DNA from: Rhynchonema sp. JSB1_4
Lineage: Eukaryota > Nematoda > Chromadorea > Monhysterida > Xyalidae
Length of the DNA: 64,000 bases
Assembly (NCBI GenBank): GCA_030248065.1
Contig: JASAMV010008519.1
Span: 1-64,000, forward strand
Direction: 5' to 3'
A program made the position numbers and the translations under genes. A model generated the notes under the pieces. That model worked only from the letters and a program-made list of their open reading frames with translations. It did not search any database and was not told the DNA's origin. Shown piece by piece: positions 1-64,000 of this stretch (the stretch's first letter is position 1; the number at the start of each line of letters is the position of its first letter).

Positions 1-169
1 GCTTTGTTTGTGTGGTTTTGTTATAATCAGTGTTGTAACTATTTTCATTTCCGTAATTGTCCCACCCGGTCTTGTAACTGTGCCTCTATCACTAATTTAC
101 GTGCATGGTTTTATGCGTCACTGAGAGCAATAAACCAACCAACAACATTGACTTGACCTAATAATCACC

Positions 170-290
170 GATTTTTCAGACAAAAATTGGGGGAGATAGT
201 GCACCCGGAAGGGAAGATAGGAGGACAGCGTACCACCTGAATGGGAAACAGCGTAGCCCAGGGACCCCCTCACCCAGAAACTAAACTGCG
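170..290. repeat. Fragment of the CAGTGTAGTTCC transposon family
   Basis: The segment with GGGGGAGATAGTGCACCCGG and CAGCGTACCACC matches the right half of the element at 63199-63529. It is a solo fragment in the next intron or flank of the cytochrome b561 gene. No end could be paired. Confidence 0.6.
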
Positions 291-360
291 AAGATGCGCA
301 TGTGGTCATAGCTTGTGTTAAAAGAGTTTGGCAAGCCTCGGAATGCAAACGGTGACAGAC

Positions 361-1904
361 CTGCAAAAGAAAGGCGACGCACAGCGCCAGACCGAACCAG
401 CTGTGCAACGAGTACAGATTGGGCAGCGGTTTGTACTCGCCCTCGGCGTCTTTGTTGTAGTTGTGCGAATCAAACACCGCCTTCAATGCCACTGCACCGA
501 ACACAACAACCATCGCTGCAATGCAAATCACCACAATGACCGAAAAAAATTCGAAAATGGAAAGACAATTCTTCTTATGCTAAGTTCAACTGATGTTAAT
601 GGACGAACCGTGCAATGTGCCGTGTAGCAATTTCGTGAATTTCTTCCGCTCGTGACGAAAAACGCGATAGACGAGAATGGCTGAAAAAACAGTGTGTGAC
701 GAAGTTAAGCAGTAATAGCACAGCCCCTCGCCAAAATCAATCTCTCTCGAGAAAAAAACATACATTTACGCGTAATTTTCCGGCGTGGTTGGGTGTAGGG
801 TTAGAGAGATGTCGGGTGTCGGGTGCCAAAAAAAGTGTAGATGTCGGGTACCCCAGATGTCGGGTGTCGGTTTTTTTGGCACCCGACACCCGACACTTAC
901 GGTTCAAAACATCAGTTTTGCTGAGAGAAGAATTTTGAGAGAAAATTTTCTTCGAACCAAATGTTTCCGAAGACGCAGAATGTGGCATTTTGGTGTTTAT
1001 TTCGTGTGAAAATACTTGAATTCAGTAACTTGAGCCAAAAATTGCACTAATGATGCAAATGAGTAAAAACTTGCCTGTTTTTTGTCCAAAAACAGGTGTT
1101 GGTATTTTCAAAAACTAGATGTCGGGTGTCGGGTTTTTTTCGCAACTGTCGAGTGTCGGCTTTTTTTCTCAGATGTCGGGTACTTCCAGCTGTCGGGAAT
1201 CCCCCCCCCCGACCTCTAACCCTAGTTGGGTGGTTTTGGCAAGGTTTGATCAGTGATTTTTTTTGCAAGTAGGCACTTGTCAATGGCATGGCAAATGTAA
1301 ATTTTCGATTTGGCAAGTAATTTTTTTATTACTTGCCATTTGGCAAGCAAAATTCAGACATTTTTCAGCACTTAATTAGCAATGGCAAGCAATTTGGCAA
1401 GTAAATATCTTGGCGAACTTGACATTGGCAAGTGCTCAAATTTAAAACAATACCCTGCGTTAGAAGAGTTAATCAATTCGGATTCGGGAGCATTGTTTTA
1501 AAAATTTCTTGTGTAAAACTTACATTCTCCATACAAGAATATCATGCCAATTGTCATAAAAAACGGATGGTAGTGAAATTGCTGTTCGGGATTCGATTGC
1601 CAGCCGAACCCGCCGCCGAACGAGCCCATAAGAACGGCCATGAACACAACGGCCAAAGCACCTGAACAACAAACGAAATCAGTTTGTCGTTTTGTCCAAT
1701 CATCACATCGTAGAGCAGTGGCGGGAACCCAACGCAATGATGTACCAATATGCCATCCTTTAGCATTGGCTTCGGTTGCAATATGTTTCGAACAAAAACC
1801 TTACCCGCTAGCTGTGAGATCCAGAATAAGAATGTGAAGTGTTTCAATGTGTCTTCTTGGCCCTCTTCCAACGCATCGTAACGATCCATCACGACGGAAG
1901 ACAT
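361..1904 (-). CDS. Cytochrome b561 family transmembrane oxidoreductase, N-terminal exons only (gene continues off the left edge)
   Basis: Three exons join in phase on the minus strand: 1904-1805, 1661-1524 and 515-361. The 5' splice sites are GTAAGG, GTAAGT and GTCTGT, and the 3' sites end TTCAG and TTGCAG. The protein starts MSSVVMDRYDALEEG; a Met five codons in is also possible. The first helix reads FWISQLAG-ALAVVFMAVLMG. FHYHPFFMTIGMIFLYGE and NLYSLHSWFGLALCVAFLLQ follow, with the His residues that ligate haem b in this family, plus FDSHNYNKD between helices. Known role: ascorbate-dependent transmembrane electron transfer or ferric reduction in vesicle or plasma membranes. The downstream half, with the remaining helices, is not in the window. 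Intron 2 (516-1523) holds an 8-bp-TSD transposon, and the sequence left of exon 3 is repeat. The family is clear; the exact paralogue is not. Confidence 0.88.
796..1224. mobile_element. hAT-like MITE of the GTCGGGTGTCGGG family, with 8-bp TSD
   Basis: The ends are TAGGGTTAGAG and CTCTAACCCTA, flanked by a perfect 8-bp duplication GTTGGGTG (788-795 and 1225-1232). Clusters of the motif GTCGGGTGTCGGG lie inside both ends in inverted orientation, around an AT-rich core of about 200 bp. It sits in intron 2 of the cytochrome b561 gene. A second, interrupted copy spans 13949-15747. Confidence 0.85.
1225..1440. repeat. TTGGCAAG / CTTGCCAA repeat cluster
   Basis: At least eight copies of GGCAAG or its complement occur in about 200 bp, including a local palindrome around 1312-1350 (TTGGCAAGTAA, then TTACTTGCCA). 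It may be another MITE with subterminal motifs, but I could not pair its ends. Confidence 0.5.
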
Positions 1905-2163
1905 GTTGGAATGGAAATTGTCCAATGAATTTAGAACAATTGGCCTTATTGTCGACTTGTTAGTTGTTGTCTTCACAATTCTATTGTGCGTGGTAGATTT
2001 CTGTTGTGACACAAAACAGAATTAGTATTGACGTAAAAACCAAAACAGAGCCCCCAAGAATACAGCCCCGGCCCGCGCAGTGATGTGACTGGCTGGGGCG
2101 GGGGGGGGGGGGACGACCACCAAAGGTACCTGCAGTATCTTCCTCTCCAGTGTAGTGACAGGC

Positions 2164-2834
2164 CAGTGTTGAGGTACTCTGGAGGGGGGATACCGTAAAA
2201 ACCTAAATAGAAGGGGGCTCTATTAATTCACTGACCCCATTTTGAGGCTCTATTCCGGGGGGGGCTCTATTAATTCACTGACCCGAATCTGAAAAATTGT
2301 TCCCAGAAATACCACCACAAGAACCCCTAAAAAGGGGGTTGAAAGGATGTTTTTTCGCTTGTAATCGCATTTATTCATGTCTATTCGTCAATAAGAGGCG
2401 TATTATGTGCTCTGAACGAACAACAAACGTCCATAAATGTACCTGTGCACCACTATCAAGCCTTAATACACTACTGTATGATTGGGGATGTTACTTAGGG
2501 GGGCTCTATTAATTCACTGACCCCTTTTTGGGGGGGGGCTGTATTACGGGGGCTCTATTCCGGGGGGCTGTATTTAGGTTTTTACGGTACCTACTGTACC
2601 GGGCTCGGAGAGGGGGGATACCTACTGTGCCAGAGCCGATGGCCTGGGAGGGAGGGTTATGTACCTAACGGGGTTGTGGGGGTTAGGTTTTTGGGTGAAA
2701 ATTTTTAATGATTTTATTATGTGTGGAATCGTGTGAAAACGTAGTATTTGCGCGCACACCGCGCGAATTTTGGGTAATTTGAGGTAAAAAGCATTGATTT
2801 TACACTAATTTTGGCCATTTTGGTCAAAAATTGG
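2164..2834. mobile_element. Truncated CAGTGTTGGAGG-family element carrying a TA-flanked MITE
   Basis: The left end, CAGTGTTGAGGTACTCTGG, matches the intact element at 34791-35692. The body has the GGGGGATACCTACTGTACC motifs and the internal GCGCGC block at 2752. The right end is lost: at about 2835 the sequence switches into the interior of another MITE. The segment 2735-2765 is uninterrupted here (ACGTAGTATTTGCGCGC), whereas the 34.8 kb copy has an insertion at the TA. Confidence 0.7.
2193..2587. mobile_element. A-type MITE, TA target duplication
   Basis: The inverted ends are CCGTAAAAACCTAAATA and TATTTAGGTTTTTACGG, flanked by TA (2191-2192 and 2588-2589). Next to the ends lie GGGGGCTCTATTAATTCACTGACCCC blocks; the centre has CATAAATGTACCTGTGCACC. 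The TA duplication suggests mobilisation by a Tc1/mariner-like enzyme. No coding capacity. Confidence 0.85.
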
Positions 2835-2870
2835 CATTTATTCGTGCCTATTTGTCAATAAGAGGCGTAT

Positions 2871-3324
2871 TTATACTGGCAGGCGAAAAAAAAACGGTTT
2901 TTTTTCGAAAAAAAACCGAAAAAAAACCGTTTTTTTTCCGAGACCCGAATACTTTTCCATTTATTTTTCCGTGGGTATCTTTTCGGTTTTTGATCGGAAA
3001 AATATCGGTACTTTATCCCAATTTTTCCAAAAAATTGTAATGCAAAACTGATGAGTTTTTCGATTTCAGTGAAAAATTGGCTCGAGCACAAAAATTAACC
3101 GACCCAAAATGGGCCAAAAAGCGTGTAAACCAAGTGTTTTCGACTGACTTCAACACTCTTCAAGAGCACTCTCGTCAGTTCGAACAAATTTTGCACTGAA
3201 ATTGTTAAAATTTTCGAAATTACGTTCTTAAGTACTGGAAAAGTATTTGGAAAAAAACGGTTTTTTTTCGAAAAAAACCGTTTTTTTTTCACGAAAAATA
3301 AAAAACGGTTCTTTATGACAGTAT
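2871..3324. mobile_element. hAT-like MITE rich in AAAACCGTTTT palindromes, 8-bp TSD
   Basis: The flanking duplication is AGGCGTAT (2863-2870 and 3325-3332). The ends read TTATACTGGCAGG and GACAGTAT. The interior is dominated by runs such as GAAAAAAAACGGTTTTTTTTC, as in the elements at 49970-50345 and 63550-63967. Confidence 0.78.
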
Positions 3325-3400
3325 AGGCGTATTATGTGCTCTGAACGAACAGCAAACGTGCATAAATGTACCTGTGCACAACTATCAAGCCTTAATACAC

Positions 3401-3743
3401 CAGTGTAGTTCCCGGCCCCCCCCCCTAAGGTACACTAACCGCCGCGACCAAGGTACACTAACTAGCCTCAATTTTTGCCTAAAATCGGCATTTTTAGGCC
3501 TAAAATGGGCATTTTTAGCCCTAAAATGGGTGATTTTTAGGTCAATGTTCTCAAAAGTCGCCAAAAATACCCTTTTTATCGAGAATTTTTTCCAAAAAGG
3601 GGCAAAAATCGGTCAAATTTTCTACCTCAAAAAGTGACTTTTTCCTGAATTTGGGTCTTCCCCCCCCAGGGAGGTACACTAACCGCCGCACGGAAAAAAG
3701 TGGTAGGTACACTAACCGCCGCGCCGGACCAGGAACTACACTG
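3401..3743. mobile_element. hAT-like MITE of the CAGTGTAGTTCC family, 8-bp TSD
   Basis: The ends are CAGTGTAGTTCC and GGAACTACACTG, flanked by TAATACAC on both sides (3393-3400 and 3744-3751). Subterminal arrays of GGTACACTAACCGCC face each other across a core with AAAATGGGCATTTTTAG-type repeats. Confidence 0.88.
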
Positions 3744-3771
3744 TAATACACTACTGTGTAGAGGATGTTAC

Positions 3772-4035
3772 CAGAGTTCGGAAAAAAAATTTTTGCTCAT
3801 TTTTTTCCTAATAGGAAAAAAAAGGAAAACAAAAGGAAAAAACAATTTTTTTCCTTTTCTCAATGACCATTTTTTGCTATTTTTTCTTTCCATAATAAAA
3901 AAACAGCCAGTTTGAGATGAAAAAAGCTATTTTTGTCCGTAAAACAGCATTTATTTGCATGACACACGGGTAGACCTTGTTTTTCGTGCCGCCTGCCAAT
4001 ATCAAAATCCTAATCCCTAGCTGAAACCTAAATAT
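3772..4035. other. A/T homopolymer-rich spacer, no gene seen
   Basis: The stretch is runs of A and T (GGAAAAAAAAGG and its complement). It ends in a sequence resembling the TACTGGCAGGC transposon end, at about 3985. Confidence 0.5.
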
Positions 4036-4675
4036 CGTCCCAACAGCGTTTGCATGCCCTAAATTTAGACCCCCTAATTTATCGCCGGACCGTGAACGAT
4101 CTTGTGCTTGTGCACAAGGTCATTCACGGTCACATACCTGGGGTAACCAAGGAATCCTTCTTTCCATCTCGTGACACCGGCCGCCCAACCCGAGGGCACT
4201 CCCACGGTTTGTGTCGAGTCCATGGCGCGGGTGCAGACTTGTCCGGGTACTGGGCCTATCGTGTCGTGGACCTCTGGAACAGGCTCCCAGAGGACGTCGT
4301 CTCTGCTGCCTCAATTGCGGCCTTTAAAACTAAACTAAACTCACGTGGTCGAGACGTAGTTTCTTGCCACATTTCATCAAAATTCTCAGCTGTCGTTGAC
4401 TGATCCCCTCAGTCACTGGGTTGCTGCTTTCAGGTCATCATCAATTTTGTTGACATCTGTTATCATCTCGTGTTCGCCATCAATCGCTGATTTATCGCCT
4501 GCCGTTGCTGTGTTGTTTGTTGTTTTTGAATCTCTCCGGTACGTTTTGTCGTTTGATCATTCATGATTATAATTTTGTGTGCTATTTACTGATATGTCTC
4601 TTTTTTAGGTGTTTGCCGGATCTCCTGAAGGTCTTTGCGTGAGCTTACAGATAAAATTTGAAATTTGAATTTGAA
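4036..4675 (+). mobile_element. 5'-truncated non-LTR retrotransposon tail
   Basis: The reading frame from 4050 (MHALNLDPLIYRRTVNDLVL...) ends in FSAVVD and a stop at about 4403. It matches the end of the reverse-transcriptase ORF in the longer copy at 33055-34396. The 3' end is a short GAATTTGAATTTGAA-type repeat. Only the last 100 or so residues remain, so the copy is dead. The TIR-less structure and simple-repeat tail fit target-primed retrotransposition. Confidence 0.82.
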
Positions 4676-4682
4676 CTACACT

Positions 4683-4774
4683 GGGGGGGCTCTATTAATT
4701 CACTGACCCCTTTTTGGGGGGCTGTATTACGGGGGGGCTCTATTCCGGGGGGGGCTGTATTTAGGTTTTTACGG
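4683..4774. mobile_element. A-type MITE, right-end fragment
   Basis: GGGGGGCTCTATTAATTCAC blocks end in TATTTAGGTTTTTACGG followed by TA. The left half is missing; it abuts the 3' tail of the retrotransposon copy before it. Confidence 0.75.
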
Positions 4775-4899
4775 TAGTCCGCCCCCCCCCACACTGGCCC
4801 GCCCTGCCCTGACGATCTTTGGCCGTGAACCTCTTTGGCTTTGCGAATGAACTCCTAGTTTAGAACGAAACGAAAAAAAACCGTAATTTTACAACTCTT

Positions 4900-5628
4900 C
4901 CCCTCAAAATGTCACTTTAGCTAAAAACGTTGAAAAAATTCAACGTCGGTTCACTTACTATTTACCTGGCATGCAGACACTGTCTTACCAACAGCGTTTG
5001 CATGCCCTAAATTTAGACCCCCTAATTTATCGCCGGACCGTGAACGATCTTGTGCTTGTGTACAAGGTCATTCACGGTCACATACCTGGGGTAACCAAGG
5101 AATCCTTCTTTCCATCTCGTGACACCGACCGCCCAACCCGAGGGCACTCCCACAGTTTGTGTCGAGTCCATGGCGCGGGTGCGGACTTTTCCGGATACTG
5201 GGCCTATCATGTCGAGGACCTCTGGAACAGGCTACCAGAGGGCGTCGTCTCTGCTGCCTCAATTGCGGCCTTTAAAACTAAACTAAACTCACGTGGTCGA
5301 GACGTAGTTTCTTGCCACATTATCTCAAAATTTTCAGCCGTCGTTGACTGATCTCCTCAGTCACTGGGTTGCTGCTTTCAGATCGTCATCAATATTCAAA
5401 ATTGTATGCTCGTTCTCGTCATCCGTTGCTGAGTTTGCCGTTGTTGCGTGTTGGTTGCGCTAGTTTGGCTCGTTTGATTGGTCTAATTTCACCGGTGCGT
5501 TTCCATTGTCGTTTTTCATTCATGTTCACATTCTTTGTTATTAACACTGTTTTAATTTAAGGGTTTTTCCGGATCTTGTGAAGGTCTTCGCGTAAGCTTG
5601 CAGATAAAATTTGAATTTGAATTTGAAA
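4900..5628 (+). mobile_element. 5'-truncated non-LTR retrotransposon tail, second copy
   Basis: An ORF of 126 codons (4971-5351, starting MQTLSYQQRLHALNLDPL) is about 95% identical in protein to the neighbouring copy. It keeps slightly more 5' sequence (an intact FTYYLPGMQTLS-like stretch upstream). It shares the 3' end: GATCTTGTGAAGGTCTTCGC, then GAATTTGAATTTGAA. Confidence 0.85.
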
Positions 5629-5766
5629 AGGCAAAGCAAGAGAAAACATGCACAAAACACAATAAGGATGCGGCGATAGAATTCACATAAACGGAATCCA
5701 ACCGACGAGAAACTGCCGTGTCCTAATTGTGTTAATTGTGTGTTGAGGCCTCGTTTCACGCATTAA

Positions 5767-6411
5767 AGGGGGCCTTTCGCATTTCAAACCGCCTTCAAAC
5801 TTTGCACGCATTTGAATATTGTTCAGGGCGTTATTAAACTCTCACGCACCAAGAACACAATCTGCAGCATGCGACCAGGAGATGCACTTCAAAGGGAACA
5901 TCCGGGAACAAAGTGTGCCGCGGACCAGCCCAATTTATACCTGCGCATTCAGGCAAACTGCATGATCAAAAAGGTGTCAAGGCGAATGAATGTTTCGCAT
6001 GAAACATGCAACACCACTAACTATGGAATTTCGCTTTTCTTTATATTTCGAATTTCAACGAATTGTTCCAGCGCGACAAGCAGACCTTGAAACATTTAGC
6101 AGCTAAGCGTGAACAATTCGTTGCAATTCGAAATAAAAAGAAAAGCGAAATTCTATAGTGAGGCAGGGGCAAATATCGTGCGAAACATTCTGCGCCTTGA
6201 CCGCCCTTGTCATCAGGCGAGTTGCCTGAATGCGCAGGTAGAAATTGGGCTGGTCCACATTTGATTTTGTTCCCGGATGTTCCTCTTGAAGGGCATTTCC
6301 TGGCCGCATGCTGACCGTTAGGCCTCCGGTGTGTTTGACTCTTATGACCCCTTGACCACTGTCAAAACACATGCGAGGCTTGAAGGGGGTTTGAAATGCG
6401 AAAGGCCCCCT
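5767..6411. mobile_element. TTAA-flanked foldback element (piggyBac-like), copy 1
   Basis: The ends are AGGGGGCCTTTCGCATTTCA and its complement, flanked by TTAA (5763-5766 and 6412-6415). The two halves are one long imperfect inverted repeat: GAATTTCGCTTTTCTTTATA near 6030 mirrors a segment near 6140. TTAA duplication is the signature of piggyBac transposases. No coding capacity. Confidence 0.88.
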
Positions 6412-6477
6412 TTAAATTAAGCTTGCACTTATGAAATGTGCACAGGTCTTCCTGGCTGGGGCCTAATTATAGTCTTT

Positions 6478-7349
6478 CCGTTTTATAACAGCCCAGAGGC
6501 GGTATACAGAAAATGTTTCAACGCCTTGAAAACAGCAGTCATCGTAGTGGATGATAACCAACGGGTCGACAACGTGGCTCGAAACATGCGTGTGACTTGA
6601 TGGCTGCTGTTGCGATGAAACATTTGCTGTATACTTTCTTTGGACCGAGAATAAAATGAAAGACTATACAAATATGGAAAGTTATGACAATAAAAATTAT
6701 CCTTTTAAGGGCGCCCTTAGTCATAGTGGAAAATGGAAATGGAAATGCAAAAAATATTCTATGTCCAAGTTTTCCATTTCCATTTCCATTATGACTAAGG
6801 GCATACTGGAAATGGAAAATGGAAATGGAAACAAAACATTTTCTGTGTGAAATTTGACCAATCAGCGGCCGAGAATTGAGTGGAACAGAAAATGTTTTTG
6901 TCACATGTCAAAACATGGCTGCTGCAGTAAATGTTTTATTTCATTTCCATTTTCCATTTCCAGTATGCCCTTAGTCATATTGGAAATGGAAATGGAAAAC
7001 TTGGACATAGATTATTTTTTGCATTTCCATTTCCATTTTCCACTATGACTAAGGGCGCCCTAAGAGGGGCAATTGAAATTGAAAAGTTAGTTGAAATTGA
7101 GCCAAAAGTTGACCGAAAGAGAAGTTCAGAATTGGATTCCGATAATGTTATAGTCTTTCCGTTTTATGACAGTCCAGAGGTGGTATACAGAAAATGTTTC
7201 AACGCCTTGAAAACAGCAGTCATCGACGTGGATGATAACCAACAGGTCGACAACGTGGCTCGAAACATGCGTGTTGCTTGATGGCTGCTGTTGCGATGAA
7301 ACATTTGCTGTATACTTTGTTTGGACCGAGAATAAAATGAAAGACTATA
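6478..7349. mobile_element. Two direct copies of a TAGTCTTTC MITE bracketing a foldback element
   Basis: Copies at 6478-6668 and 7149-7349 each run TATAGTCTTTC to GAAAGACTATA and are about 190-200 bp. Between them, about 6705-7063 forms a large inverted repeat: GGGCGCCCTTAGTCATA at the left end, TATGACTAAGGGCGCCC at the right, with blocks of AAATGGAAATGG and CCATTTCCATTT. The layout resembles a composite transposon built from two MITEs. Confidence 0.75.
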
Positions 7350-7401
7350 ATTAGCGTTGAAACATGGTACTCCTGCATTGAGACCTGGCTACGCCCCTTA
7401 A

Positions 7402-8250
7402 AGTGACTCTACAATTGAATGTTGACCGCGTTTGTTTTTTGCAGCCATTTTTTTAGAAAATGAACACTAGGTATCAGAAACCCAGATTTAGGAAATAGAT
7501 TTTCATGTAGTTGCTTTGTGATGTTTCACGGAGCCCACACATCTTTTCAGGAGGAGAAAAAATGAAAACAGTTTGAGGCATGCCTGTGCAAAACCCAAGA
7601 TAATCCAATCTAAAGTATTTTCAGCGCTTTGTACTCAGACGTTTCTCTGTTAAACGAGATATAAAGCATTGTACGAAACGACATGTGTCGTAAATGATAA
7701 ACGAAACACTCCAAAAAATCAAGCCTTTTTGAAGCACCCTTTTACTCCAGCGTAATTTTAAAGGGGAAATTGCACATTCCTAATAGCCTTTCAAGTTTTA
7801 CAAGTGTTTAGACAGCACAAAAGTCAAATCATTTGGTATAAACTCTCAAACATGCACTCAGGAGATTCCGATTAAGACAAGCCACTGGGAACAAAATTCG
7901 GCGTGGACCGGCCGAATTTCTACCTGCACATTCAGGCAAATTGCCTGGTTTCGTTTATCATGTATCACACGTGGCGTTTCGAACAGTGCTTTGTATTTCG
8001 TTTAACAGTAAAACGTCTGAGTATAAAACGCTGAAACTATCTTAGATTGGATTACCTTGTGTTTTGCACAGGCCTGCCTCAAACTTTTTTCATTATTTCT
8101 CCTCCTGTAAAAATGTGTGGGCTCCGTGAAACATCACAAAGCAACGACTTGAAAATCCATTTCCTAAATCTGGGTTTCTGATACCTGGTCTTCATTTTCT
8201 GAAAAAATGGCCGCCAAGAAACGCGATCAGCATTCTATTGTAGAGTCGCT
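7402..8250. mobile_element. TTAA-flanked foldback with a nested half-element
   Basis: The ends AGTGACTCTACAAT and ATTGTAGAGTCGCT are flanked by TTAA (7398-7401 and 8251-8254). The arms mirror each other (CCATTTTTTTAGAAAATGAA versus TTCATTTTCTGAAAAAATGG). About 7762-7948 is the left half of the 9078-9721 family inserted at TTAA; its right half is absent. Confidence 0.83.
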
Positions 8251-8254
8251 TTAA

Positions 8255-9073
8255 CCGCCCGCTGCAGTGCAAGATGTAATTCATAAAGTGTAGCTTGCTG
8301 ACATAACCTTACAAAAACAATACGTGGGTGATACAGAACATGGCTTGATGACAGTAATGCTGTAGGTGGTATAGCCTGTGGAGGTACGGTACACAGTATG
8401 TTGGTAATTATCAAGCAGGCGCAGCGGCTTGCATACAGTTTGCATGCCACATAACCAAGCACCGCACATGTGCGTATCGCGTATGACGGTGTGTGGCACA
8501 CGTGGATGTGAGCAAGCAGTCGCTTTGGCCTTGCTTTTCGCATGGTTTGACGGCAAATTTGGCCACAGCTGCGCGTTACGACGACCGGTCGATAAAATAC
8601 GTGAAAGCCTCGGCCGACTCTGTGGCTGGAAGCTTGCAATGTGCGCACGCATAGTACACGCAATGTACATGGGCAGACGTTGCCGAGTTTCAGGCACACG
8701 AACGGACACAGGTATGGATTAGGTGAGCCAAGATTCTTGCGAAAATTGCAACATTACTTTCCAATGCAAGCATGATGTGCTTCTACCAGGATGCCCGGCT
8801 TGACCAGAAACGAACACTGTTTCGTAACGCATACCCCTTGGGCCCGCTTCCGTGTCTGGCTCCGTCTCACGGTGCCGGTTCGCAGGTGCTGCTCAGGAGC
8901 AACTAAAGAAACAGAGTCGCCGACGGAAACACGTCTCACATATGTACAACACAGCGAGTCTATCCTTGAGAAACAACACCCACGCGCGCTGTGCATGAAA
9001 GAGACGATATCGCTTCATTGCGCTCGTTTTTGGAGCCGCGCGCAGGTGTATATATTGGAGTGGGGCTGGAGCC
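8255..9073. other. Unique GC-richer stretch with overlapping ORFs, nothing recognised
   Basis: Two overlapping minus-strand ORFs (154 codons at 8235-8699 and 142 codons at 8281-8709) are Cys- and Arg-rich and run into the flanking transposon. I see no domain, splice pattern or codon regularity. This is the only sizeable non-repeat stretch in the 5.6-13 kb repeat block. Confidence 0.4.
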
Positions 9074-9077
9074 TTAA

Positions 9078-9721
9078 AGGGGAAATTGCACATTCCTAAT
9101 CGCCTTTCAAACTCTACAAGTGTTTAGACAGTCGTGTGGGCATCATGAAAGTCAAATCACTTGGTACAAACTCTCAAACATGTACCCAGGAGAAGTAGTT
9201 TAAAGGGAACAATCGGGAAGAAAATTCGGCGCGGACCGGCCGAATTTCCACCTGCGCATTCAGGCAAATTGCCTGATCAAAAAGCTGTCAAGGCGACAGA
9301 ATGTTTCGCACGATTCTTGAAACTCACTAACTATAGAATTTCCCTTTTCTTTATATTTCGAATTTCGACGAATTGTTCCAGCGTGACAAGCAGAGCATGA
9401 AACATTTAGCAGACACGCTGGAACAATTCGTCGAAATTCGAAATATAAAGAAAAGCGAAATCCTATACTTAGTGAGTTTCAAGAATCGTGCTAAACATTC
9501 TGTCGCCTTGACAGCTTTTTGATCAGGCAATTTGCCTGAATGCGCAGGTAGAAATTCGGCCGGTCCGCGCCGAATTTTGTTCCCAGTGGCTTGTCTTAAA
9601 CGGAATCTCCTGGGTACATGTTTGAGAGTTTGTACCAAATTATTTGATTTTTGTGCTGCCCACATTGCTGTCTAAACACTTGTAAAACTTGAAAGGCGAT
9701 TAGGAATGTGCAATTTCCCCT
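9078..9721. mobile_element. TTAA-flanked foldback element, second piggyBac-like family
   Basis: The ends AGGGGAAATTGCACATTCCT and complement are flanked by TTAA (9074-9077 and 9722-9725). It shares a middle region with the AGGGGGCC family (GAATTTCGACGAATTGTTCC around 9360 and 9430), so the two families are related in their core but differ at their ends. Confidence 0.87.
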
Positions 9722-9725
9722 TTAA

Positions 9726-10212
9726 AGGGGGCCCGACATATTATATATTTTTGGAGTGACACACACACCAATATTACTGCAGGAATGACAAGAAGACATC
9801 TGAAGTCACACGTTTTGAAAAGACAATTTTTTTTTATATTCTGAGCTCCGAACAATGGTGATCATCATTACACAAGAGGGATCACAAAATCCAAAGACTA
9901 ACAAAACAAAGCTGAGCGATTTCTCCTAAGTGATCATAAGCTAAAGCCGTTAATAGATCCAAAGGACATATCACTATCAGCATTTTTGCAGTCACTCTCA
10001 GTAGTTCATGGTCCTATTCAATTGCGCTCCTTTCGCTCCACATATCCGATTGCTCCAACGCTTCAAAGTTTCAGGCGGCCATGTTTGCGCGAGGGATTTG
10101 AGTTGATCTTGGATCTTCTCTTGAATTTCTTTACTCTATCCCGTCTTGGTGCTGTTGTTTCTTTGAGTCCAGATGTTGAAAAAGGCTGGTTTGCAATGAA
10201 TTTAGTCTCTTC
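9726..10212. other. Intergenic stretch, no gene recognised
   Basis: AT-rich unique sequence with a 76-codon plus-strand ORF (9986-10216) that runs into the next transposon. No domain seen. Confidence 0.4.
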
Positions 10213-10216
10213 TTAA

Positions 10217-10860
10217 AGGGGGCCTTTCGCATTTCAAACCGTCTTCAAACTTTGCACGCATTTGAATATTGTTCAGGGCGTTATTAAACTCTCACGCACC
10301 AAGAATCCAATCTGCAGCATGCGACCAGGAGATGCACTTTAAGAAGAACATCCAGGAACAAAGTGTGCCGCGGACCAGCCCAATTTATACCTGCGCATTC
10401 AGGCAAACTGCTTGATCAAAAAGGTGTCAAGGCGAATGAATGTTTCGCATGAAACGTGTAACACCACTAACTATGGAATTTCGCTTTTCTTTATATTTCG
10501 AATTTCAACGAATTGTTCCAGCGCGACAAGCAGACCATGAAACATTTAGCAGCCACGCATGAACAATTCGTTGCAATTCGAAATAAAAAGAAAAGCGAAA
10601 TTCTATAATGAGGCAGGGGCAAATATCGTGCGAAACATTCTGCGCCTTGACCGCCCTTGTCATCAGGCGAGTTGCCTGAATGCGCAGGTAGAAATTGGGC
10701 TGGTCCACATTTGATTTTGTTCGCGGATGTTCCTCTTGAATGGCATCTCCTGGTCGCATGCTGAACGTTAGACCTCCGGGTGTTTGACTTTTATGACGCC
10801 TTGACCACTGTCTAAACACATGCGAAGTTTGAACGGGGTTTGAAATGCGAAAGGCCCCCT
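10217..10860. mobile_element. TTAA-flanked foldback element (piggyBac-like), copy 2
   Basis: Same family as 5767-6411 and nearly identical along its length; TTAA at 10213-10216 and 10861-10864. The close identity of the two copies points to recent activity of some trans-acting transposase not present here. Confidence 0.88.
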
Positions 10861-10877
10861 TTAATTGGAGCTTGGTA

Positions 10878-11152
10878 TTGGTCGCACAATGACTTTATAA
10901 GAATTGGTCAAATTTTTTTCCTGAATCGCAAAGCAGGCTTGTGACGGGGCAATGACGTTGCGTTGCGCGATCACACACAAAACACGTGGTGAAGAGAATG
11001 TTTCAGACCTGCGGCAACGTGGTTGATCTGCTAGATTATTTTCAGCTGAAAATGTTTTGTGAGAATAACAAATAGCACAGTGGTTAAGAGTGACTGAACG
11101 TGATAATCAGGATTGATTTTGATGAATTCTTATATGGTCATTGTGCGACCAA
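10878..11152. mobile_element. TTGGTCGCACAATGAC MITE, TA-flanked, copy 1
   Basis: The ends TTGGTCGCACAATGAC and GTCATTGTGCGACCAA are flanked by TA. About 275 bp, no ORF. A nearly identical copy is at 13262-13536, and a truncated one at 11837-11940. Confidence 0.82.
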
Positions 11153-11306
11153 TAGATTAGTGATGTGGTGGATAGGATCAGCAGACGAGTTTGGTGGGTT
11201 ACTGTGGTTAGTTGGAATGGAAAGGGATGTGATGAAACTTTCGATTGAAGATTGATCGAAAAGGTAACATTCTTCGTCGGTAAAAAACCAGAAATCTGAA
11301 AAGACA

Positions 11307-11483
11307 ATGAAGTCGAACTTCGAAGATTTCATTCAGAAATTCACGTGTCCGAATGTCGACTGCAAAAAACAAAGTTCAATTTGCTGTTGTCGAGTTGTCG
11401 CTCGGCTCCCTGAAAAACAGGCATCGAGCTCAAAAAATGAAACAAGAAAATGTTTAGGGCGAAGCACACGGTTCAAAACAGGT
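11307..11483 (+). CDS. Possible orphan exon with a Cys-rich segment
   Basis: An ATG at 11307 opens a frame encoding FEDFIQKFTCPNVDCKK and then CCC. It runs to a good-looking 5' splice site (AAAACAG, then GTATAGTAAG) near 11481. No partner exon or domain was recognised, so this may be chance or a relic of a transposon gene. Confidence 0.2.
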
Positions 11484-11511
11484 ATAGTAAGTTTCTAATT
11501 TCGTTGCCTCA

Positions 11512-11554
11512 CTGCGTCTGTAAGAATGCGTGGCACGCATTCTTACAGACGCAG
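11512..11554. repeat. 43-bp hairpin
   Basis: CTGCGTCTGTAAGAATGCGT is followed after 3 bases by its exact reverse complement. The 20-bp perfect stem could be a tiny foldback or the junction of an inverted duplication. Confidence 0.75.
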
Positions 11555-11836
11555 GGAAACTTCCGTTCGAAGTCGAAGCAGACAACAAGCTCAACACACA
11601 GTCAAAGCCACGCAGCTGGCTCGTGTGCGTTTCGAATGTTGCTGTATGTGTCAGCTGACTGGCTTGTTCCCTGTGTGTGTGTGTATAACACTGTACAATT
11701 TTATAACACTGGAAATTTCTGTTTGGGCCACACTGTGAGTTAGGCTTGAACCACTAATTTCGACCAGAGTGAAAGATTTTCGCTAGAGACGCAGGGGAAA
11801 ACTTTTACGCTGGTCGAAATCTGTGCTTCATGTCTA

Positions 11837-11940
11837 TTGGTCGCACAATGACTTTATAAGAATTGGTCAAATTTTTTTCCTGAATCGTGAAGCAGGATAG
11901 TGACGGGGAGATGACGGTGCGTTGCGTGATCACACACAAA
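11837..11940. mobile_element. TTGGTCGCACAATGAC MITE, truncated copy
   Basis: The left 100 bp of the family, from TTGGTCGCACAATGACTTTA to the GATCACACACAAA region, then unrelated sequence. Confidence 0.75.
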
Positions 11941-12149
11941 GAATGCAGTCAGTGAAAAAAGAAAAAATCGTGTTTTTTTCTTTAGCAAGTGTTTTGTTTT
12001 TTTTTAAAGTCGGCGATGTAAAAGTTTTTCCAGTATCGTAGAACAAATGCAAGGAAAGCACCTATGTAGGTAGAAACTTAAACGACAAGTTCAGCAAAGG
12101 TGTTCGAATTGAGTCCAAGTGACAAAAACGTGGTTATAATTTACGTTCG

Positions 12150-13120
12150 GGAGAAAATTTCGTGCCGGGACCGGGAAGGAAGGCTGATTACAAATAAAAC
12201 GGATAGTGCTGATAAACCTGAGAAAGCTGATAAACCCGACTCAGCTGCGCTGAGGAAAGACTGATTACGGATTGAAAAATAAAACGGATCAACCCGAATC
12301 GGTAGTTGGACTGTTCGTTCCCAGTGATCTGGTCCCAATTGAATGCAGCTGTTTTGGAGTTGGAACGACCGCGCGTAATGTTTCACGTCAATATGATTAT
12401 CTTGCTTTTTGACGGGCCTGCGATGTTTTCGTTTGACTCAGGCTGGAGCCTAAGCCTAAGTCTATTGGTACACTATATGCTTCCGAAGTTTATTTAGCGC
12501 TCATATTGTTCTTATAAAACACCACACGGGGCCGCCTGCCGGGAACTTAAATTTAGGCTTATTTACAGGCTTAGGCTTCGGCTTAGACTTGGGATAACCG
12601 GGATAATCGGTTGTGTATTATTAGGGTCCAGTGCTCACTAGGGTCCAGCACTCATTAGCTTTGTTTCAAGCTTAGGCTTAGGCTTAGGCTGCAAACTCCC
12701 CTATTAAAATACGCAGTGTAGGCCTAAGCCCAAGCCTAACCCGAAGTGAAAGCCTAAGCCTACGCCTAGGCCCAGCGAAAAAGTGGACCTAAGTGAGCGC
12801 TGGACCCTAATGATACACAATCAGATAATCAATGACGTGAAACATTAGTGCCGAACTGCTATTTCCTGCAGACCAGACCAGACCGTGCTATTGGGACCAG
12901 ACCCCAACACCAGCTCGTGCTTCACCCCCTACACCGGCCATGCGCACGTTCGGCTAATTCAGGCAGCGTATTCAGTCTTCCCCTCAGCTGCCAAACCCAG
13001 GAAGGCTGATTATATGCATGCGACAACACGCGTAATCAGCCTTCCTGAGACCTGAGATTGTGTCCTGAGAGAAAGCTGATTATGGCTTCGTTTAATTTGT
13101 AATCAGTCTTCCTGCTGTAG
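12150..13120. repeat. GAAGGCTGATTA-family element carrying degenerate TTAGGC arrays
   Basis: The outer parts carry inverted GGAAGGCTGATTA and TAATCAGTCTTCC blocks. The middle (12435-12775) has many TTAGGC / GCCTAA units, for example CTTAGGCTTAGGCTTAGGCT near 12670. The same combination recurs at 34592-35881. TTAGGC is the nematode telomere repeat. I infer an interspersed element that picked up or grew these units. Confidence 0.6.
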
Positions 13121-13261
13121 CCTCTGCAGGGTGTTGCAACACTGCACAGGTAAAAGAGAAGAGCAACTGCTGCACACACGTGCTACCGCAATGAAAAATA
13201 AACTTTTCGGCTGACCTGGCGAAAACCAAAACAAGAGAACTGTGCTCCGGCTACGAAGATA

Positions 13262-13536
13262 TTGGTCGCACAATGACTTTATAAGAATTGGTCAAATTTT
13301 TTTCCTGAATCGCAAAGCAGGCTAGTGACGGGGCAATGACGTTGCGTTGCGCGATTACACACAAAACACGTAGTAAAGAGAATGTTTCAGACCTGCGGCA
13401 ACGTGGTTGATCTGCTAGATTATTTTCAGCTGAAAATGTTTTGTGAGAATCACAAATAGCACAGTAGTTAAGACTGACTGAACGTGAAAATCAGGATTGA
13501 TTTTGATGAATTCTTATATGGTCATTGTGCGACCAA
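13262..13536. mobile_element. TTGGTCGCACAATGAC MITE, copy 2
   Basis: Near-identical to 10878-11152. Its right TA (13537-13538) is also the left TA of the A-type MITE that follows, so two TA-using elements share one target dinucleotide. Confidence 0.82.
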
Positions 13537-13555
13537 TACCGTAAAAACCTAAATA

Positions 13556-13653
13556 CCGTAAAACCTAAAATACAAGGGGGGGGCTGTATTTTTTCACTGA
13601 CCCCTTTTAGGGGGGGCTGTATTTTTGGGGGGGCTCTATTTTAGGGAATACGG
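13556..13653. mobile_element. B-type MITE, internally deleted, TA-flanked
   Basis: The ends CCGTAAAACCTAAAATA and TTTTAGGGAATACGG lie between TA (13554-13555 and 13654-13655). Only 98 bp. It sits inside the A-type MITE next to the latter's left end. Confidence 0.82.
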
Positions 13654-13960
13654 TAGAAGGGGGGACTCTATTAATTCACTGACCCCATTTTGGGGGCCTA
13701 TTACGGGGGCTCTATTCCGGGGGGCCTCTATTAATTCACTGACCCGAACCTGAAAAATTGTTCCCAGAAATACCCCCAAAAACCCCTAAAAAGGGGTTTG
13801 ATTGAATGAAAGGATGTTTTTCTCGCTTGTAATTGCATTTATTCGTGTATAATCGTCAATAAGAGGCGTATTATGTGCTCTGAACGAACAACAAACGTGC
13901 ATAAATGTACCTGTGCACCACTATCATGCCTTAATACACTACTGTAAGTAGGGTTAGGCG

Positions 13961-14422
13961 CAGTGTAGTACTTGGTCAGGGTGTTGACGATAGATAGATT
14001 GGGACCCGAAATGTGTTGACGATAGATAGATGACCCAAGTCCGAAATCTGGGGGGGGGTCGACCCAAACTTGTTGACGATAGATAGATGGTGGGGGGGGG
14101 GGTCGCCAAAAATCAAGGTATAGTATAGTGTACTAAGTAGGTAATAATGTGTAAATGTTAATGAAAATGTACTTAGATATACTAAATCCGCGCTTTTTTT
14201 GCCTATTTGGGACAAAAAATACCGATTTTGAGCCATTTTGAGGCAAAAATACCCGTTTTGGGGTCGAAATGTGTTGACGATAGATAGATTGTTCCCAGAA
14301 TTTGTTGACGATAGATAGATTTGCCCATAAGTGTTGACGATAGATAGACGAAATCAAAGTGTTGACGATAGATAGATGAATTTGGGGGGGGACCCCCCCC
14401 CACCCCCCCAAGTACTACCCTG
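13961..14422. mobile_element. hAT-like MITE of the GTTGACGATAGATAGAT family
   Basis: The ends CAGTGTAGTACTTGG and CCAAGTACTACCCTG enclose clusters of GTTGACGATAGATAGAT, all in one orientation, on both sides of the core. The 8-bp duplication is imperfect (GGGTTAGG on the right; on the left it is followed by CG). Confidence 0.75.
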
Positions 14423-14437
14423 GGGTTAGGGTTAGAG

Positions 14438-15286
14438 CAGTGTGGTGGTTGGTGGCAGGCCAATCGACCCAAGATACCCTAGGGGGGAAGGTTTCGGACT
14501 TACTCGAGATACCCCCCAGAGACTACCCAAGATACCCCTATGGTCCGTCAAAAGGCGAAAAAGGCCGTTTTTTGCATGCAATTTTACTGCAAAATTGGCC
14601 TAAAAATGGGTATTTTTTGACATTTTTGCCGAAAATTGGCCTAAAATGACCATTTTTGGGTGTCTGCGCGCGGAGCGCGCGATTTTTGGGGGTCCCGAGG
14701 TCGAAAAACACCTATTTTTGCCTTTGAAAACCATAAATCTACTTACTCGAGATACCCTTTGGGGTCGACTCGAGATAGATACCCTTCCCCCCTCCCCCAT
14801 CCCCTCCCCTAAGGGTTGACTCGAGATAACCCGTATTCCCTAAAATAGAGCCCCCCAAAAAATACAGCCCCCCTAAAAGGGGTCAGTGAAAAATAGAGCC
14901 CCCCAAAAATACAGCCCCCCCCCCCAACTTGGAATTCCTCGGTTGGGGGTCGTAAAGTCAAGTTCTTGTATAAGACACCTTGTGTACAACGTTTGTGGTT
15001 GAGTATATGATGACGTAAAGCCTTTTATGGAAGATCTGCACCTAAAAACACTCAATAATGACGAGTAACACCCTGACAGAACTCCATTTTATGCGTATTT
15101 TTTGGAACATTTTTTGAGATTTTGGGCAGCGAAAAAATACAGCCCCCCCCCAAAATAGAGCCCCCAAAAATACAGCCCCCCCTAAAAGGGGTCAGTGAAA
15201 AAATACAGCCCCCCTTGTATTTTAGGTTTTACGGTAGATACCCCTTAGGGGGGGAATCCCTCCCATCCCCCCCAGCCACTACAGTG
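14438..15286. mobile_element. hAT-like MITE of the CGAGATACCC family with a nested B-type MITE
   Basis: It is flanked by GGTTAGAG (14430-14437 and 15287-15294); the ends CAGTGTGGTGG and CCACTACAGTG. Subterminal motifs read ACTCGAGATACCC or ACCCAAGATACCC. A GCGCGCGGAGCGCGCG hairpin lies at about 14666. A B-type MITE occupies about 14831-15234. Confidence 0.82.
14831..15234. mobile_element. B-type MITE inside the previous element (innermost level)
   Basis: It runs CCGTATTCCCTAAAATA to TTTTAGGTTTTACGG, with TA on the right (15235-15236) and a slightly altered left junction. Its centre shares ACAAGGTGTCTTATACAAGA-type sequence (reverse complement here) with the copy at 32602-33013. Confidence 0.78.
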
Positions 15287-15819
15287 GGTTAGAGGGCCGA
15301 CACCCGACATCTGGAAGTACCCGACACCCGACATCTCAGAAAAAAGCCGACACCCGACAGTTGCAAAAAAACCCGACACCCGACATCTAGTTTTTGAAAA
15401 AAAACCGACACCCGACACCTGTTTTTGGACCAAAGACAGGCAAATTTTTGCTCATTTGCATCATGAATGCAATTTTTTGGCTCAAGTTACTGAATTCAAG
15501 TATTTTCACACGAAATAAACACCAAAATGTCACATTCTGTGTCTTCGGAAACATTTGGTTCCAAGAAAATTTTCTCTCAAAATTCTTCTCTCAGCAATAC
15601 TGATGTTTTGAACCGTAAGTGTCGGGTGTCGGCTGTCGGGTGTCGGGTCCGAAAAAACCCGACACCCGACATCTGGGGGTACCCGACACCCGACACCTAC
15701 ACTTTTTTGGCACCCGACACCCGACACCCGACGTCTCTCTAACCCTAACTGTAAGGGGATGTTACTTAGGTGGGGCTCTATTAATTCACTGACCCCTTTT
15801 GGGGGCTGTATTACGGGTA

Positions 15820-16500
15820 TGGGTGGGCACAATACCCAATACCAATACCACCAAATACCAATACCAGTGTTTGGTATTGGTATTGGGTCTAAATCTGGTA
15901 TTGGGTATTGGTATCAGTGATGTGGTTGGGGGGGGGGGTAGGGGGGGTATTACCCCCAACTGCTAGGTAGCTTTCTTGCTCCGAAACCCATACCCCCCAA
16001 ACTGGCTAGCTAGCTTTCTTGCTCCGGTCACCAAGTAAAAAAGTGTTGATTTTAGTGCCAAATTTTGATTGATTTTAGCTTTTTCGGAGGGGAAATTAGT
16101 GTACCTCCCTGGGGGGAAGACCCAAAATCATGGAAAAGTAACTTTTTGAGGTAGAAAATTTGACCTATTTTTGCCCCTTTTTGGAAAAAAATTCTTCATA
16201 AAAAGTGTATTTTGGCGAGTTTTGAGAACATTGACCTAAAAATCACACATATTCGGCCTAAAAATAGCGAATCCCAAACAGGGACACGGCAGGGATTGCA
16301 GTATCAAAAAAATGTCGAAAATGTCGTCTAGAAAATTTTCGACATTGTGTCGACCTGTCGAGTGATGTTCAATGGCGAATTTTTCTCAAACCAAATGTCG
16401 AAGTGTCGGATGTCGATGTCGGATGTCGAAAACGATAAAAGGGAAAATGTTGAACGTCGGATGTCGAAAAATTTCTGAAATGCCCACCTACCCTGCCTAC
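15820..16500. repeat. Mosaic of repeat fragments upstream of PPP4C
   Basis: The mosaic has AATACCAATACC / GGTATTGGTATT blocks (15830-15915), a solo end of the CAGTGATGTGGTTGG family (15916-16080), a fragment resembling the core of the CAGTGTAGTTCC family (16085-16260), and GTCGGATGTCGA repeats (16310-16465). GTGGGCA at 15829 and TGCCCAC at 16480 may be the ends of one element. Confidence 0.5.
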
Positions 16501-16642
16501 TCCCATCACACCAGGCATAGGCGCTGCGACACTACAATACTAATCCCAAACATCACGTCACATAACAATGATTTCACTTTCACATTGTTGCAGCAAAGCG
16601 GCACCAATCACTCACTACACAGCACACGATTGTGCACGCAAT

Positions 16643-19505
16643 ATGACCGAGTTGGCATTCGAACAGCAGAACGACAACAACAACGGTGCGTTGGGCACAA
16701 ATGACGAAAGTGGGGGTTCGATGAGCGGCAGCACCATCGCTCCTTATGGCGTCACCGAATCGGCGTCCGTTGAAATCGCTGTCGGCGACTTGGACAGGTT
16801 CGTCACTTCGCCAGCAAGTTTTGCAACATTTAATGTGCTGTGCATCTGCTGTGATGTTTATCATCTGTTGGTCATTGACTTACTTTCAGACAAATCGAGA
16901 AACTTCGCCGTTGTGAGCTTATCACTGAAGCCGAAGTGAAGACCCTGTGCGCGAAGGCACGTGAAATTCTTATCGAAGAAGGAAATGTACAAATTGTTGA
17001 TGCTCCTGTGACGGTCAGTATCCATGTATAGTAACATTACACCAACACGAGCCCGATTTCGAAGGTGGCAGATCAGTGACACATTCACACGTGTCTGCTG
17101 ATTCGGGAAATGTTGCACGTTGTGGAGTACAACGGGGCGCATGATGATTTTCTCTTTTTTGTGTTTTGTAAGCACACCACCTCCGAAATCGGGCTCGTGT
17201 TGGCGTAGTTTGCCTTTACATCTGTTCGTGTTACTGTTTGGATGGTGAGCAATAAATTTTTTAAAAGCAGATTCAGTGAAGTAAATACTATTCATGTAGC
17301 CTGGACAAAATAAAAATGGCATCAGTTTTAACCCAAACAGGCAGACCCCGAGGTTTATATTTGCAGATCTGTGGCGACATCCACGGCCAGTTCTATGATT
17401 TGAAAGAGCTATTCAAAGTCGGTGGGGATGTGCCGGACACAAATTATCTGTTTCTCGGTGATTTTGTCGATCGCGGATTCTACAGCGTCGAAACCTTCCT
17501 CTTGTTGCTCGCATTAAAAGTGGGTGGTTGTTCGTGCCGTATTTTCAGCAGTGTTCTTTCTTCTTTCTTGTTTGATTTGTGAATTATGCCGATATTGTGA
17601 TGATCTTCACAGGTGCGATATCCGGATAGGATCATGCTCATACGCGGCAATCATGAGTCGCGCCAAATTACGCAGGTGAGTGGAACATAAAACTGCGGGA
17701 CTTGGTCACTTTTGTGGTCCGTACAGCGCTCTGATCAAATGTGGATCTAAAAAAAGACAAAGCGTGTAGCGTTGCAGGTGTACGGCTTCTACGACGAGTG
17801 TGTGCGCAAATACGGATCAGCCGTGGTGTGGAGATGTTGCACCGAAGTGTTCGATTATCTCAGCCTTGCTGCCGTGATCGATGGAAAAGTTGGCCGTTTT
17901 GTATTTCTGTTTAGACTCTGTCGTGGGGGGCTGTTGTGCGTTCGCTTGCCGTCCCAAATCTACCGAACTTGGTGATCGCCTTGGCCTTGCCTTGGTCACA
18001 GTTTTTATTCGGGATACTTAGAAATGTGCTGTTGTCAGTAATCTTAACCAGCGTAAATATTCATTAGTACAGACAGGCACACACGCAAGGCAAAGACGAG
18101 AGGCACCCGGGCTGGCTCAGGTCATGTGTGACCTGCAATAAAGTCACGTGACAAAGACAAGACCAGGAAGGTCACCAAGGCGCCACACAAAATTCTTTCA
18201 TCACAAAACAGGTGTTCTGCGTGCACGGTGGTCTGTCCCCGTCGATTCAAACCATCGACCAAATTCGAAGTCTCGATCGAAAGCAGGAGGTGCCGCACGA
18301 TGGACCGATGTGTGATCTGTTGTGGTCAGACCCGGAAGGTCAGCCAGCATTTATTCGCGGTTTGCCGCCTGTTTTGGGTTTTGTCCTGGCAATTTGAAAC
18401 AAAACAATTGTGATCAAGATTTTTGGAACCGTCTTTGCAACGTCCACGGAATCCAGTTCAATGTCGTACGATGATGCTTTCTTCAAACAAGGTTTTGCTG
18501 ATTACATACTGTGACCGAGAGTAACTCAACTGAGTGTACAAATAATGCGACACAATTCACCTATGTTGTTGTTGACTGTTGAGCACAACATGTTGCAGAT
18601 ACGCAAGGCTGGGGCGTGTCGCCGCGCGGTGCTGGCTACTTATTCGGCAGTGATGTCGTCTCACAGTTCTGCAATGTACGTGGATGGAGTTTGGCGATGA
18701 TGTTTTGGTGGAAAGTTGTGGCTTGTAGGTCCTCCCGGGGCACAGTAGGTGCTTCGGTCAGCGCTTCATCCTGATACAATAGGCAGGTCACCGCCCCTCG
18801 CCTGGTGCAGTAAGTAGGTAGCGATTTTTGGCTCAAAATGGTATAAAGTCGGTACTTTTCACTTCAAATAACCGAAAAATCGCGCGCTACGCGCGAAACT
18901 CGTTTTCATTAAGATTTAGACACCAGTAGGTTGTCACCCTGCCGGAGTAGCTACACCACTGGTGGAAAATCATTTTTGTCCTGATATAAATCCAAAAGTG
19001 TTATTTTTCACAGGCGAATAATGTCGATCTGATCTGCCGCGCTCATCAACTCGTTATGGAGGGTTACAAATGGCATTTCAATGAAACTGTGCTCACCGTA
19101 TGGTCTGCGCCCAATTATTGCTACAGGTTGGTGGTCCTGGTCTCGGTCCGGTTAGGGTTTGAGGTTGTCTTTGACTCACAAACGGGTGACCGCACAGTGA
19201 TGTTGTGTCGCAAACAAGGTTTTATTATTTTCTATTTTGCTTTCAGGTGCGGCAACGTGGCGGCCATTCTGGAACTGGACGAATCTTTGCAGAAAGACTT
19301 TACCATCTTCGAGGCCGCTCCGCAGGTGAACATTTCTGTTCAGTTCTGCTTTTTTCGGGAGTTCAGAATTGTAAACCTTAGTTTCTGTTGAAAAATGCCA
19401 AACTCGAAATATTCAGTTTTATGAATTGCATTGAGTCGGATAATTTTCATTCAGGAAGCCCGCGGCATTCCGTCCAAGAAGCCACAACCGGACTATTTCC
19501 TCTGA
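16643..19505 (+). CDS. PPP4C: Serine/threonine-protein phosphatase 4 catalytic subunit
   Basis: Ten exons join in phase: 16643-16797, 16890-17013, 17367-17519, 17613-17675, 17778-17888, 18212-18338, 18599-18675, 19014-19126, 19247-19325 and 19455-19505, giving 350 residues. Metallophosphatase motifs follow in order: [46 protein letters not shown] and GYLFGSDVV. The end is the PP2A-group tail DYFL, whose terminal Leu is carboxymethylated in relatives. PP4-specific signs are [15 protein letters not shown] near the start, [12 protein letters not shown], and [10 protein letters not shown] at the end. PP4 works in the nucleus and at centrosomes with R2/R3 subunits. Oddity: about 45 residues (from MTELAFEQQ, with a Ser/Gly-rich stretch) precede the usual start. 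They are encoded by exon 1, which has a proper splice site, so they are probably real. Introns 2 and 7 hold repeat insertions. Confidence 0.96.
17035..17215. mobile_element. Foldback element with ACACGAGCCCGATTTCG ends (E family), in PPP4C intron 2
   Basis: CCAACACGAGCCCGATTTCG near 17040 is mirrored by CGAAATCGGGCTCGTGTTGG near 17185. Related copies are at about 23369-23560, 40004-40145 and 48320-48835. No ORF. Confidence 0.75.
18740..18965. repeat. Fragment of the CAGTGGTGTAGCTACC transposon family in PPP4C intron 7
   Basis: It contains a CGCGCGCTACGCGCG hairpin near 18880, CCTGGTGCAGTAAGTAGGTAG (at about 18800), and a right end GTAGCTACACCACTG at about 18952. The related intact element is at 33306-33717. 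The left end is not recognised. Confidence 0.6.
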
Positions 19506-19552
19506 GGACAATACCAGCATGCATTTACGCTAAGTTTTTAGATGCTTGTGAA

Positions 19553-19863
19553 CAGTGATGTGGTTGGGGGTGTAGGAGTAATACCCCCAACCCTGGGTCA
19601 GCCATCTAATGTATGTCTACCGAAAAAAACCATACGCCAACCCCAGCTATCTATGTCTACGATGTCCAGACATCAACCAAAAGGTGTTGAGTTTAGCGTA
19701 AAAATGGCCATTTTATGGTCTAAAATGGTCAAATTTTCTCATATTTTCCCTGATATGCAGAAAATTACGCTTTTTAAGCTCTATATTAGCATAATTTTCA
19801 CCTTATGCCGAGCTGGGCCTCTCCAGCTATCTATGTCTACCACCCGGACCAACTGCATCACTG
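19553..19863. mobile_element. hAT-like MITE in the 3' UTR of PPP4C
   Basis: The ends CAGTGATGTGGTTGG and CCAACTGCATCACTG are flanked by CTTGTGAA (19545-19552) and CTTGTGGA (19864-19871), seven of eight identical. It lies between the stop codon and the polyadenylation signal, so it is probably transcribed as part of the mRNA. Confidence 0.82.
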
Positions 19864-19891
19864 CTTGTGGACATGATCTAATACTAATTTC

Positions 19892-19897
19892 AATAAA
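19892..19897 (+). terminator. Probable polyadenylation signal of PPP4C
   Basis: AATAAA lies 387 bases after the stop codon, of which 311 are the inserted MITE. Without the insertion the 3' UTR would be about 75 bases. Confidence 0.55.
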
Positions 19898-20445
19898 ATT
19901 AAAACTTGTTTGCTCGAGAAACCTTGTATAGCACCATTCATTGAGAGAAGTACGGCTTTGTTTGCTTGGCTGTCTAAATCGAGGCCCACGTTCACCGAGG
20001 TTTCAGTCTGCGCCTATTCCTGAGGCGAGGAGATTTAACAAATCAAGAGAGTGTCGTAACTTCTCTTTACCGATTGTTGTCTGAAACTTTGAGAGACTGT
20101 TGACCATTTCCTTGTTGACCACATCGCGTTTCCTTGCATGGTCGAATTCGACTTTACCTTGTAAAGTGCGGCAATTTGTGATCCAGCATCTTTTGTATCA
20201 CGTTATTGATTGTTTTGTTTTGCCACGTGGTGTGGTTGTATTTGATTGTTGTCGCTTTAAGATTAATTGATAAACATTCGTATTGTTTCTTCGTTTGATT
20301 GGATGATTGAGAGAAAAGTGGTGCAGCTTCCACGCCAAGCCTACTTTTGATTTTGAAAAAAGCGTTTCTATGTGTGGTTTTCTTTAACAAGATTTTATTC
20401 AGGTGTGTTGTGCGGAACTGAACGAAGAGATCGAAAACCAGCAGA

Positions 20446-21155
20446 ATGAGCTCAAATCCGCCATTCACAAAATTTGCAGACAACTTGCGCGAGGTATGTC
20501 GTGGTTTTGCTGTTGGACCAGCGGAAATACCGTTTCGAAAAAGTAGCGCTTGGAAATATAGGCGTATTCCTAAGGTAGTCTTCGTGTGCATTGGTGTTTA
20601 GTATCTCGCCGGCCAATTGCAGGACTATCGTCGTTATCTGGAAGAGACTGGTGTGATGGAAGCGATCACTCGTTCTCTCAACGTGCTCTACAACGAAACC
20701 AACCGACCGAGTGACCCTGTGGCATTCATCTGTGCCAATCTGGCTGTCGCCTCGGCCAGCAGGCCCAACTGTGATGCGCTGGAGCAAGAGGTCTGTGCGT
20801 GTTTCCTCGTTTGGTTTTCTTTTTTGTCTCTGACCGAGTTGGCTTAACACCCCTGGTCAAATATACTCTCGCCACAGACCATACCACGCCGAATGGTAAC
20901 TTGAAGTTTTCGTTTTAGTTCAAGAAATGAAACATCACCGATTTGCAGTTGACTGAAGCGCGTCAAGAGGTGTCACGACTGCGCTCCGAAGTGAACAACT
21001 TACGTGAACAGCTGCGTCAACGTAACCGGACAACCAGTGCCGACATCCAAATGATCAGCACAAAACAGTATGGCCACAACGAGAAAATTTTCTCAACTAT
21101 CTTGCGTGCAAGAAAACTTTTGTCTATTTTCAGAATTCAGTCGAGTTCTGCCTGA
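20446..21155 (+). CDS. MYCBP: c-Myc-binding protein homologue (AMY-1)
   Basis: Four exons (20446-20493, 20623-20790, 20949-21067 and 21134-21155) join in phase to 118 residues; the human protein is 103. The start MSSNPPFTKFADNLRE leads into DYRRYLEETGVMEAITRSLN and VLYNETNRPSDPVAFICANL, which line up with the human FRRYLEKSGVLDTLTKVL and LYEEPEKPNSALDFLKHHL. A C-terminal coiled coil, LTEARQEVSRLRSEVNNLRE, has Leu/Val spacing of a leucine zipper. The human protein binds the Myc N-terminus and AKAPs and is found at cilia and mitochondria. The last exon adds only seven codons after a GTATGG splice site. A polypyrimidine-AG ends 43 bases before the ATG. Confidence 0.9.
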
Positions 21156-21447
21156 TCAACGCCATGATTGATAGCTGGCAAATACTAAGAAATTCAAAGT
21201 AACTGGTGGTTTTAGTTTTGCGTGACATTTTTTGTGCTGTTCGTTGTTCATGCTCAGGTAATGTTCCGGTTCATTCCATTCCGTCAATATTTCGACGATA
21301 TGCTCAAATTGTCATATAATAGATCTGCCTTCATAAATTCTGGTACTTTTGTGTCTTGTTCTGGCGTTGATGTGAAATTTGCCATCTTGTTAAAAAAGCA
21401 TTTGTTGTCCAAAATTGTAGTTTCACCTGTTTTCAATACAGTTGGAA

Positions 21448-21453
21448 AATAAA
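21448..21453 (+). terminator. Probable polyadenylation signal of MYCBP
   Basis: AATAAA lies 293 bases after the MYCBP stop, before the GLRX5 5' end. The spacer in between has no gene. Confidence 0.5.
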
Positions 21454-21702
21454 GATTATTGAGTTATAAGTTTGTTGTGTGCATAGTTTCAAAATGGGAT
21501 GACCATTATTCTTGCCATAACTGCTAATAACAGCACGTGGCCTACTTGCGAAACTGATTTTTTCTTTTATAGCATTAAATCTCTATCAGCACCCTGTTTG
21601 TTTTCTCAAATAAAACGTTTTTGATTGTCACCGATCCCAGTGTTTGCAAACCGGCCAATTACGCTGGATAAATTTTGTTCATTTCAGAAAGTTGGCTCGA
21701 AT

Positions 21703-23053
21703 ATGATCAGCTTTGTGCGTGTGCTACGTCCCGCGTCCCTTGCAGTGTTGCAGCGATTGGCCTGCTCGACAAGCGCCACCAGTTCAATCGCTGCTGACAG
21801 AATCAAGGACATGATTGCCAAGGTTGACCATCGCTTCGTTGTAGAAGTTGGGTCGACTACCAATTGTGAAGTGTGCATCATGTGTATTATTGCCCGTTTC
21901 GGCTGAAGGTGCAGTCAGCTTAAGTGATTGGTCGTCAACTCAAGCAGTCCGAAGTGAGCGCGAGGAATTATACATGGAAGTTGGCGACAAACACGAGCAA
22001 ATAGCCCACGGTTTTATGCTCACTTCACTGCTCGGGCAAATACCCGAAATGCACAAGTTGTGCAACATCGGTCGCATAGGCAGTGCTGTGCGCACTCGCA
22101 CTAGTTTCGCACGACCATCTTCGGGATGTTACAGGGCGGGGTGAATGCATTCCGATGACATTATGTACTCTTTTCCCCCGTTCACAGGATGACGTTGTGC
22201 TGTTCATGAAAGGAACACCAGCGCAGCCCATGTGCGGATTCAGCAAACTCGCAACGCGGGTCAGTTCTTGTGTTTGGCTGAATGAATGAATAAATTTTAG
22301 GGAAAACTAGAATACGTTATTTTTGCAGATTCTGGAACTGCAAGAAGTGAAATTTGCATCTTACGATGTTCTTGAGGTTTGTGGGCAACGCATTTCATGT
22401 TTTATGTTTTGAGCCTCAGAAAGTTGTCAATCAGTCGTCCAATATGGATACTGAAAAAATGCTACAGAACTGGCTTTTGTATCTGGTGAATTTTAAGAAA
22501 CGTTACTATTCAGGACTGCGATGGTCCTAAAATCTGAAGTAAAGTCCTAAAGTATTGTATTGAAGAGACAACAGGTATAGTCCAGCCACGAACTCAAACA
22601 CAAACAACAACCAAAACCCAAAAAAAAAAAAAAAAAAAAAAACCACCCCCCCCAACCCCCAAACCACCAACCCATACGCATTGCCATATTGTTAACGCCC
22701 AATTTTGGGAAGTACAATCCCTTTATTTCATTCGAACAACGTCACTTCTGCATGGCTGTTTTAGGACGACGATTTGCGCGAGGGTGTGAAGGCATACAGT
22801 GACTGGCCTACCATCCCACAATTGTACGTGAAACAGCAATTTGTTGGGGGCAGTGACATCATGAGACAAATGTTGCAGGTCGGTGTTGGTCGTATCGGTT
22901 CGTGCGTTTGTTGTTTTCACCGTGAGCTGTGAACGGGTTTCCTTCGGTTTTTTCGTGCACTGATGAAGACAGAAAAGTTTGTTGCAGGATCATTCACTCG
23001 ACCAGCTATGGAAGGACAACAATATTCCGTTTGTGCCGTTCTCTGATGACTGA
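21703..23053 (+). CDS. GLRX5: Mitochondrial monothiol glutaredoxin 5
   Basis: Five exons (21703-21822, 22188-22259, 22329-22376, 22765-22878 and 22988-23053) give 139 residues. The first exon, [20 protein letters not shown], is a basic, hydroxylated leader typical of a mitochondrial targeting peptide. The domain follows: [20 protein letters not shown] with the monothiol CGFS active site, then [20 protein letters not shown] with the cis-Pro TIPQ loop and the GG glutathione-binding turn. The family binds a [2Fe-2S] cluster between two subunits with glutathione and passes it on in iron-sulfur protein assembly. Each exon after the first begins at a codon boundary. A TTCAG lies 16 bases before the ATG. 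Length and motifs are complete. Confidence 0.95.
22600..22680. repeat. A-run and AACC low-complexity block in GLRX5 intron 3
   Basis: A run of about 24 A (with flanking AACAACAACC and CCACCCCCCCCAACCCCC) follows a solo TATAGTCCAGCCACG transposon end at 22576. It may be a degraded tail or an assembly artefact. Confidence 0.5.
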
Positions 23054-23290
23054 TCTAATGTTTCACATTTTATGTATCATGTTACGATGATGCTGGAGAT
23101 CACTTGTTGTGCAGGATGGTTTGCCATTTCTGGGCTGCTTTCACGGTTGGCGTGAAGTTAGGTAAAACAAGAATCTGAGAATGATTTGCAATGCCCGTCC
23201 ATCTGCCCACAGCGTGATGACAAAAATCCGTTCGCCATTCTGGTCGGAAGAAATTATAATCTTTGAGTGTATAATACATGAAATATTATT

Positions 23291-23813
23291 GTATAGTCCA
23301 GCCACGGGCTAATTTTGGCTTTTTTTGAAGGTGACTTGTGCAGATCCAATAATGTTGGGGTTCCACGTAAAGGCAAACTACACTAACACGAGCCCGATTT
23401 CGAAGGTGGTGTGCATTCAAAACGAATAGAGAGAAAATCATCATGCTCCGCTTTGTATTTTTCAACGTGTAACATTCCCCAATTCAGCAGCCACGTCAGA
23501 ATGTTTCACTATTCTGGCAGCTGCGAAATCGGGCTCGTGTTGGCGTAGTTTGTCTATATATTTCGCAAACGAAAGAGACGCACATATTCTTAAAAGTACG
23601 CTCTCCACCTCGGTGTGTAAATTCCCTGTGTTGAACAACGTTGCTGTTCGCGTAAGCACGCAAAAAATTGAGTTCAGCCAGCTGGAACTTGTCATCGGCC
23701 CAATCTCTTTCATTTGTCTTCGAAACCCGTGTGGTCGGAGCATGTTTGAATCTGGCCAAGCAAGCTTAAAAAATCGTCTTAGGAGCTCGTGATTGGACTA
23801 TACTTCCATTCAA
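23291..23813. mobile_element. GTATAGTCCAGCCACG element (P family) with an E element nested inside
   Basis: The ends GTATAGTCCAGCCACG and CGTGATTGGACTATAC. Compared with the copy at 48401-48776, an E-family foldback (about 23369-23560, ACACGAGCCCGATTTCG ends) interrupts it just after TTCCACGTA. It lies between GLRX5 and DDX24. Confidence 0.78.
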
Positions 23814-24259
23814 TTGTTGCTTTAGTCAAGAAATTATTGTTTTCTGCTCAGTTTTGCACTATCGCATGTGTATAAAGCATCGTATGTGTCAACACGTTCT
23901 GTGTGCATTTTCTTGTAATTTATATGATACCAGTTTTTGTTGCTCGTGTGAACCTGGTAATTTCAATATTTGAGACATCACCAGCGGACCATGAAAACAC
24001 CATCAGAGTTCAGTTCAGTTCTTTCATCTGCGACCTATGCGTCTGACACAAGTGCGTTCACAGTCATGTCGTGTCGTGCTCTTCACACCCTTGCACCCCA
24101 CGTGATGCACACATTTGTTGCGCGCTGCGTTGCTTTCAAAAAATAAATTTCCCAAGATAGATTTCTGACCAACGACTGAAAATCAACAACAGCAGCAGAA
24201 GTTTGACAGTACTGCGTCAAGGATCAAGAGGATAAAGATGAGGAAATGTCAAAACTAAA

Positions 24260-27200
24260 TCAAATTTTAAGTTTTCTTCGTTTCGTACGTTTATTTTGCT
24301 TCTTTATTTTCACTCTGCCTATCTTGACACCCATTCGTTTCAGTTCAGCCGGCGACAATTTGTTGTCCATTTTGGTGCTGCCTAAATAAGAGTATGCATG
24401 TTTTTTCCTCAAAATGCATGGACTGAATTGACGAGGTGCCAAAATCGGTCCTAACCCTACCAATTATCTCCAGCGCATCATCCTTGCCAGCACGTTGTGT
24501 CTGCTTGACAGATGTTTCGTTCGGGTATCGGCTGCAGACCACACCCTCCCTGGGCAGGGGTGCGTTCAACAGAAACGTCAGTTTTGTTTGAGTAGCTTTG
24601 ATCGCACGTGTCAGTTGTTGACTGCGAGAGTCCAAGTCTGGGTCCGAGCTACAAACATTCACACAATGTTTCTTTGTGGCTTAGCGATAGCCCATTTGTC
24701 AATTAACGAGCCATTATAACTAACAGGTCGTCGATGCCATGTTCGCCCTGTTCCAATTCGATTTCAGCCTCTTGTGCAGCGCGTTTGAACCAATTCTGAC
24801 CGGCGTGCATCTTACGCAGCTTGTGCTGCAATCATAAAATTGTCACCGTGTAGAGTGCGCGCACAGGCTCAGGATACAAAATAATCTTTTATTACTTGCG
24901 AGTGGGGGACCGAACGATCAGATCTTTGAATGGGAACTAAAATTCATGAGTAAACATAAACCGTATTGATAGCCCATTCATACGTGCTGTCAGAAAAAGC
25001 TGTCAGGTTATATTGCCAATGACGAACCTGCATCGAATCGATATCGGCTGCGAGCCTCACACGTTCCCGACAGGCAGACAACAATGCCTGAGACGGCAAG
25101 GGGAACAAGGCCAGGTCACTGTCTGCAAGTTCGATTGAAGTGAGATCGCCTCAACTCAGTGGTGTCGTTAGGAGGGTCGGGGGGGGGGGGGGGGTACCCC
25201 CTGGTATGGGGTATGGGAAATCGGCCGGGGGTATGGGGTATGGGAAATTTTTCACTTTTGGAACAAGCACCCCTAAGAAATGACTTTTTGACCCCGTGAA
25301 GTTCCAAAATTGGCTATTTTTCGTCCAAAAAATGCCAAAAATCGCTTGCTGCCGCAAGAAAACTCTGTTTTAAGCACTTTTTAGACCAATTTTGACACTT
25401 TTAGAAGATTTTTGGGGTCATTTTTTTCAAAACCTCCACCCTGGGGTATGGGAAATTTTTGAGTTTTTGGAGAAACCCCCCTGGTATGGGAAATTTTTGA
25501 TTTTTGTGGGTACGTATGGGAAATTTCCCGAAAATTGGGCTGGGTATGAGAAAATTTCGATTTCTCAACGACACCACTGCCTCAACTTGTGCTTGGTGTT
25601 TCATTTTGTCTTGAGGGATAATAACGATCGGCATCCAAATGAGAAATTTAGCACACACCCCTGTTCAGATTGTGACATATTCTCCTGTAATATTGTGCGT
25701 CCTGAGCATCGACAAGCATCACACTCAGTCCACTTGCGTTGGCGCGTGCCGTACGTCCACTGCGATGGATGTAGACCTGCAACCAAAATGTGTCACCCCA
25801 TCATTATCATCACCCAAACTGAATGATCTAAAAAAAATGGTGAGTGCATCTTCTGTAGCGTTGGGGATTATGTTTAACCCGAGAATGCAAGTTCCCCCAA
25901 GCCGAAGCAAGCAAACGATGCAAGCATTCATTAACCGCAAGCCTAGTTCAGCACAACCATTTTCGCCTTTTTACTTCGAAGGGCAACTTAACGGACAATC
26001 AAAAAATGTAAAAAATCGTGAGCAACATTCCAACCTCAGCAGTGTGTGGCACTTGATAATGGACCACATGTTGTATGCCTTTGATGTCAAGACCACGCGC
26101 AGCCACGTCGGTGGCCAACAACGTGGACTGCGTTGAAGCTGTTGTGAAAACAATCGTTCATTTCATTCAGTCAGATAATTTTGCACTCGGTGAATTTCAA
26201 AAAAACCACATGGCTCCCCAACCAGTGAATCGTTCCAAATTCTTGAGTCGTTGTTTCTGGTGCATTTGCGCGTGCAACATCAGCGGGCTGTAGTTCAACT
26301 TGTTCAACAGACCGTACAGCCGTCGGGTGCAATCGATTGAGTTGGCGAATATCAGCGTACGACCGGGGTAACGATGCAAGAAATAGTACAGCGCCGTGTC
26401 CTGGTGCATCAGGCAAGTGTGTCTTTACTTTTTATGATTAGGCTGCCTTCACAATGCATGCGCGTTTGCGCGTTTGCGCACGAAACTGACGCGCATTTGT
26501 GTTCACAATGCATTTGCGCGTTTGCGCATCTGCGCGTTTGCGCGCGGAGCTCGTGCGCATGCGCAAACGCGCACGCGCATTTGTGTTCACAATGGATTTG
26601 CGCGTCTGCGCGTTTTTGACGCGCAAACGCGCAAAAATACGATTAGGATTGGTTCTAATTTTGCGTGCGCGTTTGGCTTGCCCGAGCTGCCTGAAGCAAA
26701 AAAACATTATTATTTCAACAAATTATATTTTAAAAACGATATGGCCACCTGTTACGATCCTTTTACGTTTGTTGTTTTATCACTCAGCCATTGTTTATGT
26801 TTCATTTCAAAAGTCATTCTTTCACAGGAAACAAAATGTCGAAAATTGTATTTTTCACAACTTGTGGTGTTTGTTTCTTGTTAGTATGCTTTTCTTTGAA
26901 CAATTTCAATGGAATCGGGTGGAGGGTTCAACTTTTGTTCTGTTTGATAGTAATTTTATGTATTTTCTATCATTCGTTGCCGAAAAATATTCCGCAATCT
27001 CAAATTACATCATGGGACAGCAAAGGTGAATGCTCATCAACAGACGATGAGCTCAATCTCCCGCCGGACGCATGCCAGCCCGGTACGAATATGAAAATGC
27101 AAAAAAAACAACTGTTCCAAATTTCATGCACACGCTATTCTAATCTGATGCGCAAACGCGCATGTCCGTTGTGAACACAGATGCGCACTGCGCGTTTGCG

Positions 27201-29817
27201 CATGCGCGTGCGCGTTTGCGCATGAAATTTGCATTGTGAACACCAGTGCGCGTCAAAAAATGTGACGCGCAAACGCGCATGCGCAAACGCGCGTGCATTG
27301 TGAAGGCAGCCTCATACAATGGGCTGCGGCAGGCCGAAGCCACTGTACGCTTAATCTCGAAATGCTATCGATGGTTGCGCATCGTGCATTGTATTGACTT
27401 AGTTATCAAAATACACAAATGATGACGCACTATTGTTGCAGCAAGATTGACCACCAAATTGATGATATTCATCAATCGTTCACTACGGGCCGGCGTGCGG
27501 CAAACCATGGTGGCGGGCCACACAACACGGCGATATACCACCATTAAACAATCAATCACCTTTTCCAACAAGTTGTCACAATTGACGCGCGTCTCCACCA
27601 CACTTTCAGCCGTGCCGAATTTTCGCGTCAGATCGATGACTTTATGCTGTTTTGGACGAATACCAACGGCGGTGCTAAGCTCGGCTGAAACAAAGCTGAC
27701 TGACTGATGTGACTGAATAATCTTGCTAAATCTAACATATTCAAATTATTAACTATGGGACACACCCAATTTTTCCTCAGCCGTTTTATCGCGTTGGATC
27801 TTTTTTCCGTGTCGCTTCGGTGCTTTGTGCACGTAGGTCAATGTGGCCGAGAATATGTATGACTGACGATTAGGTACTCGCGATTCGGTCCGTATTCGCG
27901 CCAGAATACGATTGAGTTCGTCAAAGTGACCTGCAATACACCACGGCACATTTCAATTGTTTTTGACAAACGCTCTGCAGTGCACCTTTGCCTGCCGTAG
28001 TTTGAAAAGCAGGCAATCGGATTCTCTGCTCTGTACAAGTATTTTAGAACAAAATGAGACCAAAAAAGTTTTGAGCGGATGGAATGACCAGACCAATGCA
28101 TGTTTTCACCTTGTTCAATCATGCGATCTGCTTCGTCCACCACCACATGACCAACGCGGCACATCGATGACAAATACGTACCGGTGGCTTGCGCCTACAA
28201 ATCCAAGCAGATTGGGGTGTTTCGTTTTCGATTGAATTTACAAAAAAAACACCAGAACTCAATAACGAACCTGTTCCATCAGAGCCCACAACCGCCCGGG
28301 CGTGCCGATCACAATTTCGGGTCGTTTTCGCAACAATCGTTCCTGTTTCTGTGTGGCCAAGCCGCCCACGATCACGGCCGTCTGGCAAAATGTTAATTTT
28401 GGAACTGCCGACTTCACAGAAAAGAAAAACAAAACAAATGAATAGTCCATGAATGAGAATCATCAACACGAATTCGGCACCATTCTATAAATTCAGACTC
28501 AATAAGAAACAGCAAGGACAGAAAATCGCACCGTACCCACCTTCAACTTTGTGTGCTTCATCGCAGCTTGACAATGTTTGTTGACTTGTATGGCTAATTC
28601 CCTTGTCGGTATGATGATAACTGCCAGTGGACTATTCCGTCTCTCATCCTCTTTTTCAAAACCGTCAGAATTTGTTGTGGAATTCAGAATTCCGGTCAAG
28701 ATCGGCACCACGAACGCCAACGTTTTGCCACTGCCCTGAAAGAGTACGACCGTGATAATAGTTTTACAGTATTTTAGATTCGATTTTGAAAGTGGTGGTG
28801 GCTTGTAGGCGACCGCACGTAAGGCTTTGTCCGACAGAATTGTTTTCGAGTGACCAAACGAACTTTCTTCTTCGAACAAAAAAGCACACCGCTGGAAAAA
28901 TATTCTTGAAATAAAATGTTTTTCGCACGCAAACATAGCTCATTGCTCCACGTACCGTTTCGGCAGCGCCAACAACGTCCAGTTTGTCCCTGATCGCTGA
29001 CGGTATCGCCATTCGTTGAATATCGGTCGCGTGCACAAATTTCAACTCGCGCAAAGCGCGAATGATTTTGGGATGCACTCCGAGCAGCGACCAGTCATCG
29101 TTGGCAGATGAGACGTCTAGATGGAGAGATGGCCGCGTGCCAATATAGTTCTTGGTCCGGAGGAGGCGGAATTTGGAGGTACCTCAGACTTTTCGGATCA
29201 TTTTTGAAGTCAAAAAATTGGATCGATCAAAAAAATCGGTGTTCGTGGATGGTAGATTTGTGGACGGCGGATTTTGCCTACGGTAGATCTGCAAGGTGTG
29301 GTCGCGGACGGACACAGCCATCGGCAATTCGGTGGGTTGCTACGCTAGCAGTGCTGAAGCTACCGTAGCCAAAATCTGCCATCCAAGAAACGTCTCAGCA
29401 AAAATTGACGTACTTTTGCTCTTTTCTGATAGTCACGGCAACAGGCACACAGTCACACACGCTCTACTCATCTCACTCACCGGCAAACTCAGCTTCAGTT
29501 TTGGCGTCCAAAACGCCATTTCCACCACATTGTTGTTTGTCAACTGTTTTAAATGTATCTGATGCTAGTTGTGTTGTCTGAGTTTCCGAATTTTCACGTT
29601 TACGCTTTTTCTTCTTTTTATCATGCTTCTTCGACTTTTCAGTCGGCCTATTGTAATCTTGCTTTCGCTTTCTCGGCCTTCTCTGCGCATCGGCATCAGA
29701 ACGCAATATCTGATCGGGATCATAGTCTGTTAGTTCTTCCAATCCTCCAAAGAATTCGAAATCGTCGGCGTTTTTGGTCAAAACATCTCCAGGTAGATCG
29801 ACCGTCCTCCACTTCAT
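24260..29817 (-). CDS. DDX24: DEAD-box ATP-dependent RNA helicase DDX24
   Basis: Fourteen exons join in phase to 694 residues: 29817-29481, 29116-28956, 28735-28541, 28381-28271, 28194-28110, 27930-27766, 27684-27560, 26400-26223, 26138-26035, 25776-25659, 25122-25028, 24825-24725, 24648-24461 and 24381-24260. The N-terminus [13 protein letters not shown] and an acidic/Lys-rich stretch ([12 protein letters not shown]) match DDX24. Helicase motifs: AETGSGKT (split by an intron after AET), [31 protein letters not shown] and [22 protein letters not shown] and [15 protein letters not shown] are diagnostic of this subfamily. The tail is very basic ([14 protein letters not shown]), as expected for a nucleolar protein. 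Known role: ribosome biogenesis and RNA-binding regulation. Introns carry a hAT-like element (25157-25579) and a CG-rich element (26441-27313). A TTTCAG ends 4 bases before the ATG. Confidence 0.96.
25157..25579. mobile_element. hAT-like MITE of the GTATGGGAAAT family, in a DDX24 intron
   Basis: The ends CAGTGGTGTCGTTAG and CAACGACACCACTG are flanked by perfect CCTCAACT (25149-25156 and 25580-25587). Both ends carry arrays of GTATGGGAAATTT units in the same direction, around a core with AAAATGCCAAAAATCG. Closely related to 59189-59600 and 50873-51277. Confidence 0.9.
26441..27313. mobile_element. Element with dense TGCGCGTTTGCGC arrays at both ends
   Basis: The inverted ends AGGCTGCCTTCACAATGCA and TGCATTGTGAAGGCAGCCT enclose arrays of GCGCGTTTGCGCA, interspersed with TTGTGTTCACAATG. 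A 400-bp AT-rich middle is unlike the ends. No clear target duplication was found. It fills the intron between DDX24 exons 7 and 8. Confidence 0.78.
26836..27025 (+). CDS. Candidate small two-helix membrane protein exon inside the element
   Basis: An ATG at 26836 starts [20 protein letters not shown], followed by a second hydrophobic stretch ([16 protein letters not shown]) and a polar SSWDSK-like end. A 5' splice site (GCAAAG then GTGAAT) lies near 27025, and a TCTTTCACAG 3' splice-like site ends 8 bases before the ATG. It runs opposite to the host gene DDX24. It may be a passenger gene or chance; no family recognised. Confidence 0.3.
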
Positions 29818-29899
29818 TGCTCTGAAATGCACGCAAGATGTTTATTTAGGCCGTTAACTAAAATGTAACCAAGCTGAAATTTAGCAAAAAAGCGCATTC

Positions 29900-30524
29900 A
29901 CTCACAACACACAACGAAGCTTATTGCAATTACTCCAGGCTGGCTCGGGCCGGGCCTATGGTGTCAAAAAACGTTTTTTCTGGTAAAAAGCCGAAAAAAT
30001 ACGTTTTTCCGGCGCCAAATAAATTTCCAACATAAATTACAGGAAAAATTACCGATAATTTGTTTTTCGGAGAAAAATGTTTTCTTGGGGGTTCGAAACT
30101 ATGTTACGAAATCTTTTAAAAAGAGGCGAGGCGAGACCAGGTAAAAACAAGGCTTTTTCAGGCCTAAAAAACACACACATGGCGCTCGTTAAGCCATAAA
30201 CAAGCCAACAACAGTTCAAAAGAAGATGTCTCCCCTTCGTCCTTCGGAATTCCAATTACTTAAGTACTATAGTGCCCAGTGGGTCAGTAATTCATATTTT
30301 CGAAAAAAAAACGGTTTTTTTCGTTTCGAAAAAAAGTATTTTCAGATAAGTTACGTAGAATTCCAGAGGACGAAACACCTATTTTAGGCAGTTTTTTGCT
30401 TATTTATGGCTTAACAAGTGCCGCGTGTGTATTGTAGGCCCGAAAAACCCTTGTTTTCACCTGTTTTAGCCTCTTTTAATCTATTTTCTAACATAGGTTC
30501 CGACCCTCAAGAAAATTTTCGCCA
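29900..30524. repeat. Repeat block upstream of DDX24, first part
   Basis: CGGGCCGGGCC at 29947 and paired AAAACGTTTTTT segments suggest the start of an element whose other end may be at about 32470-32575 (GGGCCGGGCCGGGCCGAG). GTTCGAAACTATGTTACGAAA (about 30095) recurs in variant form at about 32030. No gene seen. Confidence 0.5.
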
Positions 30525-30532
30525 TTCTGGTC

Positions 30533-30968
30533 CAGGGTAGTACTTGGGGGGAGGGGGTGGGGGGTCCCCCCCCCCAAATTCATCTATCTATCGTCAACAC
30601 TTTTTGATTTCATCTATCTATCGTCAACACTTATGGGCAAATCTATCTATCGTCAACAAATTCTGGGAACAATCTATCTATCGTCAACACATTTCGACCC
30701 CAAAATGGGTCTTTTTGCCTCAAAATGGCTCAAAATCGGTATTTTTTGTCCACATCTAAGAACACTTTCATTAATATTTACACATTATTACCTGCTTAGT
30801 ACACTATACTATACCTTGATTTTTGGCGACCCCCCCCACCATCTATCTATCGTCAACAAGTTTGGGTCGACCCCCCCCCAGATTTCGGACTTGGGTCATC
30901 TATCTATCGTCAACACATTTCGGGTCCCAATCTATCTATCGTCAACACCCTGACCAAGTACTACACTG
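30533..30968. mobile_element. hAT-like MITE of the ATCTATCTATCGTCAACA family, 8-bp TSD
   Basis: The ends CAGGGTAGTACTTGG and CCAAGTACTACACTG are flanked by TTCTGGTC on both sides (30525-30532 and 30969-30976). It has at least eight ATCTATCTATCGTCAACA units in two clusters. It is the reverse-orientation counterpart of 13961-14422. Confidence 0.88.
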
Positions 30969-31442
30969 TTCTGGTCCAAGAAACACATTTTTCTGCGAAA
31001 AATAAATTGAAGGGAATTTTTCCGGCAATTTATTTTGAAAATTTATCTGGCTCCGAAAAAAACGTTTTTTTTCGTTTTTTTTGCCAGGAAAAACGGACTT
31101 GCCGGCCAGCCAGCCCAGCCCAACCGGCCCGAATCAAATAGCTCAAAATTCAGGCAAAAAGCGTCTTTTTGACCAAAAGTCTCCAAAAAAAATGCGTTGC
31201 GCGCTATTTCTGCACATTTTTTTGTGGGACAGAACAGACTCGGTGCACAGAAACCGGATCACATAAACATCTTTCGACTTCCCCTCCTCAAGAAAATTTC
31301 GGAAATGGTTTTTTGATCGTTTTGGTTTTTCCTTTTGGTCCCAAAATCGAGCGGTTTAGGCTCGGGCCGAGTTGGGTCGCGATTTTAGACTTTCATATCG
31401 GGCCCCTGGCCGGAGTTTTGGTCAGCCTCTGCTATAGAGACC

Positions 31443-31875
31443 CAGTGTAGTGGCAGGCAGATGGTTGCAAGGTACCCTTGGGGGGGGATGGATCCAGCAG
31501 ATGGTTGCAAGGTACCCCCCTACCCAGCCTCCAGAAGGTTGCAAGGTACCCCTGGGGTCCGAAAAAGGGGTGTTTTTTGCATGCTTTTTTCTGCAAAATT
31601 GGCCGAAAAAATGGTACTTTTTGCATTTTGGCCGAAAATTTGCCCAAAATAGCTATTATATGGAGGTTTGCGCGCGGAGCGCGCGATTTTTGGGGTTTTG
31701 AGGTCGAAAAACACCCATTTTTGCCTATAAAAACCACAAATTGATGGTTGCAAGGTACCTTCCGGGGTGGTTGCAAGGTACCTACCCTTCCCCCCATCCC
31801 CCCCAAGGGGTGGTTGCAAGGTACCTACTCCTTAGGGGGGGGGAATCCCCCCCATCCCCCCCAGCCACTACACTG
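31443..31875. mobile_element. hAT-like MITE of the GGTTGCAAGGTACC family, 8-bp TSD
   Basis: The ends CAGTGTAGTGGC and GCCACTACACTG are flanked by TAGAGACC (31435-31442 and 31876-31883). GATGGTTGCAAGGTACC arrays flank a core with a GCGCGCGGAGCGCGCG hairpin at about 31671. Confidence 0.9.
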
Positions 31876-31883
31876 TAGAGACC

Positions 31884-32598
31884 AACTGAAAAAAAAACCG
31901 AAAAAAACGTTTTTTTCGGCGCCCGACAATTTTCGAAAATACATTACCCGGAAGAATTGCCGGTAAGTAATTTATTTTTCAGAGAAAATGTATTTTTCGG
32001 TCTGAAAATGGCGAGAAATTTTTTGAGGCTTCGAACCTATGTCATAAAATCGTTTTAAAAAGGCCTAAAACAGCTAAAAGCGACCCTTTTTCGTGCGTGA
32101 AACACGCAGGCGGGGATTAACAAACCATAAGCAAAGCAAAACTTGCTCAAAATGGGTGTTTTTGACTTGGGATTTGGGTTTGGGAACAGGGGTGGGAATC
32201 GGGCCCAGCCACAGCACTGTGCCCAGGCTTAGCCGGGATGGTCGGCCCGAAAAGGCCCGACAGCCGACGTCATCGAATTTCAATAAAAAATCGTGCCTTT
32301 TTACGGTAAATTAGCCAAAATTTCTTGCGATTCAGCAGCTTAGGACCGACTTCTATAATTTTCAGGTATTTTTTAAACAAAAAAACTGTAATTTTTGCGC
32401 CAAAAAATTTTCTTCAAAATATCATCTGAAAAGGTCAGGCCGAAACGACTTTTTTCTAATTCGGGCCGGGCCGGGTCGGACTTCGCGGCCCGAACTGTCG
32501 GGCCGGACCGACCACAGGACCGGACCTCGTCGGGCCGGGCCGGGCCGAGTTAACACGGCCCGATAACCACCTCTGTTTGGGAATTCCTTACCTTAAGT
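31884..32598. repeat. Repeat block with GGGCCGGGCC clusters, no gene
   Basis: AAAACGTTTTTT palindromes, then repeated CGGGCCGG units from 32465 to 32575. Probably the second half of the repeat that begins near 29940, with two MITEs inserted between. Confidence 0.45.
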
Positions 32599-32601
32599 AT
32601 A

Positions 32602-33013
32602 CCGTAAACCTAAAGTACAAGGGGGGGCTGTATTTTTTCACTGACCCCTTTTAGGGGGGCTGTATTTTTGGGGGCTCTATTTTTGGGGGGCTGTATTTTA
32701 TCGCTGCCCAAAGTCTCAAAAAATGTTCCAAAAAATACCCCTAAAATGGAGTACTGTCAGGGTGTTACTGGTCATTATTGAGTGTTTTTAGGTGCAGATC
32801 TTCCATAAAAGGGTTCACGTCATCATATACTCAACCACAAACGTTGTACACAAGGTGTCTTATACAAGAACTTGACTTTACGACCCCCAAGCTGGGAATT
32901 CCAAGTTGGGGGCTGTATTTTTGGGGGGCTCTATTTTTTCACTGGCCCCTTTTAGGGGGGGGGCTGTATTTTTGAGGGCTCTATTTTTGGGGGCTCTATT
33001 TTAGGGAATACGG
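32602..33013. mobile_element. B-type MITE, full-length, TA-flanked
   Basis: The ends CCGTAAACCTAAAGTAC and TTTTAGGGAATACGG between TA dinucleotides (32600-32601 and 33014-33015). The centre CACAAACGTTGTACACAAGG matches the copy at 14831-15234. Confidence 0.85.
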
Positions 33014-33054
33014 TAAGTACTTGTAATTTATTTGAAAAAAAACGGTTTTTTTCG

Positions 33055-34396
33055 AAATTCAAATTCAAATTTTATCTGCAAGCTTACGCGAAGACCTTCA
33101 CAAGATCCGGAAAAAACCCTTAAAATAAAACAGTGTTAATAACAAAGAATGTGAACATGAATGAATAAACGACAATGGAAACGCACCGGTGAGATGAGAC
33201 CAACCAAACGAGCCAAACTAGCACAACCAACACACAACAACGGCAAATTCAGCAACGGATGACGAGAATGAGAATACGATTTTAAATATTGATGATGATC
33301 TGAAACAGTGGTGTAGCTACCCAGGCGGGGCGGCAACCTACTGTACCACCCAAAATGCGGGGCGGCAACCTACCTACTGTACCAGCCGAGCTAGGGGGGG
33401 TCGTACCACTTGGGGGGGGGGGTCATCTGGAAACCGAAATTTTTTATGTCTAAATACTGAAGAAAATGTGGCCTAAAACACTAATTTCGCGCGCAGCGCG
33501 CGATTTTTCGCCTATTTGCAGACTAATATGCTAATTTTGTGCAATTTTAAGCCAAAAATGTATGTTTTGGGTGAAAAGTTAGGTGGGGCGGCAACCTACC
33601 TACTGTACCAGGGGAGGGGCGGCAACCTACCTACTGTACCAGGCGAGGGGCGGCAACCTACCTACTGTCCCGTGGGGGGGGGCACCCCCCCCCACCCCCC
33701 CCTCAGCCACACCATTGATCTGAAAGCAGCAACCCAGTGACTGAGGAGATCAGTCAACGACGGCTGAAAATTTTGAGTTAATGTGGCAAGAAACTACGTC
33801 TCGACCACGTGAGTTTAGTTTAGTTTTAAAGGCCGCAATTGAGGCAGCAGAGACGACGCCCTCTGGTAGCCTGTTCCAGAGGTCCACGACACGATAGGCC
33901 CAGTACCCGGACAAGTCCGCACCCGCGCCATGGACTCGACACAAACTGTGGGAGTGCCCTCGGGTTGGGCGGCCGGTGTCACGAGATGGAAAGAAGGATT
34001 CCTTGGTTACCCCAGGTATGTGACCGTGAATGACCTTGTACACAAGCACAAGATCGTTCACGGTCCGGCGATAAATTAGGGGGTCTAAATTTAGGGCATG
34101 CAAACGCTGTTGGTAAGACAGTGTCTGCATGCCAGGTAAATAGTAAGTGAACCGACGTTGAATTTTTTCAACGTTTTTAGCTAAAGTGACATTTTGAGGG
34201 GACCAAATGGACATGGAAAATTCCAGTAAAGGGCGGACATAGGCCAAATAAAGTTTTCGGAGGAAGTCGAGATTTCGACTGTGAAAGTTTCGGCGGATCG
34301 TCTTCTCCATTCTGCTGGCGTCAGCCACAATTTTACCAATATGTGACTCAAACTTTAAGTTTTGTTGGTCTATTAAGACACCCAAGTCCCGGACAT
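33055..34396 (-). mobile_element. Non-LTR retrotransposon 3' part, longest copy, split by a MITE
   Basis: The minus-strand ORF of 211 codons (34385-33750) encodes the end of a reverse transcriptase: LGVLIDQQNLKFESHI, then LYLAYVRPLLEFSMSIWSPQ, a block typical of LINE-type enzymes just after the catalytic region, and QRLHALNLDPLIYRRTVNDL. The YxDD box is missing, so it is 5'-truncated. The 3' tail ends in TTCAAATTCAAATTC-type repeats at 33055. A MITE (33306-33717) lies in the 3' UTR. Family (CR1/Jockey-like) is inferred. Confidence 0.87.
33306..33717. mobile_element. hAT-like MITE in the retrotransposon 3' UTR, 8-bp TSD
   Basis: The ends CAGTGGTGTAGCTACC and GGCTGAGG-side CAGCCACACCATTG are flanked by perfect ATCTGAAA (33298-33305 and 33718-33725). 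Arrays of GGGGCGGCAACCTACC with CTACTGTACCAG lie at both ends, with a GCGCGCAGCGCGCG hairpin near 33489. Uninterrupted copies of the retrotransposon at 4.4 and 5.3 kb show the empty site (near 5380: TCAGATCGTCATC). Confidence 0.88.
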
Positions 34397-34790
34397 GGGG
34401 TGGTGAAATAATTTTTTATATTTATTTTTAAATAAACCTTTTTTTCGAAAATATAAATTACTGTAATTTTAGTCACTATAATCTCTGCAAATCCCGGCCC
34501 GATCCTAAATCTCTGCAATCCATCGTTCCCAGGCACCCCCCACGCCCCAAACCTCGTGACGTGATTTTCAAAAGTGAAATCGAAAGCGTGCCGGGAAGAC
34601 TGATTATAAATAAAACGGATTAAACGGATTTTCCGGATTAAACGGATTTTTGCGTGCTGGGGGGAAGACTGATTATGGACTGGAAAATAAAACGGATTAA
34701 ACGGAATCCAGCTGTAGCTTAGTCCTGAACCAAGGCTTGGGCTTAGGTTTGAGTTCAGGCTTAGGCTTAGGCTTAGGCTCACGTTAGCGC

Positions 34791-35692
34791 CAGTGTTGGA
34801 GGTACTCTGGAGGGGGGATACCTACTGTACCGCGCTCGGCGAGGGGGGATACCTACTGTACCAGAGCCGATGGCCTGGGGGGGTTATGTACCTAGGGGGG
34901 GGGGTTTGGGGGGGTTGGGGGGGTTAGGTTTTGGGGTAAAAATTTTTAATGTGTTTATTATGTGTGGAATCGTGTGAAAACGTAGTACCGTAAAAACCTA
35001 AATAGAAGGGGGGGGCTCTATTAACTCACTGACCCCATTTTGGGGGGGCTCTATTACGGGGGGGGGCTCTATTCCGGGGGGGCCTCTATTAATTCACTGA
35101 CCCGAACCTGAAAAATTGTTCCCAGAAATACCCCCAAAAACCCCTAAAAAGGGGGTTGAAAGGATGTTTTTTCGCTTGTAATCGCATTTATTCGTGTCTA
35201 TTCGTCAATAGGAGGCGTATTATGTGCTCTGAACGAACAACAAACATGCATAAATGTACCTGTATACCACTATCAAGCCTTAATACACTACAGTATAGGG
35301 GATGTTACTTAGGGGGGGGGGGCTCTATTCCGGGGGGTGCTCTATTAATTCACTGACCCCTTTTTGGGGGGGCTGTATTACGGGGGGGGCTCTATTCCGG
35401 GGGGGGCTGTATTTAGGTTTTTACGGTATTTGCGCGCGTAGCGCGCGAATTTGGGGTAATTTGAGGTAAAAACCACTGATTTAACACTAATTTTGGTCAT
35501 TTTGATCAAAAAATGGCACTTTTGAGGCAAAATCGGGGGGGATACCTGCTGTACCGGGGTGAAAATCGGGGGGGATAACTAATTTACCATGCCAAACATA
35601 GGGGGGAAACCTACTGTACCACGCGCGGGGGGAGATACCAACTGTACTGGGGGGGTGATACCCCCCCAAACCCCCCCCGTCCTCCAACACTG
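34791..35692. mobile_element. hAT-like MITE of the CAGTGTTGGAGG family, 8-bp TSD
   Basis: The ends CAGTGTTGGAGG and CCTCCAACACTG are flanked by GTTAGCGC (34783-34790 and 35693-35700). GGGGGATACCTACTGTACC motifs and a GCGCGCGTAGCGCGCG hairpin at about 35430. An A-type MITE is nested inside it. Confidence 0.9.
34988..35426. mobile_element. A-type MITE inserted at TA, with a visible empty site elsewhere
   Basis: The ends CCGTAAAAACCTAAATA and TATTTAGGTTTTTACGG between TA (34986-34987 and 35427-35428). The homologous host element at about 2740-2755 has the unoccupied sequence ACGTAGTATTTGCGCGC, which proves the boundaries and TA duplication. Confidence 0.92.
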
Positions 35693-36333
35693 GTTAGCGC
35701 ACATATTTAGGCTTGGGCCTTGACTCAGGCTTAAACTTAGGCTTGGGTTTAGGCTGAATACATGCGTGGCATGCATAGCACTCGTAATCAGTCTTCCTGG
35801 GAAACGGCCCTGGGGGGAATGCTGATTATGCGGATTCCGTTTAATCCGTTTTATTTTCAAATTCATAATCAGTCTTCCCGCCAGAGCCTCTGCAGGGTGC
35901 AGTGATTACAATAGTAATCAGTCTGCCATCACAACCATCGAAAGTTCTCTTTTTATTCTGTGCGGAGGAGACGAGAAACTGTGTTGCCAAAGTTCCTGGC
36001 CTCACATCCACAGGCGGAAGATTGTAATAGCGCTGAAAGATGATTAATAATTCATAATGTTTACTAACTGATAAACAACTTCTGATGAGGCAGGATGACA
36101 ATGACAGATACAGCAACATACGGTCAGAACGTTAGTTTACCAAAAAGTAGGCCACATCGGCTCACAGGCGCAGGTTGATTGCTTTGTTTGTTTGTTGTTT
36201 TGGACCACAACAACAAACACTATCTGAAAGTAGACAACACCGACGGCTTGGCTAAATCCATCGGCATTTGGCAATTTTCACTCGACGGCTGGCTGATTTA
36301 CCAAACACATTCAATCAGCATTCAGAAGTAAAT

Positions 36334-37885
36334 ATGTTTTTGTTATTGACGGTCGTGTTCACGTTAGTTGTGATGTCAACGGCGTCGGGTGATGCAGCCA
36401 GACTTTCTAGAGGTGATGTCAACACAACTTCTTTTGTCCACCATTTACTTTCAATTTGTCTTTTTTCAAAAATTTTCTTTCAAGTTTGCGACGCCATCCC
36501 TCATCCTCACTTCACAACAACAAACAACACATGCGTGCTGTTCAAACGTCTGGTCTCGAACTGGACCAGTGCCCAGCAATACTGTAAGTCCATGTACAGG
36601 ACCGGACGATTGGCTGTCTTGGACAGCAAACAGAAACTGGACATGGTTGCGAAGATGATATCGCCGTTCGTAAGTCGTTTTGCCTTTTTGTCAGCGGCTA
36701 GATCTAATCAACATTTGTCAACACTTATGCACTTGACAGTTCCAAGCTGCCATCGGGCTGCATCAAATCATCGAAGCTGACGGACATCATAAAAACTGGT
36801 ACTGGTTGAATCCGATGGGAAAAGAACTGGTTATCAATATTTATCACTATTATCAACATTACTAAATTTGCATCAGATGCACGTCTCATCTGCACTTTCA
36901 CAACTATATTAACACAGGAACAAGTGCCCGTTGAGTTCATGACCCGAAACTCGGCGCCATTCATGAGCCGATACCAAACATTGGGTACGGTAACCCACAA
37001 AGGACAACTAAATGACGTCCAGACCAACTACTTGGACGGCGCTGTTTGTGAAATTGGTGACTGATTTTTCATCGTTAGCAAATCACTGGTAGATCCAGAA
37101 TAGTACTGTAACTCCAAAAGGTCGACATTCATTTTCTTCAGATGTACCTATCTCCTACGGCGATAAAGGCAAGTTTGATTTTTGGGTCCTTTTACGCAAA
37201 TGTCCCAAACTACTGCCAAACACAAGTGCACGTTGGCCAAATGTTCCTGCTAACCGCGCAGGTCTACAAATCGTCCACGACCAACTGCTCGAGTTTTGCT
37301 ACGCGCACCAAGGCATGGTCTCCGGTGGGCGATGCTTCTTCGTCCCTGAGAAATCAGGCAAAACCTGGGATGAATGCCGGGCAATGGCCGAGCAAGAGTC
37401 AAACAGCCGAATCGCTCGAGTTTCATCGCACGAATTTCAGCGAAAATTGTCCGACGCGCTGCAGTTTATGACAACAGCGGTGAGCACCTGTTCTAAAGCA
37501 ACGATGTAACCCGATCCCCAAAAAGTCACAGGATGGCTTTATACGGTGGCCCAGAAGGTTTCCCTTCCCCAAAAAGCTTAAGTTTAACCTTGCCTGCTTA
37601 ACAAATTACGCTTTATATGAAGCCCCCAGTCGTGTTGTCTGTAACAGGTGACTAAAGTTCTTATTTTGAGGCATCGAGTTAATTAATAGTCCAAACTTTC
37701 AGTTGCAAACTTGGATTCACACCGATCTGATCCAGTCCCGTCAGCAACGCATCAGTCAAACACCGAACCAATCACGGTTCTGCACGGTCTTGCAGCGAAT
37801 CGCTCACGGGAAGTATGAATTGAGAGAACGTTACTTTCCATGTCAAAGTCGAGCACCGAGATGCCTGATCGAGAAAAGTCTGTGA
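36334..37885 (+). CDS. Secreted protein with two C-type lectin domains
   Basis: Seven exons join in phase to 306 residues: 36334-36412, 36485-36669, 36740-36829, 36918-37056, 37142-37168, 37262-37479 and 37703-37885. MFLLLTVVFTLVVMSTASGD is a signal peptide. The first domain runs from about residue 40 (NTCVLFKRLVSNWTSAQQYC, then RLAVLDSKQKLDMV and NWYWLNP). The second starts at GRCFFVPEKSGKTWDECRAM and IARVSSHEFQRKL, and ends SRFCTVLQRIAHGKYELRE, PCQSRAPRCLIEK. I see no EPN/QPD or WND calcium-sugar signature, so carbohydrate binding is doubtful. The intron after 37168 uses a GC 5' site (AAAG then GCAAGT). No transmembrane segment. Nematodes have large families of such proteins, often in immunity; no orthologue can be assigned. 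Confidence 0.88.
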
Positions 37886-38035
37886 ATGTTTTGGTATTTT
37901 GAATATATCAAACTTGGTGGTCGGTCCGTTCCTGTCTTGGCTTTGGCCACGTGACTTGGCGTCAGCGTAAAAAAGGCATCTAATCGCCTTCTGGGAACAA
38001 TCTCCATTCAGCAGGCGTTTGTAACGTTGCTCGAA
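37780..38035 (+). repeat. Left arm of an inverted duplication covering the lectin gene's last exon
   Basis: The second half of the last lectin exon and about 150 bases of 3' flank (GGTCGGTCCGTTTCTGTCTTGG-type sequence) recur in reverse orientation at 40150-40415. Confidence 0.75.
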
Positions 38036-38359
38036 ATTGTGGCATCACCATAACTATCGAAATATGCCTTGAAAAACCACATGACCTGATACCGTAAGAC
38101 CCGATCTCATCACCAGCACCGAACACCGCCGGCGTAATTCCGCCACCGCTGTTGTAAATTTAACGTAATGCAATGCAAATGCAATTTTTTAGTTCAGTTT
38201 TTTTTCGAAATGCATGGATGTGTAAGGAATGAACGAATCCCGCCTTCAGTTCAGACTGTCGTGTGGCAATGAGGATTTACACATACTGCCCCCCCCCCCG
38301 ATGTAGTTGTTGTTTTAAACCTGGCAATATGGTGCTGAAGTCATAGTTATGGTTTTCAG

Positions 38360-39875
38360 CATTTCACACCGACGAGTACAAACCAGTTTGGACGGACAAA
38401 ACGCTGGCTGCGACAGAAGAAGGCGCAAATTATCAGCTGTCATCCCGGCACGCGCTCGACGGGGGCATTCGAGAATGTGCCTTTCGATGTTTCAGTGTGA
38501 GTTTGCGGACGTTTAGGGTCAGATGGAATATGCGTGCCGACGTTTAAATGATCATGAACCGGCGTCCGTCAAATGTGGTGATCGGATAGGGGCTGCTTTG
38601 GTCACGTGTCTGTTTATGTTTACTTTACGTTTACAACAGTAGTGTTCTACTTTATGGACCCCAGTAAGGGGAGAAATCCAGTGGCAAGTTCCAGGAGACA
38701 ATTGACAATAGGGACGGGACTGTCAACAGTGAGAGGCCTGAGCCTACTTGCGAACCTCCGACCAGGGTTGTTTCAAAAAAAGTGGTTAATTAAAAAAAAT
38801 TAAAAAAAATTTTTTTGAAACTCAGATTTTGCTTTTTTTTAATAAAAAAAGTTGCCCAAAATGGGCTGAACTGTCCAAAAACTGCCTTTTTTGAGGCAAA
38901 AAATGGCACATTTTTCTGAGGACGGGACAATTTTTCCAAAATCGCGCCTGCGGCGCCCTGTATTGTCTCCAAATTTGTACAGGGATGCGCGGGGTTGGTC
39001 TTTTATAGTGATGTGGCACCGATAATGTACTACTGCATGCTACTACACCTGTATATATGCAGGTCTGGCGCAAAACCGGGTGCGCAAAGTCGATCTGACA
39101 CGCAAGATTTGGGCTGTAATCGATATTTTTGATGGTCGTACATATATCACATATACGGCATTAGATGCATTAAAATACGTTGTACGGCATGCTGCAATAC
39201 ATTAGAGTAACATCGTTAGTGAACATCAACCTCAGACTGGTCGGATACCATAGAATCTGCACAATACTACCGGGTGTCACCACAAAAGTTGGGTCTCAGA
39301 CGAAAATTTTTCAATTTTTGAAAAAAATATGTTGTATCGATTTCATTTATCCTGAAACGTCGTTTGCAACTCTTTTCCTAATAAAAACAATTTTCGTCAA
39401 AAAAAATTAAAAAAATTAAAAAAAGCTCGTTAATTTAAAAAAATTTTCAACCCTGCCTCCGACATTGTGGGTGCAAGTCTTCTGACTTGTGAAAGAAACG
39501 TCGTTTTTATTGCTTAATCGTGTGGAGCTTTCCTGGTAATGCCCTGCATCATATCCTTCTTTCATCCATCTTTGCTGTCGAACCTTCCCCAGATGTAGCG
39601 GTGTGTCTTGGCGTTGCCTGCTGGTCGGCCGTGCCGGCATCAGCAAATCAGGCAGATAATCTCCATGACCAAAATTCGAAAGGTGGCACAAAACGTTATT
39701 CGTTTTGCAGCAAGCGGCAATGAGCAGCGGAACGCCGTGTCTCACATTCACCTTCAACACCGTCTCCAAATCGTGCCAATTGTTTCTGGCCAAGTCACAC
39801 GACCTGATTGACAATCACATGGCCACGGTCAACGATGAAATGTACGTCACCGTGTACGACAGAGTCGAGGACTAA
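38360..39875 (+). CDS. 3' exons of a PAN/apple-like domain protein, 5' part not found
   Basis: Exons 38360-38496 (starts with two bases of a split codon) and 39711-39875 join in phase. They give HALDGGIRECAFRCFS, then QAAMSSGTPCLTFTFNTVSK and SCQLFLAKSHDL, ending YDRVED and a stop. The spacing C-x3-C ... C-x3-F-x-F-x(6)-C-x-L is that of a PAN/apple module (protein or sugar binding in secreted proteins). No signal exon is visible upstream, where the inverted-duplication arm lies; the gene may have lost its start or share exons with the lectin gene. A hAT-like element sits in the intron. Confidence 0.55.
38763..39455. mobile_element. hAT-like element with CAGGGTTG ends, 8-bp TSD
   Basis: CAGGGTTG and CAACCCTG ends are flanked by CCTCCGAC (38755-38762 and 39456-39463). 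About 690 bp, with A/T homopolymers near both ends and a unique centre (TACGGCATTAGATGCATTAA) shared, reversed, with 46401-47121. No transposase ORF. Confidence 0.9.
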
Positions 39876-40003
39876 AGAGGGCGTGAAGAAAGAACGAAAA
39901 ATGCAATTAACTGTCATTTTATTATATCATGTATGTGAATGCTTAAATTAGGGAAACGCCAAAAAACAAGTGAAAGTGTATACGTTCGCATGCATGATGT
40001 ATA

Positions 40004-40145
40004 GGCAAACTAATTACACATCAACATGAGCTCGATTTCGCAGCTGGCAGAATAGTGAAGCATTCTGACGTGGCTGCTGATTTGGGAGATGTTACACGTT
40101 GAAGAATGCAAAGTGGAGCATGACGATTTTCTCTTTCTATTCGTT
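40004..40145. mobile_element. E-family foldback, left half
   Basis: CATGAGCTCGATTTCGCAGC and GAATGCAAAGTGGAGCATGA match the 23.4 and 48.3 kb copies. The mirrored right end is missing, replaced by the inverted-duplication arm. Confidence 0.65.
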
Positions 40146-40149
40146 TTGA

Positions 40150-40415
40150 ATTTCAAGCAACGTTACAAACGCCTACTGTATGGGGCATTGTTCCAAGACG
40201 GCGATTAGATGCCCTTTTTACCCTGTTCCTCAAGTGACGTGGCCAAAGCCAAGACAGAAACGGACCGATCACCAAGTTTGATGTATTCAAAATACCACAA
40301 CATTCACAGACTTTTCTCGATCAGGCATCTCAGTGCTCGACTTTGACATGGAAAGTAACTTTCTCTCAATTCATACTTCCCGTAAGCGATTCGCTGCAAG
40401 ACCGTGCAGAACCGT
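40150..40415 (-). repeat. Right arm of the inverted duplication of the lectin last exon
   Basis: Reverse complement of 37780-38035 with scattered changes. It keeps the reading frame of the lectin C-terminus (FCTVLQRIAYGKYELRESYF, then CLIEKSL and stop at 40304). Confidence 0.75.
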
Positions 40416-40702
40416 GATTGGAGGTAAACGAGGTGTGAAAATGGCTGATACGACTGCCCTAAACTGAATGGAAATGAAACTTGCAATTTGCAATTTCCAT
40501 GAGCGCAAGTGACCGGCGGCGCGATCGGAATTTGCGGCTTGATCACGCCACTCAGACTCGAGCCACCCATCTCGACCGACACCATTTGTCGTGCGTCATT
40601 TTTTTCACTCAATTGTGTCGGGGTTACGGGATCTGTTGCCAGCTGTCCAGGACAAAGAAAAGGTGCTGTCGACAATTTTGGGTTCCCACATCCAAAAGGC
40701 AC
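40304..40702 (-). pseudogene. Chimeric 132-codon ORF ending in a duplicated lectin exon
   Basis: The minus-strand ORF starts with unknown sequence (MGGSSLSGVIKPQIPIAPPV at its centre) and ends with the duplicated lectin C-terminus. The Cys-containing middle (PPVTCAHGNCKL, GQSYQPF) faintly recalls an ML/NPC2-type domain, but this is weak. No upstream exons with matching splice sites were assembled. A broken or fused copy is the simplest reading. Confidence 0.35.
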
Positions 40703-42720
40703 CTTATCTTAAACCGCGCTGTACCGACGTTTCATTGCCTCGGCCCTGCCCTGTTTGTGTGCGACGTTGTACGGCAGACCAATCAACGGCAGGCGATGCT
40801 CTCCATTCACACACACCAGACCAGTTCGATGCAACGCGTCCCGACAGGAGTAGATGAAAATATTTCCAGATGCGAACTTTGGTTGTGGAAGTAGAATGAA
40901 AAAAAACGAAAAGAGCACAACTGTGACACCCACATAATTCGCGCAATTTTGCCATGATCTCAATTCGGCCATCTACGGTCTACTTCGGTGTCCAAATGAC
41001 CTTGCCGCTGTGCTGGCCGTGATACTGCTTGCCGGTGACATGGTCAAGTTGGACGATGGGGAATGGCGGTATGTGGATAGGCAGACAGACATGAAAAGAA
41101 TTTCATCACGTACTATTTTAACCGTACACCCCCAGAGCCGACATGAATATCAGCCTTTTGTTCAGATTGGTTTGAATCAGGAGGTTTTGGTTCTTTCGCG
41201 AAACAGCACCAGCAGCAATCGAAAATGAACGACGGATCGGGATGTGCGTCTCGTGATGATTGCGTTCAGGATCCCTGTACGGAATGCGGCCAAGAATAGC
41301 AGATAATAAAGTGAAAGAAAAGAAAAAGAGTAACAGGTTATGGTAGTCACATGAAAAGAAAAACTGAGTTGCATGGCACTACAGTAACCTTGTCAATCTT
41401 TTTCCTTTCTTTGATTTTCGTGAGCTCATTCTCTGCCATTTCATGGCTGCTCATTCGGTACAGGGATTCTAAACCCAATCATCATGTCCATATTCTGTTC
41501 GATCCGGCATGCATTTTCGATTGCTGCTGGTACTGTTTTGCGAAAGAACCAATACCACCGGATTCAAGCCTATTTCATTTGACCAATCTTAACAAGCAGG
41601 CTGATATGCATGTCGGCTCTGTGGGTGAACTGCTAAACAAAACTACTTGAATTTGTTGCATTCACTGTTTTCTTGTCCACATTTCAGTGTCGACATTCCT
41701 CACCGGCCGACCCAGGGTTGGGCAAAAAAAAAAATTTTTTTTTTTTAAAAAAAAAATTTTTTTTTGAAAAAAAAAACGGTTGTCGAAAAAATTTTTTTTT
41801 TTAAAAAAAAAATTTTTTTTTTAAAAATTTTCGGGGGAACAAAATGTTCTAAAACGTCCAAAAATGGCCTTTTTGGGGGTTATTTTTTGTCATTTTTTCT
41901 CAAGGGTCGAAAAATTTTCTTCACAAAATCACCTTTGGGGCATGTATTTGGTACCTAAGATACCCCAAATGATGTTATTATACCTTCCCGTAATACATGG
42001 GACACAGTATGCATGTGCCTACAGGGTACTTCGATGTCATACCCCATCGGGTCGGTCATATACGACTGATTCAGCTACCCGACAAGTATTTCTGCAGCTT
42101 ATATTCTCAATTCTGTGTGGTTTATGAGTGAACCTTGCTTATTCGGCCACAAACTGTTGTGTCCGATACCACAGAGCAGCAATCATCGGTCCATATCAAG
42201 CACAGACTGTTGGATCGCACCGAAATGACGTAAACACCCTTGATAAGTGATGCAAACCAAGTCACAAAAGTGACTTGTCAATTAAAGTTGCATTTGTTCG
42301 CGATTTTACGCGTTTTTTAAGCAAATTTGGTAAAATTTCCCCGAATCTCAGACTTTTTAAAAAAAAATTTTTTTTTTAAAAAAAAAATTTTTTTTTAAAA
42401 AAAAAACTTGTTTAAAAAAAAAATTTTTTTTCCAACCCTGGGCCGACCTGACCACGTAACTGGCGACCAGTATTAGCGTGCACAACGGCAAGGGCATTTG
42501 GGCACCGAAGAAAAACGTCAAGGGGGCAATTGAGATTACGGCAAAATTGCGCGCCATGGACCGGTGTCAATAATCTGGGTGTCAGGGTGGTGCTTTTCCG
42601 TTTTTTTCTCCCCAATTCAAGAATCAAAGTTCGGTTTCAAAATATTTCCATTGCAACCTTCTGTCCGAGCCCGTTGCATCGAACTGGTCTCGTGTGCGTC
42701 GCATGGTCACATTTTGTATG
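40690..42720. repeat. Imperfect inverted segmental duplication containing exon-like sequence
   Basis: About 40700-41340 (plus) aligns with 42720-41345 (minus), including intron-like stretches. Both arms keep an exon-like frame: QFCHDLNSAIYGLLRCPNDL on the plus strand near 40935, and QFCRNLNCPLDVFLRCPNAL on the minus strand near 42545. Each frame ends at a 5' splice site (GTATGT and GTGAGG). Downstream in both arms is a short ADMNISLLF / ADMHISLLV tail. So this looks like a two-copy gene fragment of unknown family. The right arm is split by a transposon. Confidence 0.6.
41713..42440. mobile_element. hAT-like element with CAGGGTTG ends at an exon edge, 8-bp TSD
   Basis: It is flanked by GGCCGACC (41705-41712 and 42441-42448). 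The interior near both ends is long alternating A and T runs; the middle (41860-42300) differs from the other CAGGGTTG elements. It lies at the junction of the QFCRNLNCP exon and its GTGAGG splice site, so on the minus strand the exon's last bases are duplicated and the original splice site is pushed to the far side. Confidence 0.88.
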
Positions 42721-43318
42721 ATATTTGGTATAAAAAGCGCGAAATTCTAAACAAGCACTAGATAAAAACGACTTTTCAAAAATGGAACAAGCACTAGAAA
42801 AAAATGACTTTGGATTTGGCCCCCTCTTGGCCAAAAGTTGGATGCGCCACTGAGTTCAGGCTCTTTTTTCAGTTTGTCATTATAATTCGTTGTATAACTG
42901 CACAGCTTCCGAAAAAAATGTTTATCAGCATTTTATGGTACATTTCCGCAGAAAATAGAAAAGCTCTAAATCGCAGAAACAAGCATGTTGACGATAACAT
43001 CACCGAGAGAAGCAATATAACACACACGCACATGAACAGAGAAGACGAACGTGAAGCACAAAGCAAAGAACAAAAAAGCTACAGAAAAAATCAATGCATA
43101 ACATGAAATTCCATTATGATCAAACACTAGGCTCAATCTAGAACACAAAACAATTGATTTTAAAAGGCAAACTTGCAGAAGGACATATAAACACATGGGG
43201 CAACATAGCGAATTATCACTGCATCACCACCAAATCAGTCTGTTCAAACCCGAAAAAGTAACACGCATGTTTCACGTGAACCAGTATTCTTTGAAATCGG
43301 TCGTACAGGTACAGTAAA
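42721..43318. other. Unassigned stretch, no gene recognised
   Basis: AT-rich, with a 100-codon plus ORF (42804-43106) of low-complexity polar composition and no domain. I see nothing I can support. Confidence 0.4.
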
Positions 43319-43588
43319 GGCAGTCTACAGGAGGTTGTCACCACGGAATACCATAATCCTGATCTGAAAGGATCGTGGCGAGACCATTTTGTTTTTATCT
43401 ATGTTTTACGTGTCAGCACTAACACCAACCATCATTTAGAAGTTTTGAAGATCGACGCGCACGATGACAATTTCCAGCTTGCTGCCGCTAACACACGTGT
43501 CGATAAGCAGCGATGAGCATGGGTCTCGTAACGATCCTTGCACGTCAGGATTACGGTATTCGGGTGACAACCTCCTGTAGACTGCCTC
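43319..43588. mobile_element. Short element with GGCAGTCTACAGGAGG ends
   Basis: GGCAGTCTACAGGAGGTTGT at 43319 is mirrored exactly at 43564-43587. A further inward match (GGAATACC...ATAATCCTGA against TCAGGATTACGGTATTC) extends the inverted repeat to about 45 bp. About 270 bp, no ORF. No duplication confirmed. Confidence 0.7.
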
Positions 43589-43760
43589 TACATACATGCG
43601 CTAATCGACTCAAACCACTTAAAATACTAAGCAATCGACGAACATCACCAAACCTGACAAAACAGTACATTATCATGCGGACCTGAGCAATTCAACATTT
43701 CAATCATGCACACTCAACAAAATATGCAAATGGCATTTTACATCATTCTGGCAAATACGA

Positions 43761-43917
43761 ATGGGCTTCTTCCAAAATTGCGGCGAACGATTGAGCAAAG
43801 ACGCCTTTAACGGCAATGCCAGCATGAGCAACGTGAAGGCATGGCCATGCACGGTTTTTGGTGATGCTCCTTTCAAACAGGTCTTGCTCGAAATGGCAGG
43901 GCCCAATGGCACGACAC
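43761..43917 (+). CDS. Possible exon fragment, Cys-containing, unknown family
   Basis: A plus-strand frame reads MGFFQNCGERLSKDAFNGNA and NVKAWPCTVFGDAPFKQVLL, and then runs into a transposon end at 43918. The opposite strand is open as well, so coding sense is uncertain. The FxNCG...C pattern vaguely recalls the start of ML/NPC2-type domains, but I would not assign it. Confidence 0.2.
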
Positions 43918-44735
43918 CAGTGGCTCGTTGCAAAATCAAAAGTCAGGATTCCGGATACCCAAAGACGAAATTTTCGGATACCGGACACCCAAAATGAAAA
44001 ATCTCGGATACCAGGGGGTTACCCCCAAAATAAAAATCTCGGATACCCGGGGGGTTTATTCAAAAAGGTGCATTTTTCAGAGGACAATTGAGCAAAATCG
44101 CTGAAGGAAGGGTAAACATGGACATTTTAGGGGCTACGCTTGCGTCAGCAAGGGATTTCGAGCATTTCAGAGGTAAAAATGGTCGATTTTTAGTTTCCGC
44201 AAAAGTTTTAAGGTAGAATACGATACCTTGGACAAAAGTCAGGACACTGGATACCCTGGGTCAGTGTAGCTCCTGGTCCGGAGGGGGAACAGGCGGTACC
44301 TCCTTTTTTCGAAGGGGAACAGACGTACCCACCTGGGGGGAAGGGCGGGAAGGACCCAAATTTGGAGAAAAGTCATCTTTTTAGGTCGAAAATTTGGCTC
44401 ATTTTTGCCCCGTTTTTAGAAAAAAAATCTCAATAAAAAGGGTATTTTGGTGACTTTTGACGACATTGACCTAAAATCACTCATTCTATGCCTAAAAATG
44501 CCTATTTTAGGCCAAGATTTGCCTATTTTAGGCAAAAATTGGGGGAGCAGACGTACCCGGAAGGGGAACAGTGGGGCAGGCGTACCACGGAGGGGGAACA
44601 GACGTACACAAAGGGCCCCCCTCCCGCCTCCCCAGGAACTACACTGCCCTGGGTTAAAAAATGAAAATACCGGGTACCGAATACCAGGCCGCAACCCCCT
44701 CCCCAACCCCACGCCCCTCCCCAACGACATCACTG
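43918..44735. mobile_element. CAGTGG...CACTG element of the GGTATCC family, with nested element
   Basis: The left end CAGTGGCTCGTTG and right end CAACGACATCACTG resemble those of 61690-62113; CGGATACC motifs lie at both ends. It carries the element 44272-44646 inside. No clean 8-bp duplication remains. Confidence 0.68.
44272..44646. mobile_element. hAT-like MITE of the CAGTGTAGTTCC family, 8-bp TSD
   Basis: The ends CAGTGTAGCTCCTGGTCC and CCAGGAACTACACTG are flanked by CCCTGGGT (44264-44271 and 44647-44654). GGGGGAACAGACGTACC arrays lie on both sides. Confidence 0.88.
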
Positions 44736-45429
44736 CATCAGTAACATATACATACTATATCGCGAGAGCCAGGCGATGCTCAGAGCACAATGAGTTGGGA
44801 TGGTCGAATTCACTATGCAATGCGTCAAGGACAAAATGCTAAAGCGTGTGATCCGCCTGCGTTGTGAATTGCGAATTCACCCACCCACCGTGTACATGAA
44901 AACGGCCACAACAGCATAAAATCGAAACATTGCCAACTGTCGAAGTTCGCGAATATACCCATATTCACACAGCGCAATCAGCGGGATATTATTACATGCA
45001 GCATATGTATCAACCAATTTGGTATTAGAATTGTTTTATGGTTTGTTGCATGTCAATATGTTCACAGTTTTGCGGACTAAACTTTCAACTTAATTCCTAG
45101 ACACACGTTTAGGCATGGCTCCAAACATGATAATGAACTTGTTGCCCAAAAGTGTTGACCGTCTGACTGCTCAGCGAATTAGATAGAATCAGCACCAACC
45201 CCCAAAGATAATTTACCAACGATAGTGAGCATTCAGCCAGATTGTCAACACGCCAGTCTATTCGCTAGCGCCATTCACGACACTCGATCGTGTCGTATTG
45301 AATCTGCCAATGATCACTGTCATGTTGTCGCATCCCGTCCCATCGCCGGTCGTGTCCGGCGCCAGACATTCGTCGCACAACTGCGAACAACATCAATCAA
45401 TAAATCAAGTACAGCAATACTCGATATCA
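44736..45429. other. Intergenic stretch downstream of PPM1G, nothing recognised
   Basis: Unique AT-rich sequence; the 92-codon plus ORF (45225-45503) overlaps the end of PPM1G in antisense and has no domain. It probably includes the PPM1G 3' UTR. Confidence 0.4.
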
Positions 45430-48400
45430 CCACCGCAGTTTTGCTCTTTCTATCACATGTGCTTTCGAGTTTTCATTACCGATGTTTTCAGCATGTCGAA
45501 TGATAACAAGACCAACAACGTCTTGTGACAAACACTGGTATTGGCACGAGCTTGAGCACAACAACCAAGACCGTTCCCTGAACGCCAGTTACCAAGTGGG
45601 TGGGTCTCGGTCAAAAAAATGTGAGGCCACTGCGACTGCGAACACAATTAGCGAACGGTCAAAATCGATCAATCCAACCAACCTGTTCACAAATATTTCG
45701 CAGCGGAATGTCATCGGCGAGCCGTTTGCGCACAAAGTCCACAACTTCTTGACTCGTTAGAGAATTCCTGTGTAACAAACAAACAGCATTTGATGTCACC
45801 AGTTGCAGTTGCTCTTGGTGTCCGGCATGGACTATGTACGCGATTTCACACGGAAATGCTTCGGATGCAATTTGCGCAACAAGCAGTTGATTTAGTTGGT
45901 CAAATTTCACTTCCAAACAACGTTGAATTCTGGCATTAAAAACATGAGAAACTTCGGATAAATAGCGAAGATATTACCAAATGCCGTCGCAAGCCAGCAC
46001 CATGAATTCATCTTTGTCGGTCAGTTGTTCGCTTTGTACATCAGGCAACGCTGAGATCATTTGAGCAGAAAGCGGCAGCGAAGTGTTCTTCTTGTAGAAA
46101 TGGTCGCCTGTGTGTGCGGTGCATGATAGTTCGCAAAAAAAAGGTTATTGTGTGAAACGAAATTCATCGCCGACCTGAAGCGCTGAACGCTTATCTGGCT
46201 GTGATTTGTATAACCAGATTTGGGTTGTTCTTTCAACCTGTTTTCCAAGACGGTGCATCAATACACTCGCGCTAGATAGTCACGTGACGCAAAAGACACC
46301 GTTTTATGCTCTTACCTAATCCCAACAGGTACAATCATTCATTCCTTAGTAAAGTGTAGCACATAAACACAATTGGCGCGTCTGGCATAATAGTTGGACC
46401 CAGGGTTGAAAAAAAAAATTTTTTTATTAACGAGCTTTTTTTTTAAAAAAAAAATTTTTTTTTTTGATTTTTTTTTGACGAAAAATTTTTTTATTAGAAA
46501 AAGTGTTGCAAACGACGTTTCAAGATAAATGAAATCGATACAACATATTTTTCAAAAATTGAAAAATTTTCGCCTCAGACCGAACTTGTGTGGTGACACC
46601 CGGTAGTATTGTGCAGATTCCATGGTCTCCGACCAGTCTGAGGTTGATGTTCACTAACGATGTTACTCTGATGTATTGTAGCATGCCGTACAACGTATTT
46701 TAATGCATCTAATGCCGTATATCTGATATACGACCATCAAAATATCGATTACAGCCCAAATCTTGCGCGTCAGATCGACTTTGCCGCCCGGTTTTGCACC
46801 AGACCTGCATATATATATGTGTAGTAGCATGTAGTAGCACATTATCGGTGCCACATCACTATAAAAGACCAGCCCCGCGCATCCCTGTACGGATTTGGGG
46901 ACAATACAGGGCGCCGCAGGCGCGATTTTGGAAAAATTGTCTCGTCCACAGAAAAAAGTGCTAATTTTTTACCTCGAAAAAGGCCATTTTTGGACATTTT
47001 AGCCCATTTTGGGCAACTTTTTTTTATTAAAAAAAAAAGCAAAATCTGAGTTTCAAAAAAAAAATTTTTTTTTTTTTAAAAAAATTTTTTAATTGACCAC
47101 TTTTTTTTTGAAACAACCCTGGTTGGACCTCTAATTAACACGATGCCCATTATTATTGTGTGACGGTGACAGCCAAAAAATCACGCCGGCAGACCACGTA
47201 CCGAAAGCGCGCGACAGATTTAGTCCTCCATTTACCCGGCCGTCGATCGAGATTTTGCCCCCGGCAGCACTGATACGTTTCCTTTCAACGTCGTCTTCCG
47301 GCTTGTGGTCCTGAGAAACGACGACCGCATTTGCGGTTTTTGAAATTGATTCACATCCAGTTTTATAAGAAAGATACTCAGAGTTCAAGCGTGAATGTCA
47401 CAGTAAGTATTGTTTTGAAGCGAAAAATTGGCTTGAAATGGCTATCGTATTTCCTTTCTATGCAAGGCAATCGAAACAAACGACCCAATTGTATAGCTCA
47501 TGCTCAACTCCTATTTGAGGTCGAGATTTCAGAAAACCAAGGAAAGAGATCACATATGTGTCCTTGCTAATCAAACACTGCAGTCAGCAGCAAACATAGT
47601 GGAATGTTTCATTGACATGCTGGCAGCGCACACGCAAAAAGCTCACAGCGAGCATGTGAAACATTGCTGTCGTTAGATTCCACAGGCAAACTTTGCCACG
47701 TTTTTGCTAACTGCGTGATCGAGATGAGTCGAAATTGTAATCTTCTCGACCGCCGCAACTAACAGTTCATTTAAAACACAACACAAAGTCGTTTGTTTCC
47801 ACGGACCAAGAAAAACAGGAAACTAACCTGAGATAAATCCAATGCCTTTCCGGCCCGACACAACACACAACGACTGTCGCCGATATTGACGACGTGTATT
47901 GAATCCCGAGCCAACAAGGCCACGCATGCAGTCGTGCCGCTGTCTTCGCCAGGCTGCAGTCAGCAACGCTGGCTTGTGTTCGGTCAATTAAAAACAAAGT
48001 GAAGTATCCAAAAAATCCGAATCATCACTTTTAGCGCTGATGTTTTTCTCATCAAACGGAACACATTGATTAAAAGCAGCAATTCTGCATTGGAAAAAAT
48101 CAATAATGCAAAGGGGCGAGCCATTAAATCCAACACCACCAACCGTATCACCGGTGGGACACATGAAATTCTCCTCCTCCTCGTCCTCTTGATATATCAA
48201 GGCCTCTCCCGCCTCAGACCCGGACTCAGAGTCCTGGTTTTCGTCCGGATTCTCCGGTGCGTCGCTCGAATCGCCATCGCTTTCATCTTCGGCGGACGAA
48301 CCGCCGGCTTCCGAACTAAAAAAACGTTGACTGAAAATCATCATGCTCCATTTTGTATTCCTCAACGTGTGACATTTCCCAAATCAGCAGCCACGTATTC

Positions 48401-51400
48401 GTATAGTCCCGCCACGAACTCATGAGACGACTTTGTTTTGAAGTTGACTTGAACGGATCCAATAATGTTCCGGTTCCACGTATTTCGGAAATGAAAGAAA
48501 GAGAAACGCATGTATTTTTTTAAAAACACGCTCTTATCTCGGTGCGTAAATTCCCTTTTGACTCCCAAAACATTTGTGTGTTGAACAACGTTGCTGTTCG
48601 TGAAAGCACGCAACAAATTGAGGTCAGCCGGCTGGAACTTGTCATCATGTCTCTCAGCCCAATCTCTTTCTTTTGTTTGCGAAAACACGTGTAGCCGTAG
48701 CATTTTTGAATCTGGCTTAGCAAGCTTTAAAAAAAGTCGTCTCATGAGCTCGTGGCTGGACTATACCTATGAATGTTTCACTGTTCTACCAGCTCCGAAA
48801 TCGAGCTCGTGTTGGTGTAGTTTGCGTATATACATCTTGTTTAGAAAATGGCGTGTGCTGCTGCATGCGTTGTGTGTATAAAAAGTGCCATGAGCCGACG
48901 GATTGCCTATACTTATCAACCATTGGATAGCATGGTTTTCGTATCACCTGTGCTTTATATGCACTTAGAACACATTATGTAACAAAAATACCCCTATTTT
49001 GTACTTGAGCGCTCATTTTTTATCGTGTTGGGCAGATTTTGGCTGGAATAAAAAATGGGGGTATCTCGAGTAACTGCGGATCCTTCCCCCCAAGGGAATC
49101 TTGGGTCAATTGACAATCAAACACACCTCTCATCCTCAGCATCGCTGCTTTCATCCACGTGGTCTTCGTCACTTTCATCTGATGTTTCATCCGCCTGCAG
49201 CTCTCCACCACATGTAGCTCTCGCCTGCTTTTTCTGCAAATCAATGAAACAACAATGAAGCACGGTTTTTGTTCAAAGTTCAACAGGAACAATTTGCACC
49301 TAGACGTCCGAATTTTAGGTGCAAATTTACAAAATTTTAGTTGCAAGATGACTGATCTAACGTAAATTGGCCAAATTCTAGGCGCACATTAGACCCGAAC
49401 CCCAATTTTTAGCCGCAAATAAAGTTTTAGGTCCAATTTGCGGAAACAAATTCGTCCAAGTTATGTATACTCTGACAATTCTTTTGGGAGAAACTTTTCA
49501 AACGCGTTGCCTGATCCGTAAAGCACACGATGCGTGCACTGGCTATAGCGGTCACGTGACTTCCGCAGCCAGTGCACGCATAATGTGCTTTACGGATCAG
49601 GCAACGCGGTTGAAAAGTTTCTCCCAAAAGAATTGCCAGAGTATATGTTGACGCTTATTGTTACTGAGCTGGCAATTTGAGTGCACAACCCCCATTTAAA
49701 ATTTACGACCGACCTCGGTCTTTCTACTGCCATTTCCCACCAACACCGAGTCTCACCTGCTGCGCACTAGTGCCACTGCCCGACGCACCAGGTGATGTTT
49801 TATCAGCATCATCGTCATTATTGTCTTCGCGTTCATCACCACTGTTCGATGGCGCCGTCGCCGTTTCGGGACTTCTGCAAGCAAAACATAGCATGATTGT
49901 TTGACTTCAATATTTGAGGGAACTTAAATTGCTCTGTTCGTATCCTAACTACCTGTCTGTATAGTTGCGTATTTTTCCACAGAATATATTTTTGGAAAAA
50001 AACCGGTTTTTTCAAATATTTTTCTAATAAAGGTCGTAATAAATAAATCCATGTTCAAAAAACGCCTATTTGGGAGAAAATTTTGTCGGACAACAGACTA
50101 AAAATGCATTTGGAGCTTGAAAAATGCTCATTTTGAACTGTTTAGCACCGATTTACAGTGGTTTTGACAACATCATTTTGCAACCTAGGAAAATTTCTCG
50201 GAAATTTTTGAAAAAAAACCGTTTTTTCCAAAACCTGCCACTAGAAAAAATTTCCGGAAAAATAAACACGTGTTTTTCCAGGCCTCGGAAAAAACTGTTT
50301 TTTCGGTTTATTTCCGAAAAAACGGTTTTTCCGACGAGGAATATACCTGTCAGCACATACCGACAACACTTCAAAATGCCAGATAGCTATATACGTACGT
50401 TCAAAGGTAAAAAGCAACTTCGACAAAAGTATAAACAGATGTGAGATAAACGCACTCGACATTGCGCGTCTTGTCGTGATCGTTTGCCAGATTGCGCACA
50501 TTCTTCCACGATTGCATCGCCGTGTCGACGTATTTGGCCGGCTCACCAGCCTCAGACTCGGACTTGGATGAGCGTTGACGCGGACTGGTGCTCGATGGAG
50601 AGTGTGCCTGAAAATGGAATGCTATGGAATGCTGCACAGAGAGCAACGTTGACACACATGATGATTGTAGCACCAATTTGACACATTTCGTCCGTTCACG
50701 GCCCAAACGAGTCCCAACGACCCAGTTCTGATGGACGGAGACAGACAAATGATCGGAAACCGATCAAACTGTGTCAACCTACGTTCCGTGCTGATTATAT
50801 TCAAGCGACTCGCGTTCATGTCAATCCTTCTTTCACCCTTCATTCAAGCAAGCAAAGGAGCAAAAAAAGTAGCAGTGGTGTAGTTGGGACTTGGGAGTAC
50901 TCCCCCTCCCTGGTATGGGGTATGCGAAATCGGCCGGGCGTATGAGGTATGGGAAATGTTTCACTTATGAACAATCACCCCTAAGAAATAAACTTTTTGA
51001 CCCAGAGAACTACCAAAATTGACCATTTTTCGCCTAAAAATGTCAAAAATCGCTTGCTACCGCAAGAAAACCCCGTTTTAAGCACTCTTTAGACGAATTT
51101 TTGGCACTTTTAGAAGATTTTTTGGGTCATTTTCTCAGAAACCCCACCCTCGGGTATCGGAAATTTTTGGAGAACCCCCTGGTACAGGAAATTTTTTATC
51201 TTTGGGGGCATGTATGGGAAATTTCCCGAAAATTGGGATGGGTATGGGGAAATTTCGATTTCTCAACGACACCACTGTACTGTATGTGCGTGTGGGTGGG
51301 GGTGGGTGTGTGGCCCCTCCAGCGGCGTGCGCGTGTGGCGCTTTCAACTGTGTGGGTTTTTTCGTCACCCACACACCAACAATAGCAGCAAAATTTTGTT

Positions 51401-54400
51401 CAATTGATGTTTTCCCCTTGAAGAAATTATCCGTTTTGTTCAACGTTGATGTTTTCAGTTTGGAAATATGGGTAACTTTGTTCAAACATGAAACAGAAAC
51501 ATTTAGACCAATTGAAATCGACCTGACAATTTTTACTGACAAACTGGCCAATTTTATGTATCTTTTTATTAATTTAAAGGTGTGGGTGTGGGTATTCAGC
51601 AGCTGTGTGGCTTTTTTCACAAAATGTGTGGGTGTGGATGCGCGGGTTTTCTATGGGCGTGTGTGGGACGCTGCAGATTCCGATCCCCAGAGCCTAGCAT
51701 AAAGTCGTCAATACAACAGAACTGGTAATAAAAAGGTTGCAAACCTCACCACAAGCCCGATTAACCTGAGTTTTCGGCGACTTATTCGTTGTTGTGCACG
51801 GACTGTCACTGGTCTTGGTCGGGCTGTGGTTCTGGCCAGAAGCCGGCGCCGCCACTGTTTCCAACATTTTATTTGCTTCATTATCCTGATCGATTGTGCT
51901 CGTGCCAGCAGCATCTCGATCTTCATTCGCACCAGAAAGGCTTCTGCAAATCGCAGCGTGATTTTTTACTATTTTTTTACTTTTTTTACCACATCTCTCG
52001 CTTTTGCATGTTTTTTCGTTGTTTTGGATTGTTTGTTTGTCAACCACATTTTTTGTTCACTGATTTTATTAATTCCGCCTGTTGGTTGGTTTTATACTGG
52101 GGGTGGAATACTTTTAAGCAGCATCATAACTCCTTCTGCAAACATGCAGCCAACAAGCGCAGTTGGCCAGCAGCACATAAAGCACTGTACGAACAAGAAT
52201 TGTAGTCATCCCGTTAAAGGTGCTGGTCAACAACCCATCGACTTCGTTTAATCTTGGGAGCAGTGCGCCTGAACAAAGGTGGAATATCGTGTTACTCGAC
52301 CCTGACTTGGGGAGTCGATTGGTTGCTTCCTGATGTTTCACGGCCGGGTTGAAGTTTGCCCCTCAGTGAAAAAATGCAAAATTATGCCGGGTTTCCGTGG
52401 AAAGGACAATTCGCGGCAACGTTTAATAATTTCAGAATATCAAGCACCAACGTTTGTTTCATTAGTATGATACACAGCTTTGCAGGAAACAGCTTGTATC
52501 CTGAAGGAGAGGTCATTTAGTTCCAAAAACCTGGTGTTTTTTGGTCACCGTTTTCTTCGCCGATAATTTTAAGCATCTGCGATTGACCAGCAAATGTGTT
52601 GATCGGACACAAAAATTCTCTAATTACTGTGTACATAACCTGTGCTTTTGAGTTCTCTGCACCAAACACAGCTAATACAATAATTAGGACAACATGCGCA
52701 AGTCGGTCATTATCAGCGCGCGCGCTCAAAAACAACGTGCAGATTCGAGCACTCAAAAATGTTTTGTCTTTTTTGGGGTCGCGCACGCCCATAATGACCG
52801 ACTTGCGCATGTTGTCCGAATTGTTGTATTAGCTGTGTTTGGTGCAGAGAACTCAAAAGCACAGGTTATGTACACAGTAATTAGAGGATTTTTGTGTCCG
52901 ATCAACACATTTGCTGGTCAATCGCAGATGCTTAAAATTATCGGCGAAGAAAACGGTGACCAAAAAACACCAGGTTTTTGGAACTAAATGACCTCTCCTT
53001 CAGGATACAAGCTGTTTCCTGCAAAGCTGTGTATCATACTAATGAAACAAACGTTGGTGCTTGATATTCTGAAATTATTAAACGTTGCCGCGAATTGTCC
53101 TTTCCACGGAAACCCGGCATAATTTTTGCATTTTTTCACTGAGGGGCAAACTTCAACCTGGCCGTGAAACATCAGGAAGCAACGAATCGACTCTCCAAGT
53201 CAGAGTCGAGTAACACGATATCCCACCTTTCTTAATGTGCACTGCCCCCAAGATTAAGCGAGGTCGATGGGTTGTTGACCAGCAGCTTTAATCTGGAAAA
53301 AACTTGGAACAAAGTCTCCGACCAAGTGAAGAACGGAGCAAGGAAACGAAACATAACCAGTGAAAACGTTACGAACTTTTTGCGCTTGATCTGCAAGGCG
53401 GCGGACTGCGGTGACTCCGAATAACATCGACGTAACGGATACTGCGCTGCAACCACGTCGTCTGTACAACTCTCATCTTTTATCGACCCATTTTCGATCG
53501 TCGTTCCTCCTTGTCCAACATCAGATTTCCCCTTGCCGCCACCACCAGCCGTGTCAGATTCTGAAGATTTAAGAATCGTTTTTGAGAATCAAAACACAAT
53601 TGTACTCTTCACATTGGAGAGCGACAATGAACGTGAATGATGGTAAACATGAATCAACATCAGGCTTCCAAGATATTAACACGGTGCAAAAGTTAAGCCG
53701 AGAAACATGCTGACCACGGTCACACAAATCCAATCTGTCAATGGAAAACTAGAACTTCCGAAATTATGATTGCGCACCTGATTTTATTCGCTTTGGTTCA
53801 TTTGTGACTTCTGTCGACTTCATTTTGTCACCTCCATTTACTAACCCATCGTCATCGCTGGACCTGCCGAATAAAATTAACGATCAAGGAAGTTCGGATT
53901 GGCTGCGAAATCAAAATAAATGCATAAGAATTAACAAGAACCAACTGACCGCTTGCGTTTCTTCGCACTATCTGCTGGTCCTTCTTTGGTTGCTGTGCTT
54001 TCAGGCTTCACATCACTTTCATCATCCTGAAACAGTCGAAATTAGAGCAAGAGCCGATATTAATTGGGTTTGAAGTAAACTATCAGCGTTAGGGATCGGG
54101 CAACGTCGAGTGTCGGCATCCAAAAAGTGTATGTATCGGTACCCATGATCACGATCTTTAATCAGCGCAGAACCTTGCACGAAACAACCCCCAAAAGAGA
54201 ATTGAACCCGGACACTTTGATGATCACAGTCACAACACCGTGTGAACCACTGCGCCACAGACCCACCTCGTCATCACTATCCCGTGAAATGTCTTGAATG
54301 AAATCGTCAACCAGTGATTTCTTCACGGTCACGTGTTTTCCATCCGCTTTTTCTTCGATTTCCAACTCAACTTTTCTCTCCCTTTTCGCGCGCAAATACG

Positions 54401-55443
54401 GCGATAAATGTTTGGTCTTGTTGCGCACCAACTTCTTGTTCGCTTTGTTGTGTTTATCTGTAGATCCACCACTACTTTGTGAATTTCTCATGAGAGCAAC
54501 AAATGATAATCCATCAACCAACGTTTCGACTTATCATCCCTAATCGCATCATAATGTTCTAATGAGAGACCGTATTTGGCCAAAAGTTCCTCAAGTGGAA
54601 TGAACGCGTCCTCCACCAATTCCATCGCTTCTTCAACGTCTTCCTTGCGTTTGGCTGCAAAAATACGTTGGTTAACGGGGGATGCTTTCGATTTGATTTT
54701 ATGGGCACCGTTTTCTATGATTTTAATTTGCGAATAGACACTGGTAAAAGACTGACGGATCAACTCATTCCTAACTGCTAACCGATTTTCGCGTCCTTTT
54801 CATTGTCGTCGCTGTCTGATTTCTTGCCCGCGATCTCCCTCAATGTCAACAACACGTCCGGCGTTCGCAAATGGTCGTCGAATTTGATGAAGGCTTCCTG
54901 AATGTGGCGCTCTTATCATTGTTCATCATCCCGGTCACGCTTCGGCTTATGATGATAATCAAAACTGGTAGTTGTGACTTCTAGACGGCAACCATTCATC
55001 ATAATAACCTGCAGCTTTTTCTCCATGCCCGCATCGCCCGCTTTCAATTTTGCCGGAAGAAACGATTTTAGAAACTCGGGTAATTTGTCGGCGGTGTAGC
55101 GCGCAACGTCAAAACCTGGACATTTTGTGGTGCGAAGAATAAATACCAGTTGAAACATAGCACGCAAATAACTTTTACGACATACCTCCGTGACCATCAT
55201 ACACGGCGAACATGGAGCACGAATCCGCAAAATTTAGAATGCAATTGTGCGCGTCCTGAATGGAGCAACAATGAACACAGCACGAGAACACCGATTGCCA
55301 TGCCAAAGAACAAAATGAAACACAAAGCCAACCTCCTGATTAACTCTCCATCCTTGCATTGACGTGGCTGCATACTCCACATGTCCGTCCTGTCCGGCCT
55401 CCGTCGTTTTCTCCTTGTTTGGTTGCGATAAATAGGCGCCCAT
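45430..55443 (-). CDS. PPM1G: PP2C-type protein phosphatase 1G (PPM1G)
   Basis: Minus-strand exons: 55443-55333, 55255-55186, 55115-55009, 54897-54783, 54654-54531, 54474-54267, 54026-53950, 53863-53778, 53560-about 53400, 51943-51766, 50607-50456, 49874-49757, 49233-49127, 48315-48144, 47953-47828, 47310-47202, 46107-45978, 45767-45683, and a last exon ending near 45430. MGAYLSQPN (myristoylation-type Gly2) and [14 protein letters not shown] open the catalytic domain. A long acidic Ser/Asp/Glu insert follows ([12 protein letters not shown] at its end), as in vertebrate PPM1G. The domain resumes: [67 protein letters not shown]. Known role: Mn/Mg-dependent Ser/Thr phosphatase acting on splicing factors and histones. 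Exon 9's 5' site and the C-terminal exon are uncertain; GNGLGC there may be the usual GxGCDN metal motif, but the following residues diverge. Confidence 0.9.
46401..47121. mobile_element. hAT-like element with CAGGGTTG ends in a PPM1G intron, 8-bp TSD
   Basis: It is flanked by GTTGGACC (46393-46400 and 47122-47129). It is a close, inverted copy of 38763-39455 and lies between PPM1G exons ending at 47202 and starting at 46107. Confidence 0.9.
48320..48835. mobile_element. E-family element carrying a P-family element (48401-48776)
   Basis: The P element runs GTATAGTCCCGCCACGAACT to GAGCTCGTGGCTGGACTATAC. It sits inside an E element (left: GAAAATCATCATGCTCCATT; right: GAAATCGAGCTCGTGTTGG), the reverse of the nesting at 23291-23813. 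It lies in a PPM1G intron. Confidence 0.75.
49462..49648. mobile_element. Near-perfect 187-bp foldback
   Basis: Arms of about 80 bases: TCTGACAATTCTTTTGGGAG through GTAAAGCACA, then CGATGCGTGCACTGG, mirrored to TTGCCAGAGTATA. The loop is about 25 bases (TATAGCGGTCACGTGACTTCC). It lies in a PPM1G intron, where it would form a strong RNA hairpin. Confidence 0.8.
49970..50345. mobile_element. hAT-like MITE of the TATACTTGCG family, 8-bp TSD
   Basis: It begins TATAGTTGCGTATTTTTCC. The flanking duplication is CCTGTCTG / CCTGTCAG (49962-49969 and 50346-50353), seven of eight identical. AAAACCGTTTTTT palindromes fill the interior, as in 63550-63967. It is in a PPM1G intron. Confidence 0.75.
50873..51277. 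mobile_element. MITE of the GTATGGGAAAT family in a PPM1G intron
   Basis: The ends CAGTGGTGTAGTTGG and CAACGACACCACTG, with GTATGGGAAAT arrays and the same core as 25157-25579. No 8-bp duplication is apparent, so the copy may be older or rearranged. Confidence 0.8.
52218..53287. mobile_element. 1.07-kb TTAA-flanked palindrome (piggyBac-like) in PPM1G intron 9
   Basis: The ends AGGTGCTGGTCAACAACCCA and its near complement are flanked by TTAA (52214-52217 and 53288-53291). The two arms of about 490 bases are almost exact reverse complements (for instance CAAAAACCTGGTGTTTTTTG near 52525 and near 52970), around a short middle with GCGCGCGCTCAAAAACAACG. Both arms give mirrored ORFs, which are therefore not separate genes. 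Confidence 0.9.
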
Positions 55444-57087
55444 TTTTTATGCTCCACAAAAATTCGGCAAACATCCACGCTCCGAATCTGAATTCGTGTG
55501 GTTTTTCCTGAAAGTTGGCGAGGTTTAAAAAAGCGCTGTTTTTTGCTCAAGTTTGAACTTTCGGAACAATTGTATAGGACACGGGTAACTTTTCCAAAAT
55601 CAATACAGCCGAAATGAATGGGAAGAGAAATTTGAAAAAAACCAAGAACGATCAGCTGTGAACCACAGCCAAGTGGCAACAGACAGACAGCAGTGGGAAA
55701 AGTAGTGCAGGCGATAGGAACGCAGTTCGGCCAAGGGTCACACACGGAGTGGTCACATTCCACACACAATCACACGTGTTCACTTTTATGCATTGTATCT
55801 GCAGTTGAGACATCGCTGGCGTCAAATGTGTGTTGTAATTGGCGTTCAAAATTTTAGTCATATAAATACCCAATTATGATACAAGCACACTGGAAAGCAT
55901 TAACAGAGACACGCAAATAATACCTATTTACTTTGCCATCCACGAGGCTACCATTGAAATGGTGGAGCAAGATGCAGTAGAAAACCTCATTAGTCAGTGC
56001 TAATCAGTCGATACATTTGCAAGTGAGAACTGACAATTTTCAGTGACACATTCATAAATGTGCAGAAGGTCACAAAAAATTTAAACAAATGCACCGGAAA
56101 ACACTGTATACAACACAACTAAATCCCCTAACACACAAACAACTCTGAAACGACAATAAAAATCTTAAATAACTAGTTTGCATTTGCTGTTTGGGCAAAA
56201 CTGAAACCAAGATACAATATCAAATTTTCATAATATGGGCAGTCACGCATTTTGGGGAAAGCTTTGACAGTTTCAAAGACAGCTTTGACTTTTTCTCAGG
56301 CTATGGCTTAGACTCAGGCGTACTATTGGACTTAGGCTTTGGCCAAACCCTGGGCTAATCCATGCCTTCCATTGCGAAATCAAAAATTTGCGTTTTCTTT
56401 CCCTTAGGGCAACTGCCCAAGCTTTTCCCAACGTGCGACAGGCAATGGATCGCAATGTTCATGAGAATTGGATTAGAATGAAATGCTTAAACCTTACACA
56501 TGTGGGTTGCATCCCGAACGAAACATCGTGAAACAGTTGGCTTGGCCAACTTTCATGAGAAAATGGCCCGCATATATTTTACATAGGTTGGTTGAGAAAA
56601 ACAAATGATGGGCAAGACCTATTTTGATCAGACGCAAGCATAAAGTTACACAAAATAAGCCAAGATTTGATACACAGAATACAGTATATACAGACGAATT
56701 ACAACGAGATGAAAAAAGAACAACCGCAAAACAATGGAGGAGACCAGTCGAGAAAGGATTAAAAGCGACAAAGCACATTAGAAACCACAAAAACGACAAG
56801 TATAAAACAACCGTCCACCATAGTTCGAAGCTTGAGGCACCTTGGATAACATTTTTGCACAGTGCAACAGCGACTAAAATCGGTGACAATAATAATGATA
56901 TCAGGATAACAAAGACGGTATCGATGAGAACAACAGAAAGTTAAAATCAAAACCTTTTTTACAACTCAACACAATATCGTCTTTGAGAAATGCACCGAGA
57001 ATGTTGTGTAGTATATGTGGAGGTGGAGTCATAGTGTATTGAATACACGAAATTAAACTTTTTAAGTGAATAAACAAAGCTGTCTCT
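55444..57087. other. Spacer between PPM1G and the TBC gene
   Basis: Unique sequence with 5' flank of PPM1G on the left and the 3' flank of the TBC gene on the right. A degenerate CAGGCTATGGCTTAGACTCA block (56295-56345) recalls the TTAGGC arrays. No ORF with a recognisable domain. Confidence 0.45.
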
Positions 57088-60000
57088 CTACAGCGTTTTG
57101 TTTTTCATTCGCTTTTCGTTTAACTTCCATTCTTTGTAGTGACAACGCTCCAGTTCTTCTTCCGATAATTCCACCTCGCACACCTGTGAAACAATCAATA
57201 ATGCTCGATAAGATAAACGCCCATTTCTGTGAGTTGTTGACCAGATTTAGGGAAGCCATGCAGGTACTCAATTCCAAACATATACCTTCTGAACGAGAAA
57301 GTTCTCTTCGGTGATCGGTCCAGCGATGTTTTTGACGACTTCCAGCGTTGCGTGTTGGTCAGACAATCGTTTCAATTGTTCCTTCGAGCCCACACTGCCG
57401 CGCAACAGCACCAGCGCTACTTTGAACAGGACCTTGACGCCTGCGACACATTCAGTTGGTCATGAAGGGGTCAAGCGATCATTGGCATGTGCTTTAGGCG
57501 ATGACACAAATACACGCCACATTTATTTTTCAATGCCTTTATTTCTTGTCCAATATTGCAATAATTCGTTACTACAAGTGTAATTGTAATTTGCCTCTTT
57601 TTCGGAATGCGCACCTGGGTTTGTCTTTCACTGAAAAATTAATGAAACATCAAGCAAGAGGAAACGGACCTTCACAAAAGAACATGTCCCAAATCCTGAG
57701 CACGGTCGCCCAGGGCAGTGTTCGACAGTAGATACACATGAACCACTCAATTGTATACAGCACTGGGTCGATATCCTGTTGTTTCTGCAATTGTACTTGA
57801 AAATGTCCGCATTTTGCGAGAAAAAAAAGAATCAGTGAAGACACCAAACTATACAGAAAGTCATCACAAGTAACGAACTCACAAAATGTTTGTAAGTGGA
57901 CGGCGCCCGCTTTTTCAGTATTCTGTGCAATATTCTGCCGTCCATTTGTACTTGATCCTGAAAAACCAAACAATGAAATTCTGTTCGCATTAGAGTTGGT
58001 GTGCAGCCCGGCCAACACAACAGTACCGTTACGTTTACGCCTTTCCCGGTTACTTATTGGTGCACAACACAAAATAAGAGAAGCAACTCTAGTTTCATTT
58101 GATGTGGAACGTTCAAAGTTGCGGAACGAAAACAACTGACTTGCCTACAGCACTCACCAATCCAGCGCTGTAATATCCCGGCAAATATTTGTGACAGATT
58201 TGGACGAAACAGTAGAATGCGTCGCGTAAAGGCATGTGCATCAACAACATGGCAGCGACGGGGGCATGCGCTTGACAGTAGCCCTCTTCCGGGTGCAGCA
58301 CCGTGTACGCCTTCAACAGACGCATCAACTCCTCGCGACTAAAATTGAACCAAATATTTTGGGAGGCCTGACAAACTGCTACGTGCTACTAGTATTGTAT
58401 GCAGCTCTTTACTCCCAGCTTTCACTTGAAAATGGCCCAAATCAACAAACAAACGCACCCGACTCTGCCGTATCTGCTCTCTCTGGCGAACAATTCGTGT
58501 TCGGGAAATTGTCGATCGAGATCTTTCACAATATCGTCGTTCCACTGCGGGTCACCGGGGTGCGCATCGAGCTGCTGAAACATCAAAAGCAAAATCAAAA
58601 GCGTCCAGCTTCTCAATGTTTGCTTTCTAAAATGGTCAGGTTGGCAAACCAACTTGTTTTACAAAGCAAGGACAAACGACAGTCCCCAACCGAACCTCAA
58701 ACGTGTGTCTACTAGATGGATGTGTCATGTGATAGTGTGCGCCACAAAGATGGATCCAAACACGACCTCTAAGTGACGACGGAATGCCTTTACGACAGCG
58801 CTCGCGCACCTGAAAATAGCGAAAATAGTGAAAATAGCGGCAGTGCAACAAGTTACTCTGATGTTCGACAGAAGTAAAACATTTTAGATAGTGCAAAAAG
58901 GTGGCATGCCGTACCTCTGGCTTTATGCGCAAAACGTTGCCAGATCACAGATGATACACACTCTCGCACATTAGTAGGTCGCCTCAGCATTGCCAATTGC
59001 ACTACACCAGGTCCCCCAGACCAACCTTTTCATAATGTTTGCTCATAACATGTGGCCAGTTGTCCAGCATATCAAGCCATTTCTTCTCACGACGTCTCAA
59101 TGTGCTGATATCACGGGGATTCAAGCTGAAATATTTCATTGGCTAACAAAATGCGTCTCTCAATCAACCACACAACAAAGCTGCAGTCCAGTGGTGTCGT
59201 TAGGGGGGTTGGGGGGGAGGTTACCCCCTGGTATGGGGTATGGGAAATCGGCCGGGGGTATGGGAAATTTTTCACTTTTGGAACAAGCACCCCTAAGAAA
59301 TGACTTTTTGACCCAGAGAAGTACCAAAATTGGCCATTTTTCGCCTAAAAATGTCAAAAATCGCTTGCTGTCGCAAGAAAACTCTGTTTTAAGCACTTTT
59401 GGACCACTTTGTGGTACCTTTAGAAGATTTTTTGGGGTCATTTTTTTTCAAAACCCCCACCCTCGGATATGGGAAATTTTTGAGTTTTTGGAGAAACCCC
59501 CCTGGTATGGGAAATTTTTGATTTTTGGGGGTATGTATGGGAAATTTCCCGAAAATTGGGCTGGGTATGGGAAAATTTCGATTTCTCAACGACACCACTG
59601 CTGCAGTCCCCTACATTTCAACACCGTGTCAACTCTAAAAAAACAAAAGCAACGTACGAATTTTCATCAGCGACTGGCCCATGACCAAGTCCGTTTGTGC
59701 TCGTGCACGAATTGTTCGATTTTTGCGGCCTCAGAAATCCATATCGATCGATCGTATCTGCCGAAAACAGCGCGCCATTATTATTGCCCGCCGTTGCTGT
59801 TGTCGTCACGGTATCGGGCGCCTCGGCTTCATTCTCATTCGAGTTCATCTGTAATTATTGCTGCGAATATTGTGCTTCTTATAAAATTAAACATTGTTCA
59901 CTTCATCAAAATTTTTTTAGTCTTGAGTTCCCTTTGCTTACATCCCAACTCAAACACCATCAGGTTGGCCAGTAAAATTGTCGAGCGGCAACGTTCACTC

Positions 60001-60502
60001 CATCAATCACTTCTGGTTATCTGTCTGTTATCACATCTGTTATACGTTGTAAAATCTGTTGGCCTGACCAACAGATAGGTGTAATCGGCAATTTAACCGT
60101 CTGTGACATGCGTAGCGCCAGAGTGCGGCGTCTTTTGGCACTCACGGATCCATGCAACGATCTCAACGACGGATCACATAATTCCTCCTCCACTCGATTG
60201 ATAGTCATCCGCGTTGGCTGTTCAACATCACCGGTGGCGGTCGACGGCCGGGACGTGCCTTCCGTTTCGTTCAGATCAACAACTTCCACGTCGGATCGCA
60301 CTGCAAATCGGGATTCTTTGTTGACAGCAACAAAGAAACGTTACTGCGGCAAGACCAAGAAAACAAACGTCAGATATAAAACCAAGACCAACGAACCAAC
60401 GACTCTTCTTTCCACTTCAATTGTTCGATATTGGACTTGCGCGACGGTCACGCCCGGCGCAGGCTTTTCGTCTTCAAATCTGACTTTGTTGTGCTGCTCC
60501 AT
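57088..60502 (-). CDS. TBC1D10-type Rab GTPase-activating protein
   Basis: Eleven exons in phase, 483 residues: 60502-60397, 60300-60098, 59848-59658, 59125-59026, 58809-58696, 58574-58459, 58338-58158, 57957-57883, 57784-57670, 57440-57286 and 57183-57088. An unordered N-terminus of about 160 residues ends [12 protein letters not shown], the motif that precedes the domain in TBC1D10 proteins. The TBC domain follows: [15 protein letters not shown], the Arg-finger region [15 protein letters not shown], the Gln-finger [55 protein letters not shown] and [20 protein letters not shown]. Both catalytic fingers are present, so an active Rab-GAP is likely. Human relatives act on Rab27, Rab35 or Rab8-type GTPases. 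Closest to TBC1D10A/B/C together; I cannot choose. The first 5' splice site (G then GTTCGT) is chosen on phase. A MITE (59189-59600) is in an intron. Confidence 0.93.
59189..59600. mobile_element. hAT-like MITE of the GTATGGGAAAT family, 8-bp TSD
   Basis: The ends CAGTGGTGTCGTTAG and CAACGACACCACTG are flanked by perfect CTGCAGTC (59181-59188 and 59601-59608). It lies between TBC exons 4 and 3 and creates a long shadow ORF (58990-60078) across the gene. Confidence 0.92.
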
Positions 60503-60631
60503 TTAAACTGCCGTCATTTATCAAACCGAAGATGATGCAAAAACGAATGAACATGAGCCTCCCGTAGTCGTGTCACTAGAATCGACGAAAAGATCAAAAA
60601 ATACATTTCTCTACGAAAAATAAATTACATT

Positions 60632-60948
60632 CATCTATCTATTGTCAACATGTTTTGGTTTCACCTAATCGTCAACAAAAATCGACCCCAAAATGGATAT
60701 TTTGGAATGAAAATGCCTCAAAATCGGTACTTTCTACCCCAAGCAGGAAAAAAATCGCGCGCTGCGCGCGAATTTAGTACATCTAGGTGCATTTTTTTCA
60801 TTAATTTTCAACATTATTACCTACTTAGTGCGCTACAGACCAATCACTTTACTTTGATTTTTGGGTAGCCCGCCACAATCTATCTATCGTCAACACATTT
60901 CGGGTCCCAACCTATCCATCGTCAACACCCTGACCAAGTACTACACCA
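60632..60948. mobile_element. Truncated GTTGACGATAGATAGAT-family MITE
   Basis: ATCTATCTATTGTCAACA units, a CGCGCGCTGCGCGCG hairpin at 60758 and the right end CCTGACCAAGTACTACAC. The left CAGTGTAGTACTTGG end is missing. Confidence 0.75.
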
Positions 60949-60949
60949 G

Positions 60950-61282
60950 AGGTGGGACTCGAGTACGGGCAGAGTCAGTGCTATGGCCGCTTATGAGGGG
61001 GAGATACTGTACCTTGGCGCCAAAAAAGGGAGAGATGAGATGAGATACCGGGGTACTGTATCCAGAATTTTGGGGAGGGGGGAATCTTGAAATTTTGGGG
61101 GATACTATACCATACTACTTTCGGGAGAATTCAATTTTTATACGTTAAAATGTGCAGAAATCGCGCGGAGCGCGCGAATTTCGGGGCCGGTTAGTGTGGA
61201 CCGCTGACCGTAGGTTTGGGTTACGGTAGTGGGAATTATCCGCTGGCTGTAAACCGCGTGGGAGACCGCCATCGGCAACAGG
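60950..61282. repeat. Repeat mosaic with a GCGCGGAGCGCGCG hairpin, no gene
   Basis: GGGGAGATACTGTACC and GGGGATACTATACC motifs with the hairpin at about 61158 resemble the interior of a CAGTG-type MITE, but the ends were not paired. Confidence 0.5.
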
Positions 61283-61625
61283 CAGTGTAGTTCCTGGGGG
61301 GAGGGGGTCCCCCCCCTCGGGTACGTCTGTTCCCCCTCCGTGGTACGCCTGCCCCACTGTTCCCCCTCCGGGTACGTCTGCTCCCCTAATTTTTACCTAA
61401 AATCGGCAAATTTTGGCCTAAAATAGGCATTTTTAGGCATAAAATGAGTGATCCTTAGGTCAGTCAATGTCTTCAAAAATCGCCAAAATACCCTTTTTAT
61501 TGAGATTTTTTTCCTAAAAGGGGCAAAAACGAGCCAAATTTTCGACCTCAAAAATGACTTTTCTCCAAATTTGGGTCCTCCCCCCCCTTCCGGGTCCGTC
61601 CCCCCCCCTTCCCCCCAGTGCTGTG
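61283..61625. mobile_element. CAGTGTAGTTCC-family MITE, right end degraded
   Basis: The left end CAGTGTAGTTCCTGGGGGGA, then TCGGGTACGTCTGTTCCCCC arrays and the shared CAAATTTGGGTCC core. The right side dissolves into poly-C near 61620. Confidence 0.7.
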
Positions 61626-61689
61626 GCTGGGGGGGGGGGTGGGGGGTCCTCCCCAATGGTACCCTACCCGCCCCGGCCTGGTACGCTAC

Positions 61690-62113
61690 CAGTGGTGTCG
61701 TTGGGGGGGGGGGTTACCCCCCCCTAGTATCCGGTATCCGGTATCTTGATTTTTTCACCCAGGGGTATCCGGTATCCTGACTTTTGGTCCAGGGGTATCC
61801 TACCCTAAAATTTTTCCGAAAACCGTAAAAATCGCCCATTTTTACCTCTAAAATGCGCAAAATCGCTTGCTGGCGCAAACATAACCCCAAAAATGACCAT
61901 TTTTTGCGCTTCCAACACCAATTTTGCTCAATTTTCCTCTAAAAAATTGACCTTTTTTGAACAACCCCCCCTGGGTATCCGAGATTTTTTATTTTGGGGA
62001 GCAACCCCCCCCCCTGGTATCCGAGATTTTTCATTTTGGGTATCCGGTATCCGAAAATTTTGGATTTTGGGTATCCGGTATCCTGACTTTTTCATTTCCC
62101 AACGACACCACTG
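61690..62113. mobile_element. hAT-like MITE of the GGTATCC family, 8-bp TSD
   Basis: The ends CAGTGGTGTCGTTGG and CCAACGACACCACTG are flanked by perfect TACGCTAC (61682-61689 and 62114-62121). CGGTATCC arrays lie at both ends. It is inserted in a CTACCCGCCCCGCCCTGGTAC tandem repeat (61660-62200). Confidence 0.9.
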
Positions 62114-62286
62114 TACGCTACCCCCTACCTGCCCCGCTCTTGTACCCTACCCCCTACCCGCCCCGCCCTGGTACCCTACCCGCCCCGATTTTTACCCCCA
62201 AAATGCCCATTTTTCGGTCAAAAATGCCCAAATTTCGACCGAAAACCCTAAAAAGTGCAAAAAAATCTCGCGCTGCGCGCGATATA

Positions 62287-62450
62287 CCGTAAATACCTAA
62301 ATACAAGGGGCGCTCTATTAATTCACTGACCCCATTTTCAAAAAATTATTTTCGTTTCTCAGCGAGAGCGTTCCAAATCCGGTGTTATTTTCGATCGATA
62401 TTCCGAGGGGGGCTCTATTCCGGGGGGGGGCTCTATTTAGGTTTTTACGG
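62287..62450. mobile_element. A-type MITE, internally deleted, TA-flanked
   Basis: The ends CCGTAAATACCTAAATA and TATTTAGGTTTTTACGG between TA (62285-62286 and 62451-62452). Only 164 bp; it sits beside a GCGCTGCGCGCG hairpin of the host repeat. Confidence 0.82.
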
Positions 62451-62451
62451 T

Positions 62452-62794
62452 ATGCACTTTTTAGACCATAAACAAAGGCACCCGAACAAACTTGTGTTGG
62501 ACCCTACCCGCCCCGAAAAATCTGCCCCCCCCCCCTCCCCCTCCCCCCCCAAACCGGATTTCCCCCCCCCCAAAATCTACCTACTGTACGGCCGAGCTAG
62601 GGGGGGGGAGAAAATTTTTGATGTCTAAATTTTGATGAAAATGTGCTCTAAAACGCTAATTTCGCGCCCAATTTCGCGCGCATCGCGCGATTTTTCGCCT
62701 ATTTGGAGTGAAAAATATCGATTTTATTATACCATTTTGAGCCAAAGATAGCAACCTAGTGTACCAGCCGGCGGGCGGCGACCTACCTGCCTAC
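62452..62794. repeat. Fragment of the GGCGGCAACCTACC family, no gene
   Basis: CCTACTGTACGGCCGAGCTAG and a GCGCGCATCGCGCG hairpin (about 62680) match the interior of 33306-33717. Confidence 0.6.
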
Positions 62795-63198
62795 CAGTGT
62801 AGTTCCTGGGGGGAGGGGGGTCCCCCCCCTCGGGTACGTCTGTTCCCCCTCCATGGTACGCCTGCCCTACTGTTCCCCCTCCGGGTACGTCTGCTCCCCC
62901 AATTTTTACCTAAAATGGGCAAATTTTGGCCCAAAATAGGAATTTTTAGGCATAAAATGAGTGATTTTTAGGTCAATGTCGTCAAAAATCGCCAAAATAC
63001 CTTTTTTATTGAGATTTTTTTCCTAAAAGGGGCAAAAATGAGCCAAATATTCGACCTCAAAAAATGACTTTTCTCCAAATTTGGTTCCTCCCCCCCCCTT
63101 CCGGGTCCCTCCCCCCTTCCCCCCCCCCCAGGTGGGTACGTCTGTTCCCCCCTCCGAAAAAAGGGGGGTACCGCCTGTTCTCCCTCCGGACCAGGAAC
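62795..63198. mobile_element. CAGTGTAGTTCC-family MITE, right end cut by the next element
   Basis: The left end CAGTGTAGTTCCTGGGGGGA; the right terminal CCGGACCAGGAAC is broken off exactly where the next CAGTGTAG starts (63199), so the second copy seems to have inserted into the first one's terminal repeat. Confidence 0.75.
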
Positions 63199-63529
63199 CA
63201 GTGTAGTTCCTGGTCCGGAGTGGGAGATAGCGGACCCCCCGTTTTTTTCGGAGGGGGAGATAGTGTACCCCCGAGGGGGGAAGGGGGGGAAGACCCAAAT
63301 TCGGGAAAAGTCACTTTTTGAGGGAGAAAATTTGACCTATTTTTGCCCCTTTTTGGAAAAAATTTTTCATAAAAAGGGTATTTTGGCGACTTTTGAGAAC
63401 ATTGACCTGAAAATCACACATTTTAGGCCTAAAAATGCCCATTTTAGGCCTAAAAATAGCCATTTTAGGCAAAAATTGGGGGAGATAGTGTACCCGGAGG
63501 GGGAGATAGGGGGATAGTGCACCACTGTG
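63199..63529. mobile_element. CAGTGTAGTTCC-family MITE, second of a head-to-end pair
   Basis: Starts CAGTGTAGTTCCTGGTCCGG; GGGGGAGATAGTGTACCC arrays at both ends. Its right end (about GTGCACCACTG) does not carry the remaining bases of the first copy. Confidence 0.68.
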
Positions 63530-63549
63530 GCTGGGGGGGTCCCCCCAAT

Positions 63550-63967
63550 TATACTTGCGGGCCGGAAAAAAAACCGTTTTTTTTCGGAAAAAAAAACCGA
63601 AAAAAAAACGTTTTTTTTCCGAGGCCCGGAAAAATACGTTTTTATTTTTCCGGAAATTTTTCCAAGTGGCAACTTTTGGAAAAAAACCGTTTTTTTTCCA
63701 AAAATTTCCGAAATATTTTCAAAGGTTGCGAAAGGATGTTGTCAAAACCAATGTAAATCGGTGCTAAACAGTTCAAAATGAGCACTTTTTAATCTCCAGG
63801 TGCATTTTTAGCCTGTTTCAGACCATTTCCAGACGAAATTTTCTCCAAAATAGGCGTTTTTGGACCGTTTTAAGTACTGGAAAAATATTTGGAAAAAAAC
63901 GGTTTTTTTTCCGGAAAAAAACGGTTTTTTTCCAAAAATATATTTTGCGGAAAAATACGCAAGTATA
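63550..63967. mobile_element. hAT-like MITE of the TATACTTGCG family, 8-bp TSD
   Basis: The ends TATACTTGCGG and CGCAAGTATA are flanked by CCCCCAAT (63542-63549 and 63968-63975). The interior is built of AAAACCGTTTTTT palindromes and a GATGTTGTCAAAACCAATGT core shared with 49970-50345. Confidence 0.88.
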
Positions 63968-64000
63968 CCCCCAATGGTACCCTACCCGCCCCGGCCTGGT

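Follow-up and report, generated by a model that had tools for sequence, protein, structure and literature searches.

Concerted exchange of candidate transposase-binding words on a shared scaffold in probable hAT-type MITEs of the nematode Rhynchonema sp. JSB1_4

RESULTS

The window analyzed here, the whole 64-kb stretch of contig JASAMV010008519.1, contains 18 elements with exact 8-bp flanking duplications and two, at 19553-19863 and 49960-50345, whose duplications match at 7/8 positions. Group A is represented by a minus-strand A3 element (3401..3743; word GCGGCGGTTAGTGTACC, 2/5 sites deleted, exact duplication TAATACAC), a plus-strand A2b element (44262..44646; word GGGGGAACAGACGTACC, exact 8-bp duplication), a minus-strand A2 fragment with one end replaced (61283..61627), and a minus-strand A2b element (62795..63199) that abuts a plus-strand A1 element lacking its right end (63199..63528; word GGGGGAGATAGTGTACC). 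The group B elements, both on the plus strand, are a B2 copy with the words CTCGAGATACC and CCAAGATACC, a further nested element inside and the exact duplication GGTTAGAG (14438..15286), and a B1 copy with the word GGTTGCAAGGTACC in a 3+3 direct arrangement and an exact 8-bp duplication (31443..31875). Group C, again all plus strand, comprises three C1 copies, at 25157..25579 (word TATGGGAAAT, exact duplication CCTCAACT), 59189..59600 (exact 8-bp duplication) and 50873..51277 (flanks without a match; apparently outside the preliminary description's count), together with one C2 copy at 61690..62113 (word TATCCGAGAT / GGTATCCGGTATCC, exact 8-bp duplication).

The D1 MITE at 796..1224 (plus strand) has TAGGGTTAGAG ends, eight forward and two reverse copies of the word TGTCGGG and the exact duplication GTTGGGTG; an unoriented D1 copy with TAGGGTTAG ends and the exact outer duplication ACTGTAAG (13949..15747) is interrupted by nested elements. 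The F family (GTTGACGATAGATAGAT) is present as a nested plus-strand element (13961..14422) and as a minus-strand element with the exact duplication TTCTGGTC (30533..30968). On the plus strand lie an E2 element of group E (33306..33717; word GGGGCGGCAACCTACC) and an E1 element (34791..35692; word GGATACCTACTGTACC, ends CAGTGTTGGAGG), each with an exact 8-bp duplication, and a TA-duplicating element is nested in E1 at 34988-35426. The remaining elements are unoriented. They are a TATACTG-ended element whose hAT membership is uncertain (2872..3325; A/T-block arrays, exact duplication GGCGTATT); a CAGTGATG-ended element (19553..19863); a CAGGGGTGG/CAGAGGTGG-ended element with the word GGGCCGG and an exact duplication (32187..32575); three CAGGGTTG-ended elements with exact 8-bp duplications, at 38763..39455 and 41713..42440, both with A/T-block arrays, and at 46401..47121, which is 89% identical to the first; a TATACTTGC-ended element with A/T-block arrays and the exact duplication CCCCCAAT (63550..63967); and a TATA-ended relative of the latter with a weak terminal repeat and the 7/8 duplication CCTGTCTG/CCTGTCAG (49960..50345).

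A scan over 3,318 terminal-repeat pairs of the window served as a flank control. Flanks were identical over 8 bp in 15 pairs, over 6 bp in 3, over 10 bp in 1 and over 7 or 9 bp in none, and decoy offsets gave a mean of 0.23 for 8-bp identity (maximum 3 over 30 offsets) versus the 15 real cases in the same scan. The association of paired ends with 8-bp duplications made in the preliminary description was thus borne out. Its 17 exact cases become 18 and both of its 7/8 cases stand, one with its start corrected from 49970 to 49960; the flanks of 13961-14422, its additional imperfect case, match at 2/8 positions only.

Un-nested CAG/TAG/TATA elements of the window are mostly 311-454 bp long and CAGGGTTG-ended elements 693-728 bp, and the elements have the properties by which MITEs are recognized, being short, non-coding, high-copy and homogeneous, with terminal repeats. 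The terminal inverted repeats of hAT elements are short and start with CAG or TAG. Such starts are present in groups A, B, C, D, E and F, in the coding relatives H1 and H2 described below and in the CAGGGTTG-ended elements, and are absent from the TATACTTG/TATACTG-ended elements. The consensus of hAT target duplications is nTnnnnAn, a pattern seen in the H1 duplications (T 0.73 at position 2, n=33) and weak in the MITE duplications (T 0.44, n=42). Most of the window elements with duplications are probably non-autonomous, hAT-type MITEs.

The internal layout was checked in 14 MITE representatives, using one word pattern per family picked by the analyst. Typically, an end has two to five same-strand copies of a single short word, framed by a short terminal repeat, a G/C run and the core. 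The word was present in both halves of 13/14 representatives, the pattern used being found in the right half only of 32187-32575, and it lay on one strand throughout in 13/14, with 2/10 words reversed in 796-1224. The arrays of the 14 representatives are direct; an inverted arrangement, as in the terminal repeats, was accordingly rejected. G/C runs are visible in alignments of element copies, and core words, picked after reading the sequence, occur at 4.61 per kb inside elements versus 0.56 outside. Exceptions to the layout are the A/T-block arrays in the elements at 38763, 41713 and 46401 and in TATACT-ended elements, and the differing core of 796-1224; with these exceptions, the observation of a common architecture is confirmed. 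The A-tract pair score of 16 elements peaked at 10.5 bp (0.40 versus a background of 0.11). Phasing of this strength was reached by 0/2,000 shuffles when eight elements outside group A were pooled, and single elements went beyond 5% of shuffles in 2/16 cases only. A wedge model predicted only modestly high core curvature, which is no more than suggestive of a bent core.

Exact group A ends number 4,391 in the 204-Mb genome, and in the alignment classes A1-A4 place four words on common ends, spacers and core. A3 and A4 differ at 20/85 site positions (24%) and 5/134 core positions (4%), and the same holds for A1/A3 (sites 26/84, core 6/133) and A1/A4 (sites 22/84, core 5/133), all-G/C columns having been left out of the 133-134 core columns. 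A2a and A2b show the reverse pattern, with 4/85 differences at sites (5%) and 31/134 in the core (23%). Fisher tests of sites versus core, which treat columns as independent, gave p values of 0.12 for A1/A2a and 0.015 for A2a/A4. All 102 scored sites in 21 copies (3 sites deleted) carried the class word of their own copy, a result that demonstrates within-copy agreement given that the classes were named from the words. Between A3 and A4, three offsets are changed identically at all five sites; in 200,000 simulations with independent sites, at most one offset was. The differences stay within a word of ~8 bp whose flanks (a G run and a GTACC half) are constant, and spacer sequences between the sites are conserved from class to class.

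GGNNNNTAGTGTACC has 13,171 matches in the genome (48 in the reversed control), and the first 100 of these, tallied by eye, carry the discrete words CGGT (39), GAGA (21), AAAT (16), GGGA (11), GGGG (5) and six others (8). For the A1 element at 63199..63528, the best 39 other full-length genome matches (40 scored) are 96-98% identical. Duplications in 14 complete group A copies were exact in 11, had one mismatch in 2 and were missing in 1, and words were found at both ends of 13/13 aligned copies, an internally rearranged copy (L099) having been left out of the alignment. Copies without duplications, or with arrays at one end, had been named beforehand as counter-evidence; 13/14 of the sampled copies in group A and 8/8 in group C speak the other way.

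We considered that gene conversion, slippage or re-duplication could have homogenized the words with no selection for binding. One copy (L092) carries an A2b-like tract within an A2a core, and therefore exchange between copies occurs; the words of H1, H2 and D1 are, moreover, short tandem units. However, the group A changes are limited to the ~8-bp word between conserved spacers, whereas re-duplication would carry flanks along, and the word was kept from A2a to A2b despite a 23% core difference. We regard homogenization as an unlikely source of the pattern.

Groups B, C and E follow group A to different degrees. The B1 word GGTTGCAAGGTACC has 6,105 genomic occurrences and 0 in the reversed control. 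B1 and one B2 copy differ at 45/84 word positions and 32/186 core positions, a contrast of the same kind as in group A, less clean; B2 is a single copy with words that vary within it, and B3 is a single copy ~72% identical to B1. Exact group C ends number 2,895 in the genome. The C1 word was found in 9 copies, the C2 word in 4 and both in none, the two classes share their ends, and duplication and words were present in 8/8 copies (one cut by the contig end after 3 matching bases). C1 and C2 have little in common beyond ends and layout. Because their cores differ at 61/133 positions, the scaffold of group C does not count as constant, and the group was rejected as a second clean word exchange. 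In two group E copies (L071 and L040) the words of one end differ from those of the other; these mixed arrays indicate that replacement is not always concerted.

The C1/C2 contrast favors ordinary subfamilies, in which old, unrelated founders with different words were amplified and the common scaffold reflects convergence of low-complexity DNA, and each class does probably derive from few founders. In group A, convergence is rejected because the A1, A3 and A4 cores are ~96% identical (133-134 columns) and ends and spacers are common as well, and founder effects alone do not account for one replacement recurring at each of five sites in an element. Ordinary subfamily structure is very improbable. 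The preliminary description saw fast-evolving arrays on a fixed scaffold in families with different ends. Group A strongly supports the first part, B1 versus B2 does so less cleanly, and between C1 and C2 the ends and layout alone are constant. The second part holds only in part: one set of ends is common to A1-A4, another to C1 and C2, and those of B1-B3 are nearly the same. Different ends were rejected as an organizing principle for groups A and C.

Two hAT relatives in the same genome, H1 (ends CAGTGTTCGAACGGGAT, word GATCCCG) and H2 (ends TAGGGATCGGCGTCGGT, word CCGACACC), have CAGTG/TAGGG-type ends, 8-bp duplications and direct arrays at both ends, between which lie hAT transposase pieces with PF05699 (dimer domain) or PF02892 (BED finger). 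These features support the suspected hAT relationship for the CAG/TAG-ended groups. Fifty dimer-domain loci (52 rows), drawn from 150 scored among 330 candidates, were sorted by word count into 41 H1, 7 H2 and 2 with two to three H1-like words, and no coding copy of A, B, C, E or F was among these 50. Profile searches of the genome with PF14372 and PF14291 returned 0 each, the controls being likewise silent, and a search with PF04937 returned one locus (C4164), a hAT gene that has several exons and contains nested MITEs; its own ends could not be placed. The tblastn search with this gene matched only itself, and these searches gave nothing that carries the ends of A, B, C or E. The search for autonomous partners with the same ends, as suggested at the outset, thus gave none for these four groups. 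A further gene (C3010) with several BED-like fingers, where no arrays were seen, is perhaps a host gene. H1 and H2 supply two word/BED pairs, which are too few for tracking of the word by the BED domain to be read.

DISCUSSION

Binding to short motifs in subterminal DNA has been described for the hAT transposases Hermes (PMC10368747) and Herves (PMC3143072), and Hermes binds its subterminal repeats via a BED finger (PMC10368747). In a survey of hAT DNA-binding domains, the motifs are diverse and four match the subterminal regions of their own elements (PMC8097297). The subterminal repeats of Hermes, Herves, Ac, Tol2 and Tag1 are, like the words described here, short and repeated and lie internal to the terminal repeats of elements with 8-bp duplications. 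Hermes has LE-STR2 to STR7 in antisense and RE-STR1 to STR5 in sense orientation (PMC10368747), whereas the window words lie on one strand at both ends, with few exceptions. Judging from the sequences, we consider it likely, at roughly 60%, that the words are subterminal transposase-binding sites of hAT MITEs whose specificity was switched in concert.

Under this reading, the N-terminal DNA-binding domain of a hAT transposase (the BED finger and a neighboring domain) would bind the words, a conserved part of the protein would handle the constant terminal repeat, and a curved core could help to bring the element ends together. Once a transposase lineage changes its preferred DNA, only copies whose sites follow would keep moving. 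Selection of such copies would change the word at all sites while the remainder of the element stays, and the outcome would be elements that are almost the same in sequence and yet depend on different proteins.

We also considered that, in the manner of VANDAL/VANC, the arrays could be recognized by a host repressor or by an anti-silencing or regulatory protein encoded in a TE, with a silencing arms race and not the transposase driving word turnover. VANDAL-type elements are Mutator-like and make 9-bp duplications; the duplications here are 8 bp, and no pair among the 3,318 scanned had identical 9-bp flanks. In favor of such an arms race, VANC target motifs form tandem arrays that differ from one related TE to the next, several units diverging together (PMC5735166), and MITEs with TA duplications in this genome, which are not hAT elements, carry direct GGCTSTATT words and G runs in the same layout, which a hAT enzyme does not explain. 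The likeness extends to motif arrays in non-coding TE DNA that differ between close relatives in Arabidopsis, with several units changing together (PMC5735166, PMC10398659). The VANC proteins, however, are anti-silencing factors, and their motifs sit in upstream and intron tandem repeats, which are gained and lost; the group A sites, in contrast, belong to hAT MITEs and are scattered over fixed positions, with spacers that are conserved. In addition, the words lie near the ends of short non-coding MITEs that need transposase binding to move, and H1 and H2 tie the layout to hAT BED genes. We consider a silencing arms race unlikely.

The open-access literature that we searched gave no description of closely similar elements that had exchanged the word at all of their sites; other cases may exist. 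Among CGG-binding proteins derived from hAT domains, BED and Hermes DNA-binding domains have diverse 8-mer preferences, a comparison of proteins, mostly across species (PMC8097297), whereas our comparison is made at the level of DNA sites only, between sister elements of a single genome. The CMITEs of corals likewise have an inner part more conserved than the ends; one family was traced to a piggyBac-like element, unlike here, and the portions of that report available to us mention no exchange of repeated words (PMC2872659).

Returning to the switched binding sites, a broader and tentative possibility is that the word is an exchangeable address, by which sister transposons gain independence through changing all sites within constant flanks while keeping their ends, spacers and curved core. 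The strategy may have arisen again in the TA-duplicating elements, in which case a common pressure (escape from cross-mobilization, titration or silencing) would shape both.

It has long been asked how a DNA-binding protein and the many sites dispersed around a genome can change in step. Within a single genome, group A offers four site states on a scaffold that can be aligned across many copies, so that the constant and variable halves are visible base by base. A direct test of specificity change would thereby be possible with binding arrays, and group A could show whether word exchange stops lineages from moving each other's MITEs.

Results

Word exchange on a shared scaffold in group A. We aligned 21 copies of group A and counted site and core differences for each pair of classes. 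The ends, spacers and core are common to the classes, and five homologous sites carry one class word, namely GGGGGAGATAGTGTACC in A1, GGGGGAACAGACGTACC in A2 (A2a and A2b), GCGGCGGTTAGTGTACC in A3 and GGGGAAATTAGTGTACC in A4, with small word variants at single sites. With p values that are rough because alignment columns were treated as independent, the site and core differences were 26/84 versus 6/133 for A1/A3 (p 1.6e-7), 22/84 versus 5/133 for A1/A4 (p 2.2e-6), 20/85 versus 5/134 for A3/A4 (p 1.2e-5), 49/85 versus 21/134 for A2b/A3 (p 1.4e-10), 36/85 versus 24/134 for A2b/A4 (p 1.6e-4), 47/85 versus 31/134 for A2a/A3 (p 2.7e-6), 34/85 versus 32/134 for A2a/A4 (p 0.015), 29/84 versus 22/133 for A1/A2b (p 0.003), 29/84 versus 32/133 for A1/A2a (p 0.12) and, in the opposite direction, 4/85 versus 31/134 for A2a/A2b (p 2.3e-4). 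All 102 scored sites (three were deleted) bear the class word of their own copy, which expresses agreement within copies because the classes were named from the words. Between A3 and A4, three offsets are altered identically at all five sites, compared with at most one in any of 200,000 independent-site simulations. The pattern GGNNNNTAGTGTACC had 13,171 genome matches and 48 in the reversed control; the first 100 listed, tallied by eye, fall into discrete words (CGGT 39, GAGA 21, AAAT 16, GGGA 11, GGGG 5 and six others 8 together). An A2a copy elsewhere in the genome (L092) has an A2b-like tract in its core, apparently through gene conversion or recombination between subfamilies.

Beyond group A, B1 differs from the sole B2 copy at 45/84 word and 32/186 core positions, and B2 words vary within the copy (CTCGAGATACC, CCAAGATACC). 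B3 is a single copy, in stretch L008, with GTGAGAGGTAWGTA-like words and about 72% identity to B1. These alignments indicate that words were exchanged on an aligned scaffold, clearly so in group A and in part in B. In group C, nine copies have TATGGGAAAT words, four have GTATCCG words and none has both; C1 and C2 have common ends, but their cores differ at 61/133 positions, so what stays constant in this pair is the layout and not the scaffold. Concerted word change has its exception in group E, whose copies at L071:596-942 and L040:2605-2947, perhaps intermediates in a change of word, bear TGCAATCAACC-like words on the left and different ones on the right.

Duplications and genome-wide copies. 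Window elements were found by a terminal-repeat and flanking-duplication scan followed by a boundary list. The 8-bp duplications claimed in the preliminary description are real, being exact at 18 window elements (including 13949-15747, which is a nest) and 7/8 at two more, one of which has its start corrected from 49970 to 49960. Among 3,318 terminal-repeat pairs in the window, identical flanks numbered 15 at 8 bp, three at 6 bp, one at 10 bp and none at 7 or 9 bp, and an 8-bp decoy control with shifted offsets gave a mean of 0.23 and a maximum of 3 versus the 15 observed; the duplication length is specific to 8 bp. In four elements with 8-bp duplications, A and T blocks replace words (38763-39455, 41713-42440, 46401-47121 and 63550-63967). 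Inverted-repeat elements of different types lie at 6709-7060, 5764-6416, 10215-10865 and 48411-48756, with rough limits set mostly by eye.

The genome searched comprised 203.9 Mb in 5,747 contigs, the window being C5227:1-64000. This genome is eukaryotic, and its gene content is probably that of an animal. It holds 6,105 occurrences of GGTTGCAAGGTACC (0 in the reversed control), 4,391 of the 20-base group A end and 2,895 of the 16-base group C end (control 0 for both). We sampled group A from 20 listed ends, the first per contig in contig order with two contigs skipped; the right end fell inside the fetched stretch for 14, and of these copies 11 had exact duplications, two had one mismatch and one had none. 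Matching duplications flanked each of eight group C copies picked for having both ends in the list; in one of them the contig stopped three bases into the duplication. When A1 served as a DNA query, the best 39 other full-length matches (40 scored of 2,819 candidates) were 96-98% identical, and typical copies may be less similar because this figure comes from best matches. Some insertions lie within other MITEs, their duplication being part of the target's word (L065:1306-2506 and L008:2202-2619, GTTGCAAG; L067:3089-3517, CCGGATAC).

Transposase-bearing elements. The hAT dimer domain (PF05699) had at least 150 genome matches (150 scored of 330 candidates) and the BED finger (PF02892) had 32. 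Typed by word count, 50 inspected dimer-domain loci comprised 41 H1 elements, seven H2 elements and two with only two or three H1 words. H1 has 17-bp ends, GATCCCG arrays at each end and a dimer-domain exon inside, with both BED and dimer pieces in a copy on contig C3828; the ends of H2 are likewise 17 bp long, its arrays consist of CCGACACC, and it holds either a BED exon or a dimer exon. At 15 of 18 loci checked we found the element together with a duplication, exact in 14. The ends, arrays, transposase pieces and duplications of H1 and H2 therefore place the layout of the window's MITEs among hAT elements of this genome, and the hAT assignment proposed earlier is good for the CAG/TAG-ended groups. 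Only at C4164:1-9000 did the searches find the catalytic domain, in a multi-exon hAT gene with a DUF659 match; a second, partial copy follows it, and MITEs are nested at the locus. Two other hAT-family profile searches of the genome gave 0 matches, a count that says little about absence, given that their controls were equally silent. A gene with several BED-like fingers at C3010:7000-9800, where no arrays were seen, may be a hAT-derived host gene.

Core and polarity. The CAAAAATGGC-type core units are A-tracts on alternating strands, and their pair distances in 11 group A cores cluster near 10, 20-22, 30-32 and 40-42 bp. Across 16 window elements (several of which share one group), the A-tract score peaks at a 10.5-bp period (0.40 versus a background of 0.11); singly, 2/16 lie beyond 5% of their own shuffles, and D1, 32187-32575 and 63550-63967 gave no clear phasing when scored individually. 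For eight non-A elements pooled, the phasing score was reached by 0/2,000 shuffles, and by 2/2,000 after removal of two A/T-block elements. Predicted curvature places most elements, D1 and F excepted, in the upper background range, and the core would naturally be read as a curved spacer helping the ends meet. In 16 representatives the words lie on one strand, except for two reversed copies in D1, and in 32187-32575 they were found in the right half only; since the terminal repeats are inverted, one-stranded words make the elements polar.

Discussion

We infer that the words are transposase-binding sites. Short subterminal motifs are bound by the Hermes (PMC10368747) and Herves (PMC3143072) transposases, and hAT DNA-binding domains differ widely in preference, four matching their own subterminal regions (PMC8097297). 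The simplest account would be a transposase whose catalytic part is conserved and whose DNA-binding part has changed, because the terminal repeat is constant and the word is exchanged. Alternatively, a regulatory or anti-silencing protein may read the arrays, a possibility raised by Arabidopsis VANC targets, which diverge group by group in a comparable way (PMC5735166). A further family of MITEs, flanked by TA and bounded by CCGTAAAAACCTAAAT-type ends, carries direct GGCTSTATT words, 2-7 in each copy and all on the same strand, together with G runs, at 2193-2587, 34988-35426 and 62287-62450 in the window and at L046:339-747 and L052:535-972 elsewhere; that TA-duplicating MITEs have the same layout speaks for pressure beyond hAT. 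The element at 32601-33015 looks like a variant of this family, with TTTTTT instead of TTAATT in its word.

In summary, the window's arrays are best read as a variant of the known subterminal repeats of hAT elements. The exchange of words on an aligned scaffold is the part that a specialist would not expect.
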